Part shown: piece after piece, positions 1 through 64,000 of the stretch | Layout: every line of letters begins with the position of its first letter | How positions within the stretch are numbered: position 1 is the stretch's first letter | NCBI RefSeq assembly: GCF_026151205.1 | Contig: NC_087084.1 | Coordinates: forward strand, 13,729,453 to 13,793,452 | Source of the DNA: Bolinopsis microptera | Lineage: Eukaryota; Ctenophora; Tentaculata; Lobata; Bolinopsidae | Reading direction: 5' to 3' | Length of the DNA stretch: 64,000 nt | Translations under genes and position numbers: made by a program | The notes under the pieces: model-generated | What the model saw: only the letters and a program-made list of their open reading frames with translations | The model's database searches: none | Told to the model about the DNA's origin: nothing

Positions 1-3000
1 CGTACCATCTGAAGATGATAAAACACGTACCATCTGAAGATGATAAAACACGTACCATCTGAAGATGATAAAACACGTACCATCTGAAGATGATAAAACA
101 CGTACCATCTTAAGATGATAAAACACGTACCATCTGAAGATGATAAAACACGTACCATCTGAAGATGATAAAACACGTACCATCTGAAGATGATAAAACA
201 CGTACCATCTGAAGATGATAAAACACGTACCATCTGAAGATGATAAAACACGTACCATCTTAAGATGATAAAACACGTACCATCTGAAGAGGATAAAACA
301 CGTACCATCTGAAGATGATAAAACACGTACCATCTGAAGATGATAAAACACGTACCATCTGAAGATGATAAAACACGTACCATGTGAAGATGATAAAACA
401 CGTACCATGTGAAGATGATAAAACACGTACCATGTGAAGATGATAAAACACGTACCATCTTAAGATGATAAAACACGTACCATCTGAAGATGATAAAACA
501 CGTACCATCTGAAGATGATAAAACACGTACCATCTGAAGATGATAAAACACGTACCATCTGAAGATGATAAAACACGTACCATGTGAAGATGATAAAACA
601 CGTACCATGTGAAGATGATAAAACACGTACCATCTGAAAATGATAAAACACGTACCATCTGAAGATGATAAAACACGTACCATCTGAAGATGATAAAACA
701 CGTACCATCTTAAGATGATAAAACACGTACCATCTGAAGATGATAAAACACGTACCATCTTAAGATGATAAAACACGTACCATCTGAAGATGATAAAACA
801 CGTACCATCTGAAGATGATAAAACACGTACCATCTGAAGATGATAAAACACGTACCATCTGAAGATGATAAAACACGTACCATCTGAAGATGATAAAACA
901 CGTACCATCTTAAGATGATAAAACACGTACCATCTGAAGATGATAAAACACGTACCATCTGAAGATGATAAAACACGTACCATCTGAAGATGATAAAACA
1001 CGTACCATCTTAAGATGATAAAACACGTACCATCTGAAGAGGATAAAACACGTACCATCTGAAGATGATAAAACACGTACCATCTGAAGACGATAAAACA
1101 CGTACCATCTGAAGATGATAAAACACGTACCATCTGAAAATGATAAAACACGTACCATCTGAAGATGATAAAACACGTACCATCTGAAGATGATAAAACA
1201 CGTACCATCTTAAGATGATAAAACACGTACCATCTGAAGATGATAAAACACGTACCATCTGAAGATGATAAAACACGTACCATGTGAAGATGATAAAACA
1301 CGTACCATGTGAAGATGATAAAACACGTACCATCTTAAGATGATAAAACACGTACCATCTTAAGATGATAAAACACGTACCATCTGAAGATGATAAAACA
1401 CGTACCATCTTAAGATGATAAAACACGTACCATCTGAAGATGATAAAACACGTACCATCTGAAGATGATAAAACACGTACCATGTGAAGATGATAAAACA
1501 CGTACCATCTGAAGATGATAAAACACGTACCATCTGAAGATGATAAAACACGTACCATCTGAAGATGATAAAACACGTACCATCTGAAGACGATAAAACA
1601 CGTACCATCTGAAGATGATAAAACACGTACCATCTGAAATGATAAAACACGTACCATCTGAAGATGATAAAACACGTACCATCTGAAGATGATAAAACAC
1701 GTACCATCTTAAGATGATAAAACACGTACCATCTGAAGATGATAAAACACGTACCATCTTAAGATGATAAAACACGTACCATCTGAAGATGATAAAACAC
1801 GTACCATCTGAAGATGATAAAACACGTACCATCTGAAGATGATAAAACACGTACCATCTTAAGATGATAAAACACGTACCATCTGAAGATGATAAAACAC
1901 GTACCATCTTAAGATGATAAAACACGTACCATCTGAAGATGATAAAACACGTACCATCTGAAGATGATAAAACACGTACCATCTGAAGATGATAAAACAC
2001 GTACCATCTGAAGATGATAAAACACGTACCATGTGAAGATGATAAAACACGTACCATCTGAAGATGATAAAACACGTACCATCTGAAGATGATAAAACAC
2101 GTACCATCTGAAGATGATAAAACACGTACCATCTGAAGATGATAAAACACGTACCATCTGAAGATGATAAAACACGTACCATGTGAAGATGATAAAACAC
2201 GTACCATGTGAAGATGATAAAACACGTACCATGTGAAGATGATAAAACACGTACCATCTTAAGATGATAAAACACGTACCATCTGAAGAGGATAAAACAC
2301 GTACCATCTGAAGATGATAAAACACGTACCATCTGAAGATGATAAAACACGTACCATCTGAAGATGATAAAACACGTACCATCTGAAGATGATAAAACAC
2401 GTACCATCTGAAGATGATAAAACACGTACCATCTGAAGATGATAAAACACGTACCATCTGAAGATGATAAAACACGTACCATCTGAAGATGATAAAACAC
2501 GTACCATCTGAAGATGATAAAACACGTACCATCTGAAGATGATAAAACACGTACCATCTGAAGATGATAAAACACGTACCATCTGAAGATGATAAAACAC
2601 GTACCATCTGAAGATGATAAAACACGTACCATGTGAAGATGATAAAACACGTACCATCTGAAGATGATAAAACACGTACCATCTGAAGATGATAAAACAC
2701 GTACCATCTGAAGATGATAAAACACGTACCATCTGAAGATGATAAAACACGTACCATCTGAAGATGATAAAACACGTACCATGTGAAGATGATAAAACAC
2801 GTACCATGTGAAGATGATAAAACACGTACCATCTGAAGATGATAAAACACGTACCATCTGAAGATGATAAAACACGTACCATCTGAAGATGATAAAACAC
2901 GTACCATCTGAAGATGATAAAACACGTACCATCTGAAGATGATAAAACACGTACCATCTGAAGATGATAAAACACGTACCATGTGAAGATGATAAAACAC

Positions 3001-3219
3001 GTACCATGTGAAGATGATAAAACACGTACCATGTGAAGAGGATAAAACACGTACCATCTGAAGATGATAAAACACGTACCATCTGAAGATGATAAAACAC
3101 GTACCATCTGAAGATGATAAAACACGTACCATGTGAAGATGATAAAACACGTACCATGTGAAGATGATAAAACACGTACCATGTGAAGAGGATAAAACAC
3201 GTACCATCTGAAGATGATG
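1..3219 (-). repeat. 25-bp satellite seeded on the exon-16 splice donor (about 129 units)
   Basis: Nearly perfect 25-bp tandem repeat touching the window edge. On the minus strand each unit is GTACGTGTTTT followed by ATCATCTTCAGATG; the second part is identical to the last 14 bases of USP9X exon 16, so each unit boundary reproduces the junction CAGATG|GTACGT. Common variants change CTTCAG to CTTAAG or CTTCACATG. One unit near 1,637 is a base short. The repeat has no stop codon in any minus frame, which explains long artefactual ORFs. Confidence 0.97.
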
Positions 3220-3318
3220 TCCATGTCGGAAGGATATATTCTGTGAGTAGTCAAGTGTTTCCAGAGTTGCATAGCATGGGTAAGTGACAAATAACAGTTG
3301 GCGTGTTTCAATGTGAAC
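3205..3318 (-). CDS. USP9X: USP9X exon 16 (last exon in window)
   Basis: 114 bp, acceptor TTAAACAG, donor GTACGT, phase 2 to 2. Encodes [20 protein letters not shown] and DMDIIFRW, matching family LLKDGQLWLCAPQAKQIWK and ACFKW. Its last 14 bases plus the donor and following intron bases are the 25-bp satellite unit filling the left edge. Confidence 0.87.
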
Positions 3319-6300
3319 CTGTTTAAATGTGTTAGATAATTAGATAATTAGATAATTAGATAATCAGCCAATTAAACAATTCTATAATTATAAAGACTTT
3401 AACAGTCAATTCAAATCAAATTTCGAATAAACTTTATTTGAAATTTCCAAGAGATTTCTCAGTGTTATCACGAGTTACTGTAAATGATCGATAAATTATA
3501 AAGTTTTCATTGCTTAAAACATTAATAATAATAAATTTAGATATTCAATTAATCGACTCCACCTGATGAACTCCAGCCGTTCGTTAAGCTCGTCAACGTG
3601 GGAATAGCATCTAGTAGAAAGTACTTCAGTCGGCTTACAAGTCTCAATATCCGGCAATTTCTTCGTCTGGAGAAACATTTAAAATTAGTCTCAAATTGAA
3701 ATTAGTCTCAAATTGCTGGATAAGCAACCACGCAATGATGATGTTTGATGTTCTGAATAAAAATACGGCGTGTCTCAAGGCAGTATCATAGGACTTGTAC
3801 AATATGTTTAATAAGTTTAATATGTAAACTGTAAAGTAATATGTAACATAGGGAGGGGGGTGACATGTCCGCCTATGTCCGCCAATGTCCGCCTATGTCC
3901 TGCCAGTGCTGGGTTTTCACCTTCTGAAACCCAGCACTGACAGGCCTTCCCCTAATTTTGTTCATGTTTCATGCTACCCTGATCATTATTAGCCGAAAAT
4001 ATTTGTTCGGTTTTCGAAGTCCGCACCTACCCTTCGATATACGATTTTGGACTCGAGATCGAGGGTTCCCCCCTTGTAATGCGATCTCGGAAATACCCCT
4101 TAAAACAGGGTCTACAGGGTGAACCACAAAAAATTTGACTTTTAAAAAAATTATCACCCGCCTCATTAGACAATTTTAACAAAATTTAGCAAAATTTAGC
4201 AAAATTTAACAAAATTTTGCTGTCCACTTTTGTCCGCCTATGCCCGCCTATGCCCGGTCCTGTCCTGTTCTTTTTGGATTCTATGAGACAAGCGGACATA
4301 TACGGACGTTTCACCCCCAAGAAAATAATTATGTAAGATATGTAATGTGTCTCAAGTCAGTATAATGTGACCATCTCACCTGGTCCAGGTAGAACTCTAT
4401 GTCAGTATAATGTGACCATATCACCTGGTCCAGGTAGAACTCTATGTCAGTATAATGTGACCATATCACCTGGTCCAGGTAGAACTCTATGTCAGTATAA
4501 TGTGACCATCTCACCTGGTCCAGGTAGAACTCTATGTCAGTATAATGTGACCATATCACCTGGTCCAGGTAGAACTCTATGTCAGTATAATGTGACCATC
4601 TCACCTGGTCCAGGTAGAACTCTATGTCAGTATAATGTGACCATATCACCTGGTCCAGGTAGAACTCTATGTCAGTATAATGTGACCATCTCACCTGGTC
4701 CAGGTAGAACTCTATGTCAGTATAATGTGACCATCTCACCTGGTCCAGGTAGAACTCTATGTCAGTATAATGTGACCATATCACCTGGTCCAGGTAGAAC
4801 TCTATGTCAGTATAATGTGACCATCTCACCTGGTCCAGGTAGAACTCTATGTCAGTATAATGTGACCATCTCACCTGGTCCAGGTAGAACTCTATGTCAG
4901 TATAATGTGACCATCTCACCTGGTCCAGGTAGAAGCACTCTATGTCAGTATAATGTGACCATCTCACCTGGTCCAGGTAGAACTCTATGTCAGTATAATG
5001 TGACCATCTCACCTGGTCCAGGTAGAACTCTATGTCAGTATAATGTGACCATCTCACCTGGTCCAGGTAGAACTCTATGTCAGTATAATGTGACCATCTC
5101 ACCTGGTCCAGGTAGAACTCTATGTCAGTATAATGTGACCATCTCACCTGGTCCAGGTAGAACTCTATGTCAGTATAATGTGACCATCTCACCTGGTCCA
5201 GGTAGAACTCTATGTCAGTATAATGTGACCATCTCACCTGGTCCAGGTAGAACTCTATGTCAGTATAATGTGACCATCTCACCTGGTCCAGGTAGAACTC
5301 TATGTCAGTATAATGTGACCATCTCACCTGGTCCAGGTAGAACTCTATGTCAGTATAATGTGACCATCTCACCTGGTCCAGGTAGAACTCTATGTCAGTA
5401 TAATGTGACCATCTCACCTGGTCCAGGTAGAACTCTATGTCAGTATAATGTGACCATCTCACCTGGTCCAGGTAGAACTCTATGTCAGTATAATGACCAT
5501 CTCACCTGGTCCAGGTAGAACTCTATGTCAGTATAATGTGACCATCTCACCTGGTCCAGGTAGAACTCTATGTCAGTATAATGTGACCATCTCACCTGGT
5601 CCAGGTAGAACTCTATGTCAGTATAATGTGACCATCTCACCTGGTCCAGGTAGAACTCTATGTCAGTATAATGTGACCATCTCACCTGGTCCAGGTAGAA
5701 CTCTATGTCAGTATAATGTGACCATCTCACCTGGTCCAGGTAGAACTCTATGTCAGTATAATGTGACCATCTCACCTGGTCCAGGTAGAACTCTATGTCA
5801 GTATAATGTGACCATCTCACCTGGTCCAGGTAGAACTCTATGTCAGTATAATGTGACCATCTCACCTGGTCCAGGTAGAACTCTATGTCAGTATAATGTG
5901 ACCATATCACCTGGTCCAGGTAGAACTCTATGTCAGTATAATGTGACCATCTCACCTGGTCCAGGTAGAACTCTATGTCAGTATAATGTGACCATCTCAC
6001 CTGGTCCAGGTAGAACTCTATGTCAGTATAATGTGACCATCTCACCTGGTCCAGGTAGAACTCTATGTCAGTATAATGTGACCATCTCACCTGGTCCAGG
6101 TAGAACTCTATGTCAGTATAATGTGACCATCTCACCTGGTCCAGGTAGAACTCTATGTCAGTATAATGTGACCATCTCACCTGGTCCAGGTAGAACTCTA
6201 TGTCAGTATAATGTGACCATCTCACCTGGTCCAGGTAGAACTCTATGTCAGTATAATGTGACCATATCACCTGGTCCAGGTAGAACTCTATGTCAGTATA

Positions 6301-9300
6301 ATGTGACCATATCACCTGGTCCAGGTAGAACTCTATGTCAGTATAATGTGACCATCTCACCTGGTCCAGGTAGAACTCTATGTCAGTATAATGTGACCAT
6401 CTCACCTGGTCCAGGTAGAACTCTATGTCAGTATAATGTGACCATCTCACCTGGTCCAGGTAGAACTCTATGTCAGTATAATGTGACCATCTCACCTGGT
6501 CCAGGTAGAACTCTATGTCAGTATAATGTGACCATCTCACCTGGTCCAGGTAGAACTCTATGTCAGTATAATGTGACCATCTCACCTGGTCCAGGTAGAA
6601 CTCTATGTCAGTATAATGTGACCATATCACCTGGTCCAGGTAGAACTCTATGTCAGTATAATGTGACCATCTCACCTGGTCCAGGTAGAACTCTATGTCA
6701 GTATAATGTGACCATCTCACCTGGTCCAGGTAGAACTCTATGTCAGTATAATGTGACCATATCACCTGGTCCAGGTAGAACTCTATGTCAGTATAATGTG
6801 ACCATCTCACCTGGTCCAGGTAGAACTCTATGTCAGTATAATGTGACCATCTCACCTGGTCCAGGTAGAACTCTATGTCAGTATAATGTGACCATCTCAC
6901 CTGGTCCAGGTAGAACTCTATGTCAGTATAATGTGACCATCTCACCTGGTCCAGGTAGAACTCTATGTCAGTATAATGTGACCATCTCACCTGGTCCAGG
7001 TAGAACTCTATGTCAGTATAATGTGACCATCTCACCTGGTCCAGGTAGAACTCTATGTCAGTATAATGTGACCATCTCACCTGGTCCAGGTAGAACTCTA
7101 TGTCAGTATAATGTGACCATCTCACCTGGTCCAGGTAGAACTCTATGTCAGTATAATGTGACCATCTCACCTGGTCCAGGTAGAACTCTATGTCAGTATA
7201 ATGTGACCATCTCACCTGGTCCAGGTAGAACTCTATGTCAGTATAATGTGACCATCTCACCTGGTCCAGGTAGAACTCTATGTCAGTATAATGTGACCAT
7301 CTCACCTGGTCCAGGTAGAACTCTATGTCAGTATAATGTGACCATCTCACCTGGTCCAGGTAGAACTCTATGTCAGTATAATGTGACCATCTCACCTGGT
7401 CCAGGTAGAACTCTATGTCAGTATAATGTGACCATCTCACCTGGTCCAGGTAGAACTCTATGTCAGTATAATGTGACCATCTCACCTGGTCCAGGTAGAA
7501 CTCTATGTCAGTATAATGTGACCATCTCACCTGGTCCAGGTAGAACTCTATGTCAGTATAATGTGACCATCTCACCTGGTCCAGGTAGAACTCTATGTCA
7601 GTATAATGTGACCATCTCACCTGGTCCAGGTAGAACTCTATGTCAGTATAATGTGACCATCTCACCTGGTCCAGGTAGAACTCTATGTCAGTATAATGTG
7701 ACCATCTCACCTGGTCCAGGTAGAACTCTATGTCAGTATAATGTGACCATCTCACCTGGTCCAGGTAGAACTCTATGTCAGTATAATGTGACCATCTCAC
7801 CTGGTCCAGGTAGAACTCTATGTCAGTATAATGTGACCATCTCACCTGGTCCAGGTAGAACTCTATGTCAGTATAATGTGACCATCTCACCTGGTCCAGG
7901 TAGAACTCTATGTCAGTATAATGTGACCATCTCACCTGGTCCAGGTAGAACTCTATGTCAGTATAATGTGACCATCTCACCTGGTCCAGGTAGAACTCTA
8001 TGTCAGTATAATGTGACCATCTCACCTGGTCCAGGTAGAACTCTATGTCAGTATAATGTGACCATCTCACCTGGTCCAGGTAGAACTCTATGTCAGTATA
8101 ATGTGACCATCTCACCTGGTCCAGGTAGAACTCTATGTCAGTATAATGTGACCATCTCACCTGGTCCAGGTAGAACTCTATGTCAGTATAATGTGACCAT
8201 CTCACCTGGTCCAGGTAGAACTCTATGTCAGTATAATGTGACCATATCACCTGGTCCAGGTAGAACTCTATGTCAGTATAATGGGACCACTCCCCTGGCC
8301 GGGTAAACTCTATGAGTATAATTGACCATCTCACCGGGTCCAGGTAAACTCTATGCGGTATAATGTGACCATCTCCCCTGGTCCGGGAGAACTCAAATGT
8401 CAGTATAATGTGACCATATCACCGGGTCCGGTAAACTCAGTCATATAATGGACCACTCACCGGTCCGGGTAAACTCTTTTCAGTATAATGTGACCACTCA
8501 CCTGGTCCAGGAAACTCTATGCAGTTTTAATGTGACCATATCCCCGGGGGTCCATAGAACTCTATGTCGAAATGTGACCAATCCCCGGGGTCCAGGAGAA
8601 CTCTATTCGTAAAAGGACCAATCACCTGGTCCGGGTAAAAACTTTTGTCAGTATAAGTGACCATACACCGGGTCCAGGAAACCTATGTCAGTATAATTGA
8701 CCATATCACCGGGTCCAGGAAACTCATTCAGTATAATGGTCCACCACCTGTCCGTAGAACCTTTTCAGTAAAGGACCATCTCACCTGGTCCAGGTAGAAC
8801 TCTATGTCAGTATAATGTGACCATCTCACCTGGTCCAGGTAGAACTCTATGTCAGTATAATGTGACCATCTCACCTGGTCCAGGTAGAACTCTATGTCAG
8901 TATAATGTGACCATCTCACCTGGTCCAGGTAGAACTCTATGTCAGTATAATGTGACCATCTCACCTGGTCCAGGTAGAACTCTATGTCAGTATAATGTGA
9001 CCATCTCACCTGGTCCAGGTAGAACTCTATGTCAGTATAATGTGACCATCTCACCTGGTCCAGGTAGAACTCTATGTCAGTATAATGTGACCATATCACC
9101 TGGTCCAGGTAGAACTCTATGTCAGTATAATGTGACCATCTCACCTGGTCCAGGTAGAACTCTATGTCAGTATAATGTGACCATCTCACCTGGTCCAGGT
9201 AGAACTCTATGTCAGTATAATGTGACCATCTCACCTGGTCCAGGTAGAACTCTATGTCAGTATAATGTGACCATCTCACCTGGTCCAGGTAGAACTCTAT

Positions 9301-12300
9301 GTCAGTATAATGTGACCATCTCACCTGGTCCAGGTAGAACTCTATGTCAGTATAATGTGACCATCTCACCTGGTCCAGGTAGAACTCTATGTCAGTATAA
9401 TGTGACCATCTCACCTGGTCCAGGTAGAACTCTATGTCAGTATAATGTGACCATCTCACCTGGTCCAGGTAGAACTCTATGTCAGTATAATGTGACCATC
9501 TCACCTGGTCCAGGTAGAACTCTATGTCAGTATAATGTGACCATCTCACCTGGTCCAGGTAGAACTCTATGTCAGTATAATGTGACCATCTCACCTGGTC
9601 CAGGTAGAACTCTATGTCAGTATAATGTGACCATCTCACCTGGTCCAGGTAGAACTCTATGTCAGTATAATGTGACCATCTCACCTGGTCCAGGTAGAAC
9701 TCTATGTCAGTATAATGTGACCATCTCACCTGGTCCAGGTAGAACTCTATGTCAGTATAATGTGACCATCTCACCTGGTCCAGGTAGAACTCTATGTCAG
9801 TATAATGTGACCATCTCACCTGGTCCAGGTAGAACTCTATGTCAGTATAATGTGACCATCTCACCTGGTCCAGGTAGAACTCTATGTCAGTATAATGTGA
9901 CCATATCACCTGGTCCAGGTAGAACTCTATGTCAGTATAATGTGACCATCTCACCTGGTCCAGGTAGAACTCTATGTCAGTATAATGTGACCATCTCACC
10001 TGGTCCAGGTAGAACTCTATGTCAGTATAATGTGACCATCTCACCTGGTCCAGGTAGAACTCTATGTCAGTATAATGTGACCATCTCACCTGGTCCAGGT
10101 AGAACTCTATGTCAGTATAATGTGACCATATCACCTGGTCCAGGTAGAACTCTATGTCAGTATAATGTGACCATATCACCTGGTCCAGGTAGAACTCTAT
10201 GTCAGTATAATGTGACCATCTCACCTGGTCCAGGTAGAACTCTATGTCAGTATAATGTGACCATATCACCTGGTCCAGGTAGAACTCTATGTCAGTATAA
10301 TGTGACCATATCACCTGGTCCAGGTAGAACTCTATGTCAGTATAATGTGACCATATCACCTGGTCCAGGTAGAACTCTATGTCAGTATAATGTGACCATC
10401 TCACCTGGTCCAGGTAGAACTCTATGTCAGTATAATGTGACCATATCACCTGGTCCAGGTAGAACTCTATGTCAGTATAATGTGACCATATCACCTGGTC
10501 CAGGTAGAACTCTATGTCAGTATAATGTGACCATCTCACCTGGTCCAGGTAGAACTCTATGTCAGTATAATGTGACCATATCACCTGGTCCAGGTAGAAC
10601 TCTATGTCAGTATAATGTGACCATCTCACCTGGTCCAGGTAGAACTCTATGTCGTTGATGACAAGCTGGATGAGGGTGTTATCTCGCTCTAGTTGCTTCA
10701 TCTTGTGAACATAGCCGTATCCGTGGTGAGATTCTGTAATTAATGGAGATGTGAACATGTAATTATTCGACTAATCAGATAATAAGGTCCGACTTAAGCG
10801 AGCTGAGTGGAATTGAGCACAAAAACTATTATTATCATCAAGTTGAATATTGGTACCAGACGGGGTACTTAATCATTAATATAATAATAACCAATATAAT
10901 ACAATATCCTATCAAAAATTTAAGTTTTCGCGATATTTGTCAATTGAGGTTTAAATTCCGTCGTTAAGTGCTGATCTACACAGTGTGGCATTTTCCTATT
11001 AAGCGTGCAGTGCCCTTGTGAGGGATTATTACTATTTTTATTATATTTGTTAAGATTAAATTTGGTCATTACATCCACCCGGACACCATCTCGGCCCGGT
11101 TTACAATCACAATCAATCAATCGAAATTAATCAACATATAACTAATCAGGGATAATTATAAGGACTAATTAGGGGTAATAAAATGGTATGGTATAGGTAC
11201 TGACCAGAGTAAAGTTTACACATCTCTCGGAGATGCTTCAGAGAAGCAACCACGCAATGATGGTGTCGGATGTTCTGAATACACTTCTCAATCCAATACA
11301 GCCTCTGTTTGTCCTTATCTGATATAAGATTAAAGGAATTATTGTAATTATAATTATAATCAAATTTACGCAGCAATATGATTAAAATAGTAAATAATTT
11401 AGATATGCTTCGATCTGCTGTGCAGGACATTCAAATCAGTCGAAAAATGTTAATATAAGATTAAAGGATAAATATTCATTACATTAATCAACACTATAAC
11501 TCTATAATTCGAAATTGTCTGTCCATCTAGCTACAGTCAAGAAATATGGGACTTACCAACCACATTAACCTGAGGCCTGAGGGGTTTATTCACATATTAT
11601 TACGTAAGAGGAGACGAGCAAAACGAAGAGCCAAAAAGAATCCAGAGAATGATGAGTTTAAGACTAGTCATTTTGAAAAGTGTGTTGACGCAGAAATCAC
11701 CATCAATCGAGCTAGGGATAGCTACTATATTATGATAAACAGCTCAGTTCTTGCAAAGGAGACTCAAAAGGGACCTATCAAGTCATAAATAAACTTTTAT
11801 ATAAAGAATATGGCACCAAAAATTGCCAAATGGTGAAGATATCGAAGTTGCTGACAAACTCAAGACTTTCTTTGACAAAAAAGTAAAAACCATTTACTCT
11901 AATATTGAGATTTGAGAAGGAAATTCAAAACACTTCCATAAACGGTCAAGGTACCAAAGACTCTACTTCGATCTAAGAGAAGTACGAAGACGAAGTTCCA
12001 GACTAGATGATGACTTTTTTTTGTTGAAAGTTCCTCCTGCTCCTCACTTCAGACGAACAGATGATTGCTGCATTTATGTTTTGTGGACCAAAAATTTGGA
12101 ATGAACTACCCTACTCAGTGAGATCATTATCATATTATGTAGAATGTTTTAAAAATGCCCTGGCCCTAAAGACGTTTTATTTCCATCTAGCTTTTAATAA
12201 TATTCCTAATATTGGTCCATAAAATCTGTACAGGTTTATTATAATATTATGATAAAAGGAATGATTTTCATTTTACAGTTTTAAGCATGCCTAATTTGAA

Positions 12301-15300
12301 ATCGAACGTCCCTGATAGAAGATCATACGATGTATTTTATTCACAATTGTTTACACTATGTAATGTAAATACGAATTTAGAAGGATTTATTAAAGATGTG
12401 AAATCTCTTAAAATTGAATTATTCAGAAAAATCAGAATTCTTAAATAAATACATATGTAATGTTAAAAGTTCATAGAGGCTAAATATCCGTGTACACATA
12501 AGTTTTATGAGGTTTTAACAACTAACATTTTTATTTAATTGCCCTTTTCTGTAACATTTCTTTCTGTAAAATTAAAATTTTGAAAATTTGTTTTGATGAA
12601 GGAGCAAATTTGATATTTTACGCTTCTGAGTCATTCTCCAAATGTCGTATGTTTGGTTGTTATTTTGTTATTGTTATATTATGTTTATATTTGTTTTGAT
12701 TTATTATTATATTTGTTCTTTTGTTGTATCTTTGCATTAGTAATGTAATTTTGGTATTCAGTAATGTTTTAAATGTTTAGTAAATTTTGTTTTCGTAACT
12801 ATGTTTATTCAGAACGTTACAGAAGGAATTGATTTAATGTAGTTGGAGGAGTCCTAACTCTCCTCACGTCCGAAAATGGAGTTTCTCTTGTATCAAACAT
12901 GAATCACATTCTTGCTTATCATTTGATCCTGACTTATGATAACATTTATTTTTGGCAACTTTCCGATGAGTTGCAATTTCGTCTCTTGAGGGGCTCTGAA
13001 AGGAAATACAACTTGATATTGTGAAGACCTATTGGATATCTTAAGGCAGACTGGCGGTTTTTCAGGTATAATTGTGAAGTTTTACAGTTTAAGTTTTACA
13101 GTTTAATTTTTCATTCAATGATGGCATTATGCCCGTCTTCAGACTATTGTCTATTAGTAATGCACAAATTAGTCACATTTACATAAACTTTAGAACGTCT
13201 GTAGGGATATCATGGAAATCAGAGCGGTGATCTTATCTGTGATATGTCACATGATACTATCAGAATCAGCTGATCCGAAAAAGAAGACGACAGAACACAT
13301 TGGATGCTACAAACGTAACAGCTCAACGTTTGGATGGGAGGATTCAAGCGTCCTGATTAATGTTAACTTTACAACTGATGTGTATCGGGAATGTCAAAAA
13401 AAAGCAAGAGTGCAAGGTTCGTCAAACGTTAACATATATTTTTATTGTTTCGAATGAAGGTTAATTATAACATTCATTAGATAGTTCCGATGATCAGATC
13501 GAGCCAAATTTTATAGAATTGTGTTTGGCCATTAAAATTACGTTATTCCTGAAACAATGAGAGTTGTAGTTTCAAAGAGCTTCTCCCCCCCCCCCCCCCC
13601 CCCCCCCCCCCTTGGATCCGACTTACTCGACTTCGGCTCCAATGTCCTAGCAGATTTGTCTCTCAATCTGTCTATCCAGCATGAGCTTGTTTATCTCCTT
13701 GCTGTTGTCAAGCCCTGTGTCCCTCCACAAGATGTCTACGTAGGTGAGGTGTGGACTTCCCCTACGACGATGTCCGTGAAGAGGAAGCTGATGGGTCAAG
13801 AGCTCGTCATGTCCAGCGAGATGACCAGCTAGCCTCATTCTCCGCTCAGCTATCTTATCAGTTGCTCTAATGAGGTGTCCATCCGCTCTGACCAGTCTAT
13901 GTTAAGTGCCATTTTCGTATAACATCCATATAATATAATGTATTATTATATTATATATATATGTATACGCTTCGCGAGGGTTTGGCTGAGAGTCCATGAA
14001 TCAGAGCCACATAGAAGGACTCGGCTGTAGCCAGGAAGAGTCGTACCTTGACGCATACCAGACTTCCATATCATCTTCATCATGCCCGATTAATAAATTT
14101 TAACCTGTTTCAGAACACCATGTAGCTCAGTTTGAGTTCGACGAACATCAACAACTATCGATCAGGTGCAGACCTAAAACCAAAATCCACATATATGAAG
14201 CTCTGCTCTTCGATCTTACTCCCGAATGCTCAGGTAGGTTAATAAACATATTATTATTATAGCTATAAAAACAGTGTTACTGAGTTACGAATTCCTGTGC
14301 GTGATTTTTGTTTAATGAGGAGGTTTTCATTATCTTTCTCTAAAAGTAGAATTATACGCTCACTATCGCTCATTCATCTAACGATTCAGGTAAAGTAGTT
14401 GAAAACGTTACAACGTCAATTTACAACATGTGTTCCGCTGCGGAACAGTGTCAAATATACGACCTTATAGAAGCAGACTACAATGTTGCAGATGGCTGTT
14501 ATTACGAAAGGCTGAATATCACTTTTGGTTGTATGTACGACAGACAAATACTGATGATTATTCCCCAATTGAAGTCGTTGGATTTTTTAGCAGCATGTAC
14601 TCATCTTTTGTCGGTAGTAGTATTTGCATATTTATTCGGTGCAATAAGGAGGATGAGGAGACCACAAACCCACCAGCCGCAACTGGTGGCACCTACCCAC
14701 CACCCGCAACCGGTGTCACCTACTCACCAGCTGCAACCAGTGGCACCTACCCACCAGCCGCAACTGTTGGAGCTAGGATGTCTACCTTATCTGACCACTC
14801 ACCGCCAAGTTACAATGATGTTACTGACCTCCCACGGCTCACACCGCCAAGTTACAATGATGTCACCACAAGTGGTGGAGGAACTACTCTACCAATGACG
14901 GCTGGTTTGCAAAAACATCCTCATCAGTAAACAAGATCAACTAGTGTTGACCCAGTTAAATAGATGACTTACCTCATCAAATTGGAGGTGATAAAAACAG
15001 TTACGGAGTACGGACTAACGGACTTAATTAAATACTGTACTAACAACATAATAAGTTAATGTTTTATTATTATTAAGCTAATATTAATATTAAGTTATTA
15101 TTAATAATTAACAAGCACCATGAGAGTAGATGTAGTTGAGTATTTTGATGTGAGTTGAGAGTGCTAGATCTATAATCTCAGTGCTGCTGTCTCGGCCTGT
15201 TATCAGTATCCACAGCACTTGGAGCACTCCTTCCTTATCGTCCTCTGCCAGTCTGACATTTGTTTAACAAAATTTGTTAACAAACTCGACGTGTTGCATC

Positions 15301-18300
15301 AGAAAGTGCAAATTGAAATAATATTTATTAGAAACAGTACATCAAATAACGGAGTAGTTCGCTGTTTATTAGTCTCATGATTGAAATACCGATATCTGGA
15401 TATTATCCGGTTGGAAGAGACAAGGACACGTGAAACAAGGAAGTTAGGAGTAAGGGCAAATTTTTTCTTTTTTTCGGCGTCAACGCCATCTTCAGGCTCA
15501 AATTATTTGTTATATAGTAGTGTTGAAAGTATTAAAACTTTTAATACTTTCAACACTACTATATAACAAATAATTTGAGCCTGAAGATGGCGTTGACGCC
15601 GAAAAAAAGAAAAAATTTGCCCTTACTCCTAACTTCCTTGTTTCACTTGTCCTTGTCTCTTCCAACCGGATAATATCCAGATATCAGAAACAGTACCAAT
15701 AGTAGATAAAATGAGGGCTCCCGTTCATCACCTTTACAATATCGTGGATCTATTCTAATTGTGTAAATTAAAATTTGCGATATTATGCACTATCGAAATA
15801 AAAATTTTAAAAGGATCAAAATCCCTGTCTTTATAGCAACTCATTGCAGAACACAAGTCAGAAAGATTTAATACCATGACAAATCCAAAGGTCATGTGCT
15901 CGTATGGTCGAGTTATGATCATTATTCAGTTTGGAAAGAGAAAACACAACCATGTTCTCAAGTATTATTCCTTGAAATATACATAGTTATTTTTGATGAC
16001 ACATTATTTTACTATTGAATTTCATTGCATTGATTTAAATAAATTACATTATTATCTTGAGACTTTAACCCCCATACCAAACCTTTGCAACATCACATCT
16101 CCGGCCCCAAATTATAATTAAAAGTCCATCATTTCGGCCAGGCTTATCTCTGTAAAGAGGTCTGACATTCTGCGCCAAATAACACAAACTTGTTTATAAT
16201 TACCTAACGTCAAGGATTAGAAAGTGAGAGATGAGAAAGTGAGATTCCAAAATTGATCACTTGTACAATCTCACATCTATTCACAATTGTTTAGACTATG
16301 TGATGTAAAGTTCATAGAGGCTAAACATCCGTGTACATATAAGTTTGGGAGGTTTTAATATCTAACATTTTTATTTAATTGCACTTTTCTGTAACATTTA
16401 TTTCTGTAAAAATATTTTTTTCCGTTAAATTAAAATTTTGAAAATTTGTTTTGATGAAGGAGCAAATTTGTTATTTTACGCTTCTGAGTCATTCTTCAAA
16501 AATCGTATGTTTTGTTGTTATTTTGTTATTTTGCTATTAAATGTTATATTATGTTGATATTTGTTTTGATTTATTACTATTTTTTCTTTTGTTGTATCTT
16601 TGCATTAGTATGTAATATAATATTGGTGTTTAGTAAATTTTGTTTTCGTAACTATGTTTATTCAGAATGTTTATTCAGAATCACATTCTTGCTTCTTATT
16701 TGATCCTGACATATGGTTAGATTTATTTTAGGCAACTTTCCAATGAGTTGCAATTTCGTCTCTTAAGGGGCTCTGAAAGGAAATAAAACTTGACATTGTG
16801 AAGACCTATTGGATATCTTAAGCCTGCCAGTATAGTTGTGAAGTTTTAAAGTTCAAAATTAAATAACTTAAAATCTTTTAGATGTTAATTTTTCATTCAA
16901 TGATGGCATTATGCCAGTCTTCGGACTATTGTATATTAGTAATGCACAAATCAGTCACCTAAACATGAATTTTAGAGCGTCTGTAGGGATTTCATGGAAA
17001 TCAGAGCAGCGATCTTATCTGTGATATGTCACATGGTTCTATCAAAATCAGCTGATCCGAAGAAGAAGACGACAGAATATATCGGATGTTACAAACATAA
17101 CATCACAACGTTTAGATGGGAGAATACAAGCGTCGAGATTAATGTTAACTTTACAACCGATCGCGATGTATATCAGGAATGTCAAAGCAAAGCAAGAGTG
17201 CAAAGTTCGTCGAACATTTACACATGATATTTTATTTTATTTATAGATTTATTCGCTTTTTCGTTCAATCATGTGTTTGATTACCTTACAAGCTTACACT
17301 CTACCACTGTGTGATTTTCTACAGTAATACCCCGATTTAGGGGTAAAATCCGCGATAAATCGGGGTTTTGATGTTGTTGATTGTTGAGCCCTATTTGGGG
17401 GAAGGAAATGCCCCCCCCCCCCCCGGCACCCTTATTCCTTAAGAACTCATTTTCGGATCATCTCTGCCCGATTAATAAATTTTTAACCTGTTTCAGAACA
17501 CCATGTAGCTCAGTTTGAGTTCGAAGAAAAGCAACAACTATCGATCAGGTGCAAACCTGAAACCAAGATCCACATATATGAAGCTCTGCTCTTCGATCTT
17601 ATTCCCGAATGCTCTGGTAGGTTAATAAACATATTATTATTATAATTATAAACAGTGTTACGGAGTTACGAATTCCTGTACGTTATTTGTGTTTAATGAG
17701 GAGGTCTTCATTATCTTTGACTAAAAGTAGAATTATATGCTCATTATTACTCATTCATTTAACGATCCAGGTAAAGAAATTGAAAACGTTACAACGTCAA
17801 TTTACAACATGTGTTCCGCTGCGGAACAGTGTCAAATATACGACCGTATACAAGCAGACTACAATGTTGCAGATGGCTGTTATTACGAAAGGCTGAATAT
17901 TACTTTTGGTTGTATGTACGACAGATTGATCAAGTTAACTAGATTGACCAGAAGTTCTGATGATAGCGAATATCATTTATTTTTAGCTATATTTTTAACC
18001 TTTTTATTTGGTTTTCTTGGGTTGTTTTGTTGGTTCTGGATATACTGTATATGCTGGAAGGGCTGTTATAAGGGCAGGGAGGACAGGGAGGCCACCAACT
18101 CACCAACCACAATCAGTGGTACATACTCACCACCTGCAACCGGTGGCACCTACCCTCCAGCCGCAACCAAGGGTCGATTGAATCCTCGGCCACGGCCTCA
18201 TCGAGGAATATCGATTTCCTCGGCCCCATTACCTGCAACCGGAGGTACCCACTCATCACCTGCAACCGGAGGTACCCACTCATCACCTGCAACCGGAAGT

Positions 18301-21022
18301 ACCCACTCATCACCTGCAACCGGAGGTACCCACTCATCACCTGCAACCGGAGGTACCCACTCAGCACCTGCAACTGGAGGTACCCACCCATCACCTGCAA
18401 CCGGAGGTACCCACTCATCACCTGCAACCGGAGGTACCCACTCATCACCTGCAACTGGAAGTTCCTACCCACCAGCCGCAACCAGTGGCACTTACCCACC
18501 TGCCGCAACCGGTGTCACCTACTCACCAGCTGCAACCAGTGGCACCTACCCACCAGCCGCAACTGTTGGAGCTAGGATGTCTACCTTATCTGACCACTCA
18601 CCGCCAAGTTACAATGATGTTACTGACCTCCCACGGCTCCCACCGCCAAGTTACAATGATGTCACCACAAGTGGTGGAGAAACTACTCTACCAATGACGG
18701 CTGGTTTGCAAAAACCTCCTCATCAGTAAACAAGATCAACTAGTGTTGACCCAGTTAAATAGATGACTTACCTCACCAAATTGGAGGTGATAGAAAACAG
18801 TTACGGAGTACGGACTAACGGACTTAATTAAATACTGTACTAACAACATAAAATTTAATTTTTTATTATTATTAAGCTAATATTAATATTAAGTTATTAT
18901 TGATAATTAACAAGCACCATGAGAGTAGATGTAGTTGAGTATTTTGATGTGAGTTGAGAGTGCTAGATCTATAATCTCAGTGCTGCTGTCTCGGCCTGTT
19001 ATCAGTATCCACAGCACTTGGAGCACCTTGTCAGAGATTACTCCTTCCTTATCGTCCTCTGCCAGTCTGACATTTGTTTCACAAAATTTGTACACAAACT
19101 CGACGTGTTGCATCAGAAAGTGCAAATTGAAATAATATTTATTGGAAACAGTACAAATAATAGATAAAATGAAGGCTCCCGTTCATCACCTTTACAATAT
19201 CGTGGATCTATTCTTAATGTGTAAATTAAAATTTGCTATATTATGCACTGTCGAAATAAAGATTTTAAAAGGATAAGAATCCCTGTTTTTATATTAACTC
19301 TCTCATTGCAGAACACAAGTCAGAAATATTTAATACCATGACAAATCCAAAGGTCATGTGTTCGTATGGTCGAGTTATGATCATTATTCAGTTTGGAAAG
19401 AGAAATTGTAATCAAGGTACGTAACCAAATGATACACAACCATGTTCTCAAGTATTATTCTCTGCAACATATTATATAGTTATTTTTGATGACACATTAT
19501 TTGACTATTAAATTTCATTGCATTGATTTAACTGTCCGCTAAATAAATTACATTATTATCTTGAGACTTTAACCCCCATATCAAACCTTTGCAACATCAC
19601 ATCTCCGGCCCCAAATTATAATTAAATGTCCATAATTTCCGCCAGGCTTATCTCTGTTTAGAGGTCTGACATTCTGCGCCAAATAAAATAAACTTGTTTA
19701 TAATTACCTAACGTCAAGGATTAGAAAGTGAGGGATGAAAAAGTGAGATTCCAAAATGTATCGCTTACAATCTCACATCTATTCACAATTGCTTAGACTA
19801 TGTAATGTAAATACGAATTTAGAAGGATTTATTAAAGATGTGAAATCTATTAAAATTAAATCATTGTATCAAAATTTTAATAATGATGTCTTAAATAAAT
19901 ATGTTAAAAAGTTCATAGAGGCTAAACATCCGTGTACATATAAGTTTTGGGAGGTTTTAAAAACTAACATTTTTATCTAATTGCCCTTTTCTGTAACATT
20001 TCTTTCTGTAAAAATATTTTTTTCTGTAAAATTAAAATTTTGAAAATTTGTTTTGATGAAGGAGCAAATTTGATATTTTACGCTTCTGAGTCATTCTTCA
20101 AATATCGTATGTTTTGTTGTTATTTTGTTATTTTGCTATTATGTTATATATGTTGATATTTGTTGATTTATTATTATTTGTTCTTTTGTTGTATCTTTGC
20201 ATTAGTATGTAATATAATTTTGGTGTTTAGTAAATTTTGTTTTCGTAGCTATGTTTATTCAGGACGTTACAGAAGGAATTGATTTAATGTAGTTGGAGGA
20301 GTCCTAACTCTCCTCACGTCTGAAAATGGCGTTTCCCTTGTATCAAAAATGAATCACATTCTTGCTTCTCATTTGATCCTGACTTATGATTAGATTTATT
20401 TTAGGCAACTTTCCAATGAGTTGCAATTTCGTCTATTACGGGGCTCTGAAAGGAAATAAAACTTGACATCGTTAAGCCTGCCAGTATAGTTGTGAAGTTT
20501 TAAAGTTTAAAATTAAATAACTTAAAATCTTTTAGATGTTAATTTTTTCATTCAATGATGGCATTATGCCAGTCTTCAGACTATTGTCTATTAGTAATGC
20601 ACAAATTAGTCACATTAACATAAACTTTAGAACGTCTGTAGGGATATCATGGAAATCAGAGCGGTGATCTTATCTGTGATATGTCACATGATACTATCAG
20701 AATCAGCTGATCCAAAAAAGAAGACGACAGAACACATTGGATGCTACAAACGTAACAGCACAACGTTTGGATGGGAGGATTTAAGCGTCCTGATTAATGT
20801 TAACTTTACAACTGATGTGTATCGGGAATGTCAAAAAAAAGCAAGAGTGCAAGGTTCGTCAAAAGTTAACACATATTTTTATTGTTTCGAATGAAGGTTA
20901 ATTATAACATTCATTAGATAGTTCCGATGATCAGATCGAGCCAAATTTTATAGAATTGTGTTTGGCCATTCAAATTACGTTTGTCCTGAAACAATGAGAG
21001 TTGTAGCTTCTCAGAGCTTCTC

Positions 21023-21053
<31 letters not shown>

Positions 21054-24000
21054 GGATCCGACTTACTCGACTTCGGCTTCAATGTCCAAGCAGATTGTCT
21101 GTCCAGCATGAGCTTGTTTATCTCCTTGCTGTCGTAAAGCCCTGTGTCCCTCCACAAGATGTCTACATAGGTGAGGTGTGGACTTCCCCTACGACTATGT
21201 CCGTGAAGAGGAAGCTGATGGGTCAAGAGCTCGTCATGTCCGGCGAGATGACCAGCTAGCCTCATTTTCCGCTCAGCTATCTTATCAGTTGCTCTAATGA
21301 GGTGTCCATCCGCTCTGACCAGTCTATGTTAAGTGCCATTTTCGTATAACATCCATATAATATAATGTATCATTATATTATATTATATATGTATACGCTT
21401 CGCGAGGGTCTGGCTGAGAGTCCATGTATCAGAGCCATATAGAAGGACTCGGCTGTAGCCAAGAAGAGTCGTACCTTGACGCATACCAGACTTCCATATC
21501 ATCTTCATCTGGTGGCAGCCCGCCCAAGCCTTAGCTGACCCTTAAGACTTTGAGAACTCATTTTTGGAGCATCTCTGCCCGATTAATAAATTTTAACCTG
21601 TTTCAGAACACCATGTAGCTCAGTTTGAGTTCGACGAACATCAACAACTATCGATCAGGTGCAGACCTAAAACCAAGATCCACATATATGAAGCTCTGCT
21701 CTTCGATCTTACTCCCGAATGCTCTGGTAGGTTAATAAACATATTATTATTATAGTTATAAACAGAGTTACTGAGTTACGAATTCCTGTCCGTGATTTTT
21801 GTTTAATGAGGAGGTCTTCATTATCTTTCTCTAAAAGTATAATTATACACTCATTATCGCTCAGTCATCTAACAATTCAGGTAAAGAAATTGAAAATGTT
21901 ACGAAATCAATTTACAACATGTGTTCCGCTGCGGAACAGTGTCAAATATACGACCTTACAGAAACAGACTACAATGTTGCAGATGGCTGTTACTACGAAA
22001 GGCTGAATATTACTTTTGGTTGTATGAACGATAGATTGATCAAGTTAACTAGATTGACCAGAAATACTGATGATACAAATCCATTTATATTACATTTTGT
22101 TATAATATTAGGAACGTGCGGTCCTTTTTTGGCGGTATTATGTTGTATTTGCACAATTTATTGGTGCAATAGGGAGGATGAGGAGGTATGTTGTGGATGC
22201 TGTTATTGGTGCAATATAGGTAGGATGAGGAGGTATGTTGTGGAGGTATGTTGTGAATGCACATGTTATTGGTGCAATAAGGATCAGGAGGACACCAACT
22301 CAACAGCTGCAACCAGTGGCACCTGGAGCACCAACTCATATCCATTACCTGCAACCGGTGGTACCTACCCATCACCTGCAACCGGAGGTACTTATTCATC
22401 ACCTGCAACCGGTAGCACATATCCACCTACCGCAACCGGTGGAATCTACCAACCACACGGAACCGTTGGAGCTAGGATATCTACCTTATCTGACCACTCT
22501 CCGCCAAGTTACAATGATGTCACCGATCTCCAACGGCTCCCACCGCCAAGTTACAATGATGTCACCACAAGTGGTGGAGAAACTACTCTACCAATGACGG
22601 CTGGTTTGCAAAAACATCCTCATCAGTAAACAAGATCAACTAGTGTTGACCCAGTTAAATAGATGACTTACCTCACCAAATTGAAGGTGATAGAAAACAG
22701 TTACGGAGTACGGACTAACGGACTTAATTAAATACTGTACTAACAACATAATAAGTTAATGTTTTATTATTATTAAGCTAATATTAATATTAAGTTATTA
22801 TCAATAATTAACAAGCACCATGAGAGTAGATATAGTTGAGTATTTTGATGTGAGTTGAGAGTGCTAGATCTATAATCTCAGTGCTGCTGTCTCGGCCTGT
22901 TATCAGTATCCACAGCACTTGGAGCACTTTGTCAGAGATTACTCCTTCCTTATTGTCCTCTGCCAGTCTGACATTTGTTTTAAAAAATTTGTACACAAAC
23001 TCGACGTGTTGCATCAGAAAGTGCAAATTGAAATAATATTTATTGGAAACAGTACAAATAGTAGATAAAATGAAGGCTCCCGTTCTTTACAATATCGTGG
23101 ATCTATTCTAATTGTGTAAATTAAAATTTGCTATATTATGCACTGTCGAAATAAAGATTTTAAAAGGATCAAAATCCCTGTCTTTATAGCAACTCATTGC
23201 AGAACACAAGTCAGAAAGATTTAATACCATGACAAATCCAAAGGTCATGACGTGTTTGTATGGTCAAGTTATGATCAATATTCAGTTTGGAAAGAGAAAT
23301 TGTAATCAAGGTACGTAACTAAATATTACACAACCATGTTCTCAAGTATTATTCTCTGCAACATACATAGTTATAATTTTTGATGACACATTATTTGACT
23401 ATTGAATTTCATTGCATTGATTTAACTGTCCGCTTAATAAATTACATTATTATCTTGAGACTTTAACCCCCATACCAAACCTTTGCAACATCACATCTCC
23501 GGCCCCAAATTATAATTAAATGTCCATAATTTCCGCCAGGCTTATCTCTGTTTAGAGGTCTGACATTCTGCGCCAAATAAAATAAACTTGTTTATAATTA
23601 CCTAACGTCAAGGATTAGAAAGTGATGGATGAAAAAGTGAGATTCCAAAATGTATCGCTTACAATCTCACATCTATTCACAATTGCTTAGACTATGTAAT
23701 GTAAATACGAATTTAGAAGGATTTATTAAAGATGTGAAATCTATTAAAATTAAATCATTGTATCAGAATTTTAATAATGATGTCTTAGATAAATATGTTA
23801 AAAAGTTCATCTAGAGTAGGAACCGACCGGAAATCCGGCTGAATCCGGATCCGGCCGGATATCCGGCTTCAAAATCCGGTTCCGGCTCCGGCTCCGGCTG
23901 GAAAAAAATTTGCCGGATTTTTGCCGGATTTCAGGTTTTTTTACCGAAAAAGAAATCTAAAAAAATCAAAAAAAAATTTCGGCTAATAATAAACAGGGTA

Positions 24001-27000
24001 GCCTGAACCGTGGAAAAAAGTGGTTTTCAGAAAAACTTAGAAAAAATTTTGACTTAGAAAATTTCGGTCCGAGTCGTTCTCGAGACGTACCTCCTGTATC
24101 GATAGCTCCCGCTTCCGAGCTCATGTTGCTAAGGGGAGGCCTGCCTTCCAGAGATCGAATTACCGGGGGAAACCTCGAGTCCAGAATTATGTATCGAGGG
24201 GTAGGTGCGGACTTCGAAAAACCGAAAAAATATGTTCGGCTAATAATGAACAGGGTAGCCTGAATCGTGGAAAAAAGTGGTTTTCAGAAAAACTTAGAAA
24301 AAATTTTGACTTAGAAAATTTCGGTCCGAGTCGTTCTCGAGACGTACCTCCTTTATCGGGAGCTCCCGCTTCCGAGCTCATGTTGCTAAGGGGAGGCCTG
24401 CCTTCCGAGATCGAATTACCGGGGGAAACCTCGAGTCCAGAATTATGTATCGAGGGGTAGGTGCGGACTAAGAAAAACCGAATAAATATTTTCGGCCACC
24501 TCCCTGGGCTAGCCCCCGGCTATAAGCGCAACCTTGGCAGTATTAAATTAGAGGAAAACTGAACCTTATTACGAACAGTAGCTCTAGTACTGATATATGC
24601 TTGCATGCGAATCAGGGTACAGTTGTGCTTCTGATTGTGACGAAATATGAAGGTCACGTGTTCAGGGTAGCTACCGGCTACGTAATTAGCTCATTACTGC
24701 AATCACGTGACTCAGCTCTAGACGCCAGACGGTGATTAGTACTGTACTAGACAGTGCCTGCTTGCGAACAACCCTATTAAGCACCGCTCGTTGTAAGTCA
24801 CGTGATACAATGATACTCAGACCTGCATGACGAAAAGGGAATTCGCACAAACGCGCTCAATCAGGGGTCTGGCAGCATATGCCAATTAGATATCATTTCT
24901 GATAATTACTCGTCTAGTGTCGTGACTCGTGTCTACTCTTGTTATATTTTGTCTGCTACGTACTGCTTGTGTAAACAATGTCTAGTACTAGTAGTAAATC
25001 TAAAACATCGTCCGTCTGGTTGTTCTACTCAGAAGAAAATGGGACCCCTTATGCAAGCTGCAAGAAGTGCTCGATAAAGATTAAGCGTGGAAATACTATT
25101 AAGAAATTTTAATGAACTTGCTGCATGCCTATCATAATTATGACTTTTATTTGGTTGAAAATTGAACTTAGCTAAAAATTAATCGAAAATATAGGTCGGG
25201 CGCGAAAACTGTTAGTTAGACACTATTTTATTGTGTAATTCCACATGATAATGACAAAAGTATAAAAAATAAGAATATAAATTAAAATTTTCCGGCAAGA
25301 TCCGGCAAAATCCGGCAAGATCCGGCTGCCTTATATTTGACTCTGAAACCACCGGTTCCGGTCCGGCAAAATCCGGCTTGCCGGATTTGAGATTGAAATC
25401 CGGCAAGATCCGGTCCGGCAGCCAAAACCCCAATCCGGTCGGTTCCTAATCTAGAGGCTAAACATCCGTGTACATATAAGTTTTGGGAGGTTTTAAAAAC
25501 TAACATTTTTATCTAATTGCCCTTTTCTGTAACATTTCTTTCTGTAAAAATATTTTTTTCTGTAAAATTAAAATTTTGAAAATTTGTTTTGATGAAGGAG
25601 CAAATTTGATATTCTACGCTTCTGAGTCATTCTTCAAATATCGTATGTTTTGTTGTTATTTTGTTATTTTGCTATTATGTTAATATTTGTTTTGATTTAT
25701 TATTATTTGTTCTTTTGTTGTATCTTTGCATTAGTATGTAATATAATTTTGGTGTTTAGTAAATTTTGTTTTCGTAGCTATGTTTATTCAGGAAATTACA
25801 GAAGGAATTGATTTAATGTAGTTGGAGGAGTCCTAACTCTCCTCACGTCTGAAAATGGCGTTTCCCTTGTATCAAAAATGAATCACATTTTTGCTTCTCA
25901 TTTGATCCTGACTTATGATTAGATTTATTTTAGAGTTTTAGGCAACTTTCCAATGAGTTGCAATTTCGTCTATTACGGGGCTCTGAAAGGAAATAAAACT
26001 TGACATCGTTAAGCCTGCCAGTATAGTTGTGAAGTTTTAAAGTTTAAAATTAAATAACTTAAAATCTTTTAGATGTTAATTTTTTCATTCAATGATGGCA
26101 TTATGCCCGTCTTCGGACTATTGTCTATTAGTAATGCACAAATCAGTCACCTATACATGAATTTTAGAGCGTCTGTAGGGATATCATGGAAATCAGAGCA
26201 GCGATCTTATCTGTGATATGTCACATGATTCTATCAAAATCAGCTGATCCGAAGAAGAAGACGACAGAATACATCGGATGTTACAAACATAACAGCACAA
26301 CGTTTAGATGGGAGAATACAAGCGTCGTGATTAATGTTAACTTTACAACCGATGTATATCAGGAATGTCAAAGCAAAGCAAGAGTACAAGGTTCGTCGAA
26401 CATTTACACATATTTTATTTTATTTATAGATTTATTCGCTTTTTCGTTAAATCATGTGTTTTGATTACTCTACACTCTACCGCTGTGTGATTTTCTACAG
26501 TAATACCCCGATTTAAAGGTAAAATCCGGGATAAATCGGGGTTTTAATTGTTTACAATATATATGTTGATTGTTGAGCCCTATTTGGGGGAAGGAAATAC
26601 CCCCCTGGCCCCCCCCCCGGCACCCTTATTCCTTAAGAACTCATTTTTGGATCATCTCTGCCCGATTAATAAGTTTGTAACCTGTTTCAGAACACCATGT
26701 AGCTCAGTTTGAGTTCGAAGAACATCAACAACTATCGATCAGGTGCAAACCTGAAACTAAGATCCACATATATGAAGCTCTGCTCTTCGATCTTACTCCC
26801 GAATGCTCTGGTAGGTTTATAAACATATTTATATGTTTATAAAGAGTGTTACCGAGTTACGATTTCCTTTGGATTTCATTTTTTTAGTGTGCAGGTCTTC
26901 ATTATCTTTCTTTAAAATTAGAATTATACTCCAATCTGATTTAATTATGAATTCAGGTAAAGAAATTGAAAACGTTACGAAATCAATTTACAACATGTGT

Positions 27001-30000
27001 TCCGCTGCGGAACAGTGTCAAATATACGACCTTATAGAAACAAACTACAATGTTGCAGATGGTTGTAATTACGAAAGGCTGAATATTACTTTTGATTGTA
27101 TGTACCACAGATTAATCAAGTTTGACAGATCTAGATATGGAGGTAGCAATTATGGAGGTAGCGATTATTCTTCTAGTGATGATGAAGGACCCCCACCGAC
27201 CGTCGGTGAAGTTATAATTGGCATCGTTTGCATGGTTTTGTTTATATATTATTAAGCTAAAATTAAACTATTAAACGTGTGGTGTTCAAGCTAGCACTGC
27301 TTGCTCACAAGGCGATTGTAGGATCTGCCCCAGAATACCTCCAAGAAATGTTTCGGTACTCCCATCATGGTCACTCTCTCAATTTGATTGTTCCACACGC
27401 TTCTTTTCTAATCGTGTAAAATCGTGTCTTCGTTAGCAGGCCAAAGATCTTTCAGCGTGATAGGTCCCAAAATCTTAAACAACCTTCCTCTGTCTGTTCA
27501 AAGCAGTTCTACTAGTAACAGCTTCAAATCGGCCCTCAAGACTTATTTGTTCAGTTTATCAACTCAAGATTTGGAAAAACTTTACTCATGAACTCGAGAC
27601 TCTAGGTTACTGAGTTATATTATTATATCGTGTATTGCCGGGAAGGCTGTTAATTTAGGATAGAGTTTTTGTGGCACTTATCTCAGTTTGTTCTTTTGTA
27701 GTTATTCTCACACAGCTGAGTAAAAGTTTTTCAACTTAAAAGCAGTGTTTATAATTCAATTTATTATTATTATTAATAATTAACAAGCACCATGAGAGTA
27801 GATGTAAATGAGTATTTCGATGTGAGTTGAGAGTGCTAGATCTATAATCTCAGTGCTGCTGTCTCGGCCTGTTATCAGTATCCACAGCACTTGGAGCACT
27901 TTGTCAGAGAATACTCCTTTCTTATCGTCCTCTGCTCCCGTTCATCACCTTTACAATATCGTGGATCTATTCTCAATGTGTAAATTAAAATTTGCGATAT
28001 TATGCACTGTCGAAATATTTAAGATTTTAAAAGGATCTAAGAATCCCTGTTTTTATACTAGGGATACTATTATAGCAACTCTCTCATTGCAGAACACAAT
28101 CCAGAAATATTTAATACCATGACAAATCCAAAGGTCATGTGTTCGTATGGTCAAGTTATGATCAATATTCAGTTTGGAAAGAGAAATTGTAATCAAGGTA
28201 CGTAATTAAATATTACACAACCATGTTCTCAAGTATTATTTTCTGCAACATACATAGTTATTTTTGATGACACATTATTTGACTATTAAATTTCATTGCA
28301 TTGATTTAACTGTCAGCTTAATAAATTACATTATTATCTTGAGACTTTAACCCCCAAACCAAACTTTTGCAACATCACATCTCCGGCCCAAAATTGTAAT
28401 TAAAAGTCCATCTTTTCGGCCAGGTTATCTCTGTTTAGAGGTCTGACATTCTGCGCCAAATAATACAAGCTTGTTCATAATTACCTAACGTCAAGGATTA
28501 GAAAGTGAGGGATGACAAAATGAGATTCCAAAATTTATTACTATTTACTGGCTAAAATATTGTACACGAATTCGTTTCGAGTGTGCTATATTATATCAGT
28601 CTAAACTCGAACTTTCCCGATCCACATTTCAATTGTAACGAAGGTAATTTAGGAAATATTTAATATTGTTTTGATTATTGTATTTATAATAATAATAATA
28701 ATAAAATTTGGTAGCTTAAACACAAACTCTAAGCCCAGTGGATAAACCACAAAACTTATGCTCTATTGTGTGAAACAAAGATACTAGATCAAGATAACTA
28801 TCAAGGAGTGTATGCATAGGACATAAAAAGTTTTGGAACGAAGATGACATGCTTGTGAAGCGAGCTAACAGTCTAAATGCTAATAAGTTCAAAAAGATCA
28901 TGACATTAGGTTGCATCCTAAACAGTTTAAGCAAATAACATAAAGTTATTATATTGTCAATTAATCGCTCATGCCATAACTTTTCTTAAACAGGTGAGTT
29001 TTTAATAATGTTTTGAACAGATCAACATCGGAACAAGTCTTAATTTCAATTGGTAGTTGGTTCCAGATTTTCGGAGCAACAGTCTGAAACGCTCTTGGGT
29101 GTGATCTTGTAGATCCGACGGGTAGGTGTAAGGAGGAAGTTCTTCTGCTACTCGAACTAACAAATGTTACTAGATCACACAGATATGCAGGAGCAACACC
29201 ATTGACTGCTTTGAAAATCAGTAAGCATAACTTAAACTCAATCCTCTCCTTCACCTTGAGCCAATGAAGGGATTTGAGCTTCTCCTCGACTGAGTCTCTC
29301 TTCTTTAATCCAAAAACCAGACGGCATGCTCGGTTCTGAATGTTCTGCAGCTGCGTAATTGAGGCTTGACTACAACCATAGTAAAGTGCATTGCAGTAGT
29401 CAAGCGATGAGATTACAATTGCTTGAGTCAGTGTTCCCATCTGTTTGGTTGTGAGGAATGTTTTCATCTTAGCAAGGTCTCTTAGTTTCAGAAAACACGA
29501 TGTTTTAAGTTGCTTGATTTGCTCACCAAAGTTTAGTTGAGAGTCGAGACGAAATCCGAGGTTCTTTGCAACAGGTGACAGCCTGACACACGTCTCAGAG
29601 TTAACAAACACACCCCCTATAGACAGCTGCTGGAGAACAAGTGGTATTTATGTAAATAACTGTATTGTATTGTATTGATGTATATTGTGTATTTTGAAAA
29701 TTTTCCCAAAAAAAACTTTTCCGATCTATGGTTTTTGATAATGTTACAAAAACCACCACCTCTGAATGGTGTAAGAACGAGAGTTCATGCTAGTAAGATC
29801 TAGCGCATGTCTTGGATTAAATTGGTGTCGCCATGCGTTATAGCTGTTTGCTGGTGTGTCGTATCTATTTCATATAAAATAAAAAGTCTATTGGAACAGG
29901 GGAACTAGGGGATACGCGGACACTGCTGGCAAGTTCACGAATTGTGTTCTTTTCTGAATGCTACCTCCTTATATATTGATGGAGAGCAATTAGCGTGGGC

Positions 30001-33000
30001 ATGTAATGTTGATGAGCAAATTCCATCAGCAACCGGCAATAGTTAACCGCCCGGTCGCGGTGCTCAAAACAGGTGTTGTAATTCTCATTTAGCTACGATC
30101 AAGAAAGATGGGGCTTACCCACCACATAAAAAAGAAAGTTTGGATTTAAAAAAATTATACAATACCTTTATGAAGGAGCAAATTTTGAAATATGATTCGT
30201 TTAAATCAAATGAATCACATTCTTGCCTCTTATTTGATCATGACTTATGACTATCCAATAGGTTCTGAAAGGAAATAAAACTTGATATTATGAAGACCTA
30301 TTGGATATCTTAAGGCAGACTAACGTTTTTTCAAGTATAATTGTGAAGTTGTACAGATTAAATGACTTAAAATCTTGTGATTTCTTCATTCGTTGATAGC
30401 ATTATGCTCGTCTTCAGACTACTGTCTGAAGACTGCACAAATTAGTCACATTTACATAAACTTTAGAACGTCTGTAGGGATATCATGGAAATCAGAGCAG
30501 CGATCTTATCTGTGATATGTCACATGATACTATCAGAATCAGCTGATCCGAAAAAGAAGAAGACAGAACACATTGGATGCTACAAGCGTAACAGCACAAC
30601 TAATCCTGTATCTGGTAAAAACCTGGCACAACTTAGCGAGTTAACTAGGTTTGAATTGTTATTTGTGCTCCCTAGGGTGTCTACTTCAAAAAAAATTTGG
30701 GTGGATAATTTTGTATGTGTGTTTAAACCCGTGACCACGCCCTTTTTAAAGCGTGGGAATTTTGTTGCCAAAATTGTTGAAATTTGCATATATTATTGGA
30801 TTGGGGTTTCTAAATGGCTTTTTATGTTACCATCGGTATAACTAGACCATAATGCAAGTAAATTAGTGTAAATAAAAGTCAAGTGGCACCTTAACCACGC
30901 CCTTTTACGCCATTTTTTGCCCAAAATTCTAGAATTTCAAAGTTTTTTACTCTAGCAGCAAAGAAGTGTTAATAGTGCGCATTTTACTGCTGAATCAAGT
31001 TAAATATGTTATTGGTAGGTCAAATAACTTAAGTGGGCATGTTGAGCAGCTAGTCTTGGGGGACCACGCCCATATTTTATATGAGGCGCGTATGTGGGAA
31101 ATTTGTATCTCAGCTTCTGAAGGTCGCAGGGACTTAAACTTGGGCTTAAAATGACTGCAATATGTAAGTTTATATTGACACTATGAAGATGCTGAAGCTC
31201 CCCGAGACTAACTTTTGGAGAAAAATGAGAAAAACTGAAAAACAAACTAAAAACACTAGAAGCTAGGTTTAGTCGAGTTAGCACTTCAATGTCTTCAATT
31301 TTATTTGAAACGGGGTCCTTCATAAGGTTATTCTGGGCTAGAAACATTCAGGTACCCAACATCTATCAGTAGTTCTATACTAGTGGGCACAAATTCTTAA
31401 TTGATCTGAGCTCTCAGGCGCAAATATATAATATTTGTATCCATATTATATCAGCTCCCGAACATTGTAGGACTTTGCAAATAACCACAATGGCCAAAGT
31501 TATATACAAGCTATGAAGCAGTATGGGGTCTATATTGCCTAGTTTTTGAGATAATGATTTTATAACCTCTTTTTTAGGTATCTTAATCTTGGGTTTAAAA
31601 GTCATTATAATTAACAGTACAACAAACGTTCAAAAATACCACATTCATGAAACATTTATTAAGTATCAACGATCACATGTATTGCCCCTACATTTTATAC
31701 TGTAGTTGCATTCAGATTCACGAGCTCCTTTGAGAATTCTAGTTATCACCAGCATCCTCCAATTCTAGACATTCTAGAAACATCATCCTTCCTCTTGAAT
31801 TGTAGGATGCTGATAGTAGATAGATTAAAATATAGATGGATGCAACTTGGGTTGCTGGAAAATGATAAAGTTGGTAGAACATAAATGATAAATGGATGGA
31901 GTTTGTTTGCATAGCTGGAATAGGAGAGTTCCAGTGGTAGCTTGATCGGATAGAGCAGAAGATGCTGAAAAAGAACTGGAGTTTGAGGGATCTAGTGATA
32001 TAGCTGGATAGAGTATGAGGTAGCTTGATGTAGCTGGAAAAAGCTAAAATTAGAGGGGAAGGGTAATAGTGGAGGAGGATAGTTAGAGCAGCAGTTAGCT
32101 AGTGCTGGAGTTTTCTAAATGAAATTGAGGTCGGTGGAAAGAGCTAGAATCAGTCGGGAAAGTAATATAACTGGGTAGAGCTGGAGGTTGAACTGAAGGT
32201 AACAACAACTGGATTTTGCTAGATGAGGTTGTATTGGCATGAAAATGGCCGTATGTATAATGCATATATGATAGCCAACAGGTACTCGAAATAGCTTACC
32301 TTAGTTCGTATTAGTTCGTATATTTATGGCGGGTAAAAATAATGACAGGTAATATGACGGATTCTCCGGAAATCTGCCAAATTTAACCCGTCAATTTTTT
32401 ACCTGCATTTTATTTTTTTCAAAGAAATTTGAAAATCCACCGAATTCGACATGCTATATTCATTTTATATTGCAAAATTCGAACCAATTGTCTGATCGCC
32501 TTCCCCCCCCCCCCCCCCCCCCATAAAATCTGGACAGGGGCGAAAAGGGGCCAACTTTTTTGACCATCTGCTAAGGTATCTACACTCTACGTACAGTGTA
32601 GTTAGATTATCTGCAGTCAAGGTATTGTAGTACAATATCTCTATTATATTGATATGAATACCTTGCTGGACGTTATTATACCAGACATTGCGTGAACAGA
32701 CTTTATTTTAACGGACATTAAAATGAACGCTAGGGCGTCCAGCGTCCAATTAATGTCCGTTCAAACAAAGTCAGATAAGGTAGGTACAGGTAGTAAGTAT
32801 GAATATTAAATAGGTAATAAGTAGCATAGCACGGTATCAATCAGTTTAACAGTACTTGTGCGTTCATTACATTGTAATTTACAAACAAAGCTAAAGTATT
32901 CAATTTTTCGAATAAAACCACCTAGTTAGTTAGTTATGGTCGGAATACCTAGAAAGTGAGTTCATGATGCTTGTTTCTATGTAACGATAAAATTATCATG

Positions 33001-36000
33001 CTATATACCCTGTCAGAACTCTAAAATTAGCGGGTAAAATTATGGCGGAATTTACCGCCAAATTAAACCCGGCATAAATAAACGAAGGTAGATAGAAGTA
33101 ACTGCCCAGAGGGTTGCTTGATTAGTAAGATGAACTGATGGTGCTGGTAGATTTAAGTAGCCTGAGATTTAAGTAGCCTGAGAGAGCTAAAGGTAGCAAT
33201 ATCTAGAATTGGAGGATGCTGGTGATAACTAGAATTCTCAAAGGAGCTCGTGAATCTGAATGCAACTACAGTATAAAATGTAGGGGCAATACATCAACAT
33301 GTGATCGTTGATACTTAATAAATTTTACATGAATGCGGTATTTTCGAACGTTTGTTGTACTGTACTGTTATTTATAATGTCTTTTAAACCCAAGATTAAG
33401 ATACCTAAAAAAGAGGTTATAAAATCATTATCTCAAAACTAGGCAATATAATAGACCCCATACTGCTTCATAGCTTGTATATAACTTTGGCCATTGTGGT
33501 TATTTGCAAAGTCCTACAATGTTCGGGAGCTGATATGGATACAAATATTATATATTTGCGCCTGAGAGCTCAGATCAATTAAGAATTTGTGCCCACTAGT
33601 ATTGAACTACTGATAGATGTTGGGTACCTGAATGTTTCTAGCCCAGAATAACCTTATGAAGGACCCCGTTTCAAATAAAATTGAAGACATTGAAGTGCTA
33701 ACTCGACTAAACCTAGCTTCTAGTGTTTTTTGTTTGTTTTTCAGTTTTTCTTATTTTTCTCCAAAAGTCAGTCTCGGGGAGCTTCAGCATCTTCATAGTG
33801 TCAATATAAACTTACATATTGCGGTCATTTTAAGCCCAAGTTTAAGTCCCTGCGACCTTCAGAAGCTGAGATACAAATTTCCCACATACGCGCCTCATAT
33901 AAAATATGGGCGTGGTCCCCCAAGACTAGCTGCTCAACATGCCCACTTAAGTTATTTGACCTACCAATAACATATTCAACTTGATTCAGCAGTAAAATGC
34001 GCACTATTAACACTTCTTTGCTGCTAGAGTAAAAAACTTTGAAATTCTAGAATTTTGGGCAAAAAATGGCGTAAAAGGGCGTGGTTAAGGTGCCACTTGA
34101 CTTTTATTTACACTAATTTACTTGCATTATGGTCTAGTTATACCGATGGTAACATAAAAAGCCATTTAGAAACCCCAATCCAATAATATATGCAAATTTC
34201 AACAATTTTGGTTAACAAATTCCCACGCTTTAAAAAGGGCGTGGTCACGGGTTTAAACACACATAAAAAATTATCCACCCAAATTTTTTTTGAAGTAGAC
34301 ACCCTAGGGAGCACAAATAACTTCTCAAACCTAGTTAACTCGCTAAGTTGTGCCAGGTTTTGACCAGATACTTAATTAAACGTTTGGATGGGAGGATTCA
34401 AGCGTCCTGATTAATGTTAACTTTACAACTGATGTGTATCGGGAATGTCAAAACAAAGCAAGAGTGCAAGGTTCGTCAAACATTTACACTAATTATTTTT
34501 ATTGTATTTATACAGGGGGGGAGGGGGGAGGGGGGGAGGGGGGGGCAAAAGTAACGTTACATACGTTGCGTTGGTCTTTATAGCTCAGTAACGGATTGCC
34601 CGATTGAGGTAATTTTGTTGGTATGACTTACTATCACCACTCATTCTCGAGGAATTTGTTGAGTCCAAGAATATATATATTATATATATATATATCTATA
34701 TACGCTTTGCGAGGGTCTAGCTGCAGCTGACAGTCCATGTTTCAGAGCCATATAATAAAAGGACTCGACTGTAGCCAGGAACAGTCATACCTTGACGCAT
34801 ACCAGACTTCCATATCATCTTCATCTGGTAGCAAACCGCCCAAGCTTTAGCTGACCCTGAAGAACTCATTTTTGGAGCATCTCTGCCCGATTAATAAATT
34901 TTAACCTGTTTCAGAACACCATGTAGCTCAGTTTGAGTTCGACGAACATCAACAACTATCGATCAGGTGCAAACCTGAGACTAAGATCAACATATATGAA
35001 GCTCTGCTCTTCGATCTTACTCCCGAATGCTCTGGTAGGTTAATAAACATATTATTATTATAATTATAAACAGTGTTACGGAGTTACGAATTCCTGTACG
35101 TTATTTGTGTTTAATAATAATGAGGAGGTCTTCATTATCTTTGACTAAAAGTAGAATTATACGCTCATTATTACTCATTCATTTAACGATCCAGGTAAAG
35201 AAATTGAAAACATTACAACGTCAATTTACAACATGTGTTCCGCTGCGGAACAGTGTCAAATATACGACCTTATAGAAGCAGACTACAATGTTGCAGATGG
35301 CTGTTATTACGAAAGGCTGAATATTACTTTTGGTTGTATGTACGACAGATTGATCAAGTTAACTAGATTGACCAGAATGTCTGATGATAGCGAATTTCAT
35401 CTAATTTTAACTATATTTTTTATCATTTTCTTTGGTTTTCTTGGGTTGTTTTGTTGGTTCTGGATATACTGTATATGCTGGAAGTCCTGTAATGAGGGCA
35501 GGGAGGACAGGGAGGCCACCAACTCACCAACCACAATCGGTGGTACATACTCACCACCTGCAACCGGTGGCACCTACCCACCAGCCGCAACCAAGGGTCG
35601 ATTGAATCCTCGGCCACGGCCTCATCGAGGAATATCGATTTCCTCGGCCCCATTACCTGCAACCGGAGGTACCTACTCATCACATGCAACCGGAGGTACC
35701 TACTCATCACCTGCAACCGGAGGTACCTTCTCATCACCTGCAACCGGAGGTACCCACTCATCACCTGCAAACGGTAGCACCTATCCACCAGCTGCAACCA
35801 AGCCTCGGCCTCGGTGTTATCGAGGAATAGCGATTTCCTCGGCCCCATTACCTGCAACCGGAGGTACCTACTCATCACCTGTAACCGGAGGTACCCACTC
35901 ATCACCTGCAACCGGAGGTACCCACTCATCACCTGCAACCGGAGGTATCCACTCATCACCTGCAACCGGAGGTACCCACTCATCACCTGCAACCGGAGGT

Positions 36001-39000
36001 ACCCACTTATCACCTGCAACCGGAGGTACTCACTCATCACCTGCAACCAGAGGTACCCACTCATCACCTGCAACCGGAGGTACCTACTCATCACCTGCAA
36101 CCGGAAGTACCCACTCATCACCTGCAACCGGAGGTACCCACTCATCACCTGCAACCGGAGGTACCCACTCATCACCTGCAACCGGAGGTTCCTACTCACC
36201 AGCCGCAACCAGTGGCACTTACCCACCTGCCGCAACCGGTATCACCTACTCACCACCCGCAACCAATGTCACCTACCCACCAGCTGCAACCAGTGGCACC
36301 TACCCACCAGCCGCAACTGTTGGAGCTAGGATATCTACCTTATCTGACCACTCTCCGCCAAGTTACAATGATGTCACTTACCTCCAACAGCTCCCACCGC
36401 CAAGTTACAATGATGTCACCACAAGTGGTGGAGGAACTACTCTACCAATGACGGCTGGTTTGCAAAAACATCCTCATCAGTAAACAAGATCAACTAGTGT
36501 TGACCCAGTTAAATAGATGACTTACCTCACCAAATTGGAGGTGATAAAAAACAGTTACGGAGTACGGACTAACGAGTTACTAAATCAAATACTGTTAACA
36601 AAATAATATGTTAATATGTTTTATTATTATTAAGCTAATATTAATATTAAGTTATTATTAATAATTAACAAGCACCATGAGAGTAGATGTAGTTGAGTAT
36701 TTTGATGTGAGTTGAGAGTGCTAGATCTATAATCTCAGTGCTGCTGTCTCGGCCTGTTATCAGTATCCACAGCACTTGGAGCACTTTGTCAGAGATTACT
36801 CCTTCCTTGTCGTCCTCTGCCAGTCTGACATTTCTTTCACAAAATTTGTACACAAACTCGACGTGTTGCATCCGAAAGTGGAAATTGAAATAATATTTAT
36901 TGGAAACAGTACAAATAGTAGATAAAATGAAGGCTCCCGTTCATCACCTTTACAGCTTTACAATATCGTGGATCTATTCTCATTGTGTAAATTAAAATTT
37001 GCGATATTATGCACTGTCAAAATAAAGATTTTAAAAGGATAAGAATCCCCGTCTTTATAGCAACTCTCTCATTGCAGAACACAAGTCAGAAATATTTAAT
37101 ACCATCACAAATCCAAAGGTCATGGTTGAGTTATGATAATTATTCAGTTTGGAAAGAGAAATTGTAATCAAGGTACGTAACTAAATATTACACAACCATG
37201 TTCTCAAGTATTATTCTCTGCAACATACATAGTCATTTTTGATGACACATTATTTGACTATTAAATTTCATTGCATTGATTTAACTGTCTGCTAAATACA
37301 TTACATTATTATCTTGAGACTTTAACCCCCATACCAAACCTTTGCAACATCACATCTCCGGCCCCAAATTATAATTAAAAGTCCATCTTTTCCGCCAAGC
37401 TTATCTTTGTTTAGAGGTCTGACACTCTGCACCAAATAATACAAGCTTGTTCATAATTACCTATCATCAAGGATTAGAAATTAAGAGATGACAAAATGAG
37501 ATTCCAAAATTTACCCAAAATTTATTACTATTTACTGGCTAAAATATTGGTACGCAAATTCGTTTCGAGTGTGCTATATTATATCAGTCTAAACTCGATC
37601 TTTCCCGATCCACATTTCAATTGTTACGAAGGTAATTTAGGAAATATTTAATATTGTTTTGATTATTGTATTTATGTAAATAACTGTATTGTATTGTATT
37701 GGTGTATTTTGTGAATTTGGAAATTTTCCCAAAAAATTTTTCCCGATCTATGGCTTTTTAGAATGTTAAAAAAACCACCACCTCATGGTGTAAGAACGAG
37801 AGTTCATGCTAATAAGATCTAGCGCATGTCTTGGATTACATTGGTGTCGCCATGCGTTATAGCTGTTTGCTGGTGTGTCGTATCTATTTCATATAAAATA
37901 AAAAGTCTATTGGAACAACGGCATGAAGGGAGAGCAATTAGCGTGGGCATGTAATGCTGATGAGCAAATTCCATCAGCAACCGGCAATAGTTAATTAACC
38001 GCCCGGTCGCGGTGCTCAAAACAGGTGTTGTAATTCTCATTTAGCTACGATCAAGAAAGATGGGGCTTACCCAGGCCCGCCACATAAAAAAGAAAGTTGG
38101 GATTTTAAAAAATTATACAATAACTTTAAAAAGGAGCAAATTTTGAAATATGATTCGTTATCAAATGAATCACATTCTTGCCTCTTTAAATTTGATCATG
38201 ACTTATGACTATCCAATAGTCATAGATATTGTGAAGACCTATTGGATATCTTAAGGCAGACTAACGTTTTTCCAGTATAATTGTGAAGTTTTACAGATTA
38301 AATGACTTAAAATCTTGTACTAGATGTTATTTCTTCATTCGTTGATTGCATTACGCTCGTCTTCACACTATTGTCTATTAATAATGCACAAATTAGTCAC
38401 ATTTACATAAACTTTAGAACGTCTGTACAGGGATATCATGGAAATCAGAGCAGCGATCTTATCTGTGATATGTCACATGATACTATCAGAATCAGCTGAT
38501 CCGAAAAAGAAGACGACAGAACACATTGGATGCTACAAACGTAACAGCACAACGTTTGGATGGGAGGATTCAAGCGTCCTGATTAATGTTAACTTTACAA
38601 CTGATGTGTATCGGGAATGTCAAAACAAAGCAAGAGTGCTAGGTTCGTCAAACATTTACACTTATTTTTATTGTATTTTTACAGGGGGGAGGGGGCAAAA
38701 GTAACGTTACATACGTTGCGTTGTTCTTTATAGCTCAGTAACGGATTGCCCGATTGAGGTAATTTTGTTGGTATGACTTACTATCACCACTCATTCTCGA
38801 GGAATATGTTGAGTCCAAGAATTTAAGAATATTCATGTTCATTTTTTTTTCGAATGAAGGTTTATTATCACATTCATTAGATAGTTCCGATGATAAGATC
38901 GAGCCAAATTTTATAGAATTGTGTTTGGCCATTCAAATTACGTTTGTCCTGAAACAATGAGAGTTGTAGCTTCTCAGATGACCGAGATACGAAGCATGAC

Positions 39001-42000
39001 GAGTTTATTCATTACGCGTGATCAGATGATTCATGATTGGCTTACCTGATCACGTGATTAAGTGAACCCGTTAAATTGTTAAGGCTGCCTATAGCCCAAT
39101 TAAGGTGTCGTGTCACATAATCACCCAATCAATTTTGTTAACGAGATACACAAAATTCGGCTATGAACAATATTTCCCTATGGGACTAATAGCAGCTGAT
39201 AAAGTGATAAGTATCACCCCCTGGGATCCGACTTACTCGACTTCGGCTTCAATGTCCAAGCAGATTTATGAGCTTGTTTATCTCCTTGCTGTCGTCAAGC
39301 CCTGTGTCCCTCCACAAGATGTCTACATAGGTGAAGTGTGGTCTTATCCTACGACGATATCTGTGAAGAGGAGGTTCCCATAGATAAACCTGATGGGTCA
39401 GGTGCTCGTCATGTCCGGCGAGATGACCAGCTAGCCTCATTCTCCGCTCAGCTATCTTATCAGTTGCTCTAATGAGGTGTCCATACACTTTAGCGCTAGT
39501 CTGCCGCTCTGACCAGTCTATGTTAATTGCCATTCTCGTATAACATCTGTATATTATAATGTAATATATATAATATACGCTTTGCGAGGGTCTGGCTGCA
39601 GCTGACAGTCCATGTTTCAGAGCCATATAGAAGGATTCGACTGTAGCCAGGAACAGTCGTACCTTGGACGCATACCAGACTTCCATATCATCTTCATCTG
39701 GTAGCAAACCGCCCAAGCCTTAGCTGACCCTTAAGAACTCATTTTTGGAGCATCTCTGCCCGATTAATGAATTTTTAACCTGTTTCAGAACACCATGTAG
39801 CTCAGTTTGAGTTCGACGAAAAGCAACAATTATCGATCAGGTGCAGACCTAAAACCAAGATCCACATATATGAAGCTCTGCTCTTCGATCGTACTCCCGG
39901 ATGCTCTGGTAGGTTAATAAACATATTTATATGTTTACAAAGATTGTTACCGAGTTACGATTTCCTTTGGATTTCATTTTTTTAGTGTGCAGGTCTTCAT
40001 TATCTTTCTTTAAAATTAGAATTATACTCCAATCTGATTTAATTATGAATTCAGGTAAAGAAATTGAAAACGTTACGAAATCAATTTACAACATGTGTTC
40101 CGCTGCGGAACAGTGTCAAATATACGACCTTATAGAAACAAACTACAATGTTGCAGATGGTTGTAATTACGAAAGGCTGAATATTACTTTTGATTGTATG
40201 AACGACAGATTGATCAAGTTAACTAGATCGACCAGAAACACTGATGATAAGAATTCTTCCGTTGGATTAGTGATATTTTTACTGTGTACTCTTTTTTTGT
40301 TGCCAACATGTTGTGCATGCTGTGCCAATTGGTGCAAGGAGGATGAGCTGGACGACCACCATGTGTGTTCACTGATTGCTTATTTTTTGGGTGCAATATG
40401 TTGTTGGCCATGCATATTACTTTATTGTGTATATTATTGTTTTCTTGATTGTTGCAATATGGAGGATGAGGAGGCCACCAACTCAACAGCTGCAACCAGT
40501 GGCACCTACCCACCAGCCGCAACCAGTGGCACCTACCCACCAGCCGCAACCGGTGACACCTACCCACCACCCGCAATCAGTGGCACCAACCCAACAGCCG
40601 CAATCAGTGGCACCTACCCACCAGCCGCAACCAGTAGCACCTACCCACCTGCCACAACCAGTGGCACCTACCCACCAGCCGCAATCAGTGGCACCTACCC
40701 ACCAGCCGCAACCAGTGGCACCTACCCACCAGCCGCAATCAGTGGCACCTACCCACCAGCCGCAATCAGTGGCACCTACCCACCAGCCGCAACTAGTGGC
40801 ACCTACCCACCACCCGCAACCAGTGGCACTTACCCAGCCGCCGCAACCGGTGGCACCTTCCCACCTGCCACAACTAGTGGCACCTACCCACCACCCGCAA
40901 CCGGTGGCACTTGCTCACCAGCCGCAACTGGTGGCACCTACCCACCACACGGAACCGTTGGAGCTAGGATATCTACCTTATCTGACCACTCTCCGCCAAG
41001 TTACAATGATGTCATTGACCTCCAACAGCTCCCACCGCCAAGTTACAATGATGTCACCACAAGTGGTGGAGGAACTACTCTACCAATGGCGGCTGGACGT
41101 TTGCAAAAACATCCTCATCAGTAAACAAGATCAACTAGTGTTGACCCAGTTAAATAGATGACTTACCTCACCAAAATTGGAGGTGATAAAAAACAGTTAC
41201 GGAGTACGGACTAACGAACTAAATCAAATACTGTTAACAAAATAATAAGTTAATGTTTTATTATTATTAAGCTAATATTAATATTAAGTTATTATTAATA
41301 ATTAACAAGCACCATGAGAGTAGATGTAGTTGAGTATTTTGATGTGAGTTGAGAGTGCTAGATCTATAATCTCGGTGCTGCTGTCTCGGCCTGTTATCAG
41401 TATCCACAGCACTTGGAGCACTTTGTCAGAGATTACTCCTTCCTTATCGTCCTCTGCCAGTCTGACATTTGTTTAATTAGCTTATTGTCTAATTGGAGGA
41501 TTCGTTAATTGGTTATTATACATATCTTCAAGAATCAGTCTATAATGACGGTTTTTTTTCTAACCAGTTAACTAAACAGAATCTTCCAACAACCAATTTG
41601 ACAAACATTTAATTCTAAAATATTGATAAAATCATCATCTTCACACACAAAAATAACAAATATTAATTCTAACCTTCCCATAAGTTCTAGAAGTTTCTCC
41701 TTAGTCTTATGATTGGCAGTCTCCCAACTCCTCTGGAATCTGATAAAGATAGCATCCAGAGAGTCGGGGTTCAGCACCCAGGCTAACTTAGCCAGAAGAT
41801 CGTGAATATTCTTTACGATTGCCTCGTGTTTGTCGATCTGAGCATCCCATATGAGGTCTATGTCTGCTGTTGTCAACTTGTCCTCGTGTATTAAAAACCT
41901 AGGTTTATAAAAATATGTTAATTATTAATAATTGAAAACTGGCAGATAATTGATCTTAATTTTTAGATTTTAATTAATCACAATTTTAACAGAATTATCG

Positions 42001-45000
42001 AATATTTTGAATATTTCCAAGAAATTAATTTTGGAAACACTAACTTGAGGGTTTTGTCAAGTTTCTCAACGTATTGTGGCAGGTGGAGGTAGTCGGTGAA
42101 CACAACGTTAAGAATCTTCTGATCTTTTAGCCAACATCCCAGGTCCTCGGAGGTAATACTGTCCGAGTCTTGGTTCTGTCTCCTTTAGGAGGGTTACTTA
42201 TTAGCTACTAATTGAAATGTTCACTGATTAGCTGCTAATTAAAACGTTTTAATGTGTTTGAGTATCAACTATCATGGATTAATGAGTCTCACAGAATCAA
42301 GTACGGATAGTGAAGAATGGGAAATGACGACAAGTCGTGAAATTGCGAAAATTTACGTGACGTCATCACAATTCTCACGTGACGTCATCACAATTCTCAC
42401 TCGACGTCATCACAATTCTCACGTGATGTCATCACAATTCTCACGCGACGTAATCAATTAATTGTGAAACGTGAAGCACAAACCGGTTAAAAAGGAAAGG
42501 AGTAATGATCCTGTTTAGTTCATTTAGCGCATTCATTTTCCCGTTGAAGCTGCTCGTTTTGATGAGTTTCAGTAAAAGATCCAAATGAAGAATTTCCACA
42601 CCTTGGACCAACTTCTTCCTGCAGCAAAAATTAATGATATTTGAGAAATAATATTAGATACTGTATAAGTTAAATCAAATAATATTTGACTGTGAAATAT
42701 TTCCATCATTTACATTAATCAAGTTATATGGGGGAGGGGCCCCCTGTATAGTTCTTGTATAAAGGCTACAAAACGAAAAAAATTGTAACACCAGTTATCC
42801 AACGAGGTCATCATTTCATCGAAACATCACGTGACGTCATCACAACATCACGTGACGTCATCACAACATCACGTGACGTCATCACAAAGCTTACTTGTCC
42901 TGGGGTGCCCGATGGAGTATCATCTTCAGTGTCTGTATCAGGCCGGAGAGAGTATCATTTCTTGTCTCCACTTTTGTCTCTTTCTTTAGCTGCTCGTCCG
43001 ACAGGTTGGAAACGTAATCTGAAGAATTGTATTGATTTACAATGGCAAAAGGGTTGTCAAAATTCCCGAAATCCCCTAAACATTTTAAAACAAATTAAAT
43101 AATATACAGATAGTTTAAGAAGGAATATACAGATGGTTTAAGAAGGAATATGGCGGTACTAACTTGTAACAATAAGGGTACAGGGTACTAGATACGTTTA
43201 AGAAGGAATATGGCGGTACTAACTTGTAACAATAAGGGTACAGGGTACTAGATACGTTTGCACGCAGGATGAGGTTAGCAGGTCAATACACAGACCAAAC
43301 GGCTTGAGATATGCTGATACTAGCTGAAAGTATAGTTGTTTTTACCTAATAATTATGCAAACTTAACTAACTGGTCATTTTAATTTTAATTTATTCAATT
43401 GGTAGTATAACTAGTGAGTAGTGACTACTGGAGTTTGATTTAAATTTTATGTAAATTTTTTAAATAACCAGATCTTACCTCTAAGGATGGATTAGCAAAA
43501 GCTTTGAACTGATCTAGAACATTCTGAAACCCTTCATCACTCCCGAAGTTGTTGATCAGGTCCACCAGCCATCCCTTCGGGACCCGGAAGTCAGTGGGAC
43601 GAGCGAAGATGTCAGCTCCGGGAATTTGGGACGAGGGTGGGACAGTTTTGCTGGGTTGGGAGGCGTTGTAGTGGTGAAACCTGTCATGGTGACGTCATTA
43701 AAATCAGGTAATTAATGGGTACGTGATATTCGGCCTAACACCAATCGTAGTGGTAGAACTTTATACATACAGCAACTATAATGGGATCATTTACGTCCTA
43801 AATATTTTCTTGGATATTATATAATATAAAATATCTTGATTAAATATCATAAAATAACTGATCGGATGGGAATCCACTACTTTTATCAACAAAGAATGGC
43901 ATTGATAATCTCAAATAACGACTAACTTGGATGTAGGGTTAAAAACGATGGCCATCAGTCTCAGAAGGGCTATATTTTCACTCCTCATCTTCACTGCCAT
44001 TAGTTTTACCAACAGTACTGAGTTATCAAATATGTAGCCCTGGATAGAGATTTTGTTACTACTACTTAGATGTATAGATGTTTAATTTCAATCTGAGGAG
44101 GTAAAATTCTCAGAATTTTTGTGCATTTTACATGAATAAATGATGAGCAGTAGGCCCAATCAAGAAAATAGAGTGCAGGAGAGTCCACAGAAGTGCATTA
44201 CCCTCTCAAACACACACCACCCCCCATCCCCCACCCCCAACAGATAGCTCTCAGCAACCTCACCTGAATTTCAGGAGTCCAGCTCCCCCCCCCCACAGAT
44301 AGCACTCAGCAACCTCACCTGAATTTCAGGAGTCCAGCTCCCCCCACCCCCCCCCCCAAATAGATAGCTCTCAGCAACCTTACCTGAATTTCAGGAGTCC
44401 AGCTCCCCCCACCCCCCCCCACCCCCCAACAGATAGCTCTCAGCAACCTTACCTGAATTTCAGGAGTCCAGCTCCCCCCACCCCCCCCCCCACCCCCAAC
44501 AGATAGCACTCAGCAACTTCACCCGAATTTCAGGAGTCCAGCTCCCCCACCCCCCCCCCCAACAGATAGCTCTCAGCAACCTCACCTGAATTTCAGGAGT
44601 CCAGCTCCCCCACCCCCAACAGATAGCTCTCAGCAACCTCACCTGAATTTCAGGAGTCCAGCTCCCCCACCCCCCAACAGATAGCTCTCAGCAACCTCAC
44701 CTGAATTTCAGGAGTCCAGCTCCCCCCACCCCCCAATAGATAGCTCTCAGCAACCTCACCTGAATTTCAGGAGTCCGGCTCCCCCCCACCCCCCAACAGA
44801 TAGCTCTCAGCAACCTCACCTGAATTTCAGGAGTCCAGCTCCCCCCACCCCCCAACAGATAGCTCTCAGCAACCTCACCTGAATTTCAGGAGTCCGGCTC
44901 CCCCCACCCCCCAACAGATAGCTCTCAGCAACCTCACCTGAATTTCAGGAGTCCAGCTCCCCCCACCCCCCAATCTCCCAATAGATAGCTCTCAGCAACC

Positions 45001-47963
45001 TCACCTGAATTTCAGGAGTCCAGCCCCCCCCCCCCCACAGATAGCACTCAGCAACCTCACCTGAATTTCAGGAGTCCAGCCCCCCCCCCCCCCCCCCCAC
45101 AGATAGCTCTCAGCAACCTCACCTGAATTTCAGGAGTCCAGCTCCCCCCCCCCCCACAGATAGCACTCAGCAACCTCACCTGAATTTCAGGAGTCCAGCC
45201 CCCCCCCCCCACAGATAGCTCTCAGCAACCTCACCTGAATTTCAGGAGTCCAGCTCCCCCCCCACAGATAGCTCTCAGCAACCTCACCTGAATTTCAGGA
45301 GTCCAGCTCCCCCCCCCCCCCCCACAGATAGCTCTCAGCAACCTCACCTGAATTTCAGGAGTCCAGCCCCCCCCCCCACAGATAGCACTCAGCAACCTCA
45401 CCTGAATTTCAGGAGTCCAGCTCCCCCCCCCCACAGATAGCACTCAGCAACCTCACCTGAATTTCAGGAGTCCAGCTCCCCCCCCCCCTAATAGATAGCT
45501 CTCAGCAACCTTACCTGAATTTCAGGAGTCCAGCTCCCCCCCCCCCCCCAAATAGATAGCTCTCAGCAACCTCACCTGAATTTCAGGAGTCCAGCTCCCC
45601 CCACCCCCCAACAGATAGCTCACAGCAACCTCACCTGAATTTCAGGAGTCCAGCTCCCCCACCCCCAACAGATAGCTCACAGCAACCTCACCTGAATTTC
45701 AGGAGTCCAGCTCCCCCCCCCCCCCAATAGATAGCTCTCAGCAACCTCACCTGAATTTTAGGAGTCCAGCTCCCCCCACCCCCCCCCCCCCCCCCCCCCC
45801 CCAACAGATAGCTCTCAGCAACCTCACCTGAATTTCAGGAGTCCAGCTCCCCCACCCCCAACAGATAGCTCTCAGCAACCTCACCTGAATTTCAGGAGTC
45901 CAGCTCCCCCCCCCCACCAATAGATAGCTCTCAGCAACCTCACCTGAATTTCAGGAGTCCAGCTCCCCCACCCCCAACAGATAGCTCTCAGCAACCTCAC
46001 CTGAATTTCAGGAGTCCAGCTCCCCCCCCCCCCCCCCAACAGATAGCTCTCAGCAACCTCACCTGAATTTCAGGAGTCCAGCTCCCCCACCCCCAACAGA
46101 TAGCTCTCAGCAACCTCACCTGAATTTCAGGAGTCCAGCTCCCCCCCCCCCCCCCCACCAATAGATAGCTCTCAGCAACCTCACCTGAATTTTAGGAGTC
46201 CAGCTCCCCCCACCCCCCAATAGATAGCTCTCAGCAACCTCACCTGAATTTCAGGAGTCCAGCTCCCCCCACCCCCCAATAGATAGCTCTCAGCAACCTC
46301 ACCTGAATTTTAGGAGTCCAGCTCCCCCCACCCCCCAATAGATAGCTCTCAGCAACCTCACCTGAATTTTAGGAGTCCAGCTCCCCCCACCCCCCAATAG
46401 ATAGCTCTCAGCAACCTCACCTGAATTTTAGGAGTCCAGCTCCCCCCCCCACCAATAGATAGCTCTCAGCAACCTCACCTGAATTTCAGGAGTCCAGCTG
46501 TTTACAGCACTGTCAGTGAGAACCTTAAGAAAGGAGTTAGATAGAGTTTCCTGGTAGAACTTTTGGCAGGCCTCGTTCTCGTCGTCTTGCTCCGATCTGG
46601 CCAGTTCAAGACAAGCTTTGAGAAGCCGCTCTAGCTCCTGTCCTGGTTCTACCGGTACTTTCCAGCCTGGACTGTTCACCATCCTGAGTTGTGGAGAGGG
46701 GTTAAAATGCAAAGTCAGCTTTATAATAATTAACATTATTATTAATTATCATTCTGGTGGATTCTAGACCTAGTATTAATTTCTATCAATTTGATGTACA
46801 TTTAGTTCTACAGTAGAATACTTGCCTGTTGATATATATAATATAAGTCAAACCTGCCACAGCTAGAGAGCCATGAAGGGGCAGCAAGCAAGGCCCGGAC
46901 CAAAACATACTGAGCCGACTGGGGTCTGGGTATAAAAAATATCAATTTATTGGGCAGTATGTTTTGGTCCGGGCAGTATTGGGCAGTATGTTTTGGTCCG
47001 GGCCTTGCTTGCTGGCCCTGCCATGGCTCTCTAGCTTGGGCATTTTTTCCTTATAAGGAAAAAATAGTTAACAACTCGCCTGTCGATAGTAGCTAGGTCA
47101 GCGTAAGGGAACTCATCAGAAGCTCCACTAACAGAGATACCAGAGTCAGTGGCGGGTACTGAAGAGGTGGTGTCAAACCCTGAGGTGGTGTCAAACCCTG
47201 AGGTGGTGTCAAACCCTGCTTGTGCTTCCGGGTCCACTTCCAGGTCTGGTCCTGAGAGTTTGAGGATCATGTATTACTGTAGGTAATTAAAATGAGTGGA
47301 ATTATGTGAATACCTACTGAGATAAGTGTTCCTTTAAACTGGTCACCAGTGGTCTTCAGTGGTCATTGAGTCTCAAGAGATTACTTTTGTGGTACCTAAA
47401 ACAATCTCAAAAGAACAACAATTATTTCTACATGACATCATTATAATACAATATAATACTTATCTGTCTTATTGAGATAATATGACAATCTAGAATCGCA
47501 CACCATACAAATTGTGTGTGATCCACAAAACTGACCATAAAGAACGTTGTTGAGTTGGAAGACATCGTGAGCAGCGTTACGTCTGGAGGGTCTTGCGGAG
47601 TAATTCTCAGGAAATACTGAATCTTCCTCGTAAAACTCCTGCTCAGGATAAAGGTATATAACACAATTTATCAATGAACTAATAAACCTGTAAAATAAAA
47701 TTAATAATAATGAAATAATAAACCTGTAAATTAACAAATCAATGAAATAATAAACCTGTAAATTAACAAATAAATGGACTAATAAACCTGTAAATTAACA
47801 AATAAATGAACTAATAAACCTGTTCGATAAGATCTGGTGAGTTGGAAGGGACAGGAATGTTCCTGCATTTCACAGCTGACTCAGCAGTTGTATCTGATAT
47901 TATCAGTTCGTCTAGGGATATGGAGTCGATGTCGGGGACGTCGGTCGTCTCTTGACCTAACAT
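3205..47963 (-). CDS. USP9X: USP9X / fat facets orthologue, N-terminal part (16 exons, continues off left edge)
   Basis: Minus-strand multi-exon gene. Exons in transcript order: 47963-47820, 47638-47536, 47251-47080, 46683-46479, 44039-43927, 43680-43479, 43323-43224, 43018-42895, 42618-42484, 42182-42045, 41898-41674, one of six exon-12 copies (nearest 41461-41313), 11318-11205, 10733-10630, 3666-3563, 3318-3205. All intron phases agree and the joined frame is open for 748 codons. The order of motifs follows vertebrate USP9X: SEACQ-like [66 protein letters not shown] and [11 protein letters not shown]. Known family role: a very large ubiquitin-specific protease that removes ubiquitin from substrates in trafficking, polarity and signalling. 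Only the helical N-terminal region lies here; the cysteine-protease domain must be left of base 1. One intron (about 30 kb) contains the opposite-strand lectin-like gene array. The start at 47963 is the first in-frame ATG of exon 1; upstream non-coding exons are possible. Confidence 0.9.
3334..3365. repeat. 10-bp microrepeat in intron 15
   Basis: Four copies of TAGATAATTA-type units. Simple AT-rich repeat, no further meaning seen. Confidence 0.7.
3563..3666 (-). CDS. USP9X: USP9X exon 15
   Basis: 104 bp, acceptor TTCTCCAG, donor GTGGAG, phase 0 to 2. Encodes [20 protein letters not shown] then [15 protein letters not shown], matching family YSHVQEVQERLNFLR. Intron to exon 16 is only about 240 bp. 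Confidence 0.92.
3722..3760 (-). repeat. fragment copy of USP9X exon 13
   Basis: About 38 bp match the middle of exon 13 (11245-11283) with three or four mismatches, including AAGCAACCACGCAATGATG on the plus strand. It has no splice sites and lies in the intron between exons 14 and 15. A relic of an exon duplication. Confidence 0.7.
3856..4318. mobile_element. MITE-like element with GGGGGTGA termini
   Basis: Ends are inverted: GGGGGTGACATGTCCG at the left and CGGACGTTTCACCCCC at the right. Contains tandem TGTCCGCCTA-type motifs, a small hairpin (GTGCTGGGTTT with its complement, 3908-3940) and, at about 3,960-4,110, an inverted segment also found in the hAT element at 23.98-24.49 kb. No target duplication is clear and no transposase is visible. 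Confidence 0.55.
4345..10650 (-). repeat. 45-bp satellite seeded on the exon-14 splice donor (about 140 units)
   Basis: About 87 clean units at 4345-8282, a degraded block at 8283-8775 and about 42 clean units at 8776-10650. On the minus strand the unit starts GTGAGATGGTCACATTATAC and ends GAGTTCTACCTGGACCAG, identical to the end of USP9X exon 14, so each boundary reads CAG|GTGAGA. The frequent variant ATATCAC (plus strand) turns the donor into GTGATA. The unit is 15 codons, open on both strands, so read-through would add ([15 protein letters not shown])n. Two clean-region units differ in length (+3 near 4,933, -2 near 5,491). Confidence 0.97.
8283..8775. repeat. degraded block inside the 45-bp array
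   Basis: About eleven units with many single-base insertions, deletions and homopolymer differences, bounded on both sides by near-perfect copies. The error pattern resembles unpolished long-read consensus more than biological decay, so array length here is uncertain. Confidence 0.7.
10630..10733 (-). CDS. USP9X: USP9X exon 14
   Basis: 104 bp, acceptor AATTACAG, donor CAG|GTGAGA, phase 1 to 0. Encodes [35 protein letters not shown], matching family YRHDLINQLQHNHALVTLV. Its last 24 bases and the first 21 intron bases form the 45-bp satellite unit that follows. Confidence 0.87.
10734..11204. other. USP9X intron 13
   Basis: 470 bp of AT-rich DNA between exons 14 and 13. The 66-codon frame at 10920-11120 has no recognisable content. 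Nothing else seen. Confidence 0.6.
11205..11318 (-). CDS. USP9X: USP9X exon 13
   Basis: 114 bp, acceptor TATATCAG, donor GTCAGT, phase 1 to 1. Encodes [33 protein letters not shown], matching family DRDTQKIQWIDRFIEELR and PALKQIKEICSLF. It joins exon 12 in frame (SH-DKDKQ). Confidence 0.92.
11546..11788 (+). other. 80-codon basic open frame, probable mobile-element relic
   Basis: Encodes a basic stretch ([17 protein letters not shown]) and is preceded by AGCTACAGTCAAGAAATATGG, which recurs in altered form near 30,095 and 38,045 upstream of units 5 and 6. I do not recognise a domain. Recurrence in spacers suggests a dispersed repeat rather than a gene. Confidence 0.3.
12040..12222 (+). mobile_element. 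LINE reverse-transcriptase C-terminal remnant
   Basis: Reads [20 protein letters not shown] and [16 protein letters not shown] before a stop. The pattern GPKIWNELP...FK..LKT is the usual C-terminal tail of CR1/L2-type LINE ORF2. Only this tail is present. Confidence 0.6.
13212..14898 (+). pseudogene. Lectin-like membrane protein, unit 1 (tail frameshifted)
   Basis: Exons 13212-13416, 14114-14233 and 14390-14898, phases 1 and 1. Exon 1 gives a signal peptide ([20 protein letters not shown]) and a short IGCYKRN region; exons 2 and 3 give the lectin-like domain ([26 protein letters not shown]). Compared with the other units a net deletion of about 25 bp follows GCMYDR, so the frame leaves the normal one, passes a hydrophobic stretch ([12 protein letters not shown]) and reads the tail repeats out of frame as a Pro/Gln-rich sequence stopping at 14898. 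The usual tail with PPSYNDV survives only in the +2 frame (to 14930). A decaying copy, or one with a new tail; expression would decide. Confidence 0.65.
13560..14090 (-). mobile_element. LINE ORF2 C-terminal remnant in intron 1 of unit 1
   Basis: Minus-strand reading [13 protein letters not shown] and [20 protein letters not shown] matches the C-terminus of LINE reverse transcriptases (the RMRLAGH...YVDTL.EDTG pattern). Bordered by a run of about 30 C. Homologous remnants sit at the same place in units 3 and 6 and partly in unit 5, so the insertion predates the duplications. Confidence 0.7.
15119..15252 (-). CDS. USP9X: USP9X exon 12, copy 1 (15-bp in-frame deletion)
   Basis: 134 bp: splice sites and phases are as in the other copies, but 15 bp are missing, which removes five residues (VISDK) without breaking the frame (KEGVLQVLW). 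It is the copy nearest exon 13. A decaying passenger or a variant exon. Confidence 0.5.
15391..15685. mobile_element. Hairpin element with nearly perfect arms
   Basis: An inverted repeat of about 145 bp per arm with almost no loop, centred near 15,538; ends read GATATCTGGATATTATCC and its complement. The flanking AGAAACAGTAC occurs on both sides (about 15,331-15,341 and 15,685-15,695), as a target duplication would, leaving about 50 bp of extra sequence at the left. Other units lack the insertion. Confidence 0.75.
15700..16993. other. Spacer between units 1 and 2
   Basis: AT-rich spacer shared with other units, including a decayed copy of the 74-codon frame seen intact at 19756-19980. The 60-70 bp before each lectin-like ATG are strongly conserved between units (AACGTCTGTAGGGAT just before ATG) and may hold promoter or 5' UTR. 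No gene seen. Confidence 0.6.
16994..18729 (+). CDS. Lectin-like single-pass membrane protein, unit 2
   Basis: Exons 16994-17204, 17497-17616 and 17771-18729, joined length 1290 bp, 429 residues. Residues 1-20 form a signal peptide; 21-70 contain YIGCYKHN and glycosylation sites (NFTT). About 80-158 resemble the galactose/rhamnose-binding lectin (SUEL) domain: [42 protein letters not shown]. The classical YGR and DPC sugar-contact motifs are not kept. A membrane helix ([19 protein letters not shown]) follows, then a basic stop-transfer region, a 9-residue repeat (TGGTHSSPA, about nine copies) and two PPSYNDV motifs. PPxY motifs bind WW domains of NEDD4-type ubiquitin ligases. The exon 1 donor is AAA|GTTCGT rather than AAG, so splicing may be weaker. 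Function unknown; a surface receptor or adhesion molecule is plausible. Confidence 0.85.
18918..19066 (-). CDS. USP9X: USP9X exon 12, copy 2
   Basis: 149 bp with intact acceptor, donor and frame, encoding the same peptide as copies 5 and 6. Lies downstream of lectin-like unit 2 on the opposite strand. Confidence 0.6.
19756..19980 (+). other. 74-codon frame repeated in unit spacers
   Basis: Encodes [20 protein letters not shown] through [19 protein letters not shown]. Decayed copies occur near 12,335-12,540, 16,265-16,380 and 23,650-23,807 with 25,457-25,516 (split by the hAT element). No domain recognised; it may be a mobile-element relic carried in the duplicated unit. Confidence 0.35.
20649..22629 (+). 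CDS. Lectin-like single-pass membrane protein, unit 3
   Basis: Exons 20649-20853, 21607-21726 and 21881-22629, 1074 bp, 357 residues. Signal peptide, IGCYKRN segment and lectin-like domain as in unit 2. The membrane region differs: a hydrophobic stretch ([20 protein letters not shown]) followed by Cys-rich repeats ([19 protein letters not shown]) that come from internal duplication of TATTGGTGCAATA-type DNA and suggest palmitoylation. The tail is short, with about five TGGTY-type repeats and two PPSYNDV motifs. Exons 1 and 2 and the last 100 bp of exon 3 are nearly identical to other units; the middle of exon 3 is where units diverge. Confidence 0.85.
21025..21520 (-). mobile_element. LINE ORF2 C-terminal remnant in intron 1 of unit 3
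   Basis: Same remnant as in unit 1, reading [20 protein letters not shown] and [13 protein letters not shown] on the minus strand, with a poly-C run of about 25 at one end. Confidence 0.7.
22819..22967 (-). CDS. USP9X: USP9X exon 12, copy 3
   Basis: 149 bp with intact acceptor, donor and frame. One amino-acid change relative to copy 6 (LAEDNKEG for LAEDDKEG). Lies downstream of lectin-like unit 3 on the opposite strand. Confidence 0.6.
23817..25448 (+). mobile_element. hAT-family DNA transposon derivative (1632 bp)
   Basis: Terminal inverted repeats TAGGAACCGACCGG and CCGGTCGGTTCCTA flanked by an exact 8-bp duplication ATCTAGAG (23809-23816 and 25449-25456), the hAT signature. Many CCGGAT/ATCCGG motifs lie near both ends and may be transposase sites. 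Inside is a 257-bp direct repeat (23978-24234 and 24235-24490) and a short BED-finger frame. The rest of the transposase is missing, so it is non-autonomous. It splits the spacer frame that is intact in unit 3, giving an empty-site comparison. Confidence 0.9.
24978..25112 (+). pseudogene. Truncated hAT transposase N-terminus (BED zinc finger)
   Basis: 44 codons: [17 protein letters not shown] then [20 protein letters not shown] and stop. The CxxC pair and the W/F spacing match the first half of a BED-type zinc finger. The frame stops before the histidine half, at a run of four T. Confidence 0.7.
26186..27255 (+). CDS. Lectin-like protein without cytoplasmic tail, unit 4
   Basis: Exons 26186-26390, 26691-26810 and 26957-27255, 624 bp, 207 residues. 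Signal peptide and lectin-like domain are as in the other units. After the domain the protein reads [20 protein letters not shown], then [21 protein letters not shown] and stops three residues later. The repeats, the basic stop-transfer and the PPSYNDV tail are gone. A small-residue segment, short spacer and terminal hydrophobic stretch is the layout of a GPI-attachment signal. A LINE fragment begins right after the stop, so insertion may have truncated the tail. Confidence 0.8.
27283..27591 (+). mobile_element. Degenerate LINE reverse-transcriptase C-terminus
   Basis: Reads [20 protein letters not shown], then after a frameshift [19 protein letters not shown] and [13 protein letters not shown]. 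Pattern typical of CR1/L2-type ORF2 ends. Stops and frame changes show it is dead. Confidence 0.65.
27791..27935 (-). pseudogene. USP9X exon 12, copy 4 (broken)
   Basis: Recognisable copy of exon 12, but a deletion removes its 5' end and the acceptor: after CCTCTGC the sequence jumps to spacer DNA normally found about 100 bp further on. It cannot be spliced in as the other copies can. Confidence 0.8.
28688..29644 (-). mobile_element. 5'-truncated LINE copy with 7-bp target duplication
   Basis: Minus-strand element with a 3' (TTA)n tail at 28688-28705. Flanked by TATTTAT on both sides (28681-28687, 29645-29651); the unoccupied site is seen in the homologous spacer at 37,655-37,690. The open frame 29643-28961 gives the end of ORF2: [85 protein letters not shown]. 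This is the CR1/L2-type connection and C-terminal region after the catalytic domain. Open over its whole length, so a fairly young insertion. Confidence 0.88.
30601..34378. mobile_element. 3.8-kb foldback element inserted in exon 1 of unit 5
   Basis: Two inverted arms of about 1.17 kb (30601-31768 and 33203-34378) with only scattered differences, around a 1.4-kb centre. Ends read TAATCCTGTATCTGG and, inverted, TAATTAAGTATCTGG; the flanking target duplication is AAC (30598-30600 and 34379-34381), and a 3-bp duplication suits the PIF/Harbinger group. Arms contain matching 112-codon frames, not recognised as proteins. The centre has AGCTGGA-rich imperfect repeats (31.80-32.22 kb), a C run at 32,504-32,521 and AT-rich DNA. 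No transposase found. Confidence 0.85.
34500..34850. repeat. G-rich tract and LINE remnant in intron 1 of unit 5
   Basis: A G-rich tract (34,517-34,545) with possible quadruplex character, then a TA microsatellite and a shortened version of the LINE C-terminal remnant found in units 1, 3 and 6. Confidence 0.5.
36676..36824 (-). CDS. USP9X: USP9X exon 12, copy 5
   Basis: 149 bp, same acceptor (AATGTCAG), donor and phases as copy 6, with the same encoded peptide. It sits downstream of lectin-like unit 5 on the opposite strand. Either an alternative exon or a passenger of the segmental duplication; the intact frame does not decide which. Confidence 0.6.
38438..41124 (+). CDS. Lectin-like membrane protein, unit 6
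   Basis: Exons 38438-38642, 39789-39908 and 40055-41124, 1395 bp, 464 residues. Signal peptide, IGCYKRN region and lectin-like domain as in unit 2. Two hydrophobic Cys-rich stretches follow ([19 protein letters not shown] and [19 protein letters not shown]), so topology could be hairpin or single-pass with a palmitoylated segment. The tail is a run of about 17 repeats of type ATSGTYPPA, different in motif from units 2 and 5, then two PPSYNDV motifs. Exon 1 ends in VL instead of VQ. Complete and open, so a good candidate for a functional copy. Confidence 0.87.
39230..39716 (-). mobile_element. LINE ORF2 C-terminal remnant in intron 1 of unit 6
   Basis: The longest open copy of this remnant: [79 protein letters not shown] on the minus strand. 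It is the end of a LINE ORF2 (RMRLAGH/YVD.L family). Confidence 0.72.
41313..41461 (-). CDS. USP9X: USP9X exon 12, copy 6 (closest to exon 11)
   Basis: 149 bp, acceptor AATGTCAG, donor after CATG (GTGCTT), phase 2 to 1. Encodes [19 protein letters not shown] through [15 protein letters not shown], matching family LAEDDKDGVMAHKVLNLLW. Frame and splice sites are intact. It lies about 190 bp beyond the stop codon of lectin-like unit 6, in convergent orientation. Confidence 0.85.
41674..41898 (-). CDS. USP9X: USP9X exon 11
   Basis: 225 bp, acceptor AAACCTAG, donor GTTAGA, phase 2 to 2. Encodes [39 protein letters not shown] and KEKLLELMG, one of the best conserved stretches of the family. It borders the roughly 30-kb intron region that holds the nested lectin-like array. 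Confidence 0.95.
42045..42182 (-). CDS. USP9X: USP9X exon 10
   Basis: 138 bp, acceptor CTCCTAAAG, donor GTTAGT, phase 2 to 2. Encodes [20 protein letters not shown] and [17 protein letters not shown], matching family DSLHQPQYVEKLEKILR. Confidence 0.92.
42350..42450. repeat. Intronic repeats with CRE-like TGACGTCA motifs (intron 9)
   Basis: Four to five units of about 22 bp carrying ACGTGACGTCATCACAATTC-type sequence, with TGACGTCA palindromes and CACGTG boxes. They begin about 35 bp after the exon 9 donor. Could bind bZIP/bHLH factors or be a neutral minisatellite. Confidence 0.7.
42484..42618 (-). CDS. USP9X: USP9X exon 9
   Basis: 135 bp, acceptor GCTGCAG, donor GTTTGT, phase 2 to 2. Encodes [20 protein letters not shown] then [15 protein letters not shown], nearly identical to family [15 protein letters not shown]. 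The donor after AACCG was chosen because its phase joins exon 10 correctly. Confidence 0.9.
42824..42888. repeat. Three exact 21-bp units with E-box and CRE motifs (intron 8)
   Basis: Each unit contains CACGTGACGTCATCACAA. They start 7 bp after the exon 8 donor GTAAGC, on the downstream side of the junction, without copying the donor itself. Confidence 0.85.
42895..43018 (-). CDS. USP9X: USP9X exon 8
   Basis: 124 bp, acceptor TTCTTCAG, donor GTAAGC, phase 1 to 2. Encodes [20 protein letters not shown], matching the family [20 protein letters not shown]. The following intron begins with three tandem CACGTGACGTCA-containing units. Confidence 0.9.
43141..43260 (-). repeat. USP9X: Exact 60-bp tandem duplication across the exon-7 splice donor
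   Basis: 43141-43200 and 43201-43260 differ only in the last base. The unit contains the last 34 bases of exon 7, the donor GTTAGT and the first intron bases. The second donor lies at 43158-43163. Use of the second donor would run into TAG at once (ACA AGT TAG). Two shorter related pieces follow at 43,107-43,140. Confidence 0.95.
43224..43323 (-). CDS. USP9X: USP9X exon 7
   Basis: 100 bp, acceptor CTTTCAG, donor GTTAGT, phase 0 to 1. Encodes [20 protein letters not shown] and onward, matching the family IAALIKPFG segment. The last 34 bases and the donor are duplicated exactly 60 bp further along the transcript. Confidence 0.87.
43479..43680 (-). CDS. USP9X: USP9X exon 6
   Basis: 202 bp, acceptor CATGACAG, donor GTAAGA, phase 2 to 0. 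Encodes [31 protein letters not shown] and [25 protein letters not shown] is nearly invariant in USP9X proteins. Confidence 0.93.
43927..44039 (-). CDS. USP9X: USP9X exon 5
   Basis: 113 bp, acceptor CTATCCAG, donor GTTAGT, phase 0 to 2. Encodes [18 protein letters not shown] and [15 protein letters not shown], matching the family helices RLVELCVAKL and LLELLAMALNP. Confidence 0.9.
44240..46499 (-). repeat. USP9X: About 57-bp minisatellite seeded on the exon-4 splice donor (38 copies)
   Basis: Thirty-eight copies including exon 4 itself. On the minus strand each copy has AGCTGGACTCCTGAAATTCAG-type sequence (the last bases of exon 4), then GTGAGGTTGCTGAGAGCTAT and a G run of varied length. Every copy keeps CAG|GTGAGG apart from rare T-to-C or C-to-T changes. 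The variable C runs (plus strand) set copy length (about 50-73 bp). Confidence 0.97.
46479..46683 (-). CDS. USP9X: USP9X exon 4
   Basis: 205 bp, phase 2 to 0. Encodes [18 protein letters not shown] through [16 protein letters not shown] to [15 protein letters not shown], a clear match to the family segment around WVVPVLPKGELE and SEACQRFF. Donor is CAG|GTGAGG. Its last 21 bases plus the donor are the seed of the 44.2-46.5 kb array. Confidence 0.9.
46861..47036. mobile_element. Inverted-repeat element in USP9X intron 3
   Basis: Arms of about 53 bp, starting AGCTAGAGAGCCATG at the left and ending CATGGCTCTCTAGCT at the right, with a short centre that contains a partial extra copy of the right arm (TATGTTTTGGTCCGGGCAG). 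Small MITE-like hairpin. Confidence 0.75.
47080..47251 (-). CDS. USP9X: USP9X exon 3, with in-frame GFDTTS repeats and a GC donor
   Basis: 172 bp, phase 1 to 2. Encodes [13 protein letters not shown], three copies of GFDTTS (an 18-bp coding microrepeat), then [12 protein letters not shown], which corresponds to the vertebrate FPHTDLAKLDD stretch. The frame continues into exon 4 only if the donor is AG|GCGAGT, so this looks like a GC-AG intron. Confidence 0.8.
47536..47638 (-). CDS. USP9X: USP9X exon 2
   Basis: Acceptor CTGAGCAG, 103 bp, phase 0 to 1, donor GTCAGT. Encodes [18 protein letters not shown] and onward. Divergent N-terminal region, supported by matching phases on both sides. Confidence 0.65.
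47672..47820 (-). repeat. USP9X: 32-bp repeat seeded on the exon-1 splice donor (5 AG|GT junctions)
   Basis: Starting at the exon 1 donor, the intron repeats a unit that begins GTTTATTAGTTCATTTATT and ends GTTAATTTACAG. AG|GT junctions fall at 47820, 47788, 47756, 47724 and 47688. Each unit therefore begins like a donor and ends like an acceptor. Confidence 0.9.
47820..47963 (-). CDS. USP9X: USP9X exon 1 (start codon exon)
   Basis: Starts with ATG at 47963-47961 and encodes 48 residues beginning [16 protein letters not shown], acidic and probably disordered. It ends GAACAG and is followed by a weak donor GTTTATTAG, phase 0. The family is poorly conserved here, so assignment rests on frame continuity into the next exons. 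A 32-bp repeat array starts exactly at this donor. Confidence 0.65.
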
Positions 47964-48942
47964 GGCATGATATGGCGCAGGGATGAGGCGACACGTGCGT
48001 TACATCCTAGTGCAAAGGGTGTTTATTTGCGCGTGCAATTTTATCAAATGTATTTGTTGTGCACAATCATTAGCAGGTGCCAGTTTTACGGGTTTGTGTT
48101 TACAAGGAGACTTACTGTGACTAGGTTTTATGGAATTTTGGGATATAATTCTATACATTTACTGTAGTACTTACTGTAAACATCATTATTATTAAAAAAC
48201 TTTAATTAGTAAACATCACCATATTATTTGGTAACTTTTTAAAACATTTTGATTTAGACTAAAACAATTCTGAAAAGTATTTACCCAAATTGGTACCGTC
48301 CTATGCAAGGAGAATTAAAATCAGACAGAAACTTTCAAATTGACTCAGGTTAGTACACTTTATCAAGCTGATTAGCAAATAGTAAACATTTCCTATTTTA
48401 ATGTAACTAGTTAAAGATTCCTACTATTCAGGGAATCTTTGAAGGGACAACTTTTTACCTTCCAGCAGTGACTAATCATATTCCCGAATCTTCAATTTTT
48501 ATCACGTGCGAAAACAAATAATATGGCTTACCTGACGACCTGAATCCACATTCCACATCAATAGTTTTCCTTATGAGACCAGATCAAAATTCAATACAAT
48601 TGTATCTTTATGTTGGTTATATTTATGAGGGCTAATACAAATCAAGATGCCTTTGACAAGAGTAAAACTTTCGATGTAGTAATTTGAAGAATTCATTATT
48701 ATGAGTTCAGCAATTGCATAGTGTAATTTTAAAACAATTTAAACGCTTCTCAAAAAGTCAATGTGACATTATCATAGCTCCATAGAACGCTCAAAAAGTT
48801 TGAATGACCTTTGAAGAAAACAAAATTTAATAAATACAACTTATCTCAAGAAATATCTGAAACAAAAACGAAGCTCACTCAGTATCAAAACAACAAAATA
48901 ACCACCCAACTCTAACTCCAACTAACGTACCATTTTCCACGA
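47964..48942. other. Intergenic region upstream of the USP9X start
   Basis: 979 bp between the stop of the FKBP-like gene and the USP9X ATG, both on the minus strand. Should contain the USP9X promoter or 5' UTR exons, and the 3' end of the FKBP-like transcript. The 66-codon frame at 47967-48167 on the plus strand is not convincing. Confidence 0.5.
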
Positions 48943-50449
48943 TCACCTAAACATATTTCTAAGATTATTTGACATCATCTTATCATTTTGCTTCACTCTG
49001 CCCTCAACAACACCCAACAACTTGGTGGTTTCCACGTGATCAGGATCTAGATCGAATATCCTGCTGACATCTCGCTTACAATCCTCAAACTCGTTTATAT
49101 GACAGTAAGCCCAAGCTCGCCGGTACAGAGTCTTTATAATGTGTTCCTGACATTTCGGGATTTGTACAGCTAACTCCGGGTTGTCGAAACAGTCTAGAAC
49201 AAACTTACTATGGTAAATAACCCCGTCATAGGCATTCATCTTCATGAAACACAAGGAAATGTTCATGCGAATCAAACATATTTTCTCCTCGTGGTTGTCC
49301 TCAGGCACAGCCCTACAACCATCCGAAACCAACAACTTCAGCGCTAACCCGTACTTCTCAGCAGCAAGCAAGTAGTCCCTCCCTTTTAACAGGTTAGTAC
49401 CCAGCACCTTCATCTCGGCAGCTACACTGTGTTTCTGTGTGATGTCCATCTCCCAGGTATCAACTGCTGGTGAGAAACTCTCCAGTTGTACTTGTATAAT
49501 TATAAGCTGGTCTAGGTAGTTAGCTCGGAATTCAGAGCATTCACCGCATCTCATCTTCATGAGGCAGGAGTCTATGATGTGCCATGCAATCCCGCTGTTG
49601 TGTTGTAGCTTGTAGGAGTGGGGGGTGTCTAGCTGTATGCTTTGGAACAGATCACTGCAATAAATAACCCTGGTTATACACTTGAGAAGTCAGGTGATGC
49701 TTCATCTGTACAAAGGTACAATCATGACGTAATCATGACACAATCATGACGCAATAATGACGCAATCATGACGTAATCATGACACAATCATGATGCAATC
49801 ATGACGTAATAATGACACAATCATGACGCAATAATGACGCAATCATGACGTAATCATGACGCAATCATGACGCAATCATGACACAATCATGACGCAATAA
49901 TGACGCAATAATGACGCAATCATGACGTAATCATGACGCAATCATGACGCAATCATGACACAATCATGACGTAATCATGACACAATCATGACGCAATCAT
50001 GACGCAATCATGACACAATCATGACACAATCATGACGCAATCATGACGTAATAATGACACAATCATGACGCAATAATGACGCAATCATGACGTAATCATG
50101 ACACAATCATGATGCAATCATGACGTAATAATGACACAATCATGACGCAATAATGACGCAATCATGACGTAATCATGACGCAATCATGACGCAATCATGA
50201 CACAATCATGACGCAATAATGACGCAATCATGACGTAATCATGACGTAATCATACGAATTATTTGAGCCTATAGATTTGATAACATTCTTGTATATGTGA
50301 AGTAATTCTAGTATAATATATACAATGTAAAGTAATAGTTGATCTCCTTACCTATTTCGTTGCAGGAGTGTAAATTTTACATCGCTGAACACGTTAGGTA
50401 GACTCAATTTCTCTCCTTCAGTAAATACCTTAGACTTCGTTATTAACAT
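48943..50449 (-). CDS. FKBP-like TPR co-chaperone without a recognisable PPIase domain
   Basis: Exons 50449-50352 (ATG) and 49654-48943, 810 bp, 269 residues; acceptor TTATTGCAG, donor GTAAGG, phase 2. The C-terminal two thirds match the TPR end of FKBP51/52/FKBPL proteins: DTWEMDITQKHSVAAEMKVL, GTNLLKGRDYLLAAEKYGLAL, three helical-pair repeats with RRAWAYCHINEFEDCKRDVS, and a tail (NDKMMSNNLRNMF) like the LYANMF tail of that family. The first 95 residues (KVFTEGEKLSLPNVFSDVKF, CGECSEF) are only a remnant of an FKBP fold, without the catalytic aromatic pocket I would expect. FKBPL-type proteins bind HSP90 through the TPR part, so that is the likely role. The intron carries an 11-bp repeat array. 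Confidence 0.8.
49722..50250. repeat. 11-bp tandem repeat with bZIP-like TGACGTAA/TGACGCAA motifs
   Basis: About 48 units of AATCATGACGY (variants CGTA, CGCA, CACA; ATCATG or ATAATG). Contains longer-period duplication: the stretch near 49,785-49,880 recurs near 50,090-50,200. Lies in the middle of the FKBP-like gene's intron, about 100 bp from the donor, and does not copy the splice site. Confidence 0.95.
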
Positions 50450-51074
50450 CACACTATTTGAAAAACAAGGCATTAGATTAATTATTTAAAGAATAGAACT
50501 CTTATTAGCTTACTTCAGGTTGAGAATAACGACATTTTGTGCAACAAATCACCAGAAACGTTTTCATTTTCGGAAGTATTATTTGTTGGATTTCATGATG
50601 GCAGTGGGTTCCCAAATCACTGAAATCAGTGCCAACAATGCCACAAACAGAAATACAGTAGAAATACAACTGCAATTTAAAGTTGTTAGCAGAGAATATA
50701 TAAAAGCCAAATTATATGACTGAAAAAGAAAAAATTGGCAAATCCAAAGGGTTAAAACACCTACAGAGTTAATAAAGATGACGTGTTTGCGTGTAACCAA
50801 AAAGTGTGTAAATGCAAACATAGGCCTCACTTTATGCAAAATGTTACAGCTTGGCTGACAGCTTATCTTCAATAGTCTTAGCAGTATTAATCACTTGTTC
50901 CCGTAATGTTGTATTAATTCGTAAACTGAATATCTGTTTTTTATGTAAGTAATCACATTTAACACACTTTTAATTTGCTGAAAATCAGTTTCAGGAGACA
51001 ATCGTCAATCATTACATGTTGAAATTACTCGCAGATAAAATGAACTTCAATAAGATTAACTGAATCAAAGGAAC
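50450..51074. other. Divergent intergenic region, FKBP-like and SLC22-like genes
   Basis: 625 bp between two genes transcribed away from each other, so it probably holds both promoters. AT-rich; no element identified. The frames at 50520-50723 and 50579-50872 overlap on opposite strands and look like chance. Confidence 0.5.
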
Positions 51075-54000
51075 ATGACAGTGAAAAATGGCCTCGTACA
51101 ATTTCAGAGTGTAGGAGCAATGGAGGATGTGATAAAACGTTCGGGGAACACATTTGGCACAAACGAGGCTTTCATCCTAACTCAATTATCCATAGCTGCA
51201 GTACCCACTGCAGCTATCATCTTCTTGGACATAATAACAAATCAAATACCACAGGTAAGCTACATTACACTGATCACTTACTTGAGCACTGCTATTATTT
51301 TTAGTAATAATAATTATCATACATACATTCCTTTCTGATAATTTTGAGATGAACACTGTAATTTTAAAATAATCATTATCATACCGAGGTCACTAACAAG
51401 CGTACACTTTTTAAACAAGGTCTGCATTAAAGATGAAGATGGAAATTGTAATTTGTATCCTGGAGTATCCTTAGATGTATGTGTTAACGACTCATCCACA
51501 TGGGACTACATTTACCCCCAGGCATCTATTGTCTCCAATTTTGATCTATTATGCTATCCATCGTGAGTGCCTTTTGCCTAATACTATACATACAATGAAT
51601 CTGATTTTATTGACACACCGAAAAAATCAACCTGTTAAAGCCAAAGCAAAACGACAATAAAAAACCAAGCCCAAAACCAATATATTATATCCTCTTTATA
51701 ACGACAGGTGGTGGCTGACACTCCCAGCGTTTGTGTTCTACTTGGGTATGATTCTTGGTTGTGTTTTTGCTGGTCTCATGTCAGATTATATTGGCAGGTA
51801 ATATCGTTAGATTAAAAGAAATATCATGACAAGCATAAATTCTTTAACAGTTGATTTTATACATTTGTCTTTAGCGGATTAGGAATTAATTTGTTGAATG
51901 ACTTTATTTAAGTTCACTTCACAGTTTCTGATATTCAGTAACATTTCTAAAGCTTGAGGTGTTATAACGATGATCAACTCCATAGCAACTAAAACATATT
52001 TCCTGTGGTATTAATCTTTAACTGTGTATAGATAACAGTAAAGATGTTTATCTATCATGCATATATATTACAGGAAACCAGTATTGATGATACTTCTTTT
52101 CCTAGAGGATGTTTTTTTAGGACTCCTCATAATTGCTGAGTCTTACCAAGTTTGGCTTGTTTTCAGGTGAGCTCTCATTATAAACTTGACATTTTGGAAA
52201 AATAAATAAATCACTCAGCATTTTGTTGTTTTCAAACCTAGGTTAAACATTTTCATAATAATCCATATTTTAATGGTAAGGCAGATAAAAGTTCAATAAT
52301 TAGTTAATATTTCAGATTCTTTACAGGTCTTTTCATTGGATACTTTGTTGTTTCGAAGGTTTTGATAATAGAAGGATTAAAAGTTCGGTACAGACACTCA
52401 TTCTTGGCTGCAATATGGTGTTGCTTTGCAGTAGGTAAGTGCTACATAATCGACTTACAATCTGATAACGTAATGTCTTTGTGTCAGATACTTTCGTTTT
52501 ACTTAAAATTGCACAGAAATCAGATATTATATGCATAATATATTTACCTATTATTATTAGGTTTTCTGTTCCTGTCATTGTTGGCTTATGTATTCACAAA
52601 ATATATCGATATGATAGCATGCATAGTTCTTCTGGTGGCGTTCCTTTGGGGAATTTATCTTTTCGGTATCGAAGAATCCCTGAGATGGTTATTAGTAAAA
52701 CGAAAGGTAAGAATTCTTTACTCTGGAATTATGCTCATACACTACGGGCTATTGATTGATACCTCATATTATGACATATCACACTTATTCAAATGAGGAT
52801 CAGAGTGAAGAGTCTTGAATTTTTGAATAGCTAATAGCTATAATACTATGCAACCATTGCCTTAAATTAGGGACCTTAATTGCATCTTTGATACCATTCC
52901 AGGAAGAACAGGCATCATATCTTTTAGGAAAAATATCATACAGAAATAAAGTCGATTTACCAAGCTACAATGAAATAAGGAAACCTCAGGATGATGATTT
53001 CAACATTTTGGACATGTTCAGATTAAATGAATCACGTATGTAATCGGATATTCTCGAAATAGCTGAGTTGATACAAATCACAGTTTTTGATATATTATCA
53101 TCATTACAATTAATACAAATACCTGCTACATGATTGAATTTGTAGTGATTATCGAGGACATTCAGATACAGCATACAAAACTTAGTTAGTCTTCCATCAA
53201 CATTTCTGTGACACTCAAGGTCTCTGTAGCCAATGTCTTGTCATTTTGACTTGCTTATCAACTACTACAGTATAGCTAACCAACTAATCTTGCAGGATAT
53301 TTGATGACCGTATTAATTGTCTTAAGTATAGTGAGTTTCTATCTTCTGGTGACTTACACTATAGATGTGGGCATAACCATCTTCAATGTAACAAGGTTGG
53401 TATTCTACAAGTTCAACAATAATAATATGATATCTTTACAGCTCAGTACAACAAATGACTATGTAACACTCATTATATTATAATATATGCATTATACAGT
53501 GAATAAAGTCCATTTTCTGGTCTATCAATAACAACTGTTCCAGTGTTCCTGTTAATTTGTTGATCGTTGGAGTAGCACATCTAATAGGTGTACTGCTTGC
53601 AGCAGTCAGCTGCTACTACTGGGGAAGAAGGGCCACAGTCAGCAGCCTGCATATCATAATCTTGGGATTACTAATACTTATGTGCGGTGAGTTTAATCAT
53701 GGCTAACAATGTATCCGAGGCAGTAAATTGGTATAGATAAACCATATTGAGCAAAAAATGCTTTAGTCAAAGGTATTTCTAATTCATATGCTCTTTGTTC
53801 CATTACAAATTTCAGCCCTCACAAAGTATGTACTGATTACAATGATATGTGCGATCGGAGTAAGATGCTTATCAGCTGGTTTGGTATACTTTTATTCACT
53901 GTACTCATTGGAGGTATTTGCAACCCCTCTACGAGCAAAAGCCATGGGAATGATAACATCAGGTATTAAAGTAATAATTTACTCGCAGCTGTTACTGCGA

Positions 54001-55687
54001 ATGTTTATGGCTAACAATATTAAAATAGGTTCCTGAAGAGATTTGTCCATCTAAGGTATCATATTATAACGATACCCTCATGTCTGCATGGTATCTAGGG
54101 CTGTGCATTCTGTGAATAAGAGTAGCCTTTGACTGCATTAATATGGCAACTGATTTCATTTTAGGATCAGCTGTGGGTGGACTATTAGCATCATTCTTAG
54201 ACTTCTTTGAAATGGATCAAGATGTCAACATACCTATCCAGATTGTAACTATAGTAGCTGTTTTTGTTGTGACAATTGCAACATTTTCCTTGAGGGAGAC
54301 AAAAGGAGCATCTTTGCCAGAGCGCATTGAAACAATGCCTCAGGTAACGACTTTGTTTAAGCTAATCTTCTGAGATCGATAAACTTTTAGCTGAAATCTC
54401 TAATTTTTACAGTGCAGTGATAGGAACTCTGCATTTTTGATGAAAAATTGATCAGAAGTGGTTGGGTAATGATTGGTTTAACTTTTATAATGTGTATTTT
54501 GATTTACTGACCTCAAGTTACTTCCAGGTTTTACCAAACTTGCTTTCAGATATTGCCATATGAACAGTGGTGTCAATGTACAGCAGATAACCCAGAAAAT
54601 CACCCACTGCTTACCTCTCCTCAGTTTACACACATTCATATTAATAACGCACTCACCTCAGGTAAGAAAATTAAATTTGCTAATTGTGCCTGGATAGCTT
54701 TAACGATTAACCCAGCAGAATAATACCGGGCGCAATCTTTGTCGTTTGAATGTGGGACAATTTGGAAAAACTTAATTATGGTACTAGCAAAACTGTGTGT
54801 TTTGCTCTAAAAACACACTTTTTTAGAGATTTTACCAGCGTATCCTCTAAAATCATCTAAATTGTTCAATTTAAAGTAGGGTCGCCAAAAGGGGAGGGGG
54901 CACTAACAGGGGGGCTCTTTTTTAGTGGGGCGCCAACAGGCAATGGTACGCCGCTGAATAGGGGAACCGTGATCGGGGGTTAAATAAGTGATAACGCCCT
55001 GCCAAAAGATCCTCGATCTCATTAGGACCACCTTCAGTGGCGTAACTTTGCCTGTTGGCGCCACCCCGCTCAGTGACAAAAAGCGCCCCCCCCCCTAAAA
55101 TTTTTTGTGTCCCTAAAAAAAAATTGAAAAAAAAAAAAAAAAAAAAGGTCAGGTACTTTTTTTCTCGCCCCCCTGAAGCAAAAAAGGGTACCCCAAATAT
55201 TTTTTTCGCGTCGACCGAACGCTAAATTGGACAGGGAAATACACAAACAAGGCGTTTTTTCAGTGAAAGGGCCTAAAATTCAGGAAAATTGCGCCCCCCC
55301 CCCTTATACGGCGCCCCCCCCGCACAGCAGGGTCTGTGGGGCCCTAAGTTACGCCACTGCACCTTCAAGCATGAATTAGATTGTGCTGTAATCTAATCTT
55401 ATTTTATACTTTGAAAGGGGGAGGGGGGGGGGGCTGGGCCTTTTTTTGGGCGGGACGCCAACATGCAACGTTACATCAATGGGTAAAAGAAGTTATTTAT
55501 AGTGTGTTGTATTATATTATATACGTTTTCGACAGAGGAATCCCCATTTAGAAATACACTTACCCCAATAAACAAAGACAAAAATACCCTTTATAAAAAT
55601 TGCAGATGGCCGGACTCACCGCTATACAGAAACACAAAGCTGGATGGGACAAAACTGGCTTACAGAATCACCGACAACTACTACTGA
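51075..55687 (+). CDS. SLC22-like (organic ion transporter) major facilitator, 13 exons
   Basis: Exons 51075-51254, 51420-51562, 51708-51797, 52074-52166, 52316-52434, 52561-52706, 52903-53035, 53296-53395, 53544-53686, 53816-53962, 54165-54343, 54550-54661, 55536-55687. Joined length is 1737 bp, 578 residues, with all phases consistent. Features of the organic-cation/anion transporter family: AMEDVIKRSGNTFGTNEAF at the N-terminus, a Cys-containing extracellular loop ending WDYIYPQASIVSNFDLLC (about 60-107), the GLMSDYIGRKP motif after TM2 (about 131-141), IEESLRWLL in the central loop (about 245), EVFATPLRAKAMGM (about 415) and LRETKGASLPE (about 470). About twelve hydrophobic helices are expected. 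Plasma-membrane transport of small organic ions or zwitterions is likely; the substrate cannot be read. Introns are short, 120-400 bp except the last. The final exon is hydrophilic and less certain. Confidence 0.88.
54662..55535. other. Last intron of the SLC22-like gene, repeat-filled
   Basis: 874 bp, much longer than the other introns of this gene. Contains GGCGCCAACAGG-type repeat pieces, C, G and A homopolymers and the small inverted-repeat element at 55035-55359. Confidence 0.7.
55035..55359. mobile_element. 325-bp inverted-repeat element with CAGTGGCGTAACT ends
   Basis: Left end CAGTGGCGTAACTTTG, right end CTAAGTTACGCCACTG, flanked by CACCTT on both sides (55029-55034, 55360-55365). 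Interior is low complexity with C and A runs. A non-autonomous DNA transposon; superfamily not decided. Confidence 0.7.
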
Positions 55688-57274
55688 AAGTTCGTCGGGC
55701 CGCAGGAGATCAATATAATAAAAAAGAAAGGATGAAATCAGAAATGTTATCAAATTTTTTTTCAAACAGTATATATATACATTCAATTAAATCAAGTGAT
55801 GCAATTGGCAGAGCACAATCAAATTTTAAGTGTTGCAATTGGCAGAGCACAATTCATTGCTACCAATAATTTTTTCAAAAACATTTTAACAAAACACATG
55901 ATCTACTCCATTATAGGGGCAGGGATGAGGTTGTATCAAATAGGTTGCTAAGATAGTACTCACATTGACAGTCTTCATCTAAAAACAACTGAAGAAATTT
56001 GATAAGTGTCGAATTTGTAGCCAAAACTAACCGTTTTGCTGACTTTTGTTTTCTCAAATAAAAAGCAGGAAGATCTAGTACCAAGAACTGGAATTCAACA
56101 ATTTGTCAACAGATTAGCAGATCTCATAGCAAGAAAGAGGAAGGAGATGTACTGTGATGTAGTAAGGCATGAATGAAGATAAAATTTGCTATGCTAAGCA
56201 CAACTGTTATCGCTCTTCGTGGGTACAGAAGCAAGAAGATTGACATCAAACATGAAACCCCTCTATCAGAAGTCTCGTACAACCTCATCCCTACCCCGAT
56301 AATGGAGTATATGATGTGTTTTGGAAATTTGTGTGTATGTATTTGATTATTTATAGTTCAATTGATAGCAATGCACCATTTCCGTTACCTATGTATTCTG
56401 CCGTTCCCTGAGAAAAGGCAGTAAGTCACATCGATGCCATTTTGAGAAAATGGGACAAACGTGTTTGTCGTTTTTGAGGTAATTTTACTCGCATAAAAAG
56501 GGGTTAATTTTGACATTTATGCGTAAATAAATTATTGTCATAATATGTCCTCAACATGCTTAAAAGCATAAATTCACCATCTCTGATCTATAAAAACCAT
56601 TTTTCTCCAAAATACTTACTGCCTTTTATCAGAATTGATTTCAACCGATTCCTCTCTAGAAAGGCAGTAAGTCCATTTTTCCTCAGATAAATGATAAAGT
56701 CAACACAAAAATACAACAACAATTCTTTATTTTGGATCATATCTTTGCAATATAATTATGTGGGCCTCCTGTGCATTGCGAGTGTGTAAATGTAATATTG
56801 ACGAAAAATGGATAATTTCTCGCTAATTTCTCTTGTCATACGTTGTATGACCCGCCTGTATCGTCGAAGACGATATACACTATAGTGAAGCGACAGTGGG
56901 GGTCACCACGTGATACAAAATTTCTCCAGGTAAAATCGCAAAAAAGACCGATTTTTGAGCCAAAAAGCCATGTTTTTTAACTTGGCATATCAGAAAATAT
57001 GCATGAAGATAGCTAAAACACAGCCGGCCGCACATGATGGCATTAAATGTTTGACGGATGTTACTCGTCTAAATTACTTCAAAGTAGCGCGCGCCGCTTT
57101 CTTCTCGAAGATGGCAAGTGCTACGAAGTAGCGCGCGCCGGGCCAGATCATTAACAATGGTCAAATTAAACTAGTAAGCAGTATTTTTTTAAAATATTAA
57201 GAGACCGAGCGTGTATCAGTTCGACTCGGCGCGCGTCTTGGTACGGTAGGTTATAAACCTATTGGTGATTGGAG
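55688..57274. other. Intergenic, no gene recognised
   Basis: AT-rich with dispersed GC-rich pieces. The frame at 55600-55869 mostly overlaps the transporter's last exon in another frame. Around 57,080-57,145 a motif GAAGTAGCGCGCGCC is repeated. Nothing supportable as a gene. Confidence 0.5.
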
Positions 57275-57430
57275 GAATTCGCAGCTTCGACGCGCCGCGC
57301 AAACTAGCATTGCAGAGCAACGATCTGGAAGGGTTGACATCGTCAATCAATAAATTTACCTCAGCACGCAGGCTATTATGTTTATAAACATAGAGATTAG
57401 GCGGAATGACATGTTGAGCGTGGCCCAGTA
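57275..57430. repeat. Dispersed repeat, copy 1
   Basis: Contains TTCGACGCGCCGCGCAAACT, GGGTTGACATCGTCAATCAA and AGGCTATTATGTTTATAAAC; the same blocks recur in the same order at 60,280-60,700. A dispersed repetitive family. Confidence 0.7.
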
Positions 57431-57563
57431 ATGATCAATATAATAAACCTACAACTAATAAATCAGAGGAGGCGCCAAAAAATTTGTAGAATCGGAATTG
57501 GAGGCGTTAAAAATATTTTATCTTTTTTAAAGGCAACGCCAAATCACAAATAGTATTAGTAGA

Positions 57564-57892
57564 ATTTGACCAAAACCCATAATCATGGGTAGAGTGAACC
57601 GCTGCCAGTGTCTCTCTTTTCCAAACAAAAGAAAATGATATTAATTTGAGGAACCGTCCGCAAATGCAAATTGATACCGAGAATGAAATCGGTCGCTCGC
57701 TTTTCCCATTCAATAAGCTTTATTACAATACGTAAGCCGTGAATGAATGGAAAAAGCGAGCGACCGATTTCATTTTCGGTATCAATTTGCATTTGCGGAC
57801 GGTTCCTCAAATTAATATCATTTTCTTTTGTTTGGAAAAGAGAGACACTGGCAGCGGTTCACTCTACCCATGATTATGGGTTTTGGTCAAAT
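57564..57892. mobile_element. Inverted-repeat element, 148-bp arms
   Basis: Arms 57564-57711 and 57745-57892 are nearly perfect complements around a 33-bp loop. Outer ends read ATTTGACCAAAACCC. Likely a foldback MITE; overlapping frames on both strands are a consequence of the palindrome. Confidence 0.85.
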
Positions 57893-60276
57893 ATCACCTC
57901 TTTTTGATTATAATGTCAGGATAATTTACACAGTCGAAACTTAATTAGGAGGTAATTTCAACGATTTCGAAATTTTACCTTTGAAAACGTTTCCTTGTGT
58001 TTAGGTAGGCATATCTGTCAATAACAGACTGAATATAGCACTTTTTACTCATTCAAGTTGGCATTAAATTCATATATAATGCCATTTTAATATCGTGGGA
58101 AAGCAGAATTTATTCGAAATCACGAATGAGCAAAATTCTCACCTTTCGCACGTGCAAACTTTGAGCGGACGTTGCGTGCGCATAAAATATTGAATCACCA
58201 TAAATTTTTGCATAGTGTTATTTAATATATAGTTTGATAAGCATGAAAAGTTTCAGAAGATTTCAAAAAGAACTTGGATCACAACGGGACTCCAAAGTTG
58301 GTAAAAATCGTGAAAATAACAATTTTTAGTGATTTTAGCTATTTTAAATGAATTTGGGCGTGTCCCCACGTGTGCAACTTTTCGATTTTCAACTTTAAAA
58401 CTAGCCTATAACACAATTTAGACCTTTAGAAAGCAAAATTGAGCTCCACAACCCAAGGGATGGCCCAACACCAGAGAATACTAATTCACAACTTTTGTGT
58501 TTTTATAAAATTATTCTTCAAAAAAGCACAAACTTCAATAGCGAATATCTTTATGAAGGAGCAAGGTAGGAAAACTTTCCGGTAGATTTTCAGAATGCTT
58601 GAACAATTATCTAAGGTGAAAATGTCCTCAGATTTTGAATAAAATTACTCCTTAATGCTTTAAAATCGATTTGAAAAGTTGTTATTTTGTCAAAAATCAA
58701 GTTTTAAAAACACTTAAATTGATGACGTCATCAAGTGATGATGATGACGATAAATTATTTTTCGATATAATGTAAACTAAAGTATAAACAATTATCTTTA
58801 AAACCTGTGGTTCGAAATGACTGTATCTTTTATACTTTTGAATCTACGGACACTTAAATGTAGGCTACAATTTACTGCAAAAGCGTCTATACATATATAT
58901 ATATACTAGTGTAACCCGGCCTACGGCCGGGATTTCACTGCCGCAGTTAAAAAGGGTAGGAGTAATTACCCGCTGAGTCAAAACCCGGATTAGGCGAGCA
59001 ATTCTATTCGGAGTGCCCTCACGTATCCAATAGTATGCTTAAAAGATAGTAATTCTTAATCAATAATCAATAGAAATTAACCCTTAACACCATGCACCAC
59101 ACCAGCCTATCATATTTGTGAACATGCATTACATTGTCGTATGAAAGTATGAACTCTCTCTACAGTCCAAACAGACCGTTTGAGCACTCCCTCCCCTAAT
59201 AAGTTTATAGTATTATATGACCATGTAATATATACGCCATGTAATATATACGCTACATATGCAGAGAGAGAGAGAGAGAGAGCTAGCCCCGTAACTCTTG
59301 CCGTTCTTCTCAAGCCATTTTATGTAACATATTTTGTGGTACAAAACCATCAATTAAACCACTTACCACCGGCCGATTTTTATAAAATTTGCTTATTGGC
59401 TTCGTCAGAGTTTTGTCGGCACTATACCGAAAAAACCAGTCCCGTAACTATTACCGTTTTTTTTGTATAACCGTTCGGAAATTACACACAGACACACACA
59501 CAGACACACACACAGACACACACACATTCTGGTGTTATTAAGTTGATATATATATAGCTTCACGACAATCTGTTGTAAAACAGGGGTTTCAGAAAACCCA
59601 CTTCCCGATACTCCTGCAACATGAATTTTTTTTTACAGTCGATTTGGACAAGGTCTAGACGCTCTGCAAAGTTACAGATCTCTAACTCAGTTTTAACATG
59701 GTTTTTAAGGCACCTGAATATGGCGATTTTGGGTTTTTTACCTAATTTCGTATAACATGCTGGCGCGTATTTTGCGCAAATTTCTTAAAAACCTCCACAT
59801 AACTATTTCTTATTCCTGTCATCTTTAACATTGAATTAGAATGTTTTGAACTTAAATATACCTGCTGAACTACTTTCGATGAGTCTTAATGCCTGGAAAA
59901 CAATAAAGGGGATATAATAGTATAGGGGGTACATAGTGTTGTGAATATAAGGGCAACGGTTATGCTTGCCAGCATTGTGATAAAACAAATATATATTAAA
60001 ATATTCGCTATGTTTTTGAACATGATAGCCTGAGGTCCCCAGGTAAGGGCGGATCTAATTAGACCCAGGCTGCAAAACATAGCTAGCACAATGTTTCTGT
60101 ACCACACCCTATTACTATTTTAGCAAAAGTTGCAAAATTCGCGGTGTGCACCTTTAAAAGTTGAAAGTATTATTATATCATTATCACTTGTTAATATTTT
60201 CACGGAAATCACATTCAATTTAATACTTACCAATTACCATGCGTGTCTATCCGGCCCGTAAGCGTGGTACTTGGAG
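57893..60276. other. Intergenic with simple repeats
   Basis: Holds a TGATGACGTCATCAAGTGAT piece (58,720), a likely element beginning CCCGGCCTACGGCCGGG (58,917), a GA microsatellite (59,262-59,281) and a CA-rich tract (59,484-59,526). Frames at 59110-59470 and 59886-60107 show no family signature. Confidence 0.5.
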
Positions 60277-60700
60277 GACTTCGCCGCTTCGACGCGCCGC
60301 GCAAACTAGCATTTTTGCTTCGCATCGTCGATCGTTGCTCTGCTTCGCAGAAAAACGATTTTGATGGGTTGACATCGTCAATCAAGCGTGGTACTCTTTT
60401 CGAGTTAATTCTTGCATAAATCAGCAATCAGTGGAGCATCAGCATTCAGCAAGCAATAAATTAGCAAACTCGGAGTCGGTAATGATCACCATTTTAGGAT
60501 GTCTTATAATTTTCTTCGTGGAGTTTTGAATATTTTATTGGATTTGGTGTACACCACTTGTTTGGGGCCATTTAGTTCTACTTTAAGTAGTCCTAAGTAG
60601 TACTTAGGACGTCTTACCTGGGGACCCCAGGCTATTATGTTCATAAACATGTATAATAAAGATTCGGCGGAATGACAGGCTGAGCGCCGCCCAGTAAACA
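60277..60700. repeat. Dispersed repeat, copy 2
   Basis: Shares blocks with 57,275-57,430 (CTTCGACGCGCCGCGCAAAC, GGGTTGACATCGTCAATCAA, GGCTATTATGTTCATAAACA, GGCGGAATGACA), with extra sequence between blocks. Confidence 0.65.
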
Positions 60701-61011
60701 GTAAAGGACGTCCGCCAAAATCGCAAATTTTCAGACCACCCCCGGCCCTCCCTCTGTCCGGGTGTGTCCGAATTTTCAAAACCACCACCCCCCCCCCCCC
60801 CCTTCCCCGGACGTCCGGATTTCCAGTTACTTTTAAAAGTACAAATAAAACCAACTCAAATTCACTGAATAATTAGTGTCAAAGAGTTGTATTTGTAATT
60901 AATTGGAATTTTTCGTTTTCAGAAAACCCCCCTCCCCCTGTCCGGATTTGTCCGAAATTCCAGAACCACCCCCCCCTACCTATTTGCCGGACGTCCTAAG
61001 TAGATGGCCCC
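60564..61011. mobile_element. MITE-like element with GGGGCCAT ends
   Basis: Left GGGGCCATTTAG and right GTAGATGGCCCC are inverted; inside, GGACGTCC and TGTCCGGA-type motifs and C runs recur in inverted arrangement. No transposase. Confidence 0.45.
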
Positions 61012-61147
61012 TTATTATTTGAATGAAAACATTGATCGCTTCTCTTGTTTGTTGTTTAAAAGTTGTATAAGAAAACGCTTCTTAACAGTGATAGTAATAC
61101 TTCAGTACCCTAATTGCTAATGTTATTGTTATCAGTAATCATTACAT

Positions 61148-62371
61148 TTACATATTGTTGTCGCTGCAAGTGTATTCTAACTGAAGATAATCCATCAGCT
61201 GTCTACAGTTCTTCTCAATAGCACATATGAACTCGCGTGGTAGTTCCTCCTTCCACCGCACAGCAGTCAGCGCAGAGTTCCGCTCCAGACCCATCTTGTC
61301 GTCCTTAGCAGAGATGCTGTGAGCGTGGGTGTGCTGTGCGAACCAATCCAGAACACGTTGGGGTGCCTCGTGACCTATCATTTTGTACACGTGACGTATG
61401 TTGGTTTCAGGGTCAGTGCAGACGTCTTCGTACGTGACCCTGGTGTACTTGTTGGGGAGACTGTCTCCGAACACAGAGTCATTATAATACCTCCAGCAGA
61501 GCGAGTTTGCTATATTACCCACTATTTCCTCTGTTAGCCCATCACGGGGGATCTTCTTACCGTTATAATTCACCACGTCGTATGATAATCGAGAGTTTAT
61601 TGTCCCTCTCGGGTCTCTGAAACTGTGCACTACAAACACGTTGGGTTTGTCTAAAATACCGAAATCTTGGATAGATTCTATCCCTCTTAACCTAATAAAC
61701 TTGGCAACTGTTATACCGTACTTTAAACACTCCGCAGTGCGATTTGTGTTCTTCAGACAGTTCCTGTAATCCGGAGTTTCCTCCGTGAACTCCCCACAGC
61801 CACTTTGTCTGCTCCTTCGCAAAAAACCCCAATGTAGCGGATTACAGCTCAACAACCTTTCTAGAAACCTCTTCTGAGCACGTGGTCCGACCACACCTAA
61901 CAGTGGTTCAAACAAGTAGAAAACATCATCGTTCTGATTGAACATTTCACCCAGCAGAGAAGACCCTGATCTGTAGTCACTAACTAGCAACACTACTGTT
62001 CGATTCTCTTCTGATCCCATTTCCAGTAAATTTTGCAATTTTTGTGAAGTTTCCAGTACATTTTCCAATTGTTGTGAAGTTTCCAGTACATTTTCGAATT
62101 GTTGTAAAGTTCGGTCTAAGTTTTTAGGTGAAGGATTGGCTGATGGTTCTGCAGCAACATAAGGCCATGTGAAACTGTTTGTAATTGCAGTGTTATCTCT
62201 TGAAATCTGAGCATTGAGAGTAACTGTGAAATAATCGTCTGGCATTTCTCGTAGTCGTATCATCCCGTTATTCTGGAAGGATGCCAAGACTAAGTAGATG
62301 TTAAGTAAAGCTATCAGAGTGAGCAGTATTGTGGTGGTTGGACTAGGACTCATATTTTCTCTCCAAGTCAT
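61148..62371 (-). CDS. Carbohydrate sulfotransferase (CHST1/3-like), Golgi type II membrane protein
   Basis: Intronless frame of 407 residues. Residues 11-31 form a membrane anchor (PTTTILLTLIALLNIYLVLA). The 5'-phosphosulfate-binding loop of PAPS-dependent sulfotransferases is SDYRSGSSLLGEMF (131-144), followed by FYLFEPL; the 3'-phosphate-binding motif is VHSFRDPRGTINSRL (249-263). RYYNDSVFGDSLPNKYTRVTYEDV also fits the keratan/chondroitin 6-O-sulfotransferase group. Such enzymes transfer sulfate from PAPS to GalNAc, Gal or GlcNAc of glycans in the Golgi lumen. Between anchor and catalytic domain is a stem with three near-repeats (FENVLETSQ, LENVLETSQ, LQNLLEMGS; 90-120) that may form a coiled coil. 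Being intronless among intron-rich neighbours, it may derive from retroposition or be an old single-exon subfamily, as in vertebrate CHSTs. Substrate not determined. Confidence 0.9.
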   Translation of the reverse strand: MTWRENMSPSPTTTILLTLIALLNIYLVLASFQNNGMIRLREMPDDYFTVTLNAQISRDNTAITNSFTWPYVAAEPSANPSPKNLDRTLQQFENVLETSQQLENVLETSQKLQNLLEMGSEENRTVVLLVSDYRSGSSLLGEMFNQNDDVFYLFEPLLGVVGPRAQKRFLERLLSCNPLHWGFLRRSRQSGCGEFTEETPDYRNCLKNTNRTAECLKYGITVAKFIRLRGIESIQDFGILDKPNVFVVHSFRDPRGTINSRLSYDVVNYNGKKIPRDGLTEEIVGNIANSLCWRYYNDSVFGDSLPNKYTRVTYEDVCTDPETNIRHVYKMIGHEAPQRVLDWFAQHTHAHSISAKDDKMGLERNSALTAVRWKEELPREFICAIEKNCRQLMDYLQLEYTCSDNNM

Positions 62372-63180
62372 CGCTGATCAACCTGGATCCAGTACTTTCT
62401 GTAAATATTATGTATCGAAAATCTATCAATTAAATTACCAAGAAATCATTTTTAAATATGAAACTATCGATGCTCAGCTACTACTAAAAGTTGTGCCTAA
62501 AAAAGAAGAGTGGTACAGTAAAAACGTGGTAGTCAAGACTCTTAACAAAATAGATTTATTAAATACTTTTCAAACTTTACAGAGTACAGCAATTATAACG
62601 TAAAAAATAAACTCGAATGAATTATTGCGCCGTCTGTAAAATCTGACGGGAGACCAAACTAGGGTTGCCAACCGATATTATCACTCTACACTCGACTGTC
62701 ACGTGACTTTTTTAACACGTTGTCTAGGTCGCCCTGAATGATTATTCGAAACCCTAGCCCTCTAATCTGATTCCAATCCTAAATGGAATTGGGACGTGTA
62801 TAATTTATACTACTTGATTTGATTTGAAACTTTTACAAAATAGCAAATATACAAATGTACAGCAAATCGAACAAACATATAAAATGGGCCGAAATGTATA
62901 AATGCTATAAAGCGTGGGTCAGTGAAACAAGTACAGAGGACAACTTTTAAAACACGAGGTTTATGGCCGCCCAAAGTCTCAATAACGTCACCTCCACCTA
63001 GTAATAAAATTATGAAATATGAAGTGTGAAACAAATTATGAAATATGAAGTGTGAAACAATCAAGAAATAGAGTATATAAATTATAAAATTGTCTCTCAA
63101 ATACAGATAACGTCCGAAAACTATTAAGATACACAATACTCATTCAAATACTGATCAGTGTCCGAGAGACATGAATTGCT
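62372..63180. other. Intergenic, no gene recognised
   Basis: AT-rich region. A 25-bp direct duplication (ATTATGAAATATGAAGTGTG...) is present at 63,008-63,058. Frames at 62298-62603 and 62810-63136 show no family signature. Confidence 0.5.
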
Positions 63181-63942
63181 TCATGGTGGTTTCTTATCAC
63201 GGATACAGACTTTCCCGTACCGGATGTAGTGGTCGAGATGAGTCTGTTCAGCCCTCTTCTTCTTCAGGTCAGTAACCAGATGTTTCCTCGTTGCTCGTTC
63301 TTCGCTAGATCTATCTGGACAGATCCATACATTTTTGTGGGTCTCAACTAGCCTCAGTCTCCCTGTTTTCATTGGAATCTGTTGAACCGCTGTTGAACTT
63401 GGGACAGTGATCTTGACCGGTCGGATAGTTGTACTACCTGGCCTCTTCCTGCCGACTCTAGTAGCTTCGAAGTGAGGTTTCTCCCCAATCTCCTCCAAAA
63501 CTGCGGTTACTAGCGCTGGAAGCTGTTCTCCCTCTTCTTCTTTCAACCCAAACACAATCAGGTTCTTGCTCCTGTCCTCCTCTGCAGCCACACTCTTCAT
63601 CACCTTCTTCAGGATGTTACTGTTGCAGACCGTACCACTTGCACTGTTCTGTTGTACAGCTGCACTGTAGCTCTTAATCCCTGACTCCACCGTTGTTTTC
63701 ACTGTCTCCTTAACCGACGTCTTAAACAACTGTAGTTCTTTGTCCTTCTGCACAAGCAGCTGGCCCTGCAGCCTGATCACCTTATCCTTGTCTTCTAACG
63801 CTTCCGTCTTCAAGAAATAGATGATCTCCTCCATTTTACCCATCTGGCATTCATGCCGTTGAACGAGGTCTATTGCTTCCACAAGCCGAAGTGCCAGATG
63901 CTTTTTATAGACAGTTGGAGCCATAAATATTTCTCTGTCCAT
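63181..63942 (-). mobile_element. LINE ORF1-like protein (coiled coil plus RNA-binding-like region)
   Basis: 253 codons, open. An N-terminal coiled coil (EEIIYFLKTEALEDKDKVIR, LQGQLLVQKDKELQLF) precedes a globular part, RSKNLIVFGLKEEEGEQLPA, ATRVGRKRPGSTTIRPVKIT, WICPDRSSEERATRKHLV and a final HYIRYGKVCIRDKKP. The R.KNL.V.GL...E and PD.S.EER...K.L pattern is that of ORF1-like proteins of invertebrate non-LTR retrotransposons. The rest of the element would be expected to the left; no ORF2 is seen there, so it is a fragment or a domesticated copy. Confidence 0.65.
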
Positions 63943-64000
63943 TATATCTCCACAAATATCTCTGTCGTCGATTTTCAGTTCTTTTCCCAGCGCAATGAAC

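Follow-up and report, generated by a model that had tools for sequence, protein, structure and literature searches.

Why should tandem repeats in several introns of one gene begin at the very end of an exon? We met this question in a 64,000-nt stretch of contig C13 (NC_087084.1) of the ctenophore Bolinopsis microptera (hereafter the window), whose genome is available as a wtdbg assembly polished with Illumina reads (PMC10232365). At E ≤ 1e-20, the ligand-binding S2 half of a glutamate receptor encoded in this genome had four PDB matches in all, three entries of ML032222a (from Mnemiopsis) and 4zdm (from Pleurobrachia); a search for COX1 gave no hit. A preliminary description of this DNA had claimed that arrays after USP9X exons 1, 4, 14 and 16 and a duplication after exon 7 repeat the last exon bases together with the splice donor, that they arose independently and more often than chance allows, and that they reflect either a recurrent process amplifying donors or selection retaining them. 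It had also cited the known idea that tandem duplication of AGGT-containing DNA can create introns.

The minus strand of the window carries the 5′ part of USP9X, comprising exons 1–16 and 15 introns. Two peptides of the gene had PDB matches to human USP9X (FAF-X): both hit 7yxx, and one of them also hit 5wch. Placing junctions by homology and splice consensus, we located 40 donors and 39 acceptors among 42 numbered exons; numbers above 32 are provisional, exons apparently being absent between 32 and 33, the acceptors of exons 34 and 40 and the donor of exon 40 were left unplaced, and the acceptor of exon 24 is a guess that breaks the frame. When exons 1–23 were spliced at the first donor of every array, they yielded an unbroken frame of 1,014 aa that aligned to human USP9X/FAF-X (7yxx) with an E-value of 1.3e-202; the alignment passes over junctions 4/5, 7/8 and 16/17 without a gap and has short gaps close to 14/15. 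The exon ends are thus as initially proposed, with one qualification: exon 1 lies outside the 7yxx alignment, its end being supported by the open frame, and the exonic part of its array is small (ACAG, 4 nt). Exons 2 (47536..47638) and 3 (47080..47251), both on the minus strand, follow from the gene model and the spliced frame. Within exon 3 (window 47080–47251) there is an in-frame 18-bp coding repeat (GFDTTS three times), and its donor looks like a GC-AG site (CAG|GCGAGT). Exon 12 has six occurrences with nearly the same peptide (window 41461, 36847, 27935, 22969, 19087 and 15252, minus strand), one of them without a clear acceptor and one with a 15-nt in-frame deletion.

Using Tandem Repeats Finder (TRF) and inspection of the sequence, we found all five arrays where they had been described, on the minus strand, each beginning in an exon end and having that exon end plus the donor as its unit. 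Exon 1 (47820..47963 from the ATG; donor AACAG|GTTTAT; open spliced frame) is followed by 4.6 copies of a 32-bp unit (47673..47823), which start 4 nt before the donor and occupy most of the 181-bp intron 1. The other four exons are supported by both the spliced frame and the 7yxx alignment. At exon 4 (46479..46683; TTCAG|GTGAGG), about 38 units of 57–59 bp begin 21 nt before the donor (44227..46499), their G-rich intronic half being variable in length. Exon 7 (43224..43323; TTACAA|GTTAGT) bears a 60-bp duplication (2.1 copies; 43136..43259) that starts 36 nt before the donor, with a 4-bp overlap at the joint. The array at exon 14 (10630..10733; GACCAG|GTGAGA) holds 141 copies of a 45-bp unit, starts 24 nt before the donor and makes up 6.3 kb of the 6.96-kb intron (4356..10653). 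Finally, the 25-bp array at exon 16 (3205..3318; CAGATG|GTACGT) starts 14 nt before the donor, fills positions 1..3218 and runs past the window edge to C13:13728362 (window coordinate −1090), with 172 copies in all. Outside the window, exon 31 carries a sixth donor array. Units therefore span the exon–intron boundary at six of the 40 located donors of the gene (exons 1, 4, 7, 14, 16 and 31; five within the window), and these six arrays start 4–36 nt inside the exon.

The 1,014-aa frame and its match to 7yxx also indicate that the frame-keeping donor is the first of each array. The next donor copy would shift the frame at exons 1, 4 and 16 or bring in a stop at exon 7. Exon 14 is the exception, as its 45-bp array is open for 641 codons and later donors would keep the frame too. 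We infer from these frames that the donor in use is the first copy. On the acceptor side, one of the 39 located USP9X acceptors (exon 39) is crossed by an array, and a 27-bp array halts 2–3 nt short of the exon 26 acceptor. Donors thus lead over acceptors as array sites but are not alone: an account confined to donors, as first put forward, is too narrow, since acceptors have been duplicated as well (exon 39, and exons 33 and 35 in the partial gene copy considered below).

The simplest alternative is that intronic minisatellites are abundant in this genome and that some reach exon ends by chance. Plain donor spanning fits this reading: 6 of the 14 arrays with a score ≥200 spanned a donor where 4.3 were expected (P = 0.23), as did 6 of the 50 with a score ≥50, against an expectation of 5.3. 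That spanning as such did not exceed chance reflects the long arrays, which take up a large share of the gene. A different result came from the position of array edges. When we counted arrays whose 5′ edge falls in the final 60 nt of an exon and which span the donor, 6 of 14 qualified at a score ≥200 compared to 0.46 expected (0 of 4,000 circular shifts), and 6 of 50 at a score ≥50 compared to 1.36 (P = 0.002). Arrays should be repelled by exons, yet these start within them, which also argues against chance. A stricter null, in which each array was moved inside the intron that holds it and could reach up to 60 nt into either exon (dropping 4 of the 50 arrays, which did not lie for the most part within an intron with both ends placed), still gave 6 of 14 versus 1.88 expected at a score ≥200 (P = 0.0035) and 6 of 23 versus 2.72 at ≥100 (P = 0.04), but at ≥50 the excess was not significant (6 of 46 versus 3.61, P = 0.13). 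There was one acceptor-edge array in each of these score sets. By a looser measure, 12 of the 46 arrays have their start between −60 and +30 relative to a donor, and 5 have their end between −30 and +60 relative to an acceptor. Depending on the null, the statistical support therefore ranges from strong to not significant.

Recurrence in other genes also speaks against chance overlap. We sampled 17 loci with a partial kinase match, chosen by homology and not by repeats, and located their exons through nine reference kinases. Three of 21 arrays started in an exon and spanned the donor (0.95 expected, P = 0.067, not significant for this sample by itself; 36 donors scored), and none of the 21 lay at an acceptor (1.03 expected; 38 acceptors scored). 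This scoring dropped donors below 1.0 and acceptors below 0, and took the first among donors within 2 bits, a rule fixed post hoc. The three cases are a 33-bp unit repeated five times after the exon ending in LHSNNVVYR (locus L034; Pfam kinase E-value 4.6e-6), a 53-bp unit repeated three times after the exon ending in DYLPPEMIDNVQ (L040; 5.1e-5) and a 54-bp unit repeated twice after the exon ending in EANIMRTC (L031; 0.0015); as the pieces are short, all three Pfam matches fall under the curated cut-off score. At three ubiquitin-hydrolase loci (L044, L047 and L048), which are outside the kinase count, we found no array with a strong donor. Loci L001–L008 and L049 contributed to the codon table only (open frames ≥450 nt) and were outside the array scans.

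A 157-kb flank of USP9X, taken for its position alone, contained 68 arrays with a score ≥80, a density that favours chance overlap. It also includes a neighbouring SMAD gene with two further donor cases, namely a 27-bp duplication (two copies) at an MH1 exon (Pfam E-value 3.2e-9) and a 22-bp array of 3.5 copies at an MH2 exon (8.2e-9). Of the 68 arrays, we inspected seven by eye, selected for their donor score, their length or their result in the exon-structure test. All seven start in a coding-looking exon end, the two in SMAD with proof by homology. The other five, with units of 59, 30, 35, 236 and 37 bp (the last with a weak donor), begin at the ends of open stretches; Pfam returned nothing for the exon pieces of the 59-, 35- and 236-bp arrays, and weak matches below the cut-offs for the piece at the 37-bp array. 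The 30-bp array consists of 77 copies after a coding-looking exon (C13:13869977-13872343, minus strand) and falls within an open stretch of 789 codons, so that later donors would add in-frame repeats.

Systematic scans of the flank were less decisive. A codon-bias test, weak in that its sensitivity was 42% on USP9X exon ends, most of them its own training set, showed no donor excess: coding flanks were on the donor and acceptor sides in 7 versus 6 of 53 arrays (score ≥100), 3 versus 4 of 30 (≥200) and 2 versus 2 of 18 (≥300). The exon-structure test, likewise weak, gave 3 donor-type arrays among 53 (1.4 expected) and no acceptor-type array (1.6 expected). Scoring repeat units with a matrix built from 21 USP9X donors outside junction-spanning arrays (5 of the 26 entered donors were skipped for a wrong offset), we found strong donors (score ≥5) on the sense strand of 9 of 100 arrays, compared to 1 on the antisense strand and 0.9 in shuffles; the set includes whole array families and both gene copies, so its entries are not all independent. 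Given the position of array edges in USP9X and the kinase and SMAD cases, we consider it unlikely that chance overlap explains the arrays.

Genome-wide word counts, made on both strands with arrays recognised by word match alone, point in the same direction. Three copies of CAGGTAAGT in 20–50-bp steps were matched 451 times and the reversed motif not once, and CAGGTRAGT in tandem gave 785 matches versus 7 for its reverse; single copies of CAGGTAAGT numbered 2,462 versus 1,212 reversed. A scrambled 9-mer of the same composition, GATGTCAAG, had 8 tandem matches (two arrays) and its own reverse 121, indicating that one long array can weigh heavily in such counts. For the acceptor-like TTTTCAGG we counted 323 tandem matches (19–49-bp steps) compared to 95 for its control, with 21,684 versus 8,934 singles. 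Expressed per 100 singles, the tandem matches amounted to 18 for the donor word, 1.5 for the acceptor-like word, 1.1 for its control and 0 for the reversed donor. Among the matches listed, there were at least 15 separate donor arrays on C1–C10, with many different periods. The excess of the donor word in tandem may thus be read as support for a wider phenomenon, not as proof of it. Overall, the proposal of a recurrent process gains ground from the donor arrays in three kinase loci and the SMAD gene and from the surplus of the donor 9-mer over its reverse, though one scramble was also high.

Recurrence of this kind might also arise if a transposon or satellite family carrying a donor had inserted at these sites. 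One 27-bp minisatellite family, which follows five of the six exon 12 occurrences, is indeed common to several places. The five junction units, however, are mutually unrelated in sequence and length and each matches its own exon, in agreement with the independent origins first proposed. Moreover, a search with one unit, the 45-bp core of exon 14, gave 108 genome matches, and 100 of the 100 listed fall in the exon 14 array itself; the many different periods of the donor arrays among the genome-wide matches are equally at odds with a single inserted family. We regard insertion as extremely improbable.

An inverted partial copy of USP9X allowed us to compare the same introns at two loci. Exons 17–42 of the main gene (C13:13708.7k-13728.0k) recur about 190 kb away (C13:13915.4k-13936.0k), and the two are 90.6% identical over 11,516 aligned columns. 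As the similarity begins only in intron 16, the partial copy is perhaps under weak constraint. The donor array at exon 31 is present in both, with 17 units in the main gene and 21 in the partial copy. Acceptor units differ far more: 1 in the main gene versus 78 in the partial copy at exon 33, 1 versus 6 at exon 35, and 122 versus 2 at exon 39. This comparison shows that copies diverged by about 10% can have very different numbers of units, and that introns can exist without junction arrays. With the paralogue pair, one and the same intron can thus be compared directly in its array-bearing and array-free states.

These data bear directly on whether tandem duplication of AGGT-bearing DNA made the introns themselves. 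Two details would suit such an origin, namely intron 1, which is almost all array with a unit that reads GT...AG, and the exon 35 array of the partial copy, in which the joint between units reads AG|GT. Against it, the arrays of introns 4, 7, 14, 16 and 31 end before the acceptors, which lie outside them, and the introns before exons 33 and 35 are present with a single unit in the sister copy. Wherever the aligned sequences permit a test, the introns appear to be older than their arrays, and the creation of these introns by duplication, which the preliminary description had brought in as a known idea, is very unlikely here, though less clearly so for intron 1.

Selection could instead keep many donors in place, for example as U1 snRNP platforms that counter premature 3′ end formation in long introns, or through exon definition. 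The GT is retained in 137 of 141 units at exon 14, in 172 of 172 at exon 16 and in 17 of 17 and 21 of 21 at exon 31 of the two gene copies, as this would predict. In the exon 39 acceptor array, the AG|GT-centred 8-mer ranked 2 of 22 for low divergence. Donor arrays are homogeneous (mean divergence 0.5–4.4%), but in the six donor-array alignments analysed alongside that acceptor array (the exon 33 acceptor array was left out) the donor core was not specially conserved: the donor 8-mer ranked 27 of 59 for low divergence at exon 4, 43 of 45 at exon 14, which is among the worst, 10 of 25 at exon 16, 17 of 35 and 23 of 35 in the two copies of exon 31, and 23 of 33 at L034. The introns are, furthermore, long largely through the arrays themselves. 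Selection for multiple donors is therefore quite improbable, and this half of the original interpretation finds no backing in the donor-array alignments.

We consider it probable that the arrays are mirage-type minisatellites in a ctenophore, arisen from short duplications straddling the junction of an existing intron. An exon-end segment (4–36 nt in USP9X) would be duplicated together with some intron. The first copy would retain the exon end and the donor, and the reading frame would survive if this first donor is used. Later copies would end up as intron sequence, free to be expanded, contracted and homogenised by slippage or unequal exchange. Donor-spanning duplications would be better tolerated than acceptor-spanning ones, because extra acceptors sit upstream of the true one. 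A survival filter of this kind (first donor intact, acceptor duplications more harmful) combined with ordinary slippage could account for the anatomy, and the arrays themselves would be nearly neutral. The observations that carry this reading are the anatomy of the arrays, the frame kept by the first donor, the unrelated units and the large copy-number gaps between diverged gene copies. A bolder version, possible but doubtful in our judgement, holds that 5′ splice sites of this ctenophore are mutational birthplaces of minisatellites genome-wide and, together with transposons, build a good share of long introns; RNA–DNA hybrids, nicking or stalled replication near bound U1 or polymerase at transcribed donors might then start the process.

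Ordinary intronic minisatellites have a period of 20–60 bp, homogenised units and a turnover in length. The ctenophore arrays resemble them in all three respects and differ in that the first unit holds coding sequence and a frame-keeping donor. Closer precedents come from amphioxus, where tandem repeats over exon–intron boundaries have been named mirages (PMC3087553). According to that paper, globin mirages include 3′ and 5′ cases with units of 150–160 bp, present in 6 and 3 copies in two haplotypes; Adh3, as cited there, has 10–72-bp units with somatic instability, and splicing is normal to judge by RT-PCR (PMC3087553). Mirage genes named in PMC3902484 are PGBD5, Adh and troponin C. As in these accounts, the USP9X arrays and partial copy feature minisatellite-like duplications whose units span the boundary, on the 5′ as well as the 3′ side, and many of these units retain AG/GT (PMC3087553, PMC3902484). 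Mirages also vary in length between alleles or in the soma; the length differences observed here are the large ones in unit number between two paralogous copies. Unlike the amphioxus mirages, they occur in a ctenophore rather than a cephalochordate, affect six donors of one gene with donors leading over acceptors, and reach up to 172 units and 6.3 kb, compared to 6 and 3 units in the globin mirage (PMC3087553). In the potato RdRp case, as presented in PMC4974935, tandem duplication near splice signals likewise produced copies carrying AG/GT; the introns studied here differ in that, where testable, they seem to pre-date the arrays, which lie inside them. A literature search by title and abstract, covering few subscription papers, returned nothing on splice-site tandem repeats or intronic minisatellites in ctenophores.

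The kind is therefore not new, since amphioxus mirages precede it. Its occurrence in this lineage is new, as are the numbers of copies, the repeated appearance in a single gene and the lead of donors. We would class the arrays as a ctenophore form of mirage minisatellites, large in scale and led by donors. The observation in USP9X was right and is unusually clean, and it raises two questions: how one donor is selected from a long row of identical copies, and whether tandem duplication and the growth of introns have hot spots at splice junctions.

Several minor features of the region were recorded along the way. Past the window edge, after the donor of exon 24, comes a degenerate series of CAGGTATT-like words (window coordinates −7342 to −7412) that may be the remains of a donor array. 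An 11-bp array of 49 copies (CAATCATGACG) occupies window 49719–50253, upstream of where USP9X starts. The word ACGTGACGTCA occurs inside several tandem arrays, at window 42355–42456 and 42816–42887 as well as in several flank arrays. Finally, TGACGTCA is strongly over-represented, with 178 occurrences compared to 8 for TGAGCTCA in 361 kb (both strands, so that a palindrome counts twice).
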